A stretch of DNA of 46,861 bases, taken from the NCBI GenBank assembly GCA_021737275.1, contig JAIPEE010000033.1:1-46861 (forward strand), in the 5' to 3' direction. Positions 1 through 46,861 of this stretch are shown here, piece by piece. This stretch comes from Desulfobacterales bacterium (GTDB lineage: Bacteria; Desulfobacterota; Desulfobacteria; Desulfobacterales; JAIPEE01). Below the pieces are notes generated by a model. It ran no database searches, was not told the origin of the DNA, and saw nothing but the letters and a program-made list of their open reading frames with translations. How positions within the stretch are numbered: the first letter of the stretch is position 1; each line of letters begins with the position of its first letter. The translations under genes were made by a program, and so were the position numbers.

Positions 1-2
1 CA

Positions 3-80
3 TTTAAAGGGAGCATTAAGACCAAACGGTTTAGTGCGGCGCTTGATGTTGATTATCTGGAGGAAATTATGTTCACCTGA
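3..80 (+). CDS. C-terminal end of an unidentified upstream protein (partial)
   Basis: The window opens inside an open frame that ends at TGA 78-80. Its last 25 residues (ending ALDVDYLEEIMFT) are rich in acidic and hydrophobic residues and read like a normal protein tail. I do not recognise the family. The other two forward frames look less protein-like. A gap of about 320 bases follows before the sugar phosphorylase gene, so the two are not tightly coupled. The call rests only on the open frame and its composition. Confidence 0.35.
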   Translation, partial: FKGSIKTKRFSAALDVDYLEEIMFT

Positions 81-400
81 TCAAAAACATAACGCAAACA
101 TGATAGGGGCTCTATATATTTTACATGCGTTGCCCCTTTATAATGCCCAAATCTGATTGGTATATTACCGAATTTATGCTAAGCAAAAAAACAACTAAAA
201 CACAAATATCATATCCCGAATCACAAAATTAAACACAATAATTATTGTTTAAGACGCATTTGTTCAATTTCTTTTTAAGAAGATGTTTAAGCCCTCAATT
301 GTTTATTTAAAATTATAGAACCCATTTCGGGTTTTAACCGTCACATCTTTTAAAGCCTGACCGGTATATATAAGTTCATCAGATAATGGGAGATGAAATA
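81..400. other. Intergenic region upstream of the sugar phosphorylase
   Basis: About 320 bases of AT-rich sequence with no convincing ORF on either strand. It presumably carries the promoter of the sugar phosphorylase gene, but I see no clear -35/-10 pair. No RNA gene or strong hairpin stands out. Confidence 0.4.
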
Positions 401-2098
401 ATGAAACAATTGGAAGATATCAGAATGATACTGGTGAGCATTTACGGCGAAGATGGTGGACAAAAAGCTTTGAAAGCCATTGTGCCGCTTATTGAAAGCT
501 TTCCTGTTCAGAAATCTCTAAAATCTTATCAGTTTTCCGAAAAAGATATTGTTTTGATAACCTATGGTGACACAATTGAAAAAGATGGTGAGATGCCCCT
601 GAGCACTTTTTCAAAGTTTGCTGACAAATATCTGAAGGGGGTGTTCTCTGCCATTCATTTTCTGCCGTTTTATCCCTATTCATCAGACGATGGATTTTCC
701 GTTATCGATTTTCATGCAATTAGACCAGATATTGGAGATTGGGATGATGTTGCAAAGATCGGCGAGAATTTTACCCTGATGTTTGATTTTGTTTTGAATC
801 ATATTTCTTCAAAAAGCGGATGGTTTAAAAACTATTTGAACGGAGCGGATGGTTTTAAGGATCTTGCAATAGAGGTGGATCCGTCTGTTGATCTTTCAGG
901 TGTGACCCGCCCGAGAACGTGTCCACTCTTAACTGAAATTGAGAAAACCTCAGGTGAACACGTCCATGTCTGGACGACATTCAGTGACGATCAGATTGAT
1001 ATCAATTTTGAAAGTATTGAAATACTGGAAAAAATGATTGAGGTGCTGTTGTTTTATGTGAAAAGAGGTGCGTCTATTTTACGGATGGATGCCATTGCAT
1101 ATCTGTGGAAGGAGATCGGAACAAGCTGTATACATTTGAGGCGGACCCATGACATTATAAAGCTCTTTAGAAAGATACTGGATATTGTAGCCCCCCATGT
1201 TCTTCTGATTACGGAAACCAATGTGCCGCATGATGAAAACATCAGTTACTTCGGTAATGGTATTGATGAGGCCCAGATGGTTTACAATTTCACTTTGCCG
1301 CCCCTGCTTTTTTATACTTTTTTAAAGGAAGACAGCTCCATCCTGTCTGAATGGGCAAAGGGGCTTAATCTGGATTCTGTCCGGAATACTTTTTTTAATT
1401 TCACGGCATCTCATGATGGCATTGGTGTTCGCCCCCTTGAGGGAATATTACCTAAAGAAGATGTAGAACTGCTTGCTGAAAATGTAAAGAAAAACGGCGG
1501 ACGAACATCCTATAAAAATAATCCGGACGGCACCAGGAGTCCGTATGAACTGAACATTACATATGTTGATGCATTAATTAAAAAAGAGGGTAATGAAACG
1601 GATGCATTGCATGTCAAACGGTTTCTTGCATCACAGGTGATACAATATTCTCTTCCGGGTGTGCCGGCAACTTATATCCACAGTCTTCTGGGGTCACATA
1701 ACTGGGAAGAGGGGATACGGCAGACAGGCCGGGCCCGGAGCATCAATCGTGAAAAACTGAATTTTGATAGACTTGAAAAAGAACTTGAAAGCCCTGAAAC
1801 GTTCCGTTTCAGAATTTACACCAAATATTCTGAAATGATAAAAATAAGGCGAAAGCAGCCTGCGTTTAATCCCACTGCTTATTTTGAAATAATAATGTCT
1901 GATCCAAAGGTTTTTGTTATTAAAAGAGCGTGTGAGGCCCAGACACTTTATTCCATAACCAATATTTCATCAGAAAAGGTTTCAATATCTTTAAAAAAAG
2001 AAACCGGCCGGTCAGATATGGAGGATCTTTTTACAGGTAAAAATATGATGACAGATTCCGTTGGGTTGGAGCCTTATCAGTGTATTTGGTTGGTTTGA
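401..2098 (+). CDS. GH13 sugar phosphorylase (sucrose/glucosylglycerate phosphorylase-like)
   Basis: A 565-residue enzyme of the GH13_18 type, which cleaves an alpha-glucoside with phosphate to give glucose 1-phosphate in the cytoplasm. The four alpha-amylase-family regions are visible: DFVLNH near residue 129, RMDA with the nucleophile Asp at about 230, ITETN with the acid/base Glu at about 272, and ASHDG at about 337-341. The length fits the sucrose and glucosylglycerate phosphorylase group. The exact acceptor sugar cannot be read from sequence, and glucosylglycerate or sucrose are the likely choices. I chose the ATG at 401 because GGGAG lies about 8 bases upstream; the in-frame ATG at 386 has no such site. 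It stands alone, followed by a palindromic repeat and terminators. Confidence 0.85.
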   Translation: MKQLEDIRMILVSIYGEDGGQKALKAIVPLIESFPVQKSLKSYQFSEKDIVLITYGDTIEKDGEMPLSTFSKFADKYLKGVFSAIHFLPFYPYSSDDGFSVIDFHAIRPDIGDWDDVAKIGENFTLMFDFVLNHISSKSGWFKNYLNGADGFKDLAIEVDPSVDLSGVTRPRTCPLLTEIEKTSGEHVHVWTTFSDDQIDINFESIEILEKMIEVLLFYVKRGASILRMDAIAYLWKEIGTSCIHLRRTHDIIKLFRKILDIVAPHVLLITETNVPHDENISYFGNGIDEAQMVYNFTLPPLLFYTFLKEDSSILSEWAKGLNLDSVRNTFFNFTASHDGIGVRPLEGILPKEDVELLAENVKKNGGRTSYKNNPDGTRSPYELNITYVDALIKKEGNETDALHVKRFLASQVIQYSLPGVPATYIHSLLGSHNWEEGIRQTGRARSINREKLNFDRLEKELESPETFRFRIYTKYSEMIKIRRKQPAFNPTAYFEIIMSDPKVFVIKRACEAQTLYSITNISSEKVSISLKKETGRSDMEDLFTGKNMMTDSVGLEPYQCIWLV

Positions 2099-2102
2099 GT
2101 CC

Positions 2103-2246
2103 AGAAGCGGTGTCAAAACCTCATATTATGCCCAATGGCTTCGTTCTCACATTTTTGAAATCCTCAAAATAGCACACTATTCCTGTGGTTTCAAAAATGC
2201 TGCGGCCTCGCCCTTGAACATAATCTAAGGTTTTGACACCGCTTCT
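2103..2246. repeat. MITE-like palindromic repeat, 144 bp
   Basis: The ends are a perfect 19-bp inverted repeat: AGAAGCGGTGTCAAAACCT at 2103-2121 and its exact complement at 2228-2246. Inside, the two halves still pair imperfectly (for example ATTATG/CATAAT and the block ATTTTTGAAA/TTTCAAAAAT), leaving a central loop near AAAATAGCACACTATTCC. No ORF spans it. It begins 5 bases after the phosphorylase stop codon. This is the structure expected of a small non-autonomous mobile or REP-type element. Confidence 0.7.
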
Positions 2247-2330
2247 AAGTATCGCATTCATAATCTTAATTGGTTTTTATAAAATCAGAGACTATGTTTA
2301 AGATAATGGTTGGAGGGCTATTCTATCAAG

Positions 2331-2351
2331 TTTTTAAGCGTTGCTTAAAAA
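2331..2351. terminator. Short A/T-rich hairpin, possible terminator
   Basis: TTTTTAAGC and GCTTAAAAA form a 9-bp stem with a 3-base loop, flanked by A- and T-rich runs. It could act in either direction, ending the phosphorylase transcript on the plus strand. The low GC of the stem makes it a weak candidate. Confidence 0.35.
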
Positions 2352-2357
2352 ACAAAA

Positions 2358-2450
2358 AAAGGCCCCTGAAAAAAATCACTTTATTTATAATGTTGTTTCA
2401 GAAAAGCGAGGTTCTGAAACATAAAAAAGCGGGTTTTTCCAGGGGCCTTT
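2358..2450 (-). terminator. Terminator of ihfA, nested double hairpin
   Basis: Read on the minus strand, an AAAGGCCCCTG arm (2440-2450) pairs with CAGGGGCCTTT (2358-2368), and a run of T follows (2354-2360). Inside the loop lies a second hairpin, GTTTCAGAA/TTCTGAAAC (2395-2403 and 2412-2420). It starts 19 bases past the ihfA stop codon, in the right place and orientation to end that gene. Confidence 0.75.
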
Positions 2451-2468
2451 AAATATCAGATATTACAA

Positions 2469-2747
2469 CTAATCGTTAATTTTATTCCTTAGTTTGCCGG
2501 AGCATTTAAAGGTAATAACCTTTCTTTCCCGAAGCATCAGGTCATCACCGGTGGCCGGGTTTCTGCCCCGTCTTTGCTGTTTGTCTTTTACACAGAACTT
2601 ACCAAAACCGGAAATAAGAACGTCATCATTTTTTTCAAGAGTATTCTTAATGATTTCCAGAAGAGATTCAATAATATCTACGGATTTTTTCTTTGTAAAG
2701 CCGAGTTCATGTACCTTTGTAACTATATCACTTTTGGTTAACGTCAT
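2469..2747 (-). CDS. ihfA: Integration host factor subunit alpha
   Basis: A 92-residue histone-like DNA-bending protein of the HU/IHF family. The N-terminus MTLTKSDIV and the block SGFGKFCVKDKQQRRGRNP match IHF-alpha better than HU. The Pro of RGRNP is the residue that intercalates into DNA in this family. IHF works as a heterodimer with IHF-beta, which is not in this window, and bends DNA for recombination, sigma-54 promoters and other regulation. The start at 2747 is supported by a strong AGGAGG ribosome site about 5 bases upstream. The gene has its own terminator downstream. Confidence 0.92.
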   Translation of the reverse strand: MTLTKSDIVTKVHELGFTKKKSVDIIESLLEIIKNTLEKNDDVLISGFGKFCVKDKQQRRGRNPATGDDLMLRERKVITFKCSGKLRNKIND

Positions 2748-2888
2748 TACGCCTCCTAGAAAACATATTGAGTGAATTCGCTAAGAATTATATTTTTAAA
2801 TCAGTCTTGATGATATTGTATAAAAATACTGTTATTTCAAATTGTTGTCAAGTATATTTAAGAAGAATCAATTTTTCAAGCAAATTTA

Positions 2889-3044
2889 TCAGGCATCTGG
2901 AGAAACTGTAATATTTTCATTCTCTGTGGCTGGCTCTTCCTGTTTTGATGGATAAAGATCTTCAACTTTTTTCATTATATTGTCAACATTATTCATAATC
3001 TGTTCAATATCCTGCTGAATTTCAATATCATCAAGCTCTTTCAT
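2889..3044 (-). CDS. Small acidic hypothetical protein, 51 residues
   Basis: This short open frame begins MKELDDIEIQQDIEQIM and ends ITVSPDA. The first 30 residues look like an amphipathic, possibly coiled-coil helix with regular Ile/Val/Leu/Met spacing; the tail is acidic and probably unstructured. I chose the ATG at 3044 because AGGAG lies 9 bases upstream; a second ATG at 3053 abuts that site and cannot use it. The gene lies between ihfA and the sugar-1-phosphate transferase, with about 120 bases to the latter. I do not recognise the family. The good ribosome site and the protein-like composition support it being real. Confidence 0.5.
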   Translation of the reverse strand: MKELDDIEIQQDIEQIMNNVDNIMKKVEDLYPSKQEEPATENENITVSPDA

Positions 3045-3164
3045 TGTATACATCTCCTGATATTATCTGTGACCCATTTTATAATCTTTATAAGTAACTA
3101 AAATATCAGGACAATGTCTGTATGTCAAGTTTTTGATATGTTTAATATGTTTTATAACATACAA

Positions 3165-4580
3165 TTACTGTCCTTTACCATTCAGGACACTCTGGATTGT
3201 TTTAATAATAATCACAGCATCAAGGAAGAGGGAGTATTCCTGAATATAAAAAAGTTCATATTCCAGTTTTCTTAATTGTTCTTCCTTGTTTTCACCATAA
3301 TCACTTGAGACCTGAGCCCAACCGGTAAGGCCCGGTTTAACAAAAAACCTTAGGTAGTAGAAAGGGAATTCATCTACAAGTTTATCCGCAAAATATTGTC
3401 TTATTGGTCTGGGTCCAATAAAACTCATATCCCCCTTCAAAATATTAAATAATTGAGGAAGTTCATCCAGTCTTGTTTTACGCATGAATTTTCCAAGAGG
3501 CGTTATTCTGGGATCATCTTTCTGCGCCCATACCGGGCCAGTGGCCTTTTCTGCGTTATGGATCATGGTTCTGAATTTATAAAACATGAAAGGTTTTTTA
3601 TAGATGCCAAGCCGTTCATGTGAAAAAAAGATAGGTCCTTTGGAGGTTAACCTTATTATAATGGCTAATATCAACATGAGTGGTGCAGACAAGAAAACGC
3701 CAATTAGGGATAGGATAATATCTACGATTCTTTTTATCCGCCTTTGAAAGGGTTTCGATAATGTAAATGTTGCAGAAAGATCTATCAGCCATTTGGTGTC
3801 AATGTGCGATACAGGAAAATTGCCAGAACTGATAACAGCAAAGTTTAGACTTGAACAGATAGAGACTCCTCTGAATTTACTTTTTACCATAGATATCATG
3901 AAGTCGTCCGAAAGCTTTTTAGAAAAAGGGTATATCAAAAGATCGATTTGATTATTATTCCAACAATTTCCATTAAGAGGGTTTGCCAGCAACTCTTGCT
4001 CTGTAGCTTCCTGAATATCAAAAAATTGTCGCCTGCTTTCAGTCATAAGACTGTTAACAGCGCTTTCTGCAAGTGCATCTTTTTCGGTGATAAGAATTCT
4101 ATATGGGTGCCTGCTGAAGAAATATTTAAAAATTAGAAGCCGTGAAAAAAAATGAGTAATACTGATCGAACAAACAAATATTAACCATACATATTTTGTG
4201 AAAAGGCCACCAAAAGCGAAATGGTATAATAGATAAAAACCGAAAGAACTGGTTAATGTAGCACCCAGTAAATGCAATAAGACACTTTTTATATTTAAAC
4301 GGGCATCAATCGAATATAAACCCGTAACATATACGATCGTAATATGAATGACTGAAAACAAGCCGGCAAGGCAAAAAAATAAAATGAGCAGGTTAAAGCA
4401 GACCAGCATTGTCTGTAGCAGTGAAAGACTTTCAAAGGGTGCAACGACACTCGCAAGTTTCCCGCGTAGTGCAATTTGCACAGTAAAGCACAATAAAAAA
4501 GTGAAGGCGATTCCGATAAAGTCGCCCACCATCAGGAGGTATTTTTTCTTTTTAGCAGGTGTTCTGAAAAATGATTTCAT
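3165..4580 (-). CDS. Polyprenyl-phosphate sugar-1-phosphate transferase (exopolysaccharide initiating enzyme)
   Basis: A 471-residue inner-membrane enzyme that would start repeat-unit synthesis by moving a sugar 1-phosphate from its nucleotide carrier onto undecaprenyl phosphate. The N-terminal half has about five hydrophobic segments, with a middle domain at about 155-270. The C-terminal bacterial sugar transferase domain runs from about residue 283 to the end. It shows the reentrant/membrane helix KRIVDIILSLIG, the FYKFRTM block, the Asp-Glu catalytic pair in RLDELPQ (about 372-373), the SFIGPRP motif and PGLTGWAQ. This is the long, WbaP/EpsB-like architecture. The ribosome site is weak. 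It is the only such initiating enzyme in the window, so it probably primes the glycan made by the genes downstream in coordinates. The donor sugar cannot be told. Confidence 0.88.
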   Translation of the reverse strand: MKSFFRTPAKKKKYLLMVGDFIGIAFTFLLCFTVQIALRGKLASVVAPFESLSLLQTMLVCFNLLILFFCLAGLFSVIHITIVYVTGLYSIDARLNIKSVLLHLLGATLTSSFGFYLLYHFAFGGLFTKYVWLIFVCSISITHFFSRLLIFKYFFSRHPYRILITEKDALAESAVNSLMTESRRQFFDIQEATEQELLANPLNGNCWNNNQIDLLIYPFSKKLSDDFMISMVKSKFRGVSICSSLNFAVISSGNFPVSHIDTKWLIDLSATFTLSKPFQRRIKRIVDIILSLIGVFLSAPLMLILAIIIRLTSKGPIFFSHERLGIYKKPFMFYKFRTMIHNAEKATGPVWAQKDDPRITPLGKFMRKTRLDELPQLFNILKGDMSFIGPRPIRQYFADKLVDEFPFYYLRFFVKPGLTGWAQVSSDYGENKEEQLRKLEYELFYIQEYSLFLDAVIIIKTIQSVLNGKGQ

Positions 4581-4710
4581 AAAAAATAATATATCTCACA
4601 AGCGTGATGAAAAAACAAAAACTAATATATCTCACCGGTTTTCGCTTCTATGAGCGACGGCCCGGCAAGCAGAAGCTACAGGGTCCCAAAAGAAAAGCAT
4701 TAAAAAAAAT

Positions 4711-4739
4711 TTGACAGTTTATTACAATATACGTACACT
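4711..4739 (+). promoter_or_regulatory. Sigma-70-type promoter of the yefM-yoeB operon
   Basis: A perfect -35 box TTGACA (4711-4716), a 17-base spacer and a -10-like TACACT (4734-4739) lie just ahead of the antitoxin gene and its AGGAGG ribosome site. Confidence 0.65.
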
Positions 4740-4748
4740 AACATGTAC
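4733..4748. promoter_or_regulatory. Probable autoregulatory operator of the toxin-antitoxin operon
   Basis: GTACA (4733-4737) and TGTAC (4744-4748) form an inverted repeat with a 6-base spacer, overlapping the -10 box. YefM-family operators are known to contain short TGTACA-type palindromes, so binding by the antitoxin is a reasonable inference. Confidence 0.6.
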
Positions 4749-4762
4749 AGGAGGTAAAAATC

Positions 4763-5014
4763 ATGGAAGCTATGACATATACATCGGTTCGGCAAAATTT
4801 GGCTAAAACAATGGAAAAAGTTTGTAAGGATCATTCCACAATTATTGTTACCCGTAAAAAGAATGATTCTATTATCATAATGTCACTGGAGGATTACCAG
4901 GCTCTGGAGGAAACTGCCTATCTTTTACGATCTCCTAAAAATACCCGGCGCCTTATTGAATCCATTGCCCAGCTTGAAACCGGCAAAGGGTCCGAAAGGT
5001 GCCTTGTTGAGTGA
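4763..5014 (+). CDS. yefM: Antitoxin, YefM/Phd family
   Basis: An 83-residue antitoxin. The N-terminal part (TYTSVRQNLAKTMEKV...IIVTRKKNDSIIIMSLEDYQAL) is the typical DNA-binding and dimerisation fold of YefM. The C-terminal 30 residues would wrap and inhibit the toxin. It is preceded by AGGAGG about 7 bases before the ATG and overlaps the toxin start by 4 bases, so the two are translationally coupled. By family knowledge the complex represses its own promoter. The operon sits between the sugar-1-phosphate transferase, transcribed away from it, and a decayed epimerase gene. Confidence 0.92.
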   Translation: MEAMTYTSVRQNLAKTMEKVCKDHSTIIVTRKKNDSIIIMSLEDYQALEETAYLLRSPKNTRRLIESIAQLETGKGSERCLVE

Positions 5015-5265
5015 AACTTATTTTTTCAGATCATGCCTGGAAAGATTATCTTTATTGGCAGCGTATTGACCCCAAAATCCTAAAACGGATCAATAATTTG
5101 ATTAAAGAAATCAAACAGACCCCTTTTGAAGGGATGGGTAAGCCTGAGTCTCTAAAACATGCTCTTTCCGGTTATTGGTCACGAAGAATAAATGATGAAC
5201 ACAGAATCGTATACAAAGTAACAGGAGATGCCATTCTTATTGCTCAATTGCGTTATCATTATTGA
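5011..5265 (+). CDS. yoeB: Toxin YoeB, ribosome-dependent mRNA endonuclease
   Basis: This 84-residue protein is the same length as E. coli YoeB and aligns with it end to end. YoeB cuts mRNA in the ribosomal A site. The key residues known for YoeB are all present at the same positions: Glu46 (in GKPESLKH), Arg65 (in NDEHR), and the C-terminal His83-Tyr84 (RYHY). The toxin therefore looks active. It begins with GTG overlapping the antitoxin stop codon. The toxin's last codons touch the end of the decayed epimerase pseudogene on the other strand, so the module may have landed in or beside that gene. Confidence 0.93.
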   Translation: MKLIFSDHAWKDYLYWQRIDPKILKRINNLIKEIKQTPFEGMGKPESLKHALSGYWSRRINDEHRIVYKVTGDAILIAQLRYHY

Positions 5266-5829
5266 GTTAAATCCCATATCTCTCGAAGAGCTACAGAGCT
5301 CAAAGAAAAAAACTTTAAATTTTTGGACCTGATTTGTGGAACAAACGCTGAGCTCACCCTGTCTCGTTGTAGCTCGTGAAAGCGGAGATGGATGTGTCTC
5401 GACCGAAGCAGGTGAGAGACAAATGGTGTTGCCGGCATATACATAAGTGGATGTTGCACAAATCAGGTGCTTAATAATGTGATGTCAGCACCCTTCGAGG
5501 GTATTCATAAATCCCTGAATATTGCTTTAGATGTAGGTATGGGGATTTTCAAGGGAATATCGCAAACCGATCTGGGCTGCCAGATTGATAACCGTATCAA
5601 ACGGGTAATTATCAAAGAGGTCTTCAACAATGTTTCGATCAAATAGATCACCCGTAATGTTTTCGAAGTTTGGAAGAGCTTCCAACGCTGATAGGCGGGC
5701 TTTTTTCAGATTGATATCATAATAGGAATTAAGATTGTCAATGCCGATGATATGCATGTCTTTTTCAAGAAAATTTTTGCATAAATAATAACCGATAAAG
5801 CTTGAGGAACCGGAAATTAAAATCAACAT
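5264..5829 (-). pseudogene. Decayed UDP-glucuronate 4-epimerase
   Basis: The first 100 codons read as a normal extended SDR epimerase: an NAD-binding start (LISGSSSFIGYYL), IDNLNSYYD, and NLAAQIGLRYSLENPHTYI. A TAA then stands where the family has the Asp before SN. The same frame continues with SNIQGFMNTLEGC, a TGA where an Arg is expected, then HHIIKHLICATSTYVYAGNT. That corresponds to the family's KHL.YASSS.VYG.NT block. Past this the match fades (ETHPSPLSRATT, then VFFFELCSSSRDM), ending at the yoeB stop. The remaining third of the enzyme and the YxxxK catalytic motif are missing or unrecognisable. Two in-frame stops and erosion without frameshift indicate an old, non-functional copy. Confidence 0.75.
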
Positions 5830-5887
5830 ATAATCAATATTCCCTTGTATTTTTTTAAATATAAAAGAAAAAAGTTTTTATATAACG

Positions 5888-6823
5888 TCAAGAACGCTCA
5901 AATACCATAAAGCTCTTAGTGAAAAGAGGGCGAAAAACTTTCCATTTAGAAATAATTTTATCGAAATTGGCGAAAAAATTACTAAAAACCTGATAAGGCT
6001 TACCTAAGGGTGCAAGAGGTAGTGCAAGTAGACGGAAACCATCACGGAATTCTAAATTACTAAAGTCGAATTTATCACAGAATTCTTGAAGTTCATTTTT
6101 GGAAAAAGGGTGTTCCCAAATAAGATTAGGCCGGGCTACTTTTGTTAAAGATCGCGCAGCAATTAAAAATGGGTTAGTGTTAAGAGGTTCAACAAAGATG
6201 GCTTTGCCGCCAGGTTTCAATAACCTGTAGATCTGTTGAGCAAGTACAGGTTTTTGCTCGCGGTCGAAATGGTGAAGTACGCCCCTGCCAATAATGAGAT
6301 CAAAGGTCGATTCTTTGAAATTGTCGGATAAAATCGTGTCACACACAAGATGAAAATCAGTAGCGTCTAAGGCATCAAACTTTTTATTTAACTTAATAAG
6401 TGGAGTAAGCGCAATATCTACACCTAAATATTTCACTTTTCCGACATGTTTGAGAATAAGATCAGTTGCTGGTGTTCCCGAAAAAGTTCCAATTTCAAGT
6501 ATTGAAATGGTGTCGCCGTTTCTGTTTCGTAATGCAGAGTTAATATATCTATCGAAAAAATCAATCTGTGAACTTTTACCGGCTATTGCATGTGGCAAGC
6601 GAACAGCACGCCATATTCGATTAGCTAATGTTTCATTCCTTTGAGGAATCATCGTATCCTTGGCGTTATTATCCTCTTCCTTATTCATTTCTTCATAAAA
6701 GTTTTTCTGGGCTCTATCATAATTATTTATTGAATGTTCATTCAATAAAACGGAAACGCCACTAACATCATTCACTAATTGTGGGTCTTTGATCCAATTG
6801 TTCAATGTTTCATTGTTTTTCAT
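5888..6823 (-). CDS. SAM-dependent methyltransferase (class I)
   Basis: A protein of about 311 residues. After an 85-residue N-terminal region comes a Rossmann methyltransferase domain with motif I ILEIGTFSGTPATDLIL, an acidic turn GVDIA, and FDLIIGRGVLHHFD, followed by the LLKPGGKAIFVEP strand typical of small-molecule methyltransferases. In this context a sugar or lipid-linked glycan is a likely substrate, but this is inference. I chose the ATG at 6823 (MKNNETLN). The longer frame starting at 6865 reads into the neighbouring insertion sequence. The ribosome site for 6823, GGGGGA, lies in the tip of that element. Confidence 0.8.
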   Translation of the reverse strand: MKNNETLNNWIKDPQLVNDVSGVSVLLNEHSINNYDRAQKNFYEEMNKEEDNNAKDTMIPQRNETLANRIWRAVRLPHAIAGKSSQIDFFDRYINSALRNRNGDTISILEIGTFSGTPATDLILKHVGKVKYLGVDIALTPLIKLNKKFDALDATDFHLVCDTILSDNFKESTFDLIIGRGVLHHFDREQKPVLAQQIYRLLKPGGKAIFVEPLNTNPFLIAARSLTKVARPNLIWEHPFSKNELQEFCDKFDFSNLEFRDGFRLLALPLAPLGKPYQVFSNFFANFDKIISKWKVFRPLFTKSFMVFERS

Positions 6824-6854
6824 GTGATCTTCCCCCAATTTAGTGGACAGTTGA

Positions 6855-7735
6855 TTAAGCCGCATTTTGCATATTCATCCATTCAAATTCATACATTGCT
6901 GGGGATTTATATCCATTTGTTGAATGGCTTCTGCGACGGTTATAATAAATTTCAATATAATTGAAAAGGGCCTGTTCTACTTCAGTTCGATTTTGAAATT
7001 GTCTGTGGTGGATCAATTGGGTTTTTAATGTATGGAAAAATGATTCTGCTACTGAATTGTCCCAGCAATTACCTTTTCGACTCATACTCTGTACAAATTT
7101 GAGATTTTTAAGCAAATTTCTAAAATCGGCACAGGCATATTGTATCCCACGATCGCTGTGAACTAAAAGATCCTCGTCCGGCCTCCTTTTCCAAAGATCT
7201 TTTTGAAAAGCACGAAGCATTGAGTGGCGCTCAAGGGTATCGCTTAAGTCCCAACCCACAATAATACGAGAAAAAAGATCAATAAATACTGTCAAATAAT
7301 GCCATTTTTGACCTACCTTGATATAAGTGATGTCGCTAACCCAGTCGGTATTCGGAGATAACACAGAAAACTCCCGGTTTAAATATTTAGTGCAACAGGC
7401 TCATTATGCTTGGAATTGATAGTGGCAATAAATTTCTTCGTTGCCTTGCATTTTAATCCCATATCTTTCATCGGGCGGGCAACTCTGTTTTTGCCCACTT
7501 GTGCAAACTCCGTCTCAGATCTAAGGTCTGCTGTAGCCATGGGGCTTCCAACCATGCCGTTATGCTCAGCATAAATCTCACGGATTCGTCCCTTAATCCG
7601 AATATTTTCATGATGCCGGACAGAACAGGGCTTGTTTTGCTAACGGTAAAATCCGCTCGGAGAAATATCGAACGTACGGCACATCTTCACCACCGAAAAC
7701 GAGGAGCGGTTGTCCTTTATAAACTTATATCTCAT
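6855..7735 (-). pseudogene. IS3-family transposase OrfB (broken)
   Basis: This is the integrase-like DDE transposase. The N-terminal part ([19 protein letters not shown], then SPSGFYR) is cut by an in-frame TAG. Reading resumes through RVARPMKDMGLK and SKHNEPVALN. One base is then missing near 7385, and the frame shifts to YLNREFSVLSPNTDWVSDITYI. The C-terminal 169 codons are intact and hold the three catalytic acids in WVSDIT, VHSDRG and VAESFF. It overlaps OrfA at ATGA, as usual for the family. With a stop and a frameshift it cannot make an active protein. Confidence 0.8.
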
Positions 7736-8034
7736 TTCGATGTCCTGCTGAAGATGGCCATGGCTTTTTTTAATATATCTCTCTCAATCTCTGCATCTTT
7801 AAGCTTCTTCTCAAGTTCCCGAATCCGCTTTTGATCTTGTGTGAGAGCCATTTTGCCATGTCCTGGAAAGGCGAGCTCCGAATTTTAAAGCTGTCTACGC
7901 CATCGGTATATCAAATCACATTTTATACCTAAGTTCTCAGCTACCTCTGAAATAGTTCAGCCCGGTTCTTCGGTTAACCGAACTGCATTTCTTTTAAATT
8001 CAGGATCGTATTTTCTTCTGTTTCGAACACTCAT
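7732..8034 (-). pseudogene. IS3-family transposase OrfA (broken)
   Basis: The frame begins MSVRNRRKYDPEFKRNAVRL with a good AGGAGG site, and has the helix-turn-helix TISEVAENLGIKCDLIYRW and the leucine-zipper tail [20 protein letters not shown] of IS3 OrfA. Two in-frame stops interrupt it: TGA after TEEPG and TAA after RWRRQL. The second falls before the zipper. Confidence 0.8.
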
Positions 8035-8180
8035 GTTATCCTCCTGTCGTTTTTATAACAACGTCTTAATAGAGTGTCCACATTTTTGGGGTTGGATCAT
8101 GATGAAGTTAAAGCTATATACTGTATTATTAGGCGTGATAAAAAAATCAAATACATAAAGGAATTATTTTGTCAATAATT

Positions 8181-9521
8181 TCAGATAGTAAATTGCTTAG
8201 AGTACTGTGCAAAAAAATTATTTTGTGTAGCCAATGTATCAAGTGGTGATTGATTCCAAAAACCTAATTTAGACGATCTGTGTTGGAGAACGTAGAGTAC
8301 GCCTAACAAAAACCAGAAATGATCCAAACCAAAAACAGCAGAGCTCATGCCAGCTCCCAAAAAAACAAAAAAAGTAATGAAGCCCGCAATAGAAAATGGG
8401 CCACTAATGCGAGTCTTTCGTCTCTTCCAGAAATTGTAAAAAATTAAGAACATAATTAAAGAAAATAATATTGCGCTTGGTAGCCCAAATTGAACAGCTA
8501 AAAATAAAAAGTTATTATGAGCAGCTTTCCCCTTTGAAAGGTCATCTCCGAATAAACCTGTATTTTCCATCAATTTGTTGAATGATCCTGCACCAGTTCC
8601 AGTTATAGGATGCTCTTTGATTAAACTCAGGGAAGTCAGAAGCATAATTATCCTTTTCTGGTTCTCAATGCTTTCAAGCCTGCTAAATCTTTCTTTTAGT
8701 TTATCAGTTACACCACCCATAATTATAAGGCTTACAACCATAACAAAGATTGCGGTCACTGCAATAAATTTTTTACCATACAAATAACCAGCTAAAACAA
8801 AAACTGTTATGACCATAACAATAGCCATACGTGAAACAGATGTGAAAATTGTAACTGCACCAACGAATAAACAAAAATATAATAAATTCTTTTTTATACC
8901 TGTAAATAGAGGTAATGAAGCAAATAATATTGGAAATGATAAATAAAGATACCTTGAATACATATTGGGGTTCCTGAAGATAGTTCCCTGAAAACCTTCA
9001 GCAGTTATAAAAAAAGTTTGGAATTCACGAAGCGCCATAGGTGATCGCAAAAAAAACATACATGCCAAGGCTGTTAAAATTGAAATGATTTGACCAAGTA
9101 GTATAAAATTTAATACTTTAAAGAGGTCTTTCTTGTTATTTAAGAACGTGCCACATGAGAGCACAAATAAAAATCCAAGTATAGCTTTCATAGTATCTTT
9201 AAGATTATTAAAAAAAGAGACATCATTACCCACAAAGAAATGATAAGAACTAATGCATAAAATCCATGTTAAATATGCTGAAATGAATAGAAAAACATTC
9301 GGCATATAATTATTAAATATACCAGTACGTTTACTAATAGAAAAATTAGCGATGGCAATGGAAGTTAATCCAATCATTGCAAGTTCACTTGGAGTTATAA
9401 CTAAAATTCTTGTATTGTCGAATATTGTAAGAAGAGGAAAGGTATAAAAAATAACTTTGGGTTTGAAAAACAAACCTACTGCAACATACAAATATATTAT
9501 TATAAAAATTAAATTAATCAT
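8181..9521 (-). CDS. O-antigen ligase / polysaccharide polymerase-like membrane protein
   Basis: A polytopic protein of about 446 residues with roughly ten or more hydrophobic segments. It has one larger loop between later helices containing SLSLIKEHPITGTGAGSFN, the Wzy/WaaL signature region with the usual HP.TG.G pattern, then AAHNNFLFLAVQFGLP. Proteins of this family either polymerise repeat units or join glycan to lipid A or another acceptor at the periplasmic face. Which of the two cannot be read here. The ATG at 9521 lies one codon inside a TTG. It ends an operon-like run of minus-strand glycan genes, 18 bases after the GT2 stop. Confidence 0.82.
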   Translation of the reverse strand: MINLIFIIIYLYVAVGLFFKPKVIFYTFPLLTIFDNTRILVITPSELAMIGLTSIAIANFSISKRTGIFNNYMPNVFLFISAYLTWILCISSYHFFVGNDVSFFNNLKDTMKAILGFLFVLSCGTFLNNKKDLFKVLNFILLGQIISILTALACMFFLRSPMALREFQTFFITAEGFQGTIFRNPNMYSRYLYLSFPILFASLPLFTGIKKNLLYFCLFVGAVTIFTSVSRMAIVMVITVFVLAGYLYGKKFIAVTAIFVMVVSLIIMGGVTDKLKERFSRLESIENQKRIIMLLTSLSLIKEHPITGTGAGSFNKLMENTGLFGDDLSKGKAAHNNFLFLAVQFGLPSAILFSLIMFLIFYNFWKRRKTRISGPFSIAGFITFFVFLGAGMSSAVFGLDHFWFLLGVLYVLQHRSSKLGFWNQSPLDTLATQNNFFAQYSKQFTI

Positions 9522-9539
9522 CAAATATGAAAATAAAAA

Positions 9540-10697
9540 TTAAATTCGTGTTACATAACCAGTTGCACGTTTATTTGTTAATGCTTGTATAACCCCTATA
9601 CCTCGAGCAAGATTTAAGACAAAAAAAGAAAGTGCTATTGAACCTAAACGGAATCGAAAAGTACAATTATTTGTAAAGTAGCCCACAATTGATAAAAGGG
9701 AAAAGGCCAATAGAATTAACAAAACAATTTGAGATAGAAAACTATCAAAAAATGTAATAGTGGATGAGACGAAAGAACCCAAGAGAAAAAAAGGGCTAAG
9801 ATGGCGTCCTGTTTTATGAGAGAAGGAAGCGACAGCTATGCCAATAGAACTTTTTGATATTATTGCTGGAATTGAACGTTTAATGATACTGGTAAAACTC
9901 CGAGAGGTTTGTCTCACTCGAGTATGAAAGGCTGATTGGGGTGATTCAGAAATAATATCATGCGCGATGGCTTCAGGAACATATTGTATTCGAGAACCTT
10001 GAATAGCAAGCATAAGGGTGGCAGCATAATCAATGTCTTCCCATGGGTTCATGGAGCGAAACAAGCTTTTTCGGATTGCAGTACATGCACCAGTACCAAA
10101 ACATAGAATGCCTAACTGACTTTCGGCAATACGGATAGCTTCTTCCATTTTCCAATAAAGCCCAGCTGATTCACTTATGCCGGTCTTGCCTGCATTGTCA
10201 TAAAGAATTCTTCCAACAGTACATCCAATTTGTTTATTTGCAAAAGGTTTAACAAGATTTGACAAGCAGTCAGGTTCGAAATTAGTTTCAGCATCTGTAA
10301 AAATAATAATTTTATGTTTGCACTTGGGTACAGTGTCATTATGAACCATTGCGCGACCCCTGCTAACGTGATATTTTATGGCTCTGATATTATCCATATT
10401 GAAAGAGTCCACAACTTCAGCCGTAGTGTCAGTTGATCCATCTGACCCAACTAAGATTTCTATTTCACCGGGGTAGTCTGAATTAAGTAGGTTAATAATG
10501 CGTTGCTTTATAACTTTTTCTTCGTTTCGTGCTGCTATGATAATTGAAATACCTGGCCATTCTTTAAAAGTGTTGTTTTCAATAAATGATGTAGTTTTAA
10601 GTCGAGAGATAACAATAATAACAAGAGGATAGATAAGCCAAACATATCCAAGTAAGAGTATACAAAACAGCATAAAAATAATCATAGTTTTATCCAT
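9540..10697 (-). CDS. Membrane-associated GT2 glycosyltransferase
   Basis: A 385-residue enzyme with an N-terminal membrane helix, a cytosolic GT2 domain and three or four C-terminal hydrophobic segments. GT2 motifs are clear: SIIIAARNEE, VGSDGSTDTT, the metal-binding DAE in IFTDAETNF, WEDIDYA, and RVRQTSRSF corresponding to the QxxRW region of processive enzymes. It resembles the family that builds exopolysaccharide chains. Its start overlaps the stop of the upstream GT4 gene by 16 bases, so the two are probably co-translated. Donor and acceptor are unknown. Confidence 0.85.
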   Translation of the reverse strand: MDKTMIIFMLFCILLLGYVWLIYPLVIIVISRLKTTSFIENNTFKEWPGISIIIAARNEEKVIKQRIINLLNSDYPGEIEILVGSDGSTDTTAEVVDSFNMDNIRAIKYHVSRGRAMVHNDTVPKCKHKIIIFTDAETNFEPDCLSNLVKPFANKQIGCTVGRILYDNAGKTGISESAGLYWKMEEAIRIAESQLGILCFGTGACTAIRKSLFRSMNPWEDIDYAATLMLAIQGSRIQYVPEAIAHDIISESPQSAFHTRVRQTSRSFTSIIKRSIPAIISKSSIGIAVASFSHKTGRHLSPFFLLGSFVSSTITFFDSFLSQIVLLILLAFSLLSIVGYFTNNCTFRFRLGSIALSFFVLNLARGIGVIQALTNKRATGYVTRI

Positions 10698-11986
10698 TGA
10701 CTTTCAAACCAATCTAAAAAAGTATGTCGTGAAAATAAGTGTTTATTTTGTGGTTTAATTAAGCAGTTATATTTTTTTCCAAAAATAAGTTTTTTCAGCA
10801 TGTTAACTATTTCTTCGACATTTTTTACTGAAACAGAGTAACCAAGCTGTAAATTTTTAACGATATCATTCTTATTTGTTTCAGAAACAAAGGCAACAAT
10901 CGGTAAATCCAAAGATATATACTCTGGAATTTTTGAAGGTATATTATCTGAAGGTAACGCTTTCTGAGCTTGGAACCAGAGAGCGGCATCTGCTCCAGTT
11001 GCCATATTGAATACTTCATTTTGAGGAAGATAAGAGTGAATTTTAACAGAAGATGTTAACCTCTTAGAATTGTGAATAATAGTTAAATCACTATCGATTA
11101 TATCTCCGAAAAAATCTACTCGAATCGATAGCGGATATTGTTCAAGAACTTTATCCAGTGCTTGTAAAAAAGTAGCAGCTGAATGATCCCCACCATAGAA
11201 ACGACCAATATGAACAAAGTGTAGTGTTTTGACATCATGTGAATAGGGAGAATAGATTTTGGGGAGAGGTATATTTATCAAATTTTCATTAAACCCCATA
11301 TTAGGTGCTAATAGCACTTTATTAGAAATTTTAAGACCAAAAGATTTGATAAAAAAATCAATACCCCCTGGTGTTATACCCGGAAAGGTTATAGCTTTTG
11401 TAGATGCATTCAGTGCATTGTGCTCAAAATAAAGGTTAAAGCGGCGAACCAATAGAGATGGGTGGAGTGTAGCGTTATTGCTCCATGGATCACGATAGCA
11501 AAGAAGCCAGGTAAGATAAGGCAATCGTTTTTTTAGATATAAACCCAAAAGGTGTGCGGAATTTGGCATCGACCAAGTAAATATGTGTGTATATTTTCGT
11601 TTTTTTGAAAACGTAAGTATTTTCTTTCTGTTAAAAAGATACCAAAATAAAGAAGGGTCTGGAAATGAGAGAAAAAAATTTGCAATACAACTATGATTAG
11701 AAGGGCGCATGCGCTTAATAGAAGATTTATCAGTTTTTTTCTGAAGTAAAAAACGTGAAAAAATTCTTAAGGGATCTTTTAAACTATAGCACTCATCAAC
11801 AATGTTGTAAATTTCAGATTTAAAACTATTCTGAATATCTGGTTCTTCATCAATGGTTACAATGTCAATATTGTGCCCAAGTTTTTTTAACCTGTAAAGA
11901 ATATCTAATATTTTTTCACGCCTACCATGGGCTTGTGGTCCAAAGATTCTAGTTATAAAAAGTGTATTTTTTGTTTTGTTAGACAT
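10682..11986 (-). CDS. GT4-type glycosyltransferase
   Basis: A 434-residue soluble or peripheral transferase of the GT-B fold. It opens with LFITRIFGPQAHGRREKILDIL, the strand and glycine region of the acceptor domain, and shows KLGHNIDIVTID. The C-terminal half has LHFVHIGRFYGGDHSAATFL and the donor-binding SKIPEYISLDLPIVAFV block; the usual Glu of the E(x7)E motif appears as PSKIPEY. It lies between the acetyltransferase and the GT2 gene in the same operon. A weak ribosome site precedes ATG 11986. The sugar it transfers is unknown. Confidence 0.8.
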   Translation of the reverse strand: MSNKTKNTLFITRIFGPQAHGRREKILDILYRLKKLGHNIDIVTIDEEPDIQNSFKSEIYNIVDECYSLKDPLRIFSRFLLQKKTDKSSIKRMRPSNHSCIANFFLSFPDPSLFWYLFNRKKILTFSKKRKYTHIFTWSMPNSAHLLGLYLKKRLPYLTWLLCYRDPWSNNATLHPSLLVRRFNLYFEHNALNASTKAITFPGITPGGIDFFIKSFGLKISNKVLLAPNMGFNENLINIPLPKIYSPYSHDVKTLHFVHIGRFYGGDHSAATFLQALDKVLEQYPLSIRVDFFGDIIDSDLTIIHNSKRLTSSVKIHSYLPQNEVFNMATGADAALWFQAQKALPSDNIPSKIPEYISLDLPIVAFVSETNKNDIVKNLQLGYSVSVKNVEEIVNMLKKLIFGKKYNCLIKPQNKHLFSRHTFLDWFESQWIKL

Positions 11987-12007
11987 AAACCTATAGTAAA
12001 GTTCAAT

Positions 12008-12586
12008 TTAACTTAAATACTTAACTACCTGAGCTGGATTTCCACCGACTATTGTCATTTCAGGGACATTATGCACAACAACGCTTCCAGCAGCAACAAT
12101 TGATCCTCTTCCAATATTTACGCCTTTTAAAATAATCGAATGCATGCCAATCCAAACGTAATCACCGATTTCGATAGGCTTTTTCTTAGATTTTTCCCAT
12201 GATATAAGATCACTAGTGTATCTGTGCTCTGCAATTTTGTATCTAGATTCAAAATTAACCGGATGATTATTATTGTCATAAATTGAAACACCATGAGCTA
12301 TCATTACACCACGGCCAATACGAATAAATTCTGCACATCCAATTCTACTACTTTTATTGATCAATGTGTTTTTCCCAATTTCAATATGCGAATTAGCACA
12401 AATAGTTGTATCTGCACCAATATAAGAACTTTGACCAATTACAAGACGACCTTTATTTCCAATAAAGATCTTCGTACCAAACCCGATTTTTGCTTCTGAT
12501 TGTATCTGAAGTCCAGAAAATTTTTTACACATATAGTAAGTATATAATGCATCTAATAAAATCTTTATATGCTTTTTAAATCTCAT
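12008..12586 (-). CDS. Hexapeptide-repeat acyltransferase (LbH family), probably sugar O-acetyltransferase
   Basis: A 192-residue left-handed beta-helix protein with repeated [LIV]-G-x4 hexapeptides from about residue 30 to 185 (IGFGTKIFIG, IGQSSYIGAD, IGRGVMIAHG). The loop DNNNHP holds the His expected to be catalytic. The C-terminal IGDYVWIGMHSIILKGVNIG and PAQVVKYL are typical of WcaF/maltose-acetyltransferase relatives. It would transfer an acetyl group from acetyl-CoA to a sugar of the polysaccharide. A GGAAGG ribosome site sits 8 bases before the ATG, and only 3 bases separate it from the preceding methyltransferase stop. Confidence 0.85.
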   Translation of the reverse strand: MRFKKHIKILLDALYTYYMCKKFSGLQIQSEAKIGFGTKIFIGNKGRLVIGQSSYIGADTTICANSHIEIGKNTLINKSSRIGCAEFIRIGRGVMIAHGVSIYDNNNHPVNFESRYKIAEHRYTSDLISWEKSKKKPIEIGDYVWIGMHSIILKGVNIGRGSIVAAGSVVVHNVPEMTIVGGNPAQVVKYLS

Positions 12587-12589
12587 TTT

Positions 12590-13303
12590 CTAAACCTTCC
12601 GTGCCACAATAACAAACTGATTTCGAAAAGAAGGAACCACTGAAAATATATTAATTAGAAGACGTTTTAAGTGATTTGATCCATTATATGAATTGAAATA
12701 ATAGGAATTCTCAATAGAAAAGCCAGCATATTCAAGCATTTCTTTTAATTCATGCATGTTATAGAGTATCACATGACCAAAAAAACCTTCATAAATTTTT
12801 GTCAGGTAAGCATTCAGAGGAGATTCATCAATGGTTTTTCCCAAAAGAGCTTTAAATCTATGCACTACATAACTTTTATTTGGTGTTTGAATTAATAGGC
12901 GGCCACCTGGTTTTAGGAGTTTCCATGAGTTTTCCAGATATTTTAAGGGATTATTAGCAAGATGCTCAATTACCGCAAAAGAAAGTGCAATATCATATGA
13001 ATATTGATATTCAACTATAGGTTTTTCAATATCAGCATCTATAATATGCCGATAATACTTGAGGTTAACTTCTGGTATTGATTTAGCAACGATATCGATT
13101 GCGTCCAATGTGATATTAGTAGTTTGTAAAAGCCAGCCAAGAGTTCCTGGGTATGCACCCAACTCTACACATATCGCTTGATTATATTTAAGTACTTCCT
13201 GTTGTATTATTTTACATAGAAAAGCAAGCCTACGAATTTGTTTATTTCTATAAATTGATCCATTTTCATTATCAAGACGGGATAAATTAAACTTATCAGT
13301 CAT
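12590..13303 (-). CDS. SAM-dependent methyltransferase (class I)
   Basis: A methyltransferase of about 237 residues with motif I ICVELGAYPGTLGWLL, an acidic residue at DAIDIV, the core helix YDIALSFAVIEHLANNP, and LLKPGGRLLIQTPN. This pattern is common in methyltransferases of polysaccharide loci that modify terminal sugars. I take the ATG at 13303; the frame extends three codons to a TTG. It is tightly followed by the acetyltransferase, so the two modifications may decorate the same glycan. Specificity is not visible. Confidence 0.8.
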   Translation of the reverse strand: MTDKFNLSRLDNENGSIYRNKQIRRLAFLCKIIQQEVLKYNQAICVELGAYPGTLGWLLQTTNITLDAIDIVAKSIPEVNLKYYRHIIDADIEKPIVEYQYSYDIALSFAVIEHLANNPLKYLENSWKLLKPGGRLLIQTPNKSYVVHRFKALLGKTIDESPLNAYLTKIYEGFFGHVILYNMHELKEMLEYAGFSIENSYYFNSYNGSNHLKRLLINIFSVVPSFRNQFVIVARKV

Positions 13304-13328
13304 AATCTTCAAAAAAAATCTTATGGTA

Positions 13329-13433
13329 GTTTGCTTGCAAACTATAGTTTACAATTATCGGCTATGAAAAGAGATATTTATAAAATAGACATATAGTAAA
13401 CGCCAAAAACATGATATTTATAAAATGTCTATT
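13329..13433. repeat. Cluster of palindromes and a direct repeat between flippase and methyltransferase genes
   Basis: GTTTGC-tt-GCAAAC (13329-13342) overlaps a perfect 12-bp palindrome AAACTATAGTTT (13339-13350). The direct repeat GATATTTATAAAAT occurs at 13373-13386 and 13413-13426. AATAGACAT (13384-13392) and ATGTCTATT (13425-13433) form a 9-bp inverted repeat. These could be operators or mRNA structure ahead of the methyltransferase gene. Confidence 0.45.
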
Positions 13434-13466
13434 ATGATGAAAATGAATTAGAGTAAATGATCCTTG

Positions 13467-14807
13467 TCATGATATTATAGGAATATAGCCTATCATAACG
13501 CCATACTTTAATTTAATATAAATTAAAGCGTATACATTCCAGAAAATATAACTAAACATTCCGACAATAGCTGCACCATTTATTCCGTATATAGGTATCA
13601 CCCAGTAGCCTAAAAGTATAGTAATAACTGCAGTAGTAATTAGAATATTACGAAGCTTCATTTCATCGCCAGTCATGTTCATAAAACAAGCGTTCGAACC
13701 GGAAATAACATTTAAAAACTGACCAATTACCAAATAAACCATAGGTAAATATGCAACTGAAAATTCTTTACCATACAAAAAGGTTATAATGAATTTTCCA
13801 AAGACAATTAACGTACAAAGAATGGGCATTGTGATCCAAAAAATTAATTTGCTTGATTTCTTGGCAACATGAAAAAGTTCATCCATTTTTCCAGCATTAT
13901 ATAATTCTGAAAATTTTGATCCAGCCATAGAATTTATGCTTTGTAATACAAAAGCAGTTAAGGTTGATAGTTTAACTGCAAGGTCATAGTATCCGACCTC
14001 AGCTTCATTTCTGAATATGCCAAGCATGATCACGCCAGTCTGTCCTATGGCAAAAGCCATGGTTGTTGACATGAGCATTGGAAAAGAAATACCAAGGATC
14101 TTTTTTACAGTCATGGCATGAACTCTATCTGACAATTTTGAATTATTCTTAAAACTACGATCTATTATCAGAATTCCAATTAATGCTGTTATCATAAATG
14201 AGAAAAAAAAAGCATAAACAGGATTATATTGGTTAAAAATTAAATACGTTAGTAAAGTCAAAATTATAAGATTGGATAAGGAAGGTAGCAACTGCATAAA
14301 GGCAAAAGTGCGAATAAGACGTAAGCCTCGTATCGCTTGTGTGTTAAAAATCATAAGCGATTTAAAAACAATGAAAACCGAGGACAAGGAAAAAAAAACT
14401 GTAAGCTGAGGTTTGGCGAAGACTTTTATTGAAATTAAAGAAGATCCGAAATAAATAATGCATCCCGTGGTGACAGAGATAACAGCTACGAGATATAAAA
14501 TTTTACGATAAACATTATATGAAGAAGTGATTGAGTATTTAGTAATATGTTCGGGGATAAGTCTCAAAATAGAAGTGTTGGTACCTAATACTGTAAAAAT
14601 TGTAACAAGCATAAAAAATGAGTTAAGCATGGCAACGACACCCATTACTTCAGCACCATAAACTCTTGCAATAATTATACTTATGATCATCGCTATTCCG
14701 GTAGAAATAACACGAGATCCCATGGCCCATACAGTACCGGTTAAAATTTCAGAGAATTTTTTATCAGATATAAGATTATGAAATTTATGCTTTAAAAAGT
14801 TTATCAT
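13467..14807 (-). CDS. Oligosaccharide flippase (Wzx-like, MOP superfamily)
   Basis: A 446-residue protein with about twelve hydrophobic segments spread over its whole length. The N-terminal FSEILTGTVWAMGSRVISTGIAM and the arrangement of helices are typical of polysaccharide export flippases. These move an undecaprenyl-diphosphate-linked repeat unit from the cytoplasmic to the periplasmic face of the inner membrane. Together with the initiating transferase and the ligase/polymerase-like protein in this window it makes a Wzx/Wzy-type pathway likely. Specificity for one glycan cannot be inferred. Confidence 0.87.
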   Translation of the reverse strand: MINFLKHKFHNLISDKKFSEILTGTVWAMGSRVISTGIAMIISIIIARVYGAEVMGVVAMLNSFFMLVTIFTVLGTNTSILRLIPEHITKYSITSSYNVYRKILYLVAVISVTTGCIIYFGSSLISIKVFAKPQLTVFFSLSSVFIVFKSLMIFNTQAIRGLRLIRTFAFMQLLPSLSNLIILTLLTYLIFNQYNPVYAFFFSFMITALIGILIIDRSFKNNSKLSDRVHAMTVKKILGISFPMLMSTTMAFAIGQTGVIMLGIFRNEAEVGYYDLAVKLSTLTAFVLQSINSMAGSKFSELYNAGKMDELFHVAKKSSKLIFWITMPILCTLIVFGKFIITFLYGKEFSVAYLPMVYLVIGQFLNVISGSNACFMNMTGDEMKLRNILITTAVITILLGYWVIPIYGINGAAIVGMFSYIFWNVYALIYIKLKYGVMIGYIPIIS

Positions 14808-14915
14808 TCAACAAAAAAAGAAAATAATAATAAGTTAAATTCAGTTCAGAGTGATGAGTTTAATAACATTAGTTAGTATCTGAAAAAATCATTAAAATAC
14901 AATAAGGAGAAAAAA

Positions 14916-14933
14916 GTTAGGAGTGAGGAGTTG
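14916..14933. repeat. Purine-rich intergenic repeat (GAG-rich heptad type)
   Basis: GTTAGGAGTGAGGAGTTG lies between the flippase and the sulfoquinovose synthase genes. It belongs with similar tracts at 16227-16341, 17461-17645 and 20808-20840. Confidence 0.5.
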
Positions 14934-14986
14934 AAAAACACCTCAGTACTAATGAAGTAGCCCATCGCTCGGTATTATTCGATGGC

Positions 14987-16171
14987 TCACCAACGAATAC
15001 CCTTAAAAATAACATCCTTTCTAATATTGTCTTTAAACCCGTCAACAATCCGAAACATATCCGTCATAACTTCATCGGTCAGATAGTGGGGTTCGACACC
15101 AATATCAATCAGGCCTTGATATGTGGGATTGTAATAATGTTCTTCGGCTTCTTTTCGGGGGTTTTCGATGTGGTCTACTTTTACATCATATCCCAGAGAG
15201 ACACCAACTTTTTGGACTTTTTCTGCCAGATCATTGGCGCTGAACGTTTCCATGATCTGGTTGAAGATGCGGAGTTCACTTTTTTGTGCGGGTGTCTTTT
15301 CTGACATATGGACGCACTGGAGCGTGTCGTTGATATTCAGATAGCCCCGTGTCTGACCGCCTTTGCCGTAGACCGTGAGCGGATAGTCCACAATGGATTG
15401 AACAATAAAACGGTTGAGGATGGTTCCGAAAACCTCATCGTAGTTAAATATGGTTCTGAGACGGTTATCAATTTTGGACTCTTCGGTCTCAATGCCGTAA
15501 ACCGGACCCTGCATGAGGTCCGTTACCCGAAGATCCCACATACGGACGCCAAACCACATCAGGTCCGTATCCATGATTTTGGTCGTGTGATAAATGGAGC
15601 CGGCCTGGCGCGGGAAGAGGAACTTGTCTTTTTTACCCTTATGCTCAATCTCCAGCCAACCCTCTTCAATATCAATATTGGGCGTACCGTATTCACCCAT
15701 GGTGCCGAGTTTGACAATATGTGTATCACGTGAAAAATCCCTGGCAGCAAACATGAGATTGTTGGTTACAATCAGGTTATTGAATATGGTTGTATTGGCA
15801 TGGTTATAATCAATAAGAGAGTAGGGCGCAGAAGGCTGCTCTGCATAATGGATAACGGTCTCAGGGATTCCGGCAAACTTGTCATCTATGGCCCAGGTAT
15901 ATTCGACTGTTCCATTAAAGAATGATCGCATCACTTCAGGATCTGTCAGATCTCCAACAACCACCTTGATTTTTTTCCCGGTAAGTTCGTGCCATATTTT
16001 AGCCCGTTCAACTAATGTCGGAACCGGATAAAGCATGCCGACATCAAGTGCTGCACAGGCATTTCTGCGAAAATAGTTATCCACAACTGTTACGTCATAA
16101 CCGCGTTCAGAAAAATACATGGCTGTCGGCCAACCGAGGTAGCCGTCGCCGCCGAGTATCAATATTGACAT
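14987..16171 (-). CDS. sqdB: UDP-sulfoquinovose synthase (SQD1/SqdB family), copy 1
   Basis: A 394-residue extended SDR. The NAD motif is ILGGDGYLGWPTAM at about residues 4-17, where SQD1 proteins have the unusual GWPT in place of the usual epimerase sequence. Further family signatures are TMGEYGTPNIDIEEG, the catalytic SIYHTTK (Tyr-His-x-x-Lys), FGTILNRFIVQ, DYPLTVYGKGGQTRGYLNI and PRKEAEEHYYNP. SQD1 enzymes make UDP-6-sulfoquinovose from UDP-glucose and sulfite. The match is extensive, so the reaction is likely, though the end use need not be sulfolipid. An AAGG site precedes ATG 16171. A second homologue lies at 40422-41639. Confidence 0.85.
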   Translation of the reverse strand: MSILILGGDGYLGWPTAMYFSERGYDVTVVDNYFRRNACAALDVGMLYPVPTLVERAKIWHELTGKKIKVVVGDLTDPEVMRSFFNGTVEYTWAIDDKFAGIPETVIHYAEQPSAPYSLIDYNHANTTIFNNLIVTNNLMFAARDFSRDTHIVKLGTMGEYGTPNIDIEEGWLEIEHKGKKDKFLFPRQAGSIYHTTKIMDTDLMWFGVRMWDLRVTDLMQGPVYGIETEESKIDNRLRTIFNYDEVFGTILNRFIVQSIVDYPLTVYGKGGQTRGYLNINDTLQCVHMSEKTPAQKSELRIFNQIMETFSANDLAEKVQKVGVSLGYDVKVDHIENPRKEAEEHYYNPTYQGLIDIGVEPHYLTDEVMTDMFRIVDGFKDNIRKDVIFKGIRW

Positions 16172-16226
16172 GGGAGAACCTTTTTAGATGGTAGCATTAT
16201 AATAACGTTTAAGTATTTTTGAAAAA

Positions 16227-16341
16227 GTGCTGAGTTAAAAGAATAGTTCTAGGCTATGCGTACTGAGTGCTGAGTGAAAAAAAATATATTAAAAGTTGAT
16301 AAAGGATAAACTTTTATGGTTTTTCGCTCATCGCTCAGTAC
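16227..16341. repeat. CTGAG-type intergenic repeats
   Basis: GTGCTGAGTT (16227-16236), GTACTGAGTGCTGAGTG (16260-16276) and, in the opposite sense, CGCTCATCGCTCAGTAC (16325-16341) are variants of one motif. They fill the gap between the sulfoquinovose synthase and the dehydratase; the last runs into the dehydratase 3' end. Confidence 0.5.
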
Positions 16342-17431
16342 TTTTTTCCCCATTGGGCCAATACCTCTCTGCTGGATGCTGAAGATCCGTTACATCTTCT
16401 GTGAGCAGATCATTATCGTACAGAAAAGCTTTCAGTTCTTCTTTAGACAGTGGTGTTTCATTGGCGGAATTATAGGGGTTGGTTACTGTTTTAGATTTTA
16501 GCCCCTTGTAATCAATGGCGTCGTTGGCATATGATCCATTAAGAGCAGGAAGAACCACAAAATATCGTTCAAGTTCCCATGATCTTCTGGTTTCTTCGAT
16601 GCTCATAAGCTCTTCATACATCTTTTCACCCGGCTTGGTGCCGATAATCTCAATATTGATGTTGTCAGGATTGTGACCATATTGGGGGGCGAGTTCCGTT
16701 ATCATAATTTCTGCAAGATCTTTTATGCGAATGACGGGCATTTTGGTTACAAAAACCTCTCCGCCCCTGGAAAGTTCTGCTGAATCAATTACAAGCCGGA
16801 CAGCACCTTTGATACTCATGATGAACCGGGTCATTTCAGGATCGGTCAGCGTGATCGGGCCACCATTTTTAATCTGTTCACGGAAGATGGGAATAACAGA
16901 CCCCCTTGATCCCAGAACATTGCCAAAACGTGTCGAAGCAAGCATGGGTCCCTCTTCACGGAGATTGCTGAATGCGGCGGTCATCAGGCGCTCGCCCATA
17001 AGCTTTGACGTGCCCATTACATTCGTTGGATTTACCGCTTTATCCGAACTGGTAAAGATCACTTTTTCGACATTATTTGCCGCTGCGGCTCTTATGATAT
17101 TCTGAACACCGATGATATTGGTCTGAACAGCTTCAAATGGAGATCTTTCACAGAGAATAACATGTTTGAAAGCAGCAGTGTGAAAAACCACATTGATATC
17201 TTTCATTTTACGGCGCAGCTTTTCATGATCACGTGTATCTGCCAGAAAAAACGAGCTTTGGGAGAACTTTGAATATTTCTGTTCCAGAAAAAACAGATCA
17301 CTTTCATTATTATCTAGCGCGACCAGCTCCTTAACCTGATGATCTTCGAGAAGCTGCTTCACCAGTTCACGCCCGACAGTGCCGCATGCGCCGGTAACTA
17401 AAACTGTTTTTGATTCAAGAAATGAAGGCAT
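16328..17431 (-). CDS. UDP-N-acetylglucosamine 4,6-dehydratase-like enzyme (short CapD/FnlA/PseB type)
   Basis: A soluble extended SDR of 367 residues starting MPSFLESKTVLVTG. The NAD motif is VTGACGTVGREL, and the block TSSDKAVNPTNVMGTSK is the DK...MGxxK active site typical of inverting or retaining 4,6-dehydratases, where Met replaces the usual Tyr. Also seen are STRFGNVLGSRGSVIP and GTKPGEKMYEEL. It would make a UDP-4-keto-6-deoxy sugar, the start of several amino- or deoxy-sugars. The frame runs 47 codons further upstream (to 17572), but that stretch is translated repeat DNA. ATG 17431 has AGGAT 8 bases upstream, so I prefer it. Confidence 0.87.
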   Translation of the reverse strand: MPSFLESKTVLVTGACGTVGRELVKQLLEDHQVKELVALDNNESDLFFLEQKYSKFSQSSFFLADTRDHEKLRRKMKDINVVFHTAAFKHVILCERSPFEAVQTNIIGVQNIIRAAAANNVEKVIFTSSDKAVNPTNVMGTSKLMGERLMTAAFSNLREEGPMLASTRFGNVLGSRGSVIPIFREQIKNGGPITLTDPEMTRFIMSIKGAVRLVIDSAELSRGGEVFVTKMPVIRIKDLAEIMITELAPQYGHNPDNINIEIIGTKPGEKMYEELMSIEETRRSWELERYFVVLPALNGSYANDAIDYKGLKSKTVTNPYNSANETPLSKEELKAFLYDNDLLTEDVTDLQHPAERYWPNGEKSTER

Positions 17432-17460
17432 TTTTGAAATCCTTTTAAAATCAGAAAGGA

Positions 17461-17645
17461 GTGAAAAGTTAGGAGTTAGGAGAAAAAACAAAAGCACTGA
17501 GCAAGAAAAGTGCTGAGCGATGAGTACTGAGAAAACCTGGTTAGGAGTTAGGAGAAAAAAAGACAAACGCATTTGACCTTCCCCTCACTCCTCACCGGGT
17601 TTTCCTCTCCTCACACCTTACCCCTTACACCTCACTGGGTTTCCA
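17461..17645. repeat. Purine-rich tandem and inverted intergenic repeats
   Basis: A direct repeat GTTAGGAGTTAGGAGAAAA occurs at 17468-17486 and 17540-17558, with GAGCGATGAGTACTGAG between. Downstream the strand bias flips to pyrimidine-rich CTCACTCCTCACCGGGTTTTC (17584-17604), which is nearly the reverse complement of GAAAACCTGGTTAGGAG (17531-17547). The tract therefore can fold into a long imperfect hairpin. It separates the regulator gene from the dehydratase gene. Confidence 0.6.
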
Positions 17646-17729
17646 TACCCTATAGCTCCGCCTCTTGAATTACAGTTTTCAATTTCAAAAGGATAAAACT
17701 TATCAGAGTATAACAAAAACTAAATTCGA

Positions 17730-18290
17730 CTATAAAAGAGAAATAATATTTTTTGATGAAATTCCTGTTAAATCTTTAATTTCTGTTCTTATACCAGGAT
17801 TATCATCGAAAAAAATGACAACACCTGATGCGTTGCAGGTGCTTTTATCAAATTTATTAATATCTGATTTATGTGCTGAAATATTAATATTAATATTTTT
17901 GTCTGATATTACAGATGTTATCAGATCTTTAACAATATCCGGACCGTAAAAAACAAAGTTGTCAAAGTGATCTTCACTAAGCGCCAGTAGGCATTCTTCA
18001 ATTTTAAGGCGTAAAGAGTCATACTCTTTTAGTTTTGATACAACAAAATTAACGGCCAGTCTGGATTTGGCTTCTATTCCCTTGGGTGTAAGAAGATAAA
18101 CATATTTGGCCTTATTACTGTTTTTGTGGAATTTTTCTAATTTTACCAGCCCTTTTACCATAAGGCTTTTGAGAACGTAGTTCGCCTGCCCGAGACTGAT
18201 ACCCGTTTGTTTGGATAACTGTCTTTGTGTGATGTTTTCTTTAGCGTCGAGCGCTTCAAGAATCAGAAACTCTTTGTTCTGAGGTTCCAT
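17730..18290 (-). CDS. MarR-type EPS-associated transcriptional regulator
   Basis: A 186-residue DNA-binding protein. Residues 1-95 form a winged helix-turn-helix: FLILEALDAKENITQRQLSKQTGISLGQANYVLKSLMVKGLVKLEKF, then YVYLLTPKGIEAK. This matches the MarR-like regulators found beside exopolysaccharide loci. The C-terminal 90 residues (FVFYGPDIVKDLITSVISD, VVIFFDDNPGIRTEIKDL) look like a small alpha/beta domain and may sense a ligand. It is transcribed divergently from the YjbH gene and in the same direction as the glycan genes, so it likely controls one or both. A 7-2-7 inverted repeat at 18452 is a possible target. Confidence 0.82.
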   Translation of the reverse strand: MEPQNKEFLILEALDAKENITQRQLSKQTGISLGQANYVLKSLMVKGLVKLEKFHKNSNKAKYVYLLTPKGIEAKSRLAVNFVVSKLKEYDSLRLKIEECLLALSEDHFDNFVFYGPDIVKDLITSVISDKNININISAHKSDINKFDKSTCNASGVVIFFDDNPGIRTEIKDLTGISSKNIISLL

Positions 18291-18743
18291 GTTATTTGTT
18301 AATGCCTGTTCGTTAATAAAATGACAAATCTTTAAAAATACACTGACAGAAACCTTTTTGCATTAAAGAACAAAATGTAAAACGGATTATGAACACGTTG
18401 GTTAAGTTAACATCTTGTTAGCTGCTGGATTTATTGTTGATATTAATATTGTGTTCAATTTTGAACAAATAATACCAATTAGGATGTAAAGTCAAGGAAT
18501 TATATAGAATCAACACATAATAATGGCTTGAATTGACAGGCGCAGATTGATTATCCGACTATTTTGAATTACAAATTTAATTTAATCGTTTGCATTTAAA
18601 ATACAGTAAAGGGTAACCGGGTAGAAAATTTTATAATATCAACAAATTAATGCTTGCAAGGAATTGTATATTTTTGAAATAATGTAAAACTTTTAATTTT
18701 TTAAAACCATATAACTAAAAACAAAAGAATTCGATTATACTTT
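18291..18743. other. Divergent regulatory region between EPS regulator and YjbH genes
   Basis: About 450 bases without a convincing ORF. It has a TTGACA at 18533-18538 facing YjbH, but the -10 that would pair with it is poor, so the promoter is uncertain. A good inverted repeat lies at 18452-18467. Confidence 0.45.
18452..18467. promoter_or_regulatory. Possible operator, TGTTCAA-tt-TTGAACA
   Basis: A perfect 7-bp inverted repeat with a 2-base spacer, roughly midway between the two divergent start codons and upstream of the TTGACA box. Its size suits a dimeric winged-helix protein such as the neighbouring MarR-type regulator. Confidence 0.45.
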
Positions 18744-20798
18744 ATGCCGCTGACTTGTAAGGGATTATTCAAAACGAAACTTCTTTTATCCTGCATTATT
18801 TATATAGTGGCATTATTCCCTTTCACAGCATTTGCAACAGATGCACCTTTTGACAATCCATCAAACTGGGGGGGGACAGGCCTTCTTGAAATGCCAACTG
18901 CGCGGGTTCTTGATGATGGTATTGCACGTATTGGTATAGCGAATGCTGATCCTTATCGTTGGTGGACAGGCTGCATGGGCGTTTTCCCGGGCCTTGAAGT
19001 TGGTGGAAGATTTACGGAGTTCACTAACCTTGAGGGCTTAAATGAGGATTACGGTAATGCCACAGATAAAGCATTTGATATAAAATATCAGCTTCTTCCT
19101 GAATCCCGTTATATGCCGGCCATTGCAATTGGTTTTCATGATATTGAGGGAACACAGCTTTTTGAATCTCAATATTTGGTATTCAGCAGACAGGTCTATC
19201 CGTTTGACCTGACTCTCGGTATCGGAAATAAACGGCTTGGCGGGAATGATAATAACGATTTGCTGTTGTTTGATAATGCGAACTATTTTGGCGGTATTGA
19301 ATGGGCTGTAAATGATTATCTTCACTTTCTGGCTGAATACAATTCCATTAAATATGAAAATGATTCTAAGGTTGCTGTATTTGACGGCGCTGATTCTCCG
19401 ATAAATGTCGGCATGAGGGTGAAGGTTCTTCCGGAAGTTCTTTTGGGACTCTCCTGGCAGAGAGGAGATACCATTGCCCTGATGTGTCATCTCCAGGCTG
19501 AACTCGGCAAGCCGTTAATGCATAAAAAACCGGACCCGCCTATGTGGTGGAAGGAAGATCAGCGAGCTCTGGATGAGCGTGATGGCCTCGATATGGTAAC
19601 AAAAATAAAACTGTCTCTTCAGGATGCAGGATTTAGCAATATATCTGTTTATACGGATGGTAAAAGCATTGTTGCTGAATATGAAAATAAAAAATATCCG
19701 TCAAACCAGAAGGCTGTTGGGCGCGGTTTACGTATATTGTTATTTAATTCACCAGCGGAGATAGATAATTTAAACGTTATTTTGACCCGCCGCCAAATTC
19801 CCTTTTTAAAAGTATCAGTCGCACCGAATATATTTGAAGATTATATTTATAATAAGCTTACCCGGGAAGAATTATCCAAACATATTTCAATTGAGTTGGT
19901 GAACAGAGAAAACCATTCAAAAGATAACCTGCTCTTTGAAACAGCTGAAGAGTCAAGTTTTGATTATAAATGGGGCATAAAGCCGGATCTTCAGCTTTTT
20001 CTGAATGATCCGACAGGGGTTGTCCAGTTCAAGGTGGGTATACAGCCATATGTTGATGCGGATCTGTGGAAAGGCGGCGCTGCAACTGTAAAATATGACC
20101 TGCCGTTTTATTCTGATGTAGGATCCAGCAACATTGTGCCGCCGGGTGCTACCAGAAGTGACGCCTGGAAATATTATGGAAGTGATCCCGCTTTTGACCA
20201 ATTGATGGTTGATCAGGTTGTCAAATTGAATAAGTTTTCACTTGGACGATTTAGTGCCGGTTGGCTTGAAGAGATGTATGCCGGTGTTGGCGGAGAGCTT
20301 CTTGCTTTTCTTGCAGATGGAGATATCGGTATCGGTATAGAAGGGGACTGGGTCAGAAAACGTGATCCTGAAGCGCATTTTGCGTTACTTGATACTGAGC
20401 AGCATACGCTTCTTGGGAATCTGTTTTATAATTTTGAGCCGGTTGACATGACCTTTAAATTTCAATACGGGCGGTTTCTGGCCGGCGATGTCGGATGGAA
20501 ACTTTCGGTAAAGAGAGAATATGATACCGGTGTCTCCCTGGGTGCCTGGTATGCTGATACGGATACCGATGATGTCCCCGGTTTTTATAATCAAGGATAT
20601 CATGACAAAGGTATCTATATGAGCTTGCCCGTTGGCATATTTAAAAATGATTATACAAGGACAAAATATACTTACAGTATTTCACCCTGGACAAGAGATG
20701 TGGGTGCAACGGTTTCACATTATAATGAACTTTTCAGCTTTGGTTCGGATCTGATGCCGTCACAATTTGAGTCTGATCTGGATGAAATTCAGGAATAA
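18744..20798 (+). CDS. YjbH-domain outer-membrane exopolysaccharide protein
   Basis: A 684-residue exported protein. Residues 1-31 are a signal peptide with a long hydrophobic core, cleaved probably after AFA. The mature start PSNWGGTGLLEMPTARVLDDGIARIGI is the hallmark of the YjbH family. The rest alternates short amphipathic strands ending in aromatic residues, as in outer-membrane beta-barrels. YjbH proteins are encoded with exopolysaccharide genes and are thought to help secretion or assembly at the outer membrane; the exact job is not settled. It is divergent from the EPS regulator. A CTGAG-type repeat follows the stop. Confidence 0.85.
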   Translation: MPLTCKGLFKTKLLLSCIIYIVALFPFTAFATDAPFDNPSNWGGTGLLEMPTARVLDDGIARIGIANADPYRWWTGCMGVFPGLEVGGRFTEFTNLEGLNEDYGNATDKAFDIKYQLLPESRYMPAIAIGFHDIEGTQLFESQYLVFSRQVYPFDLTLGIGNKRLGGNDNNDLLLFDNANYFGGIEWAVNDYLHFLAEYNSIKYENDSKVAVFDGADSPINVGMRVKVLPEVLLGLSWQRGDTIALMCHLQAELGKPLMHKKPDPPMWWKEDQRALDERDGLDMVTKIKLSLQDAGFSNISVYTDGKSIVAEYENKKYPSNQKAVGRGLRILLFNSPAEIDNLNVILTRRQIPFLKVSVAPNIFEDYIYNKLTREELSKHISIELVNRENHSKDNLLFETAEESSFDYKWGIKPDLQLFLNDPTGVVQFKVGIQPYVDADLWKGGAATVKYDLPFYSDVGSSNIVPPGATRSDAWKYYGSDPAFDQLMVDQVVKLNKFSLGRFSAGWLEEMYAGVGGELLAFLADGDIGIGIEGDWVRKRDPEAHFALLDTEQHTLLGNLFYNFEPVDMTFKFQYGRFLAGDVGWKLSVKREYDTGVSLGAWYADTDTDDVPGFYNQGYHDKGIYMSLPVGIFKNDYTRTKYTYSISPWTRDVGATVSHYNELFSFGSDLMPSQFESDLDEIQE

Positions 20799-20807
20799 AA
20801 AAGATTG

Positions 20808-20840
20808 GTTCTGAGTATTGAGCGATAAGTTCTGAGCGCT
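20808..20840. repeat. CTGAG-type intergenic repeat
   Basis: Three degenerate copies of GGTTCTGAGTATTGAGCG and GTTCTGAGCGC follow the YjbH stop codon, matching the motif seen at 16260 and 17515. The rest of the 20799-21008 gap shows no gene or clear hairpin. Confidence 0.45.
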
Positions 20841-21008
20841 AAAAGAAAGAGATGAAGGGGAAAATGAGAAAAAGAGCGGTAGGAAATTAAGAAAGTGATT
20901 TGGGTTATGCTTGAAAGTGGGTTAGTATTGTTTCAGATGGTACTCTTGTAAAAAAATAAATATTTTCTATATGTTAAGAAAAAATTTAAATTTAGAGGTT
21001 GAGATTTT

Positions 21009-21890
21009 ATGAGACAAGCTGATTTAAAAACAAAAAATAGATATATCAATATTTTGGGAGCCGGTAGTCTTTTAACCCCCCATCTTGTTAAATCCCTTTC
21101 CTTGAAAGGATATCATGGTAAGTTCCTGGGAAGAACTCAACGAGCAAACAATACTTTTGACAGTACAAAGTTTTCATGGGAAAGGTTAGATGTAACTCAA
21201 CAAAGTGAATGGTTTCCAGAGGATAATTCCGTTGCCGTCTCCATTATTCCCCTTTGGCTGCTTCCAGATTTTCTTCCTCATTTAAAACCCTGCCGGCAAC
21301 TCATTGTTTTCAGTACAACAAGCATTTTCAGCAAAAATAAAAGTTCAGACCCTAAGGAAAGGAACCTTGCACAGAAAATAATTCAGGCAGAAAAACAAAT
21401 ACAAAATTATTGTGCCGGAAATGATCAACCCTGGACAATTCTCAGACCAACATTAATTTACAATTGTCAGCATGACAAGAATATAGCCGCCATAGCTAAA
21501 TTCATCAGGAAATGGAAGTTTTTTCCTATTGCGCTTCCCGGTAATGGTCTAAGGCAACCGGTTCATGCAGATGATTTGGCAGTAGCAACGTTATCCATTA
21601 TTGATAATAAAAACGCCTTTAACCGATCATTTAATCTTGGTGGCGGTGAAACGCTGCCCTACCGCAAAATGGTAAAAAGAATTTTTCAATCAATGAGTCA
21701 ACAACCATTGATCTTGCCTGTTCCTACAATTTTTCCAGAAACAGGGTTGAAAGTTTCGAGACTTTTTTTAAATAGTGATTACAGCCCGGAACTGTTCAAG
21801 CGTATGAATCAGGATCTGAATTTTGATATCTCTGATGCTCAAACTGCATTTGGTTATAATCCTATGCCCTTCAATCCCATCTTCCGATAG
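21009..21890 (+). CDS. Atypical NAD(P)-binding SDR-family protein
   Basis: A 293-residue Rossmann protein. It starts with a nucleotide-binding strand-turn, INILGAGSLLTPHLVKSL, and has WTILRPTLIYN and LPGNGLRQPVHADDLAVATL, blocks shared with NAD-dependent epimerases/dehydratases. The usual YxxxK pair is not evident, so it may be an atypical SDR with a binding or different catalytic role. It stands alone on the plus strand between YjbH and the GT block. An AGAGG site lies about 11 bases before the ATG. A nucleotide-sugar substrate is plausible but unproven. Confidence 0.7.
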   Translation: MRQADLKTKNRYINILGAGSLLTPHLVKSLSLKGYHGKFLGRTQRANNTFDSTKFSWERLDVTQQSEWFPEDNSVAVSIIPLWLLPDFLPHLKPCRQLIVFSTTSIFSKNKSSDPKERNLAQKIIQAEKQIQNYCAGNDQPWTILRPTLIYNCQHDKNIAAIAKFIRKWKFFPIALPGNGLRQPVHADDLAVATLSIIDNKNAFNRSFNLGGGETLPYRKMVKRIFQSMSQQPLILPVPTIFPETGLKVSRLFLNSDYSPELFKRMNQDLNFDISDAQTAFGYNPMPFNPIFR

Positions 21891-22012
21891 ATCCTGTCCA
21901 TTCTTATCTTTTAATTAAAAGCATATATAATTTGTATAATAGTGGTAAACGCTTATACATAGGCTACGGCATTGATTCCGCTTACAGCGATGTATTTCAA
22001 TGCATTTGATTT

Positions 22013-22912
22013 CTATTTCTTTTTAAATCCGGGTCGTTTCAAAAGTGATAAGAAAAAATTCTTTGATGTTAAAATAAAAAATCTAATATAAATTGCCAGA
22101 TTAACCAGGCTAATAAAACCGGCAGGATAAAGCCCGGTAAAATGTTTTTTGAAGTAGCGCCTGAAGCCTTTAACTTTATGCCATTCAACAAATCTCTCAC
22201 TCACCTGACTACTACTTAAGGTATGAATAACCGGTATATGGGGACAGAAAAAAATACGGCCGCCGGCCTTTCTAAACCGCATGCAAAAATCAATATCTTC
22301 AACGTGTAAAAAAAAGCCTTCATCCATTCCACCAAGGGAGCGATAAAGAGAAGTTCTGAGTAGCATGCAAGCGCCACTGGTTACCGGAATTTCAGTAACC
22401 TCGGTGGGAAGGGGTTGGTTATGCATATTAAAACGTTTGAAGTAGGGATGATTGGGGAAAAGCTTGTAAAGTTTTGTCCCTTCAACAAAGGCTAACCAGG
22501 GGGTTAGTATTTCACGGCGGCCACCTTGTTGTTCAGTTTGGTCCGGATTGAGAAGGCGAGGTGCCAGCAGGCAGTCGCCTTCCAGGTTGTTAGCCGTATC
22601 TATCAGCGAACAGATGCTGTCATTGTCCGGGATAATACAATCCGGGTTGAGCAGTAACAGAAACTCTCCCTTTACAGATTCTACACCCAGGTTACAGCCT
22701 CCGGCAAAACCGATGTTGCCATGTCCGGTCAGTAGTTCGAAACGTGTGTCAGAAGCAAAACATTGAGAGAGTTCGTTAAGTGCAGTATCGGGATTACCGT
22801 TATCTACAAGAATAACCTGACATATTTCAGATTGATTCAATACCGAGGAAACGGCTTTAAAAAGGACTGGGCCGGTATGGAAACTAACTAAGACAACAGA
22901 AACAGATCTCAT
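22013..22912 (-). CDS. GT2 glycosyltransferase (rhamnosyltransferase-like)
   Basis: A 299-residue GT-A enzyme with SVVLVSFHTGPVLFKAVSSV, the nucleotide-binding VDNGNPD, the acceptor loop GNIGFAGGCNLGV, the metal site LLNPDC, and EDIDFCMRFRKAG with the catalytic acids. This sequence pattern is that of WbbL-like rhamnosyltransferases. A short hydrophobic stretch near the C-terminus suggests membrane contact. It is the last gene of the large minus-strand glycan block. The transferred sugar is not certain. Confidence 0.85.
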   Translation of the reverse strand: MRSVSVVLVSFHTGPVLFKAVSSVLNQSEICQVILVDNGNPDTALNELSQCFASDTRFELLTGHGNIGFAGGCNLGVESVKGEFLLLLNPDCIIPDNDSICSLIDTANNLEGDCLLAPRLLNPDQTEQQGGRREILTPWLAFVEGTKLYKLFPNHPYFKRFNMHNQPLPTEVTEIPVTSGACMLLRTSLYRSLGGMDEGFFLHVEDIDFCMRFRKAGGRIFFCPHIPVIHTLSSSQVSERFVEWHKVKGFRRYFKKHFTGLYPAGFISLVNLAIYIRFFILTSKNFFLSLLKRPGFKKK

Positions 22913-23107
22913 AATTCTGAGACCTCTTTTCGGCTACACCGATTTTCATCTGGCCTTATCCGTACGATCCCAAATTTTTCTTTCCACTGATTCATTGGGT
23001 TTTCAATTTCTCCTACCCCTATGAGAGGTAATTAGATTTGTGACATCAATATCACTTCTTGTAAATTTCCGCTGTTAGTTAATACAATTACGAACAGGTT
23101 AAAAACC

Positions 23108-24106
23108 TTACTTTGTATTGGTAAAATGACGAAACAATATACAGCGAAAAACAAAAATTAAATGTGCTAACAAATTTTGTTTCCTCACGCCCAACCGCAT
23201 AAGATTATTCATTCTAAATATTGTTGATTGTTTCTTGTCCCAGAGTCGTAAATAATTTCTTATAAATTCTTTTGAATTCAGCGGTACGGATATATTTTTT
23301 TCATCAATTATTTTGTAAAAATCATGAGCTTGAATAATGCTTTTGATAAACCGTTGATTTCCATCCTTCCATAACCGCCATATTTTTCGGGGGACGAACA
23401 GACCTTTGATATTCAGGGCCCCGATCTCGTTATGTTCATGCTGACGATAGTAGACCAACGGTTCATCAATATAACTCAATTTGCCACAAACAGCAGTCCA
23501 AAGAGCCAGCCACCAGTCGTGCATCAATGCGGACGGCGCAACAGGCACTGCAACTTTTAAAAGTGCATTATTAAATAAAATTGTGCACCCTGTTACATAG
23601 TTTTGAATCAACAGGACATTGAGATGGCGGGCAACTTCATGATGAATCGATTGATAAGCCATCATTGAAGCGCTAACGGATTTCAGATTACGGTCAACCA
23701 CCATGAGGTCTGAATATACAAGTACCGGCGTCCCATCATTTTCACGTTCGGCATTTAACATCACGTCAAGTTGTCTGCCGAGCTTACCTTTTACCCAGAC
23801 ATCATCCTGGTCGGCCAGGGCAACATATCGTGCAGCGTTTTCTTTAGCATATTTGAGGAGAACCGCAAAGTTAGCTGTGGCGCCCAAATTTCCTTTATTA
23901 TCTAATAAAAGTTCAACTCTATTATCTTTCTGAGAAATAGCGTTGACTATCTCTAACGTGTTATCAGTTGATCCATCATCCCTGATTACCAGACGCCAGT
24001 TCTCATAATACTGGGCTTGAATGCTATCTATCTGATCTTCAATATATAAAGAACCATTATAGGTTCCCATGAGTATTAATATTTCGGGATTTTGTCCGGT
24101 ATTCAT
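23108..24106 (-). CDS. GT2 glycosyltransferase
   Basis: A 332-residue GT-A enzyme: ILMGTYNGSLYIEDQIDSI, VIRDDGSTDNT, the metal-binding ALADQDDVW, and QNYVTGCTILFNNALL followed by HDWWLAL. This is the arrangement of rhamnosyltransferase-type GT2 enzymes in O-antigen loci. Its ATG lies 3 bases after the stop of the 750-residue fusion transferase upstream, so the two are translationally coupled. Substrate unknown. Confidence 0.85.
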   Translation of the reverse strand: MNTGQNPEILILMGTYNGSLYIEDQIDSIQAQYYENWRLVIRDDGSTDNTLEIVNAISQKDNRVELLLDNKGNLGATANFAVLLKYAKENAARYVALADQDDVWVKGKLGRQLDVMLNAERENDGTPVLVYSDLMVVDRNLKSVSASMMAYQSIHHEVARHLNVLLIQNYVTGCTILFNNALLKVAVPVAPSALMHDWWLALWTAVCGKLSYIDEPLVYYRQHEHNEIGALNIKGLFVPRKIWRLWKDGNQRFIKSIIQAHDFYKIIDEKNISVPLNSKEFIRNYLRLWDKKQSTIFRMNNLMRLGVRKQNLLAHLIFVFRCILFRHFTNTK

Positions 24107-24109
24107 CTT

Positions 24110-26362
24110 TTATCGGTAAAGCTGACGAACTCTTCTTAATATCGGGCCAATAAAACCAAATCGTAATTTGGTACCAAGCCGACTATGGGCGATATGCCGT
24201 ATTTTGCAAGTCAGATAAGCACCTAAAGTAATGTCTTTTCCTTCAAAAATTGACTCCATTATCCCCGAGGCCAACAAAAGCATAGGCTGTAGCTTAGTGG
24301 GGACATATGGAAGATATGCCCGACAAACACGTACATGACCGGCTTTGGGATTAAAATGGAGATTCCGTAGACGTGTCGGCATCTGTCTTGCCCAGTAAAG
24401 TGCTTCCGGTATAACTGTGATCTTGCATCCATTTAAAACCGCTCTGGCGAAAAACTCCTGATCATCCATTCCTACAGCATAGTCTTCAGTATTGCCCCCC
24501 AGAGCTAAAAAAGTTGATTTGCGTATAAGCGCATTACTGTCACCAAAAGCATTTCGAAAAAAACCGTATGACAGATCATCCCCAACCTGGATGATTCGAC
24601 GGGAGGCATAAGCGGATGAGTCCGGGTGATCATTGCCTTCAAAAGTGTCCGATAGGGCGGCTATTACATCTGCCTCTAAATGTTCAGCCACTTTGACTAA
24701 AACTTCCAGCGCATTGGGCCTGAGTATGTTATCATCATCCAAAAAAAATAAGTATTTGCCATTGGCTGCCATGGCAGCAGTATTACGAGCTGCGCCAAGG
24801 TAAAGGTTCTGCTGGCGAATTACCTGCCAGCCTCTTTGAGAAAACCGTTTTTTAATTTCTTCAAGTTTTTTTAATGTATCCTTTTTCAGGCTGCCATCAT
24901 CCAGGAGAACTACTTCATAAGAACCGTATGTCTGTTTTTCGATCGATGAAAGGGCCTGCTCGACAAGATGCGGTCGTTCAAAATGCATTAGACAGATCGT
25001 AACCAGGGGTGTTTCATTGTCCTGATTATGGATAGACAACGGTATAGCCGGCGTTACCCAGGAAGACGGTATGGGCGTCTCTTCCTTTAAATCCGGAACT
25101 GTATCCGGATTATCTAACCTGTAAAAAATTTGTTTGGATATGACATCAGGTAATGGTGCACAAGAACAAGTATCAAGGGCGGCATCTTCGAAGAATTCTT
25201 CGGCGATATACCGGTCAGCTACCAGTAGCGGTATTCCGGCAGCGGCCAATTCTTTCAATTGATAATAATTAGAATCATCTACCACAGGGAAAATACATAA
25301 GGTATCAGGCTCCTTGAGTAATAATTCACTCAGGGCATTACGGCTATTTACGGGCTGAACAATTATTGAATATGGCAAATCAGCGGTAAGCGCATTAATA
25401 TATTCTGCAAAGTCCTTTTCGGACGCTGAAGGAACTCCAAATTTTACAGAAAGTGAGACGTGTTTCTCAGAAAAGCCCCGCATAAGGGTTTTACAAAAAA
25501 GAGCAATTCCACGTCGTGAAGTACCTGGCAGACAAAGAACACGCCGGGCCGGCGGGAAGGTCGCTTCCGGGCTCAGAGTCTTGAATGCGGCTTTGGCGGT
25601 CATACGATCAACAGGCCATGGATAATGTTCTATACATCCTGAATTTACTGAAATACCAACATCAAGAAGCCTGCGAAGTGAAGCTTCACATGGCAGAGGA
25701 ACGGTATCAGCAAGCTCTATACTGGACCGCTCAAGATAAATTCTGGGAAGCAGTTGAATATCGTCGATACTTATGTATTCTCCCAAAATCTTTGGCAGTA
25801 TACTGTCAACCGAATGAACTACAAATCTGGTACTTAAAAAACCAATACCCTGTTCTTTGGCCCGAAGGCAGAAATAAAGCGTACCATAAAAATCGGGAGC
25901 ATGAACAACATCAAAACACTGATTTTTCAACCACTCATAAAGCCAGTACGCTTTTTTAGCTGCCTGTCCCAGCGGTCCGCGGACAGCAGGAACTTTGGGA
26001 GGGGCTACCTGTCGGTATATAACTGAATTTTCGGGCCAGGATGATTTAATAGCGGCCAGTGTCTCTTTGCGCTGTTTTTCAGCGCTTAAATCAATAAGAG
26101 TGGGACGAACGCCGTTTTGTACCAAGGTTGAGATTAGCTCAGCAGTATGGCGGGAGAGAGATTCATATCCGGTAAGTGTCGGCGGACAAACAATCACAAC
26201 AGCTACGTTACTCTTTTCGATCATATTGCCGACAAAAGGTGTTGTTTCCGAAGGCGGCCAGAGATGCGGTAACGCTTCACAGGTGAAAGGAAACAAAATT
26301 CTACGCCGCTGCAGGGCCATCGCTTCCCGGTCTACCCGCTCATTTTTTTTTACTAATTGCAT
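24110..26362 (-). CDS. Large two-domain glycosyltransferase (degenerate GT4 + GT2)
   Basis: About 750 residues. The N-terminal half is a GT-B-like unit: VAVVIVCPPTLTGYESLSRHTAELISTLVQNG, DVVHAPDFYGTLYFCL and RRVLCLPGTSRRGIALFCKTL. Its donor motif is altered: where GT4 enzymes have E(x7)E, it reads DSNYYQLKE. The C-terminal half (from about residue 460) is an intact GT2 domain, PLVTICLMHFERPHLVEQAL, VVLLDDGSLKKDT and the metal site LFFLDDDNILRPN. The frame can start at TTG 26380; I prefer ATG 26362. It has two paralogues at 27968 and 30747 and is flanked by a GT2 gene and a sulfotransferase gene. Confidence 0.8.
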   Translation of the reverse strand: MQLVKKNERVDREAMALQRRRILFPFTCEALPHLWPPSETTPFVGNMIEKSNVAVVIVCPPTLTGYESLSRHTAELISTLVQNGVRPTLIDLSAEKQRKETLAAIKSSWPENSVIYRQVAPPKVPAVRGPLGQAAKKAYWLYEWLKNQCFDVVHAPDFYGTLYFCLRAKEQGIGFLSTRFVVHSVDSILPKILGEYISIDDIQLLPRIYLERSSIELADTVPLPCEASLRRLLDVGISVNSGCIEHYPWPVDRMTAKAAFKTLSPEATFPPARRVLCLPGTSRRGIALFCKTLMRGFSEKHVSLSVKFGVPSASEKDFAEYINALTADLPYSIIVQPVNSRNALSELLLKEPDTLCIFPVVDDSNYYQLKELAAAGIPLLVADRYIAEEFFEDAALDTCSCAPLPDVISKQIFYRLDNPDTVPDLKEETPIPSSWVTPAIPLSIHNQDNETPLVTICLMHFERPHLVEQALSSIEKQTYGSYEVVLLDDGSLKKDTLKKLEEIKKRFSQRGWQVIRQQNLYLGAARNTAAMAANGKYLFFLDDDNILRPNALEVLVKVAEHLEADVIAALSDTFEGNDHPDSSAYASRRIIQVGDDLSYGFFRNAFGDSNALIRKSTFLALGGNTEDYAVGMDDQEFFARAVLNGCKITVIPEALYWARQMPTRLRNLHFNPKAGHVRVCRAYLPYVPTKLQPMLLLASGIMESIFEGKDITLGAYLTCKIRHIAHSRLGTKLRFGFIGPILRRVRQLYR

Positions 26363-26412
26363 ATAATTTATACTTTTCAATGGTCATAATATTATTTATC
26401 AAGTAAGCTATC

Positions 26413-27156
26413 TCAATCTACGTGTTCTTCAGCCCACGCCATTCGATCGATAGTCTTCAGGTGTTCAATTACCGCATCAGGGTTAATAAATCGCTCCACA
26501 ATATTGTTTGAGTTTCTTTTCACAGTGCTTATGATTATGGGCGCAATATTGGCGTCAACACCAAGAAATTCCATCACCCCGGCAATTTTTTCGATTTTAC
26601 AAATTTCAGGATACCCAACTTCAATCCACTCACTCGCCGGACGTTTTTTTAGTTGTTTTTTAGCTTCCTTATATCGCTTGGTATGATTTTTTAGAAATCG
26701 TTTAAAATGTTTGGGATTGAACGCTACCTTTGCCTGCCTGACTTCCCCACCAACCCTGACTGCACCCTGGCCTGTTGCTTTTGCGATCTGATGAGATGCA
26801 TACATTGCAAGTAAATTTTCACGAAATAACAGCACTTTTTTTATCCGGGGCTCTTGAATTAACCAGTTCATAGCTTGCTCTGACTGATTGAACATAAGTT
26901 TAAAACCAAACAGGAAACCCTTTCCGTCTTTTTCATTAACTGCTTCGAGGTATTCCTTATAATGCGTATCGCGATATTCCACGGACTGGAAGTTTGCAGT
27001 CAACAGTTTCAATATTTTTAGGGCCCCACTCATTTTAACATTCTCGCGGCGGAAAAGCTCTCCGTGGCAGCGAACATGAGGATGATTTTCCAGTGCGGAA
27101 ACCAGCATATTGGAGCCTGTTCTTTGCGACGCTATTATTACAAAATTTATATTCAT
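26413..27156 (-). CDS. Sulfotransferase, Stf0-like, copy 1
   Basis: A 247-residue PAPS-dependent sulfotransferase. The N-terminus has the 5'-phosphosulfate loop VIIASQRTGSNMLVSALENH, and the 3'-phosphate motif is visible in KVLLFRENLLAMYASHQIA (Arg and Ser spacing). Such enzymes move a sulfuryl group from PAPS to a hydroxyl, for example of a sugar; the mycobacterial Stf0 acts on trehalose. I take ATG 27156 (MNINF) with GAGGAAAA upstream; the longer frame to 27195 lacks a ribosome site and would overlap the next gene. It follows its close paralogue by 25 bases. Confidence 0.85.
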   Translation of the reverse strand: MNINFVIIASQRTGSNMLVSALENHPHVRCHGELFRRENVKMSGALKILKLLTANFQSVEYRDTHYKEYLEAVNEKDGKGFLFGFKLMFNQSEQAMNWLIQEPRIKKVLLFRENLLAMYASHQIAKATGQGAVRVGGEVRQAKVAFNPKHFKRFLKNHTKRYKEAKKQLKKRPASEWIEVGYPEICKIEKIAGVMEFLGVDANIAPIIISTVKRNSNNIVERFINPDAVIEHLKTIDRMAWAEEHVD

Positions 27157-27181
27157 TATAAATTTTCCTCTTGAGTTTAAG

Positions 27182-27919
27182 CTATATCTTTTCAACAGAC
27201 CAATTTTGTCTTCCGGTTGATAAAAGATATTCGGATACCTGTTCTTTATTGGTAAAACGATCTAAAATAGTCGATGTATTCCTTTTTTTTGTTGGTGTTT
27301 TCCATGAGAGTGACCGGTTTGCGCCGATAAAGGATAAAACCTTTCTAATACCATCCGGCCGGCAAAGCGCTGCATAGGTAATTCTCAAATACTTACAACC
27401 GCTTTCTTTGAGTTCTTTTTCAGCAGTAATATATCGTTTTTCATATTTTTCTAAATAGGATTCAAAATCCGTTGGTATAAATTCAACTTTTGCTGTTTTT
27501 ACTTTTGCAAATCTTCCTGCACTTCCTTGCCCGGTAACACGGGCAATTTTGTCTGAAGAGTAAACAGCCAAACCATTTTCACGTTTTAATAAAATTTTTT
27601 TATAGCCGGGGTCATCAATCAGTCCTCTGCGCACATCTGAATTTTGATTGACCATAAGCTTGAATCCTACAAACTCAAAGTTTTCCGATGCAACCGCGAC
27701 AGCGTCCAGAAAATCTCGCCACCTGTCTTGCTGAATCTTCTCATCCTGAAAATGTGAATCAAGTTCAGAAATGATTTTTATTGATCCTTTGAGTCTCTTT
27801 TTGTTTTTCCTGAACAATTCTCCATAACAGATGACATCGGGATGGGTGCGAAGAGTTGAAACCAGCATGTTAGATCCGGTTCGCTGAGATGCAATTAATA
27901 CAAAACGATTTTGTGCCAT
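27182..27919 (-). CDS. Sulfotransferase, Stf0-like, copy 2
   Basis: A 245-residue paralogue of the next gene, with LIASQRTGSNMLVSTLRTHP for the 5'-phosphosulfate loop and KILLKRENGLAVYSSDKIA for the 3'-phosphate site. The two share the HPxV.CxGELFR block and the overall length, so they arose by tandem duplication. They differ enough in the acceptor half to act on different positions or sugars. It lies between the 904-residue transferase and copy 1, all on one strand with short gaps. The acceptor is unknown. Confidence 0.85.
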   Translation of the reverse strand: MAQNRFVLIASQRTGSNMLVSTLRTHPDVICYGELFRKNKKRLKGSIKIISELDSHFQDEKIQQDRWRDFLDAVAVASENFEFVGFKLMVNQNSDVRRGLIDDPGYKKILLKRENGLAVYSSDKIARVTGQGSAGRFAKVKTAKVEFIPTDFESYLEKYEKRYITAEKELKESGCKYLRITYAALCRPDGIRKVLSFIGANRSLSWKTPTKKRNTSTILDRFTNKEQVSEYLLSTGRQNWSVEKI

Positions 27920-27967
27920 AATTAATTTGCCCGCTATCTGATATCCGTTAAGAAATGTGATATTATA

Positions 27968-30682
27968 TTATTTTCCAGTTAAGTTTGCCAATCGGCGCTT
28001 AATTGAATTCATAAATCCGCTATTTAGTTTTGATTTGCCACGAGAAGGTCTGTTTTTTGGTGAAAGTGAATTTTTTGCATTAACTTCGTTTACTTCACCG
28101 ACAACGATATGTTTTTGTGATGTAATATGTACTATTTCATCACTGCCCCAGATTGCTGTAACTGAACGAATAAAATGATTGGAAGCAGTAGCACAGTCAA
28201 ATGTAATTAACGACAGCGACTTATTGGGCGGCTGTAAGTTAAAATTCCACTTAGCCATTAAGTAGTCCTTACTTAGGGGTTCAAGTGGTAAATTAACCAT
28301 CAACAAACCACCTGCTTTAACCAATACCTTACCATCATCGATATCGACTTGGCTTTTCCTCACAATACAGGTAAAGCGTCCGGTCTCAATTTCAAAAATC
28401 AACCCCATGCCAATTGAGGACATATCACTTTGATGAGCGGTCTTGAGCACATTAAAACGAAAACCGATCTTTGCTTTAGATTGCTTGAATTTAAAATTTT
28501 CTTCAGTTGTCGTACCATAGTTTTCTCCAAGTCGAAGAAATAAACGCTTCATAGAATAGGTCATTGACGCCAGGAAAGGATGGATGCGCATATACTTACC
28601 GCTTTCACGGTTATAATGGATATTTTTTGAGGTATTATATGACTCGTATAAAACTCTGGGAAGAACCCATAATTCTTCACCATCCATAACGCAACGAGCT
28701 AAAAATTCTGTTTCCACATGTGAAATATGGTAGCTTGGAAGAAATCCTCCCTTATCGAGAATAAGCTGCTTGAGCACAGCAAAGCATGATCCCCCAAGCG
28801 CGCCATCATGTAAAAGATGTGCGGCAATATCCCCACCCATGGGTAAATATCGATAGCGGACGATCGTATTTCCCTGATCACTTTCAACGGGATCCTGAAT
28901 ATGATCATAAATTGCGGTTATCATGTGAACATGTGGATGTTGAAAACTTGTTCTAATAGAGTGTGCCATATCCGACTTTGCCAGGTGCTCCCCCGCCCTG
29001 AAAAATACGATCGATTCCGAGGAAATGTCCTTCAGGACAGAATTATAACACTCAGCTACACACTGATGTTCCCGTTCCTTAAAAACCACCGTCGGCATGT
29101 CATTTTTCAGTCGGTTATAAGACGCTTGATGAGCCACAGAGACCTTACCATCTGTAGTAACGACTATTTCATCAAAGCCCTCTTTGTCTTGGTCCAAAAG
29201 TGAACTCAGGGTCATGCGAAGGCCTGATGGTGCATCGTGGTGATATACAACAGCCGCCAATTTCACATTGCCCGTATTTTGCACTTTTCCGACACATGGT
29301 TCAATCGGCCGCACCGGACGGGGATCACTCTCAAGAGCAGCAGAATCATAAGATAATTCAGAAATGACTTTTTTAACAGGAACAAGAGCAAGTCTTTGCG
29401 AAAGCCATGCGTGGAAATGGCGCCATGTTTTTAAATTTTCTTTGTAATCAAAAGATGCTTTTGCAACGGTTCCACCCGTGTCAAGAATATGCTGTAAGTC
29501 TTTGGATAATTTACCTGGATGTGGCTCTGTAAGGGTCTCTTCATGGAACTCGGGGGCGATCAGTTCAGCCGTTCCACCCACGTTAGTTGCCAGAAAAGGT
29601 ATTTTATGTACCAGGGCCTCATAGACGGTCATCGTTGAATTTTCGATGAGCGAAGGCATTACCGCAATTCTCGGTTTTGCACAAAGAAAACTAATTGCAG
29701 CACGCTGATCATAATCAGGTAAAATTTCAACCTTGAAAGGCCAGTTAGCAGCCTTCAGCTTAATATATTCGATATTGGGCGTATATGGATAAGAAGGCAT
29801 ATTTTGTCCCTGCTTACCAAGAAAATAAACTTTTTGGGGCTTTAAACCATCACTATCAGCTAATTGATCAAGAGCATCACAAAATATTTCCAGCCCCTTG
29901 CGGGCCTCCAAACGGCCAAAAAATACCAGCTCATCGGATTTAACCTTGTCGCCGTACTCATAGTCCGGTCGGGTTTCTTCGATCTCCAAGTCCTGAAGAT
30001 CAACCACATTGGGTTGGACATACATTCTACCTTCAGGTAAACGATAACCGACCCGCTCCATAAATGAGAGGAGATGAGCACTGCCGCCAATGACAATATC
30101 GGCCCATTCGATAGTTTTTTGTTCAGCAAAAGAGCACGCCAGCATGCTATCGTTTTCTATGGTCCGCATCTGGTAGTGCCGGTTCCAGATATGGGGTGAA
30201 GAGGATTTGACCAGAAACAAAGTATCCTGGAATTCCAAGCCAAGTCTTTTGGCTCCCAACGTATAAAACGCACCGCCACGCCATTCCGAGGTATGAACGA
30301 TATCAAAGGGTTCCTCTTGTTCGGACAGCCAACGGTAAAAAGCATAATAACGCCTTTGCCAGAAAGGAGCGAACCCATACTGGGAAATACTCTCGAATGG
30401 AAGTGCAACGAATTTGATTCCTAATTTAGAATACCACTTGACCCAATGCTCGATTGTTTCGTTTTCACAGCGATTCCCCTTTAGAAACAGAACCGTTACA
30501 TGATGTCCATCATCAGCGAGCATTCGTGCCAGATGGTAATAGGTTGAGGCAATGCCTCCATTTCTGACCGGGCCAACAATCTCTTCAGTGGCAATACAAA
30601 CTTTCAGGTTGCGGGAAGTGGCGTCGGACTGAAAAGAAGTCAGATCAGGAAAGTAGCGGATTTTAAAATCATCTTTCTGCAT
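27968..30682 (-). CDS. Large multidomain glycosyltransferase (GT4 + degenerate GT2 + C-terminal domain)
   Basis: A protein of 904 residues. The first 430 form a GT4/GT5-like GT-B unit: VCIATEEIVGPVRNGGIASTYYHL, FDIVHTSEWRGGAFYTLGAK, VFFGRLEARKGLEIFCDAL and an intact donor motif MPSLIENSTMTVYEAL (Glu-x7-Glu). Residues of about 475-720 are GT2-like (LAAVVYHHDAPSGLRMTLSSLLDQ), but the metal site reads VFFRAGEHL instead of a DxD. The last 185 residues, rich in beta strands (FRFNVLKTAHQSDMSSIGMGLIFEIETGRF), I do not recognise. It precedes the two Stf0 genes. The GT2 part may bind rather than catalyse. Confidence 0.78.
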   Translation of the reverse strand: MQKDDFKIRYFPDLTSFQSDATSRNLKVCIATEEIVGPVRNGGIASTYYHLARMLADDGHHVTVLFLKGNRCENETIEHWVKWYSKLGIKFVALPFESISQYGFAPFWQRRYYAFYRWLSEQEEPFDIVHTSEWRGGAFYTLGAKRLGLEFQDTLFLVKSSSPHIWNRHYQMRTIENDSMLACSFAEQKTIEWADIVIGGSAHLLSFMERVGYRLPEGRMYVQPNVVDLQDLEIEETRPDYEYGDKVKSDELVFFGRLEARKGLEIFCDALDQLADSDGLKPQKVYFLGKQGQNMPSYPYTPNIEYIKLKAANWPFKVEILPDYDQRAAISFLCAKPRIAVMPSLIENSTMTVYEALVHKIPFLATNVGGTAELIAPEFHEETLTEPHPGKLSKDLQHILDTGGTVAKASFDYKENLKTWRHFHAWLSQRLALVPVKKVISELSYDSAALESDPRPVRPIEPCVGKVQNTGNVKLAAVVYHHDAPSGLRMTLSSLLDQDKEGFDEIVVTTDGKVSVAHQASYNRLKNDMPTVVFKEREHQCVAECYNSVLKDISSESIVFFRAGEHLAKSDMAHSIRTSFQHPHVHMITAIYDHIQDPVESDQGNTIVRYRYLPMGGDIAAHLLHDGALGGSCFAVLKQLILDKGGFLPSYHISHVETEFLARCVMDGEELWVLPRVLYESYNTSKNIHYNRESGKYMRIHPFLASMTYSMKRLFLRLGENYGTTTEENFKFKQSKAKIGFRFNVLKTAHQSDMSSIGMGLIFEIETGRFTCIVRKSQVDIDDGKVLVKAGGLLMVNLPLEPLSKDYLMAKWNFNLQPPNKSLSLITFDCATASNHFIRSVTAIWGSDEIVHITSQKHIVVGEVNEVNAKNSLSPKNRPSRGKSKLNSGFMNSIKRRLANLTGK

Positions 30683-30746
30683 AACGGAAATAATCCTTAT
30701 GTTTTTTATCTTAAAATTCTATATAAATAATTTTTTTAATAAGTTA

Positions 30747-32816
30747 TCAACGTAGATTAAAAACATTACGAATAGTAAAAATTAGCGGCAGCATTTCAGG
30801 ATCTATAACGTCATTTTCCAGGTAGGGGTCTAACACCCGTATAAAATCAGCTTTCCTGTTCACATGGGCCTGGCGCATGGGATTACCTGCAAGCCTGTAG
30901 AAAAAAAGAGATTCAGGAATTACCAAAAGCTTGTATCCGGAAATTACCGCACGGGAAAAAAATTCGTGGTCGTCAAGGCCAATACGATAATGTTCAGTAA
31001 AGCCGCCAAGGTCTTTCCAGACAGAACGACGGACAAAACAATTTGAGTCACCAAAACCATTACGCAGCAGACCGTAATAAAGATCAGATCCAAACGGCAT
31101 GCGGGTTGTGGGCAGTATTGTATCCTGATCGGGCAACCCTTCACCCGTAAACAGATCGCTGAAACAGGTTAGAATGTCTGAGTCAGTAAATTCAGCTACC
31201 CGGACAAACGTTTCGATCTCCTCGGGTTTAGCGTAATTATCATCATCAAGAAATAAAAGATACTTTCCTTTTGCGTGTCGTGCGCCGGTATTACGTACTG
31301 CGCCAAGGTACCTGTTTTCTTGTCGGACCAGTTGTACTTCAGGGTACCCGGTAAGAACAGCTTTCAGTTCTTTGTAATTTTCATCACTGCTTCCATCATC
31401 TACTATGATCACTTCGAAATCCCGAAAAGTTTGAGATCGAAGTGACTCCAATAACATCCAGATAACATCCGGTCGATTGAAGTGGGCTATACAAGCACTG
31501 ACCATGGGATCTTTATGCGTCCCATTTCTAACTAATTCATGCTGCTGAAAAACAGAGGTTTGATGGCGATATTCCTGAACGGTTTTATGAAGAATCTTGT
31601 GCTGATTTATCCACCAACTATCAAAATCACTCTTTATCTCACAAGAGGGGAGGGCGATTCCATGACGAAGAACTTCTCCAAGTCTGTTTGCCCATGCCAG
31701 ATGATGCGGAGCTACAAAATACTCAGCAAACAGATCTTCCGGCAATAAACGGCGAAGATCAGCCGTCTCGGTAGCAAGAAAGGGACGACCGGCTGCCAGG
31801 GCAATATTGGGCAAAATAATATCCGAACTATAAAAAGCAGGAAACACTGCAAGAACTTCAGGGGATTCAATCTTCATCTGAATGGTTTTAGCGGAAGCCG
31901 ACGGCAGTAATTCAACTGCAAAGGGCCATTTTGCTCTATAATTTGCAAGAAAATCCGCACAGGAAAAACCTTCATCCTGAGAACCCAGAATGCAAACACG
32001 CTTGGGACTGATACCTCGACCGGCCAATACCTCAAGCGCATAGACAAAGGTTGTAAATCCTGCACTCTGATTAACAGGGGACGCAAATAGTATCTCTTCG
32101 ATTTTGGTAATTCCGTTAGCTGATTTAGCAGCCTTCCTTACTGAATGTGATGTCAGGGAGCCTGGCTGAGGCACAAAAAAAGTTTTGGATTCATGAAAAA
32201 GATAATTAAGTTTCGTCAATTTATCATGAACAGGCTCACTCCGAACATAAATGCCGTCAGCGTTCTCTATACAATAGCGTTCCATAGTGCATCGTGCCGG
32301 AATCGAGTAGTCTTCAACAGCTGTTCGGCCTGTAATAAGCCGATAAAGTAAAGGTTGATAGACATGGACGGCAACTGAGGCCGGATACTGTAACAGTCCT
32401 TCTCTTCTGGCAAGAAGATAGTAATAGGCCGGCGCAAAATAATCTTGAAAATGAATAACATCATATTTACGATTTTTCAAAGTTTCATAAGCAAGAAAGG
32501 GAACTTCCGCTGCTTGGCCATTATCATCAATATTGGGCATTTTGTCTGGATATGGTTCACAGATAACTCGATGACCGGCATCCCGTATCTGACTTAGTAC
32601 CAAATGATCATTTTCAGATCTAATGGAGCGTTTTTCAAGATTTCTGGGCGTAATGGTTAAAAAATCAACTTTATGCCCCTCACTCTTTAAATGGTCCGCT
32701 ATTTGAAGGTAGTAACAAATCTCCAACTGATTTATAACGACCTCGGTCTCCTGAGCCAGTATTATACCTGCAGAATATTTTTCTTGTCGTGGATTCTGAT
32801 TTTTCTTTAGTTTCAA
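30747..32816 (-). CDS. Large two-domain glycosyltransferase (degenerate GT4 + GT2)
   Basis: 689 residues, starting at TTG with AAGGA about 9 bases upstream. The N-terminal GT-B-like half (AGIILAQETEVVINQLEICYYLQIADHLKSEGHKVDFL, YDVIHFQDYFAPAYYYLLAR) has no E(x7)E; the region reads VFPAFYSSDIILPNIALAAG. The C-terminal half is an intact GT2 domain: VSACIAHFNRPDVIWMLLESL, VIIVDDGSSDEN, LLFLDDDNYAKPEEI and GLDDHEFFSRAV. It is the closest relative in the window to the gene at 24110, and the sulfotransferase pair lies between them. One active transferase site is likely; substrate unknown. Confidence 0.82.
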   Translation of the reverse strand: MKLKKNQNPRQEKYSAGIILAQETEVVINQLEICYYLQIADHLKSEGHKVDFLTITPRNLEKRSIRSENDHLVLSQIRDAGHRVICEPYPDKMPNIDDNGQAAEVPFLAYETLKNRKYDVIHFQDYFAPAYYYLLARREGLLQYPASVAVHVYQPLLYRLITGRTAVEDYSIPARCTMERYCIENADGIYVRSEPVHDKLTKLNYLFHESKTFFVPQPGSLTSHSVRKAAKSANGITKIEEILFASPVNQSAGFTTFVYALEVLAGRGISPKRVCILGSQDEGFSCADFLANYRAKWPFAVELLPSASAKTIQMKIESPEVLAVFPAFYSSDIILPNIALAAGRPFLATETADLRRLLPEDLFAEYFVAPHHLAWANRLGEVLRHGIALPSCEIKSDFDSWWINQHKILHKTVQEYRHQTSVFQQHELVRNGTHKDPMVSACIAHFNRPDVIWMLLESLRSQTFRDFEVIIVDDGSSDENYKELKAVLTGYPEVQLVRQENRYLGAVRNTGARHAKGKYLLFLDDDNYAKPEEIETFVRVAEFTDSDILTCFSDLFTGEGLPDQDTILPTTRMPFGSDLYYGLLRNGFGDSNCFVRRSVWKDLGGFTEHYRIGLDDHEFFSRAVISGYKLLVIPESLFFYRLAGNPMRQAHVNRKADFIRVLDPYLENDVIDPEMLPLIFTIRNVFNLR

Positions 32817-32868
32817 ATTTATTTGTCCTTAAACAATATTCTGGAGATAGGAATATGTTAATTCCTTT

Positions 32869-34398
32869 TCAATTCTCAATCGATGATAACGAACAATTAT
32901 TTTTTTGACAAAATCTTTGATAGTGCTTCAAAATTCGATCATTGCCGGGAGCACACTGAACAGCTAATTTGTATGAAGCCGCCGCTTTTTCAATATCACC
33001 TCTTTTTTCATTCAACCGTGCGATCAGGAATTGTAATTGCCCATTTCTTTTAACAACTATCTTTTCTAATTCTTCAATGGTTTTAACAGAATTGTCCAGC
33101 TCTCCGATTTCTATTTGAGATTCTGCCTTCATAATTAAAACCATTTTTTTGTATTTCCCGCCTAAATCCACTTTGTCTAAATGTTCAAGGCACTGTATCC
33201 AGCTTACATCACTCCATGCTTTTCTTGCGAGACAGAAATAAAGTCTGGGATCATCTGGTTTCGAATATAAAAGTTCTTCCGCTTTCTTTGCTGCTTTTAT
33301 GTATCTTTCACTTTGAAAATCATCAACAAATTCGTTCCATAAACTATCTTGTTCAACGTTATTTACCCGTTTCCCGCCAGACAAATCATTATGGTAGTCA
33401 GCCTGATTTTCAAAAGGCATTTGATTGGATTTTTTAATATTATCCTTCTTGAGATATTCGTTTATCATTCTTTCAATGATTACAGAAACCATCTCTGATT
33501 TTACATGAATTCGATCAGATTTCCATGCCATTTCAGGATTACTGAGCAAGACGCTCTCATAGCTTGGATAATAATCTACAAAATCATGATCCTGAACAAT
33601 TTTTTCTGAAACTGTGCGTAGCAATGATTTCGAATAAGAATTCGCAACCGAGACATCTTTCTCGGTAAAAGTCCTTGATAGCGGAACCGGAGAAACCGTT
33701 AACACAACCCGTATGCTTTCTTCAGCATATTGCTTTATCAGGCAGAGGCTTTTTTCTAAATAACTTAGCACTTCATTGTAATCCAAAACATGAAGTTCAA
33801 AACGGTTTGGGTATTTTCTCATTACCTGTTTATGTGGGGTCACATTCAAATGTTTTTTCGTCAAACGATCCCACCATGACTCGACAAGCCCTAATGTAAT
33901 CAAGACAACTTTTGCTTTACGAACAGAAGATGTAAGGGTCAAAATAGACTTTCTTGTTTGAATAACATCAGTTTGGGGAGCAATTTTAACTCTATGGGCC
34001 AAATGAATATCAACAAACCCATCAGGTTGAATTTCTATTAAATTATTATCAAAATCATAAATATCATTCGAATCAAGTGCCCAGCTAAGTTCATTATATA
34101 TTGAAGCAACAGAATAAAGATTTAAAAATCCTGGAGCTAATCCTTCTTGAGTCTGAATAAAATCTCTGGTTGGTACATGAATCCCATTTTCAATCAGCCT
34201 TGATTCTATGTTCCGAGCGAAACATGATCCCATCGTAAATACATTATCACCCGGTTCAAAGGAAAATCCTTTTTGAATCGAAGGTAATGCATATGGCCAT
34301 AATCTGTTGTCCGGCTCGTCAAATGATGGCCACTTGTTATACGGATTCTCTTTAAGATTTTTAATGGCATCAGAACAGTCTAAAATTTTAACCGGCAT
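32869..34398 (-). CDS. GSCFA-domain protein with C-terminal TPR-like region
   Basis: 509 residues. The N-terminal GSCFA domain has the signature FTMGSCFARNIESRL with the Ser at about residue 58, and a KSDRIHV block near 308 that supplies the Asp-x-x-His of SGNH-type hydrolases. Family knowledge places GSCFA near SGNH esterases and acyltransferases, so a sugar ester may be its substrate. The last 150 residues (SERYIKAAKKAEELLYSKPDDPRLYF, AASYKLAVQCAPGNDRILKHY) are helical repeats of TPR type. No signal peptide is seen, so it is cytoplasmic. The AGGAAATGAT upstream of ATG supports the start. Confidence 0.85.
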   Translation of the reverse strand: MPVKILDCSDAIKNLKENPYNKWPSFDEPDNRLWPYALPSIQKGFSFEPGDNVFTMGSCFARNIESRLIENGIHVPTRDFIQTQEGLAPGFLNLYSVASIYNELSWALDSNDIYDFDNNLIEIQPDGFVDIHLAHRVKIAPQTDVIQTRKSILTLTSSVRKAKVVLITLGLVESWWDRLTKKHLNVTPHKQVMRKYPNRFELHVLDYNEVLSYLEKSLCLIKQYAEESIRVVLTVSPVPLSRTFTEKDVSVANSYSKSLLRTVSEKIVQDHDFVDYYPSYESVLLSNPEMAWKSDRIHVKSEMVSVIIERMINEYLKKDNIKKSNQMPFENQADYHNDLSGGKRVNNVEQDSLWNEFVDDFQSERYIKAAKKAEELLYSKPDDPRLYFCLARKAWSDVSWIQCLEHLDKVDLGGKYKKMVLIMKAESQIEIGELDNSVKTIEELEKIVVKRNGQLQFLIARLNEKRGDIEKAAASYKLAVQCAPGNDRILKHYQRFCQKNNCSLSSIEN

Positions 34399-34737
34399 AT
34401 CATTTCCTATTAAAAAATGAATTCTACTATTTCATTCAGTGCATGATGTTCACTTCTTATTTTCGGTGGAGAACAAGCTTATTATTGAAAGTTTCCCTGA
34501 ATCTTTCCATTGGTAAATTTTCTCAGCCGTATACTTCTCCGCTCATTGAGGGCTTTATTCCGAACTGTTAAAGCACTTTTAGGTAGTTGTGCAAACAAGA
34601 CAAACGTCATTGATCTGTTTGGTTAATCATATTTTCCCCTGATTTCTTATGGATAACCGACCGGAAGATATAAAAACAAGGGTTTATATAAATGACATAA
34701 CCAACTATTTTACCTGTGAAGAGATCGTTATCCTTTC
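34399..34737. other. Intergenic region between GSCFA and sulfotransferase genes
   Basis: About 340 bases with no gene I can support. On the minus strand a 42-codon frame beginning MTFVLFAQLPKSALTVRNKA is open, but it has no good ribosome site and resembles no family I know. Confidence 0.35.
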
Positions 34738-35700
34738 TCAATCCCATCCTTTTGCCGGTCCACCAAATAGGGATTTGCAGTTATCAATTTCTTTCTTGAA
34801 AAAATCAGATAAAAAAATCCTTATTGAGAGAGGCATTTCTAACTTTTCGACGTTAGCCTTCTTGTCATAATCAGCATTAATAGAAAAAAATTTTGGATCA
34901 CCTGATATTTTTAAAAACGCACAAATATCTCGGCGAACCTTTTCAGGGGACTGAGAAATCTCATCAAAGAAAAAAAAACCGATTTTTGACTCTCCGAAAG
35001 CCATAGCCCAACGTTGATAAATTACGCTGGGATATGACCTCATGATAATGTTTGGAATTGGATCCTCAATAAGAACTTTACGAATATAAGATTCGGAACA
35101 TAACTGATCACGGGATATGCTCCCATGCCGCAATCTCATCCTTAATTGCGACCAAACACGGTCAATTGGATTTCTTACAATTAGGATTATACTTGTTTCC
35201 GGAATTAATTTGGCAATTCTTTGTACATATTGTTCTGACAAAATCGAATAAGCTGGTGTCACATCGCCAGTTACTGAACGGGATGCTCCTTCAAAAAGAG
35301 ATAAATACCAATCGATTTCGACTTTTTTTGCTTGATATTCATACCGTTCAATTTTGTGATTATCCAAGCCCAAGTGATTAACGTTTTGCGATCTTAAGGA
35401 TAAATGCCTTTTTCGTTTTTCTTTTTGCTCATCGGCTTTTGCGGTCAGCATGGCTTTTCGAAAAAACGACAAATCATCTATATCATATAATTCACCTTTT
35501 ATAATATTTTTCACCAGGTGTCCAAATTTGTTGCGAGTTGCGATGAAATTAAACGCACCGTCAAAAAAATGAAGTTCTTTGACCGGAGGCATCCAAACAT
35601 CACGATGTGTTCTTAACTGATCATATAGCCAACTTGTTGCTGCTTTCTGCAACCCAATGCAAAGAAAATCAGGATAATTTGGATGTTTATTAATACTCAT
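34738..35700 (-). CDS. Sulfotransferase domain protein (sulfotransfer_1/3 type)
   Basis: 320 residues. The 5'-phosphosulfate loop is FLCIGLQKAATSWLYDQLRTH at residues 11-31, and the 3'-phosphate site is IILIVRNPIDRVWSQLRMRL, both canonical for PAPS sulfotransferases. An early PPVKELHFFD segment is also common in the group. The final 25 residues are basic and hydrophobic. It belongs to a different sulfotransferase subfamily from the Stf0-like pair, so it likely acts on another acceptor. It is the first of three sulfotransferase-like genes in a row from 34738 to 37678. Confidence 0.85.
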   Translation of the reverse strand: MSINKHPNYPDFLCIGLQKAATSWLYDQLRTHRDVWMPPVKELHFFDGAFNFIATRNKFGHLVKNIIKGELYDIDDLSFFRKAMLTAKADEQKEKRKRHLSLRSQNVNHLGLDNHKIERYEYQAKKVEIDWYLSLFEGASRSVTGDVTPAYSILSEQYVQRIAKLIPETSIILIVRNPIDRVWSQLRMRLRHGSISRDQLCSESYIRKVLIEDPIPNIIMRSYPSVIYQRWAMAFGESKIGFFFFDEISQSPEKVRRDICAFLKISGDPKFFSINADYDKKANVEKLEMPLSIRIFLSDFFKKEIDNCKSLFGGPAKGWD

Positions 35701-35905
35701 TATAAACCTGTTCTAAATTAGCGGGTGAAATTGTAAACTTTCTTTTAAACTTTGAAAAACAAATGATTATTAAAATATTTGACTATCTGAGCTATATAAT
35801 TTTGATTTGTGTTTTTTGTTAAAGCTTGTAAATATTACTTACATCTTATCCGGTCCCAATCTTTCCGAACAGAGGTATAAACAATAGAGCTAACCATTAA
35901 AAAAA

Positions 35906-36669
35906 TTAGCAATCAGGAATATGATGTTCATCATATCTGAATCTTTTGAAATCATTTTTATAAAATTTTATAATTTTATTTTTATTGATAGCAAGTTCTT
36001 TAGAATAAGACTTTGTATATTGTGTTTTCTTACGTTCAGGCATTTCAAATGATGATATTTCTGACAAAAATCCAAACTTACTAAAACAAAATTCGATATC
36101 ATTTGTAAAATTTTCCAATCTTCCTATAAAATCATAGCTGATTTTATCAGAAGCAATCACCAGGTGTTGGGGTCTCCAATGCCCATTGGATAAAACGGGA
36201 TCTTGCGAAGTTACAAAGTCAACAAACGCTGAGAAGCTTACAGGTTGATTGATCTGAGATGGGTCTTTTTGTAAGGCCCTCAAAACTTCAGCTTTTGGTT
36301 TTTTCTCCCACAAATCTGTTTTTCCTATCATTCTGTTTATTTTATTTTCATAAGCAGAAATAAGACGAAGGTATGGGTTTCTCACAAATACAAATTTAAA
36401 ATAAACGTCCCCAGTCAGTATCTCATGAATTAATTTATAGTTCGGAAGCAACTTACGAAGTGCCAGATCTTTTAAAACCCCTGTATTATGTACGCGCAAT
36501 TTTTCATTTTTTTTTAATGAGGGATAGATTCCCTGGGCTATAACTTGTTTTATAGTAGTAGATGCACACTTTGGATTTGAACACCAAAGAAACTTTTTTT
36601 TTCTGAAACAAACAACCGCATATGAGGAAGTGAATTATAAAATTTTTTAAATTTTATTAAATTATTCAT
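35906..36669 (-). CDS. Sulfotransferase family 2 protein, frameshifted in a 9-A tract
   Basis: The intact part is 197 codons, reading from 36499, with the 3'-phosphate motif FVFVRNPYLRLISAYENKI. Upstream in the same frame are GIYPSLKKNEKLRVHN and FLWCSNPKCASTTIKQVI, the 5'-phosphosulfate loop, but this stretch has no start codon. A different frame supplies one: ATG at 36669 with GGAG 9 bases upstream, encoding MNNLIKFKKFYNSLPHMRLF. The two frames meet at a run of nine A (positions 36593-36601). With ten or seven A the reading would be whole. So the gene is out of frame here by one or two bases: a mutation, a phase-variation state, or a sequencing error. As written it would not make the full enzyme. 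Confidence 0.7.
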
Positions 36670-36925
36670 TTAAAACAACTCCAACTATATTTTCTCTATA
36701 CTCAAATAATAAAAGAATGTCAGAAGTCATGGCTTGTTATTCTTAAAATACAAAGTAAATGTATTTTTTGCTTAAAATTTGATTCAGGTTGACGGCAGCA
36801 CTTTCCATTAAAAAAATAGAGTGCTAAAATAATAAGCTTTTTTAGGTGTCTGAATCAAATGTTTTTCGAAAATCAGATGGCTTTAAGCTTTAGTATAAGA
36901 AGAAGATTAAAAATATTCCTAATAA

Positions 36926-37678
36926 TTACGGAACCATATCAGGAAAAAGGCGAAAATAAAGGCGATCTCTTTCCAAAATAAATTTAATATCATCCTCACT
37001 GAAATATTTATTCCAGGTCATTTTCCGCTTTCCCCGTCCACCTTTTTGAGGAAGAATTGGTAGTGCGTCCAAAATTGGTCTGGTTTTTTCATCTTTAATT
37101 CCATAATGTTGAAGCAGTCCAAAAAGGTCGGAATTTAAATTTTCAGTTTTAAGAAAATGAATATTTTTAAATTTTTGATTGAGAATGTCGTCGTCTATGG
37201 TATCAAGTTCACTCAATAACTTTCTGGGATTATCATTGGTCAGGCGTGTCAGTACCCATGAATTGTAACCAATTTTTCGTGTTGTAAGGGCTTTTGCTTT
37301 TTTCTCAGGAATAGTGCCCCGCAAAGACCATTTATTGAAAAGATGTAAGAATTCTGAAAAGGTAAGATCTGGGAAATCAGGGTAAATCTTAAGAACCTTA
37401 TCCATATCAAACATTTTTTTTGAATAAACAGGATCCGCCCACCAGCGAAATGTATAACGTGACACATAGTGTTCAAAAACATTCCGAACATTTGTTACAA
37501 TCGGAAGATTACGAGATAGAGAAGGAATTTTTTTTATACCGGCATGCTTTAATTCGGGAAGTTCCAGAATATTTATTCCATCATCTCCCAGGGCAATCTT
37601 ACGCAGCATTTCGGTAACAAAAGTTCCTCCGGTCTTAGGGTGGTGGATATAAACAAAAGCATTATTAAAAACAATCAT
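36926..37678 (-). CDS. Sulfotransferase family 2-like protein
   Basis: 250 residues beginning MIVFNNAFVYIHHPKTGGTFVTEML, where HPKTGGT is the 5'-phosphosulfate loop of this family. The 3'-phosphate motif is IVTNVRNVFEHYVSRYTF. The rest is helical and lacks signal or membrane segments. I prefer ATG 37678 over the TTG four codons earlier (37690) because GGA falls about 8 bases upstream of it. It is the first gene after the epimerase in the minus-strand block, separated by 170 bases. Acceptor unknown; a glycan is likely from context. Confidence 0.8.
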   Translation of the reverse strand: MIVFNNAFVYIHHPKTGGTFVTEMLRKIALGDDGINILELPELKHAGIKKIPSLSRNLPIVTNVRNVFEHYVSRYTFRWWADPVYSKKMFDMDKVLKIYPDFPDLTFSEFLHLFNKWSLRGTIPEKKAKALTTRKIGYNSWVLTRLTNDNPRKLLSELDTIDDDILNQKFKNIHFLKTENLNSDLFGLLQHYGIKDEKTRPILDALPILPQKGGRGKRKMTWNKYFSEDDIKFILERDRLYFRLFPDMVP

Positions 37679-37850
37679 ATCTATTTCCAAAAAAATAAAT
37701 TTCTGAATTAAAAAAATTCAACCCCGCTGTAATCGAAGCGAGGTATATAAGGGGTAATCAGCTCAGCAAACGCCAGAGAAGCAGCTTTAACAGGTTCAAC
37801 GTTTATCAGATATTAAATAGAACCTCCCAACAGTTTTTTGAAAAAGGGCG

Positions 37851-38771
37851 TTACTGTTTTTGGAACCATGCCCATGTTTTCTTAAGCCCTTCAAGCAGAT
37901 CCGTTTCAGGATTAAAGGCAAAAGCATCACGCGCTTTATCAATTTTGCCCCAGGTGTGGAGGATCTCACCATCACGAAAATCTTTATATTGAACCGATAT
38001 CTCTCCGGGAGAACATCCTATGGCTAATTCAATCTGTGCTATTAATTCATTTATGCTAGTAGGTTGGCCGCTGCCAAGTTGATATACGCCGTTTACTCCG
38101 GTTTCAACAGCATTAACAATGCCTTTTACCAGATCACCAACATAAAGATAATCCCTGTTCTGCGTTCCATCTCCGTAAACAATTAAAGGATCACCATTTA
38201 AAATTCGGCGCATAAAAGCAGCAACCACACTGCCTTTATGGAAAGAGCGCGGCCCAAAGATGTTAGTAAAACGCAGTGCTACTGACTTAAGGCCATATGA
38301 TCCTGCATATGCGGAAAGATAACCCTCCATTGTGAGTTTTGATGCACCGTAAGGTGACAGGGGCCGGGGAACCATGCCTTCGTGGACTGGTGGATCGGCT
38401 TCACCGATAATGGCTCCGCCTGTGGAAGCAGCCACAAAGCTTTCTACACCTGCAAGTCGAGCCGCTTCCATAAGCTGAAAAGTTCCGTTTACATTGACAT
38501 CAAAATTAAAAACCGGATTTTCTATGGAATCCATAACCCTTGTATCGGCTGCCAGATGAATAATTGCATCTTGTCCGGGGATAATGCGGTCCAACAGATC
38601 CCGGTCCCGAATATCTCCTTTAATGAAGTTGGTGTCCAAGCCGGCAAGGTGTTCTCGATTGCCTAAAATCTCATTGTCAAGCACAGTGATTTCATGATCA
38701 CCGGAGAGATTCAAATACTCAATAAGGTTTATACCGATAAATCCGGCACCGCCGGTAATAAAAAATTTCAT
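37851..38771 (-). CDS. NAD-dependent epimerase/dehydratase (UDP-sugar epimerase-like)
   Basis: A 306-residue extended SDR. The NAD motif is FITGGAGFIGINLIEYL, the catalytic pair is SPYGASK (Tyr-x-x-x-Lys), and AASTGGAIIGE, VFNFDVNVNGTF and RFTNIFGPRS match GalE-type sugar epimerases. The length suits the short form common in glycan loci. It would change one nucleotide sugar into another to supply the transferases. The gene follows the 538-residue membrane protein by 25 bases on the same strand, and precedes the sulfotransferase genes. The exact substrate (UDP-glucose, UDP-GlcNAc or a related sugar) is not visible. Confidence 0.85.
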   Translation of the reverse strand: MKFFITGGAGFIGINLIEYLNLSGDHEITVLDNEILGNREHLAGLDTNFIKGDIRDRDLLDRIIPGQDAIIHLAADTRVMDSIENPVFNFDVNVNGTFQLMEAARLAGVESFVAASTGGAIIGEADPPVHEGMVPRPLSPYGASKLTMEGYLSAYAGSYGLKSVALRFTNIFGPRSFHKGSVVAAFMRRILNGDPLIVYGDGTQNRDYLYVGDLVKGIVNAVETGVNGVYQLGSGQPTSINELIAQIELAIGCSPGEISVQYKDFRDGEILHTWGKIDKARDAFAFNPETDLLEGLKKTWAWFQKQ

Positions 38772-38796
38772 ATAATTGTACCTGATTTCTTAAAAG

Positions 38797-40413
38797 TTAT
38801 TCGTCATCTTCGTCATCTTCATCAGCCTGTATTTCTTCAGATATATTCTTTTTGGATAAAGTTGTTTCAATTTCATCCAGATGTTTAAGAAGCCAGTCTG
38901 ATGTACATAACCCCATCTGTCCATTTGCTGCCGGCAAAATCCATGTATCCTTGTCGTTATCCTTATTGATTCGACCTTTAGGCACATTTACATAACAAAC
39001 CGCTATGGTGGCGTCTGGAAACTTGCTTACAACCTCTTTGCTGATCTTGTGCCATAATTTAAATTGAAGCAACAGAAGCGTCCCTTTGCTTTTTATATTG
39101 TCCTGGGCATATGTTTCAAATGCTGATTCATTATCAAAGAAAACCGTTTTTTCTAAAAGATCCTTTGCTCTGAGGAGTTTATTATTCGACAGACAATAAA
39201 CAAAAAACCATAAATTTAATGGGGTCAAGGGCGTTTTTGAAAAAATATGATATGTTTTGCCAGATCGAACCTGTATCTTTTGCAAATCACCAACACGAAG
39301 GGAGTTTTTTATTTCTGTCGATTTTAATTTATTTCCGGAAGGCAAAAATCCCGGATATCCCAGATAAAGAGGATAACGGAGAATCTTCAGATATAGCCTT
39401 GAAAAAAAAGCAAAAGAGGAAAGGATCTTCCCCAGAGAATTACCTGTATGCCGAAGCAGTGCAATAAAAGTAATGACAACAGTCCACTCCCGCTCCCCGG
39501 TAAGCGCCCCATATCCGAGTTGTCCCAGAACGGCAAGAAGGGCCACACCGATTATGAGGTTAGTAAGCGTATCGCTTCGTTGTCTGTTAAGAACTCTGTC
39601 AGAACGCATCGTTTGAACTTCGTGAAAAAGAGGAAGCTTATTATCAAAATTCAGAATAACCTGTTCATCAGGGGGGATTTTTTGTCTGGCCATTATCTTT
39701 GCTTGCGAGATCGCAAGATCTTTGCGTTCTTTTATTAATCCAGGAAGTTTATATTCATTTTCCAGAATTCGGGAATTAAGTAAATAGCTAAAACCTAAAC
39801 CTGGAATAGCTATTAATGCAACCGTAATAACAGTTAATGGATCAATCAGCACCAGCAAAATGGTCCCATATAAAAACTGAAAAACGGAAGGCACCGATCG
39901 CAGTAAAGTACGAGTCGCTCTCGACAAAATATCCGTACCGCCGGTGCTCAAATATATTGTATCCGCTGGAAAAGGCTTTGATCCCATTCCCTTCAGGTCA
40001 GGCAGAATAGGAAAAAATTTAGACAGGCATCTTCGTGAGACATCAACACCATGACGGGCTGAAATATCAAGGACCTGCTGAAGTACGATAATGTCAAGCA
40101 AACTGCTGAATATAAAAAAAACAGAACCTGCTATCGCAACCGGCCAAAACAGGTCACTTATTGCCATCCCTTCCGGCAAATAAATAAGCCATGACGCCTT
40201 GCCTTTCTCAAGCGCTCTCAAATATAAGAATAAAAGTATGAAAACTGAACTGAGAAGCGTTTTTGATAAAAAACTGGCGCTCAACATTATCAGAAGTCGG
40301 TGACGTCCAAATTGCCAGAGGTCAAGAAGCAACCAAACTAATACGGCCCAATAACGTTTAAATCGTTCCCTGATAAATATAAAGTTATTGGGCCAATCTG
40401 AAAGAAATTTCAT
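38797..40413 (-). CDS. ABC-exporter-like transmembrane protein without an ATPase domain
   Basis: 538 residues. The N-terminal 340 have about six hydrophobic segments grouped as in a type I ABC exporter, including the sequence YLSTGGTDILSRATRTLLRS and the following LVLIDPLTVITVALIAIPGL, which resemble the linker and fourth helix pair of such exporters. No Walker A, signature or Walker B motif follows. Instead the last 140 residues look soluble and unfamiliar and end in the acidic tail EEIQADEDDEDDE. It lies between the sulfoquinovose synthase (8 bases away) and the epimerase, so it is probably part of the same operon. It may use a separate ATPase, or have lost transport and act as a membrane scaffold. 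The role is not established. Confidence 0.65.
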   Translation of the reverse strand: MKFLSDWPNNFIFIRERFKRYWAVLVWLLLDLWQFGRHRLLIMLSASFLSKTLLSSVFILLFLYLRALEKGKASWLIYLPEGMAISDLFWPVAIAGSVFFIFSSLLDIIVLQQVLDISARHGVDVSRRCLSKFFPILPDLKGMGSKPFPADTIYLSTGGTDILSRATRTLLRSVPSVFQFLYGTILLVLIDPLTVITVALIAIPGLGFSYLLNSRILENEYKLPGLIKERKDLAISQAKIMARQKIPPDEQVILNFDNKLPLFHEVQTMRSDRVLNRQRSDTLTNLIIGVALLAVLGQLGYGALTGEREWTVVITFIALLRHTGNSLGKILSSFAFFSRLYLKILRYPLYLGYPGFLPSGNKLKSTEIKNSLRVGDLQKIQVRSGKTYHIFSKTPLTPLNLWFFVYCLSNNKLLRAKDLLEKTVFFDNESAFETYAQDNIKSKGTLLLLQFKLWHKISKEVVSKFPDATIAVCYVNVPKGRINKDNDKDTWILPAANGQMGLCTSDWLLKHLDEIETTLSKKNISEEIQADEDDEDDE

Positions 40414-40421
40414 GGTATGTA

Positions 40422-41639
40422 TCAGAGTGCCTCGGGAGTCGTTTTGCCCTCGTGATCAGGCTCAATTTCATTATTCCAGCAGGAAGTACAGATTATATAG
40501 TTGTCATCACAACGATCTTTATACTTTTCGACAATTTCCATCACCTCGTTCATCAGACCTTTCTTGTTTTCCAACAAAATGGGGTTCAGACCTAATTGAA
40601 GAAACTTTTCATTTTTCACCATGAGATTATTTTCTATGGCTTCTTTTCTGGGGTTCTTATAATAACGAATTTCAGCACCTGTCGATTTTGACACCAGTTC
40701 AGCCAGGTATTTTACATTATGTGTTTCAGTGGCCTGATTAAAAATATCTACACGATCCCCTCTATTTGGCGGGTTGTCAATGGCCAGTTTAACGCACTGA
40801 ACGGTATCTTTTATATGGATAAAAGCTCGTGTTTGGCCACCAATGCCATGAACAGTGAGTGGATGGCCAACAACTGCCTGAACAAGGAACCTGTTCAAAA
40901 CGGTTCCAAAATCACCATCATAATCAAAACGATTAATCAGGACTTCATCAAGGCTGGTCTCATCAGTATTTGTGCCCCAAACAACTCCCTGGTGCAGATC
41001 CGTTATACGCAAACCGTCATTTTTGTTATAAAAATAAAAAAACAGAGCATCCTGGGTTTTAGTCATATGGTATATACTGCCGGGGCTTGCAGGATACATG
41101 ATGTCCAGTTCCTGCTTCCCCTGGTCAGTATCTACGGTAACATTCAGATAACCTTCCGGTATTTTCAATCCGGCAGTCTGATAACCGTAGACGCCCATAG
41201 TGCCAAGATGGACCACATGGATATCCAGATTGGCCTCAACTATAGCGGCAAGCAGGTTGTTAGTGGCGTTCAAATTATTGTTTACCGTATAACGTTTTTC
41301 GCGGGATGATTTCATTGAGTAGGGCGCAGAACGTTGCTCCGCAAAATGGACGACGGCATCGGGATCAAATTCCTGTAAAAGAGAGAGGAGTCTGTGGTAA
41401 TTCCGTGAAATATCAAAATTATAATATCTAATTTTATTACCGGTCAGCTCTTCCCAGCGTTCAATTCTTTTATAAATACTGGCAATAGGAGTAAGAGATT
41501 TACAACCCATTTTAGTATCAATATCTCTTCGAGCGAGATTATCTACAATAACTATCTCATATCCATGTTTAGAAAGATAAAGAGACGTGGGCCAACCACA
41601 AAATCCGTCACCACCGAGAACAATAACTTTTTTACTCAT
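40422..41639 (-). CDS. UDP-sulfoquinovose synthase (SQD1/SqdB family), copy 2
   Basis: A 405-residue SDR. The NAD motif VLGGDGFCGWPTSLYL has the SQD1-specific GWPT. Also seen are HLGTMGVYGY, the catalytic SIYHMTK (Tyr-His-x-x-Lys), DFGTVLNRFLVQAVVGHPLTV, GIGGQTRAFIHI and NPRKEAIENN. Compared with copy 1 it lacks the EYGTPNIDIEEG block and the EEHYY tail motif, so it is more divergent and may make a related sugar. It ends with a 30-residue tail (CTSCWNNEIEPDHEG) not seen in copy 1. The ABC-like gene follows by 8 bases. An AAGGA site stands about 9 bases before ATG 41639. Confidence 0.8.
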   Translation of the reverse strand: MSKKVIVLGGDGFCGWPTSLYLSKHGYEIVIVDNLARRDIDTKMGCKSLTPIASIYKRIERWEELTGNKIRYYNFDISRNYHRLLSLLQEFDPDAVVHFAEQRSAPYSMKSSREKRYTVNNNLNATNNLLAAIVEANLDIHVVHLGTMGVYGYQTAGLKIPEGYLNVTVDTDQGKQELDIMYPASPGSIYHMTKTQDALFFYFYNKNDGLRITDLHQGVVWGTNTDETSLDEVLINRFDYDGDFGTVLNRFLVQAVVGHPLTVHGIGGQTRAFIHIKDTVQCVKLAIDNPPNRGDRVDIFNQATETHNVKYLAELVSKSTGAEIRYYKNPRKEAIENNLMVKNEKFLQLGLNPILLENKKGLMNEVMEIVEKYKDRCDDNYIICTSCWNNEIEPDHEGKTTPEAL

Positions 41640-41678
41640 AAAAAGGAATCCTTTGAATTAAGTTTGGTTAAACAATTT

Positions 41679-42233
41679 TTATTTTTGATTAAAGTAATTA
41701 TTATAAAGTAATTCATGTAAAACGCATCTGCACTGAAGGCAAGTCAGTTTTTTTAACAGCATTTTCATATCATCTTCAATTGAAAAACTTTCTATGCACT
41801 GTTGTCGGGAGAATGAAACGTCAGAAGAAATTTCAGCTATAAAGCCGTAAAGACTCTGATTTGAGAAGGAGCTGTTAACATGCCAGGGGATTTTATTTAA
41901 GGGCTTAATGGAAATAATATCCTTTTCTTTGATTTCTAATTCACGTTGTAATATTGTCAATGCGCCAACAGCAGGATCGTGATTTTTTTTATTCCTACCA
42001 CCCGGGAAATCATAAGTTGTTTTTTTTACACCATGTCTATAAAATGGTTTTGAAAGTATTATCGCGTCTCTATAAAATGGGATAACGATAACAGAGTCAT
42101 CCTTTTCAATGCGCCAATATTCAATGGTATCACCTTTTTCATCAACGATACTCTCAGCTATGATTTCAAGCCAAAAAGATGATATTTTGACAATCGTTTT
42201 AAGCACTTTCCAATCAGGCATGTCAAGTTTCAA
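41679..42233 (-). CDS. Nudix-domain protein with a degenerate Nudix box
   Basis: 184 residues, starting at TTG 42233 with AAGGA 7 bases upstream. The centre holds a Nudix-like region: a strand VIPFYRDAIILSKPFYRHGVKK, then TTYDFPGGRNKKNHDPAVGA and LTILQRELEIKEKDI. The REL of the Nudix box is there, but the following EE pair that binds the metal reads IK. Catalysis of nucleotide-diphosphate hydrolysis is therefore doubtful. A role in binding or a related reaction is possible. It is the first gene of the minus-strand glycan block and lies 39 bases from copy 2 of the sulfoquinovose synthase. Confidence 0.6.
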   Translation of the reverse strand: MKLDMPDWKVLKTIVKISSFWLEIIAESIVDEKGDTIEYWRIEKDDSVIVIPFYRDAIILSKPFYRHGVKKTTYDFPGGRNKKNHDPAVGALTILQRELEIKEKDIISIKPLNKIPWHVNSSFSNQSLYGFIAEISSDVSFSRQQCIESFSIEDDMKMLLKKLTCLQCRCVLHELLYNNYFNQK

Positions 42234-42609
42234 AGATAAATCCTTTTCTTTGATTAAACCGTCTTTCTGTGAGTACCTAATAATATATAGCTCCGCTTCT
42301 TGGATTATATGGTTTAAAACAATATACCCACTTGAGATGCTATATAAAAAATATTTTCAGGAAAAATTAAATAAAAAACGCAACATCTAGTATCAAATTA
42401 AAAATTGATACACAAGAAATAATTATAACCGTATTTGATTCATTCTTGACATGTAAAAGTTTTTTAAATACTAATAACGATTAAGTAAATAACTGACACA
42501 AAAACTTTTCATTATTAAAACAATATTCTAAATGTGTATCTTAATAAATTATTGTAAGAAGGTCAATAATTTTATGTTGTTAATGCCTATCTGAGAGGAA
42601 AATAGTATC
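42234..42609. other. Divergent intergenic region between Nudix and pilT genes
   Basis: About 375 bases, AT-rich, no ORF. It has a 7-bp inverted repeat GTATCAA/TTGATAC (42390-42396, 42405-42411) and a possible pilT promoter at 42446. Nothing else stands out. Confidence 0.45.
42446..42474 (+). promoter_or_regulatory. Possible sigma-70 promoter of pilT
   Basis: TTGACA (42446-42451), 17 bases, then TACTAA (42469-42474), about 135 bases before the pilT start. The -35 is perfect and the -10 is moderate. Confidence 0.45.
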
Positions 42610-43656
42610 ATGGTGGAACTTAATACTCTGCTGCGTATTACCCAGGACAGAAATGCGTCTGACCTTCATTTGACAGACAGTATGCCGCCGATTTTAAGAA
42701 TACATGGCGAACTTGTCAGACTTGATGAGTTTGGTGTTTTGTACAGGGAGGATCTTGAAGAGCTTATTTATGAGGCTCTTACTGAGATGCAATTACAGAA
42801 ATTCAGAGCTGAAAAAGAGCTTGATTTTTCTTATGGGATTCAGGGCGGTGACCGGTTCCGTGTTAATATTCATATCCAGCAGGGTAATGTTGAAGCCGCA
42901 TTCAGGCGAATTCCGAACAGAATTCCACCCATGGATGAACTGAATCTTCCTGATATTGCCTATGAACTTGCCCGAAAACCTCATGGGCTGGTTTTGATTA
43001 CAGGGCCAACCGGTACCGGCAAAAGTACAACAATGGCCAGTATGATTGATATGATCAATGGTGAAAGAAGCTGCGTGATTATCAGTATTGAAGATCCCAT
43101 TGAGTACGTTCATACTAACCGGCTGAGCATCATCAAGCAAAGAGAGGTATTTTCGGACACCAATTCTTTTCCCGAAGCGCTGAAGCGGGTTTTACGTCAG
43201 GATCCGGATATTATTGTTGTGGGTGAGATGAGAGACCTTGAGACAATTTCAACAGCCCTGACGGCAGCAGAAACAGGACATCTTGTTTTTGCAACACTGC
43301 ATACACCGGATGCCCCCCAGACAATAGAACGTATTATTGACGTTTTTCCGCCTCATCAGCAGAACCAGGTTCGTCTCCAGCTGGCAAGTTGTCTACAGGG
43401 GGTAATATCACAAATACTGATGCCAAAGGCGCGGGGGAATGGTCGTATTCTGGCGACAGAAATTTTTGTTGGAACACCGGCTGTTAGAAACCTGATCAGA
43501 GAGAAAGATATTGCCAAAATACCCAATGTAATCCAGACAGGTGCGCAATATGGTATGCGAACAATGGATACCTGTCTGAACCAGCTTGTGACAAAACGAT
43601 TGATAACTAAAGAAGTGGCTAAGAGTAAGGCTAAGTATCCTCAAAATTTTAATTAA
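42610..43656 (+). CDS. pilT: Type IV pilus retraction ATPase PilT
   Basis: 348 residues, the usual PilT length. It is the hexameric cytoplasmic motor that depolymerises type IV pili for twitching motility. It has the N-terminal DASDLHLT-like segment (NASDLHLTDSMPP), Walker A GPTGTGKST (about 132-140), the Asp-box EDPIEY, Walker B IIVVGEMRDLET, the His-box HTPDA (about 231-235) and the PilT-specific AVRNLIRE motif in the C-terminal domain. These together separate it from PilB. It stands alone with its own promoter candidate; no other pilus gene is nearby. An AGAGG site precedes the start by about 12 bases. Confidence 0.94.
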   Translation: MVELNTLLRITQDRNASDLHLTDSMPPILRIHGELVRLDEFGVLYREDLEELIYEALTEMQLQKFRAEKELDFSYGIQGGDRFRVNIHIQQGNVEAAFRRIPNRIPPMDELNLPDIAYELARKPHGLVLITGPTGTGKSTTMASMIDMINGERSCVIISIEDPIEYVHTNRLSIIKQREVFSDTNSFPEALKRVLRQDPDIIVVGEMRDLETISTALTAAETGHLVFATLHTPDAPQTIERIIDVFPPHQQNQVRLQLASCLQGVISQILMPKARGNGRILATEIFVGTPAVRNLIREKDIAKIPNVIQTGAQYGMRTMDTCLNQLVTKRLITKEVAKSKAKYPQNFN

Positions 43657-43692
43657 AATGGCGCCATTAAAAGTTCAATCTACTGCGTTGCA

Positions 43693-43748
43693 TTAATTTT
43701 TAAGGCACTCGACATACGATATGTATGTTTTCATACCTGAAAAATTAA
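43693..43748. repeat. Palindromic element downstream of pilT
   Basis: TTAATTTTTAAGG (43693-43705) pairs with CCTGAAAAATTAA (43736-43748) with one mismatch. In the loop CATAC-GATAT-GTATG (43713-43727) forms a second hairpin. Upstream the palindrome AATGGCGCCATT (43657-43668) follows the pilT stop. These may end the transcript or be a dispersed repeat. Confidence 0.5.
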
Positions 43749-43811
43749 CACACTTTGTATGACGTTATTTTTTTATAAGTTTACAAAATAAGAAAGTTTT
43801 AAAACCGGAAT

Positions 43812-43856
43812 AACAAAAAAACGCGTTACAGTTAACCTGTAGCGCGTTTTTTTGTT
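43812..43856. terminator. Bidirectional terminator between pilT and tRNA-Arg
   Basis: A stem of AACAAAAAAACGCG (43812-43825) with its complement CGCGTTTTTTTGTT (43843-43856), extended inward by ACAG/CTGT. Runs of A and T on both sides let it stop transcripts from either direction. It follows the tRNA-Arg 3' end by 2 bases on the minus strand. Confidence 0.75.
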
Positions 43857-43858
43857 GA

Positions 43859-43934
43859 TGGTGCCCTCGGCAGGAATCGGACCTGCGGCACATGGATTAG
43901 GAATCCAATGCTCTATCCACTGAGCTACGAGGGC
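43859..43934 (-). tRNA. tRNA-Arg (anticodon CCT)
   Basis: A 76-base cloverleaf on the minus strand with acceptor arms GCCCTCG/CGAGGGC, the D-arm TAGCTCAGTGGATAGAGCA, anticodon loop TTCCTAA (CCT), T-arm with GGTCCGATTCC and an encoded CCA. It reads AGG codons. I found no integrase or duplicated tRNA end near it. Confidence 0.95.
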
Positions 43935-43940
43935 AAAAAA

Positions 43941-45710
43941 TTATTCTACATATAATGTCTGCCCGGGGAAAATCAATGATCTTTTTGACAGATTGTTGAC
44001 GGTCAGAAATCTTGTCAGGGTCATTTTATGTGAAAGGGCAATCGTGTATGGCGTATCTCCGGATCTGACCTTATATGGTTTGAGGCCGTCAATTTTAATA
44101 TTACCTGATCCGGGCATTTTTAAAACCTGGCCAACCTGAAGTTGAGTGTTTCTAAGGTTGTTCACTTCCTGGATTTTCTTGGTAGTTGTGCCATACCGTT
44201 TGGCAATGATCCAAAGCGAATCACCTCGTCTTACCGTATATGTTGAAGGTCGCGGCAAAACAGCATCAGATGAAGATGATGAATAGACATAGCCGCTTCC
44301 GGGTATTTTAAGCGTTTTCCCGGCAACGATATAATTGCTTGTTTGTAGATTGTTGGCGCTCATAATACTTTTTATACTGGTGCGATACTTGATCGCAATC
44401 GTGGAGAGCGTTTCTCCTGTTCGAACCTTATGATAAATAAAAGCAGGGGTAGGGGTGGAGGCAACCGGTATGCTGCCGAGGCTTGCAATAAGCGTTTCAC
44501 CCTTGCCCTCAGGCACCCTGAGCGCATATTTGCCGGATGGTACAATATTATGGCGTAGTTCAGGATTAAGGCGTTTTAATGTTGTCTCGGTCTCCCCAAT
44601 GCTTTTTGCAATATTTTTCAGGTGCATCTGTTTTGAAACCATGATGGTTTCATAAGTGTAAGGCTCATGTCTTTCAACCTTATCAAGGCCGTACTTTTCA
44701 GAATTGTTGATGATATGAAGTGTTGCCAGAAAACGGGGTACATACCGAGCGGTTTCACGAGGCAGACGCTGATAAAGATCCCAGAAATTATCCAGGTAAT
44801 TAACATTCTGGGACCTGATAACTCTGAGGACACGTCCTTCACCGCAATTGTAAGCGGCAAGACATGTCGTCCAGTCCCCAAAAAGCTGATGTAATTCAGA
44901 CAGATATGCGATGGCGGCATTAGTCGCCTTTTCCGGATCAAGCCGTTCATCAACATAAGTGGTTCTTTTTAATCCAAATTTATAGCCGGTCGAAGGTATG
45001 AACTGCCACAAACCCAGAGCCCTGGCACTAGAAAGTGCATTGACCTTGTATCCGCTTTCTATCAAGGGAAGCCATGAAAGCTCCTCAGGAAGACCTGCCT
45101 CTTTGAGCGCTTCAGCAAATTGAGGCTGATATATTCCTGATCTTCGGTAAGACTCCAGAAAAAACTTTTTTTCTCTTCCGGTTGTAAAAAGTAAAATCTC
45201 TTTATTTACATGCTCATTAAGGTCAATGGGAATGGCTTTGTGGTTGCCATTCAACGCAATCTGGCGTGAGGCATATATTTCAAGAATTCGTTTTGATATA
45301 AGGTAGCGAAGATCTTCCTTTTGCTGTGTAAGATCCAGGTTATCTTCAGTATCGATATTTAAAATAAGTGAATAGGCCTGATCAAGAGCTTTTATGGCTT
45401 TTTCGAGATCCCCTTTTTGCCACAGTTCCTGTGAGGCTTCACAAAAATCAATTGCCTCATCCAGTGCTGACTGAACGTTAATGGGCACCGTATTTACCGG
45501 ATCGATATCTTCGTTATTAGCTGATTGAATGGGAATGGGTGCAATGACGTTTTGGTCTGTTATATCGGTATATTCGGCATATAAGGTTTCAGGATAGGGT
45601 GATTCTGATTGATTTGGCTGGGGCACGGTTTTTTTTGAAATGAATCCGTTACAACCGGTGATTAACAAAAGTGCTAAAAAGGGCAAAAAGAAAAAATTTA
45701 ATTTATTCAA
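43941..45710 (-). CDS. mltD: Lytic transglycosylase MltD-like lipoprotein with three LysM domains
   Basis: About 589 residues from TTG 45710, chosen because AAGGA lies 7 bases ahead and the reading then begins directly with the lipoprotein signal NKLNFFFLPFLALLLITGC (lipobox LITGC). The longer frame to 45749 adds an odd 13-residue lead. After a helical region comes the transglycosylase domain, with the catalytic Glu in ELSWLPLIESGY and the ALGLWQFIPSTGYKFGL and AYNCGEGRV blocks. Three LysM domains end the protein (VRTGETLSTIA, VRRGDSLWIIA, VRSGDTPYTIA), which bind peptidoglycan. It cleaves the glycan chain to give 1,6-anhydro ends. Single gene next to tRNA-Arg. Confidence 0.9.
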   Translation of the reverse strand: MNKLNFFFLPFLALLLITGCNGFISKKTVPQPNQSESPYPETLYAEYTDITDQNVIAPIPIQSANNEDIDPVNTVPINVQSALDEAIDFCEASQELWQKGDLEKAIKALDQAYSLILNIDTEDNLDLTQQKEDLRYLISKRILEIYASRQIALNGNHKAIPIDLNEHVNKEILLFTTGREKKFFLESYRRSGIYQPQFAEALKEAGLPEELSWLPLIESGYKVNALSSARALGLWQFIPSTGYKFGLKRTTYVDERLDPEKATNAAIAYLSELHQLFGDWTTCLAAYNCGEGRVLRVIRSQNVNYLDNFWDLYQRLPRETARYVPRFLATLHIINNSEKYGLDKVERHEPYTYETIMVSKQMHLKNIAKSIGETETTLKRLNPELRHNIVPSGKYALRVPEGKGETLIASLGSIPVASTPTPAFIYHKVRTGETLSTIAIKYRTSIKSIMSANNLQTSNYIVAGKTLKIPGSGYVYSSSSSDAVLPRPSTYTVRRGDSLWIIAKRYGTTTKKIQEVNNLRNTQLQVGQVLKMPGSGNIKIDGLKPYKVRSGDTPYTIALSHKMTLTRFLTVNNLSKRSLIFPGQTLYVE

Positions 45711-46139
45711 AATAAATTCCTTGTAAATGGTTCGTATAAGAATATACAAAGCAATGCTTGTGGTAAATTTAGTTCCGATTACACGAAAAAGCGAAAGCTT
45801 GTCAAGGTTTTACTGAATAAGGAAGTGTGTCGTGCAAAAGTCTGATTTTCATTAACTGATTGTAATCATGGATATATTTAATTTTAGCATGTAATAATAT
45901 GCCATAAATCAGTATTGAATTATAAAGTGATATCTTTAATAAGGTAAATAATAATTTAAATTAATCAAATTATTGTAAATAAATCAATTTTCGAAGAAAA
46001 ATTGAGATAAACGAAGATAAACAGATTAAAGATATGATAATTAAGTCTAATGTAAAATAATAAGATTTGATTAATGGTAAGGATATCTGTATTTAGAATC
46101 GTTTTATAACATTCAGTTAGTTTATGATTGTTTTTTTGG
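45711..46139. other. Intergenic region upstream of the tRNA cluster
   Basis: About 430 bases of very AT-rich sequence with no ORF or RNA gene. It should hold the divergent promoters of the transglycosylase gene and the tRNA cluster, but no clear boxes stand out. Confidence 0.4.
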
Positions 46140-46215
46140 GCCAGAGTAGCTCAGTTGGTAGAGCGCCTCACTTGTAATGAGGATGTCGCGGGTTCGACTC
46201 CTGTCTCTGGCTCCA
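46140..46215 (+). tRNA. tRNA-Thr (anticodon TGT)
   Basis: A 76-base cloverleaf: acceptor GCCAGAG/CTCTGGC, D-arm TAGCTCAGTTGGTAGAGC, anticodon loop CTTGTAA, T-arm GGTTCGACTCC, encoded CCA. First of four tRNAs before tuf. Confidence 0.95.
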
Positions 46216-46232
46216 AGTGAAAGATAATGATT

Positions 46233-46317
46233 GGTGGGGTTCCCGAGCGGCCAAAGGGAACAGACTGTAAATCTGTCGGCAAAGCCTTCGGAGGTTCGAA
46301 TCCTCCCCCCACCACCA
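46233..46317 (+). tRNA. tRNA-Tyr (anticodon GTA)
   Basis: An 85-base tRNA with a long variable arm, as expected for bacterial Tyr: acceptor GGTGGGG/CCCCACC, anticodon loop CTGTAAA, T-arm GGTTCGAATCC, encoded CCA. It follows tRNA-Thr by 17 bases. Confidence 0.95.
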
Positions 46318-46462
46318 CCCTCATCGTGAGCTGTATGTAGGAGATTCCGGTTACCGGAATTGTTTTAACTGCATGGCTGCCTGCATGAGAATACTGCGTA
46401 CTGCGCGAGTAGGGTAATTGTTTATTGCTAAATATTTTAATTCATATAAAGAATTAAAACGG

Positions 46463-46537
46463 GCGGGAGTAGCTCAGTGGTAGAGCTCTAGCCTTCCAAG
46501 CTGGATGTCGCGAGTTCAAATCTCGTCTCCCGCTCCA
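46463..46537 (+). tRNA. tRNA-Gly (anticodon TCC)
   Basis: A 75-base cloverleaf: acceptor GCGGGAG/CTCCCGC, D-arm TAGCTCAGTGGTAGAGC, anticodon loop CTTCCAA, T-arm AGTTCAAATCT, encoded CCA. Confidence 0.95.
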
Positions 46538-46581
46538 ACTTATACTGAGCTATTGATTCAGTATACTTGATTTAAGTTGAT

Positions 46582-46658
46582 GCCCACGTAGCTCAGTCGG
46601 TAGAGCGCTTCCTTGGTAAGGAAGAGGTTCACCGGTTCGATTCCGGTCGTGGGCTCCA
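46582..46658 (+). tRNA. tRNA-Thr (anticodon GGT)
   Basis: A 77-base cloverleaf: acceptor GCCCACG/CGTGGGC, anticodon loop TTGGTAA, T-arm GGTTCGATTCC, encoded CCA. It lies 78 bases before the tuf start, completing the Thr-Tyr-Gly-Thr-tuf order. Confidence 0.95.
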
Positions 46659-46736
46659 GTTGTTGGCAAGAGATAATTACGATGAGGATTAATAGTAAAT
46701 TATATAAAATGAATATAATACAGGGAGGACGAGAAG

Positions 46737-46861
46737 ATGGCGAAGGAAAAATTTGAGCGGACAAAGCCGCACGTAAATGTGGGTACGATCGGTCATATTG
46801 ATCATGGTAAGACAACCCTGACAGCAGCGATCACCAAACTTATGGGATTAAAGGGTATGGC
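46737..46861 (+). CDS. tuf: Elongation factor Tu (5' part, runs off the window)
   Basis: The first 41 residues begin [20 protein letters not shown] and contain the GTP-binding P-loop GHIDHGKTT, in which the usual Val is Ile. EF-Tu brings aminoacyl-tRNA to the ribosome. A GGGAGGAC ribosome site precedes the ATG by about 8 bases. The gene follows the tRNA cluster and is probably co-transcribed with it, as in other proteobacteria. The rest lies beyond base 46861. Confidence 0.95.

Follow-up and report, generated by a model that had tools for sequence, protein, structure and literature searches.

The window, the whole stretch of 46,861 nucleotides analysed here, holds a Wzx/Wzy-type glycan locus in which genes for two SQD1 homologues and five sulfotransferase-like proteins are found together. 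On balance, the product is probably a surface polysaccharide that carries both sulfonate (sulfoquinovose) and sulfate-ester groups. The evidence consists of gene content, family membership, active-site residues and conserved neighbourhoods.

Sulfoquinovose is best known as the head group of the photosynthetic sulfolipid. In Archaea it is also known as a glycan sugar.

A doubly decorated polysaccharide had been proposed earlier from the letters alone (the sequence-only reading). That proposal is backed by an SqdB-type enzyme (40422) and PAPS-type sulfotransferases in one locus, by a supply of PAPS and sulfite, and by recurrence in other genomes. The part without support is the equivalence of the two SQD1 homologues: 14987 may have a product other than UDP-sulfoquinovose.

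Gene content

All seven genes are present on the minus strand, approximately where the sequence-only reading had placed them. It had the locus run from 14987 to 41639; there is indeed a locus there, but the true span is wider, at about 3.2-42.2 kb (Table 1). The surrounding functions it had named are all found: an initiating transferase (3165), a Wzx flippase (13467), a Wzy polymerase or ligase (8181) and glycosyltransferases (9540, 10682, 22013, 23108, 24110, 27968 and 30747). Together these make it a Wzx/Wzy polysaccharide locus.

Table 1 Features of the glycan locus. In the text, genes are named by their first coordinate.
Coordinates	Strand	Feature	Remark
3165..4580	-	Initiating sugar phosphate transferase (Bac_transf)	Family match
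8181..9524	-	Wzy_C O-antigen ligase/polymerase	Family match
9540..11986	-	Two glycosyltransferases, 9540-10697 and 10682-11986	10682 below Pfam cut-offs
12008..13312	-	Hexapeptide acyltransferase and methyltransferase	
13467..14807	-	Wzx-type flippase	
14987..16171	-	SQD1 homologue, separate clade #1; predicted sulfite-adding nucleotide-sugar enzyme	GTMGEYG kept, Arg101 to Pro
16328..17572	-	PF02719 nucleotide-sugar dehydratase, PglF/WbpM-type UDP-GlcNAc 4,6-dehydratase	SDKxnMx3K triad; partner gene of 14987
18744..20798	+	YjbH exopolysaccharide protein	
22013..24106	-	Two family-2 glycosyltransferases, 22013-22912 and 23108-24106	
24110..26380	-	Glycosyltransferase, GT4- and GT2-type domains	Paralogue of 30747 (29%)
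26413..27195	-	Sulfotransferase, NodH/Stf0-like	PAPS loop SQRTGSN
27182..27919	-	Sulfotransferase	Tandem paralogue of 26413
27968..30682	-	Large GT4-type glycosyltransferase, 904 aa	Candidate sulfoquinovosyltransferase
30747..32816	-	Glycosyltransferase, GT4- and GT2-type domains	
32869..34398	-	GSCFA-domain protein, weak TPR matches	GSCFA gene also in SqdB locus of G291
34738..35700	-	Sulfotransferase	PF13469/PF00685
35906..36634	-	Sulfotransfer_2 gene (PF03567)	Frameshifted near 5' end
36926..37690	-	Orphan protein	PAPS-loop-like and 3'-phosphate-like motifs
37851..38771	-	GalE-like epimerase	
38797..40413	-	Membrane protein without family; resembles an exporter half with a degenerate ATPase domain	By eye
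40422..41639	-	SqdB-type SQD1 homologue, clade #2; predicted UDP-sulfoquinovose synthase	GTMGVYG, Arg101 kept
41679..42233	-	Small protein without family; Nudix-like	By eye

Some genes near 40422 also have counterparts close to SqdB elsewhere. In 10 of 80 loci, a close homologue of the 37851 epimerase is no more than 1.5 kb from SqdB. A homologue of 41679 immediately precedes SqdB in L019, and is near it in L054 and L086. For 38797, single-sequence structure prediction gave a poor model (mean pLDDT 44).

The composition of the region is uneven. The locus contains an integrase-core fragment and a stretch that is weakly SDR-like and interrupted by a stop. Gene direction switches at 18-22 kb, and GC drops to 31-34% at 8-14 and 34-38 kb. 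Further sulfotransferase islands are found elsewhere in the genome.

SQD1 homologues

The GWPT and YHxxK motifs first seen in 14987 and 40422 are real, and so is the family. Against NF041015, the model for UDP-sulfoquinovose synthase, they score 409 and 345 bits respectively, versus 23 and 55 bits for galE. Plant SQD1 is the best PDB match of both, at 395 bits for 14987 and, over the full length, 352 bits for 40422 (1qrr). Neither gene reaches the NF041015 cut-off of 575 bits. For 40422 this is uninformative, because no match in 26 genomes from 40422-type loci, six cyanobacteria included, gets to 575 either.

That the two are equivalent UDP-sulfoquinovose synthases did not survive: they fall in different clades of the tree, and that of 14987 has a proline at Arg101 and is linked to a dehydratase. 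The tree has 9 rows for clade #2 and 31 for the other group, which are the 28 of the proline clade plus the outliers L119, L121 and L145; L146 was left out for its length. Residues were tabulated against Agl3, the UDP-sulfoquinovose synthase of Sulfolobus N-glycosylation, after removing identical translations (from 141 to 114 rows) and matches with fewer than 200 aligned residues.

In this table, 40422 keeps His95, Arg101, Met145, Tyr182 and Lys186. It lacks Glu147, as do 81 of 81 rows of its clade; the MAFFT alignment displaces the Glu147 column by one for this clade. According to the available portion of PMC4388408, Agl3 R101A is inactive, making Arg101 essential, and E147A retains 12% of activity.

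A missing Glu147 was considered as a disqualifier of 40422 and dropped, because members of the same clade, likewise without this residue, are the only SQD1 homologues in six cyanobacterial genomes (E 1e-40). Although Agl3 Glu147 is absent, 40422 is thus far a credible UDP-sulfoquinovose synthase of the bacterial SqdB clade, judging by its residues and relatives.

The cyanobacterial connection also has another side. Possibly 40422 serves sulfolipid (SQDG) synthesis with an SqdX elsewhere in the genome, while the sulfotransferases work on a separate, merely sulfated polysaccharide. Besides the clade itself, it speaks for this that a 40422-type gene adjoins SqdX in 6 of 80 loci. Within the window, though, there is no recognisable SqdX-like protein (the best local match covers 35 residues, E 0.028), and the SqdB gene is part of a glycan operon with a 27968-type glycosyltransferase partner that recurs. 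This arrangement is unlikely. The sequence-only reading held that sulfolipid alone was insufficient, for want of an SqdX pairing. It was right about the window, and too strict in that a clade shared with cyanobacterial SqdB leaves room for sulfolipid.

The other homologue, 14987, keeps the equivalents of His95, Met145, Tyr148, Tyr182 and Lys186, and its TMG...YxxxK fingerprint is intact. Glu147 is kept in 27 of 28 rows of its clade (L117 has Val). At the Arg101 position, 14987 has proline, like all 28 clade rows that have the column.

Next to it is 16328, and in all 19 relatives that could be evaluated a dehydratase gene of this kind adjoins that of the 14987 type. Not counted are L120, L139 and L141, where the contig ends, L143 and L146, which are fragments, and L119, L121, L142 and L145, which hold other SQD1 types. 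With PglF and WbpM, which are UDP-GlcNAc 4,6-dehydratases, 16328 shares the type of triad, [T/S]DKxnMx3K (as given in the available part of PMC8987622). It differs from them in being a short form, in its link to an SQD1 homologue, and in having 6bwc as its best solved match.

Because of the proline, the separate clade and the neighbour of UDP-GlcNAc 4,6-dehydratase type, 14987 may make a product other than UDP-sulfoquinovose. There is nearly an even chance that 14987 and 16328 yield another nucleotide sugar, for example from UDP-GlcNAc, leaving UDP-sulfoquinovose to 40422. Against this are the retained residues and fingerprint, and the fact that L119, at 565 bits close to the NF041015 cut-off, and the divergent L145 share the proline. 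Outside the order, moreover, the dehydratase gene adjoins in only 2 of 5 cases. Such a division of labour is compatible with the doubly decorated polysaccharide.

Sulfotransferases

Both the 5'-phosphosulfate loop and the RN-type 3'-phosphate motif are readable by eye in all five sulfotransferase-like proteins, as had been claimed. How firmly the five can be called PAPS sulfotransferases differs. A profile score over the cut-off or a solved structure places 26413, 34738 and 35906 in the class. The first scores 27.4 bits on PF13469 (27 needed) and matches the LPS sulfotransferase NodH over its full length (9vki, E 3.8e-16); 34738 scores 38.9 bits and matches 3rnl (E 1.6e-15). At 20.2 bits 27182 is under the cut-off of 27, and it joins them as a paralogue with 40% identity to 26413.

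Known enzymes of the NodH, Stf0 and Sulfotransfer_2 kinds are thus recognisable, with the difference that here five sulfotransferase-like genes are in one locus.

One of the five had been described as frameshifted, and this is 35906. Its stop-to-stop frame (35906-36634) scores 97 bits on PF03567, covering profile positions 5-252. The ATG-initiated 5' part is in a different frame. Its overlap with the main frame falls on nine consecutive A, most likely the frameshift site.

The fifth, 36926, carries a PKTGGT loop and a VRN...YVSR motif, and is a putative sulfotransferase by motif only. Profile search found no Pfam match under E 0.04 and the PDB search no meaningful match; in a set of 146 genomes, none of the 145 others has a homologue. 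Single-sequence structure prediction gave a poor model (mean pLDDT 35). A motif pattern designed after inspecting 36926 was run on 781 neighbouring ORF calls, counted with repeats. It matches 4, each of which is sulfotransferase-like; one is below the Pfam cut-off. Within the window this post-hoc pattern matches 36926 alone.

As to sulfur donors, a fused ATP sulfurylase/APS kinase in the genome provides for PAPS. This genome, of the Desulfobacterales, also carries dsrA (619 bits), so that sulfite is probably a cellular intermediate; the organism is probably a sulfate-reducing bacterium.

Neighbourhoods in other genomes

Looking for SQD1 and sulfotransferase genes together, as the sequence-only reading had suggested, paid off. 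They are at most 20 kb apart in 8 of 25 related genomes of the same order, where 0.45 would be expected; for rmlB as a control, this is 0 of 20. The neighbourhood is more common than chance. The SQD1 types involved weaken the case, however: six of the eight genomes have the 14987 type and G057 a plant-like type, which leaves G169 alone with the 40422 type. Gene calls in related loci were weighted by third-position GC.

For the 40422 type, only six of the 80 loci examined (L010, L012, L013, L024, L037 and L077) hold homologues of sulfotransferases from the window; in L024, L037 and L077 these include homologues of 26413. Sulfotransferases share a neighbourhood with SqdB in L037 (from Roseovarius halotolerans, a cultured species), L077, L024 and G291. 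The suggested co-occurrence with GSCFA has an instance in the SqdB locus of G291.

In the Roseovarius family (295 genomes), a general link between Stf0 (PF09037) and SqdB was rejected: 24 genomes have both, and in only 1 of them do the two lie at most 20 kb apart.

Six of the 295 have a 27968-type glycosyltransferase. All six also have an SqdB match, which overall is present in 73 of 295, and in 5 of the six the two genes are at most 20 kb apart. The pairing thus recurs in another phylum, and 27968 is the best candidate for a sulfoquinovosyltransferase. Its homologue in L177 has an additional GT2 domain. Four loci of the 27968 type (L173-L176) have no known sulfotransferase among their 57 ORF calls; the 8 of these that were scanned are all methyltransferases, glycosyltransferases or TPR proteins.

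Glycan genes cluster in islands, and neighbours need not serve one product. The two SQD1 genes are 24 kb apart, with plus-strand genes between them, and may serve two glycans. The locus could even be a mosaic of unrelated modules, brought in by horizontal transfer and without a common product. The integrase and SDR remnants would fit this, as would the direction changes, the GC dips and the other sulfotransferase islands. Yet the SQD1-sulfotransferase neighbourhood recurs above the rmlB control, and the SqdB-27968 pairing crosses phyla. A mosaic is rather unlikely.

Proposed pathway and comparison with known systems

For the doubly decorated polysaccharide, all reactions are predictions, and so are their sequence and the joint action of the parts on one glycan. 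Wzx/Wzy-type assembly would be started by 3165. UDP-sulfoquinovose would be made from UDP-glucose and sulfite by 40422, and its sugar put into the glycan by a glycosyltransferase, most likely 27968; this donor, or a different one, may be modified by the 37851 epimerase. The chain would be sulfated from PAPS by 26413, 27182 and 34738, perhaps also by 36926, and by 35906 if it is expressed. With 16328, 14987 would form another nucleotide-sugar module, which probably adds sulfite as well.

A fuller version has a slim chance of being right. Here 16328 would dehydrate UDP-GlcNAc and 14987, with its proline, would add sulfite at C6 to give a UDP-6-deoxy-6-sulfo-HexNAc, a route spread through the Desulfobacterales. 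UDP-sulfoquinovose, perhaps 4-epimerised by 37851, would be transferred by the 27968-type enzyme and the PAPS sulfotransferases would add sulfate esters, so that the glycan would contain sulfate besides two different sulfonated sugars.

Several known systems are similar in part. The cyanobacterial SqdB/SqdX sulfolipid pathway shares the clade of 40422, whereas the window has a Wzx/Wzy locus, sulfotransferases and a 27968-type glycosyltransferase instead of SqdX. Agl3 is of the SQD1 family and provides sulfoquinovose for a glycoconjugate, not a lipid; it is archaeal, and the available text of PMC4388408 mentions no sulfotransferases. 14987 differs from it at Arg101, and 40422 at Glu147.

Vibrio sp. 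KMM 8419 likewise has a bacterial polysaccharide cluster, for a sulfated capsule, with sulfotransferase and PAPS genes. However, its capsule is of the ABC-transporter type; the abstract of PMC11641403 names UDP-Glc and dTDP-Rha as nucleotide sugars, and the available part of the paper no sulfoquinovose synthase. A literature search, mostly of records without full texts, found no described locus that joins a UDP-sulfoquinovose synthase to sulfotransferases.

Distantly related bacteria share parts of the combination, and this recurrence suggests a surface coat doubly decorated with sulfur, of an undescribed kind. If the synthase, a dedicated glycosyltransferase and, in many cases, sulfotransferases form a conserved bacterial set, this would suggest bacterial surface polysaccharides as a further pool of sulfoquinovose, outside photosynthesis. 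The same gene set would provide candidates for sulfoquinovosyltransferases. The clade with proline at Arg101, linked to a dehydratase of UDP-GlcNAc type, offers a tangible starting point for finding a new sulfonated sugar.

Organisation of the locus

The locus consists of two minus-strand gene runs. The first occupies about 42.2 to 22 kb and starts with a small Nudix-like protein, with SqdB second. The other, from 18 kb to 3 kb, has a winged-helix regulator first.

Genes of the locus, listed in transcription order within each run
Feature	Position	Strand	Place
Small Nudix-like protein (by eye), no Pfam match	41679-42233	-	First
SqdB	40422	-	Second
Membrane protein, no family	38797-40413	-	Third
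GalE-like epimerase		-	Fourth, then three sulfotransferase-like genes
GSCFA protein		-	After these three, then two large glycosyltransferases
Two tandem sulfotransferases		-	After the two large glycosyltransferases, before three further glycosyltransferases
Genes 21009 and YjbH	21009; 18744	+	Between the two runs
Dehydratase 16328, SQD1 homologue 14987, Wzx	16328; 14987	-	After the winged-helix regulator, in this order
Methyltransferase, acyltransferase, glycosyltransferases, Wzy		-	After Wzx
Integrase-core fragment, second methyltransferase, initiating transferase		-	After Wzy, end of run

By eye, the membrane protein resembles half of an ABC exporter whose nucleotide-binding domain has degenerated. 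The Nudix-like protein recurs near SqdB at other loci (L019:9381-9941, 49% identity, and L086:8631-9242). A run of nine A at 36594-36602 is where the two reading frames of sulfotransferase-like gene 35906 overlap; it may reflect misassembly, an inactivated gene or a slippage-based switch. The integrase-core (rve) fragment inside the locus spans 6855-7364, and a weak SDR stretch with an internal stop (20 bits) lies at 5497-5829.

The two SQD1 homologues

The sequence-only reading spoke of two SQD1-type enzymes. Both 40422 and 14987 do match SQD1 along their full length, but they are not alike, sharing 38% identity and falling in separate clades.

A search of 40422 against the GTDB species collection gave at least 555 confirmed matches, the best 80 of which come from cyanobacteria, Pseudomonadota, Nitrospirota, Deinococcota, Actinomycetota and others. 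Six cyanobacterial genomes, one of them the complete chromosome of Picosynechococcus PCC 7117, were examined at E 1e-40, and in each the 40422 type is the sole SQD1 homologue. An SqdX-like gene adjoins the 40422 type at four loci in cyanobacteria and two in Trueperaceae, where the query, a gene we take to be SqdX, came from one of the cyanobacterial four (L059). Together these observations identify the 40422 clade as bacterial SqdB. The pair in Trueperaceae (L027 and L031; Deinococcota) suggests sulfolipid outside photosynthetic groups.

Residues were compared in a MAFFT alignment of 114 distinct sequences, scored at positions tested in Agl3, the UDP-sulfoquinovose synthase of Sulfolobus N-glycosylation. 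According to PMC4388408, the Agl3 mutants H95A, R101A, M145A, Y182A and K186A show no activity; E147A retains 12% of the sulfite-free activity. The 40422 clade retains Arg101 in 81/81 rows. The 14987 clade has proline there in all 28 rows having the column, and Glu147 in 27 of those 28. The 40422 clade lacks Glu147, reading GTMGVYG by eye where MAFFT shifts the column by one for this clade. This absence was ruled out as a disqualifier of 40422, given that the sole SQD1 homologues of the six cyanobacteria sit in the same clade. Plant SQD1 and locus L121 have both residues; proline at the Arg101 position is shared by the outliers L119 and L145.

A maximum-likelihood tree of 42 rows splits the 28 proline-clade rows from the 40422 clade, plant SQD1, L119, L121 and L145 with branch support 97/99. 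Plant SQD1 groups with the 40422 clade at a mere 85/75.

A very divergent SQD1 homologue (L152:16923-18071, 36%) has no TMG motif, and L145 is a similar case. The L152 gene is flanked, by eye, by NeuC-like and aminotransferase-like genes and lies 11 kb from a 40422-type gene.

The dehydratase partner of 14987

SQD1 homologues, chiefly of the 14987 type, occur in 26 of 146 same-order genomes (window genome counted). A gene like 16328 (64-72% identity) neighbours the 14987 type in 19/19 same-order loci with the flank present, upstream in 18 (with a small ORF intervening in two) and downstream in genome G059. Outside the Desulfobacterales it does so in 2/5 loci (L088 and L117).

The nearest solved structure to 16328 is 6bwc (280 bits), which we take to be the UDP-GlcNAc 5,6-dehydratase Pen. 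The motif SDKxnMx3K is present in 16328 and in all 38 relative ORF calls that were counted, a number that includes repeats. A review (PMC8987622) tabulates TDKxnMx3K for PglF/WbpM UDP-GlcNAc 4,6-dehydratases and [ST]MGxnYx3K for SQD1 and Agl3. Because Agl3 yields UDP-glucose-5,6-ene when sulfite is missing (PMC4388408), the chemistry would in principle allow 16328 and 14987 together to make a sulfonated HexNAc, a purely hypothetical route.

Sulfotransferases and probable sulfur supply

The window is C94:1-46861 in an assembly of 4.26 Mb and 104 contigs. Given its dsrA (619 bits, over cut-off) and a fused ATP sulfurylase-APS kinase of 571 aa, the host is most likely a member of the Desulfobacterales that reduces sulfate. 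From this gene content, sulfite and PAPS would both be on hand. A profile search of the genome gave 13 PF13469 and 5 PF03567 rows, which fall into islands at C85 (6 rows), C22 (5 rows), C95 and the window locus, so the organism is rich in sulfotransferases.

The rows on C85 (L157, 1-20000; one with an internal stop) and C22 (L159, 8000-27000) lie amid glycosyltransferase-like genes. The glycosylation island on C95 (L160-L161, 5000-43000) adjoins apparent flagellar fliD/fliS genes and has nonulosonic-acid-type genes, both by eye; one protein there fuses sulfotransferase, TPR and glycosyltransferase domains.

Co-location was assessed in the 25 genomes of the order, other than the window's own, that carry an SQD1 homologue, counting PF13469 or PF03567 matches as sulfotransferases. 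One lies within 20 kb of the SQD1 homologue in 8/25 genomes (expected 0.45, P 6e-9); for a distance of 10 kb the count is 6/25 (expected 0.25). The uniform placement assumed here is too lenient because glycan genes cluster. As a control, with positions compared by eye, none of the 20 rmlB-bearing genomes has a sulfotransferase within 20 kb of that gene (Fisher 0.006).

Six of the eight genomes have the 14987 type (G091, G165, G053, G113, G136, G095), so the same-order link mainly concerns that clade; G057 has a plant-like type, and just one, G169, the 40422 type. This slightly lowers confidence in a single doubly sulfur-modified glycan and slightly raises it in another account, in which 40422 serves SQDG synthesis and the sulfotransferases act on a separate sulfated polysaccharide. 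We still consider that account unlikely.

Among the best 80 40422-type loci, homologues of the window sulfotransferases occur in 6 (flanks up to 10 kb). The strength of the evidence varies from one window sulfotransferase gene to another. At L024:12336-14117, close to an epimerase and SqdB, one open frame matches both 27182 and 35906, possibly a double sulfotransferase by sequence.

Recurrence in the Roseovarius family

The family of Roseovarius salinarum (G012) was sampled with 295 genomes. 40422 has matches at E 1e-80 in 73 of these, five of them at just 40-42% identity (G174, G272, G317, G361, G457). The 27968-type glycosyltransferase has matches in 6/295 at E 1e-50; all six genomes have an SqdB match, and in five the two genes are at most 20 kb apart. 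Two Roseovarius loci join SqdB, epimerase and glycosyltransferase with one (L037) and four (L077) sulfotransferases. In G012 itself this glycosyltransferase adjoins two sulfotransferases, with SqdB on a different contig.

One of the six genomes, G291, packs SqdB, the glycosyltransferase, a GSCFA gene and three Stf0 genes into 15 kb. No general link to Stf0 emerged: PF09037 is within 20 kb of SqdB in 1/24 Roseovarius-family genomes having both. From the 57 ORF calls of loci L173-L176, 8 proteins were scanned, and none is a sulfotransferase. The link between SqdB and the glycosyltransferase is therefore firm, and that to sulfotransferases recurrent but optional.

A 27968-like glycosyltransferase at L178:2136-5804 has an N-terminus that by eye looks like a fused sulfotransferase loop. 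It adjoins two separate sulfotransferase genes.

Interpretation

We lean slightly towards a locus for one surface polysaccharide with both sulfonate and sulfate-ester groups, all reactions being predicted from sequence. 40422 would convert UDP-glucose and sulfite to UDP-sulfoquinovose, and 27968 would place sulfoquinovose onto a repeat unit carried on a lipid. Export and polymerisation of this unit would fall to Wzx and Wzy, and the sulfotransferases would add sulfate esters to the glycan. 16328 and 14987, as a second module, may supply a further donor, probably sulfonated.

The literature searched, which covers subscription journals thinly and makes for a weak negative, held no described bacterial locus with UDP-sulfoquinovose synthase and sulfotransferases. 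All recognised parts are members of known families. We class this as a sulfated surface polysaccharide locus, a known kind, here in a new form, and the SQD1 clade in which Arg101 has become proline is a new lead.
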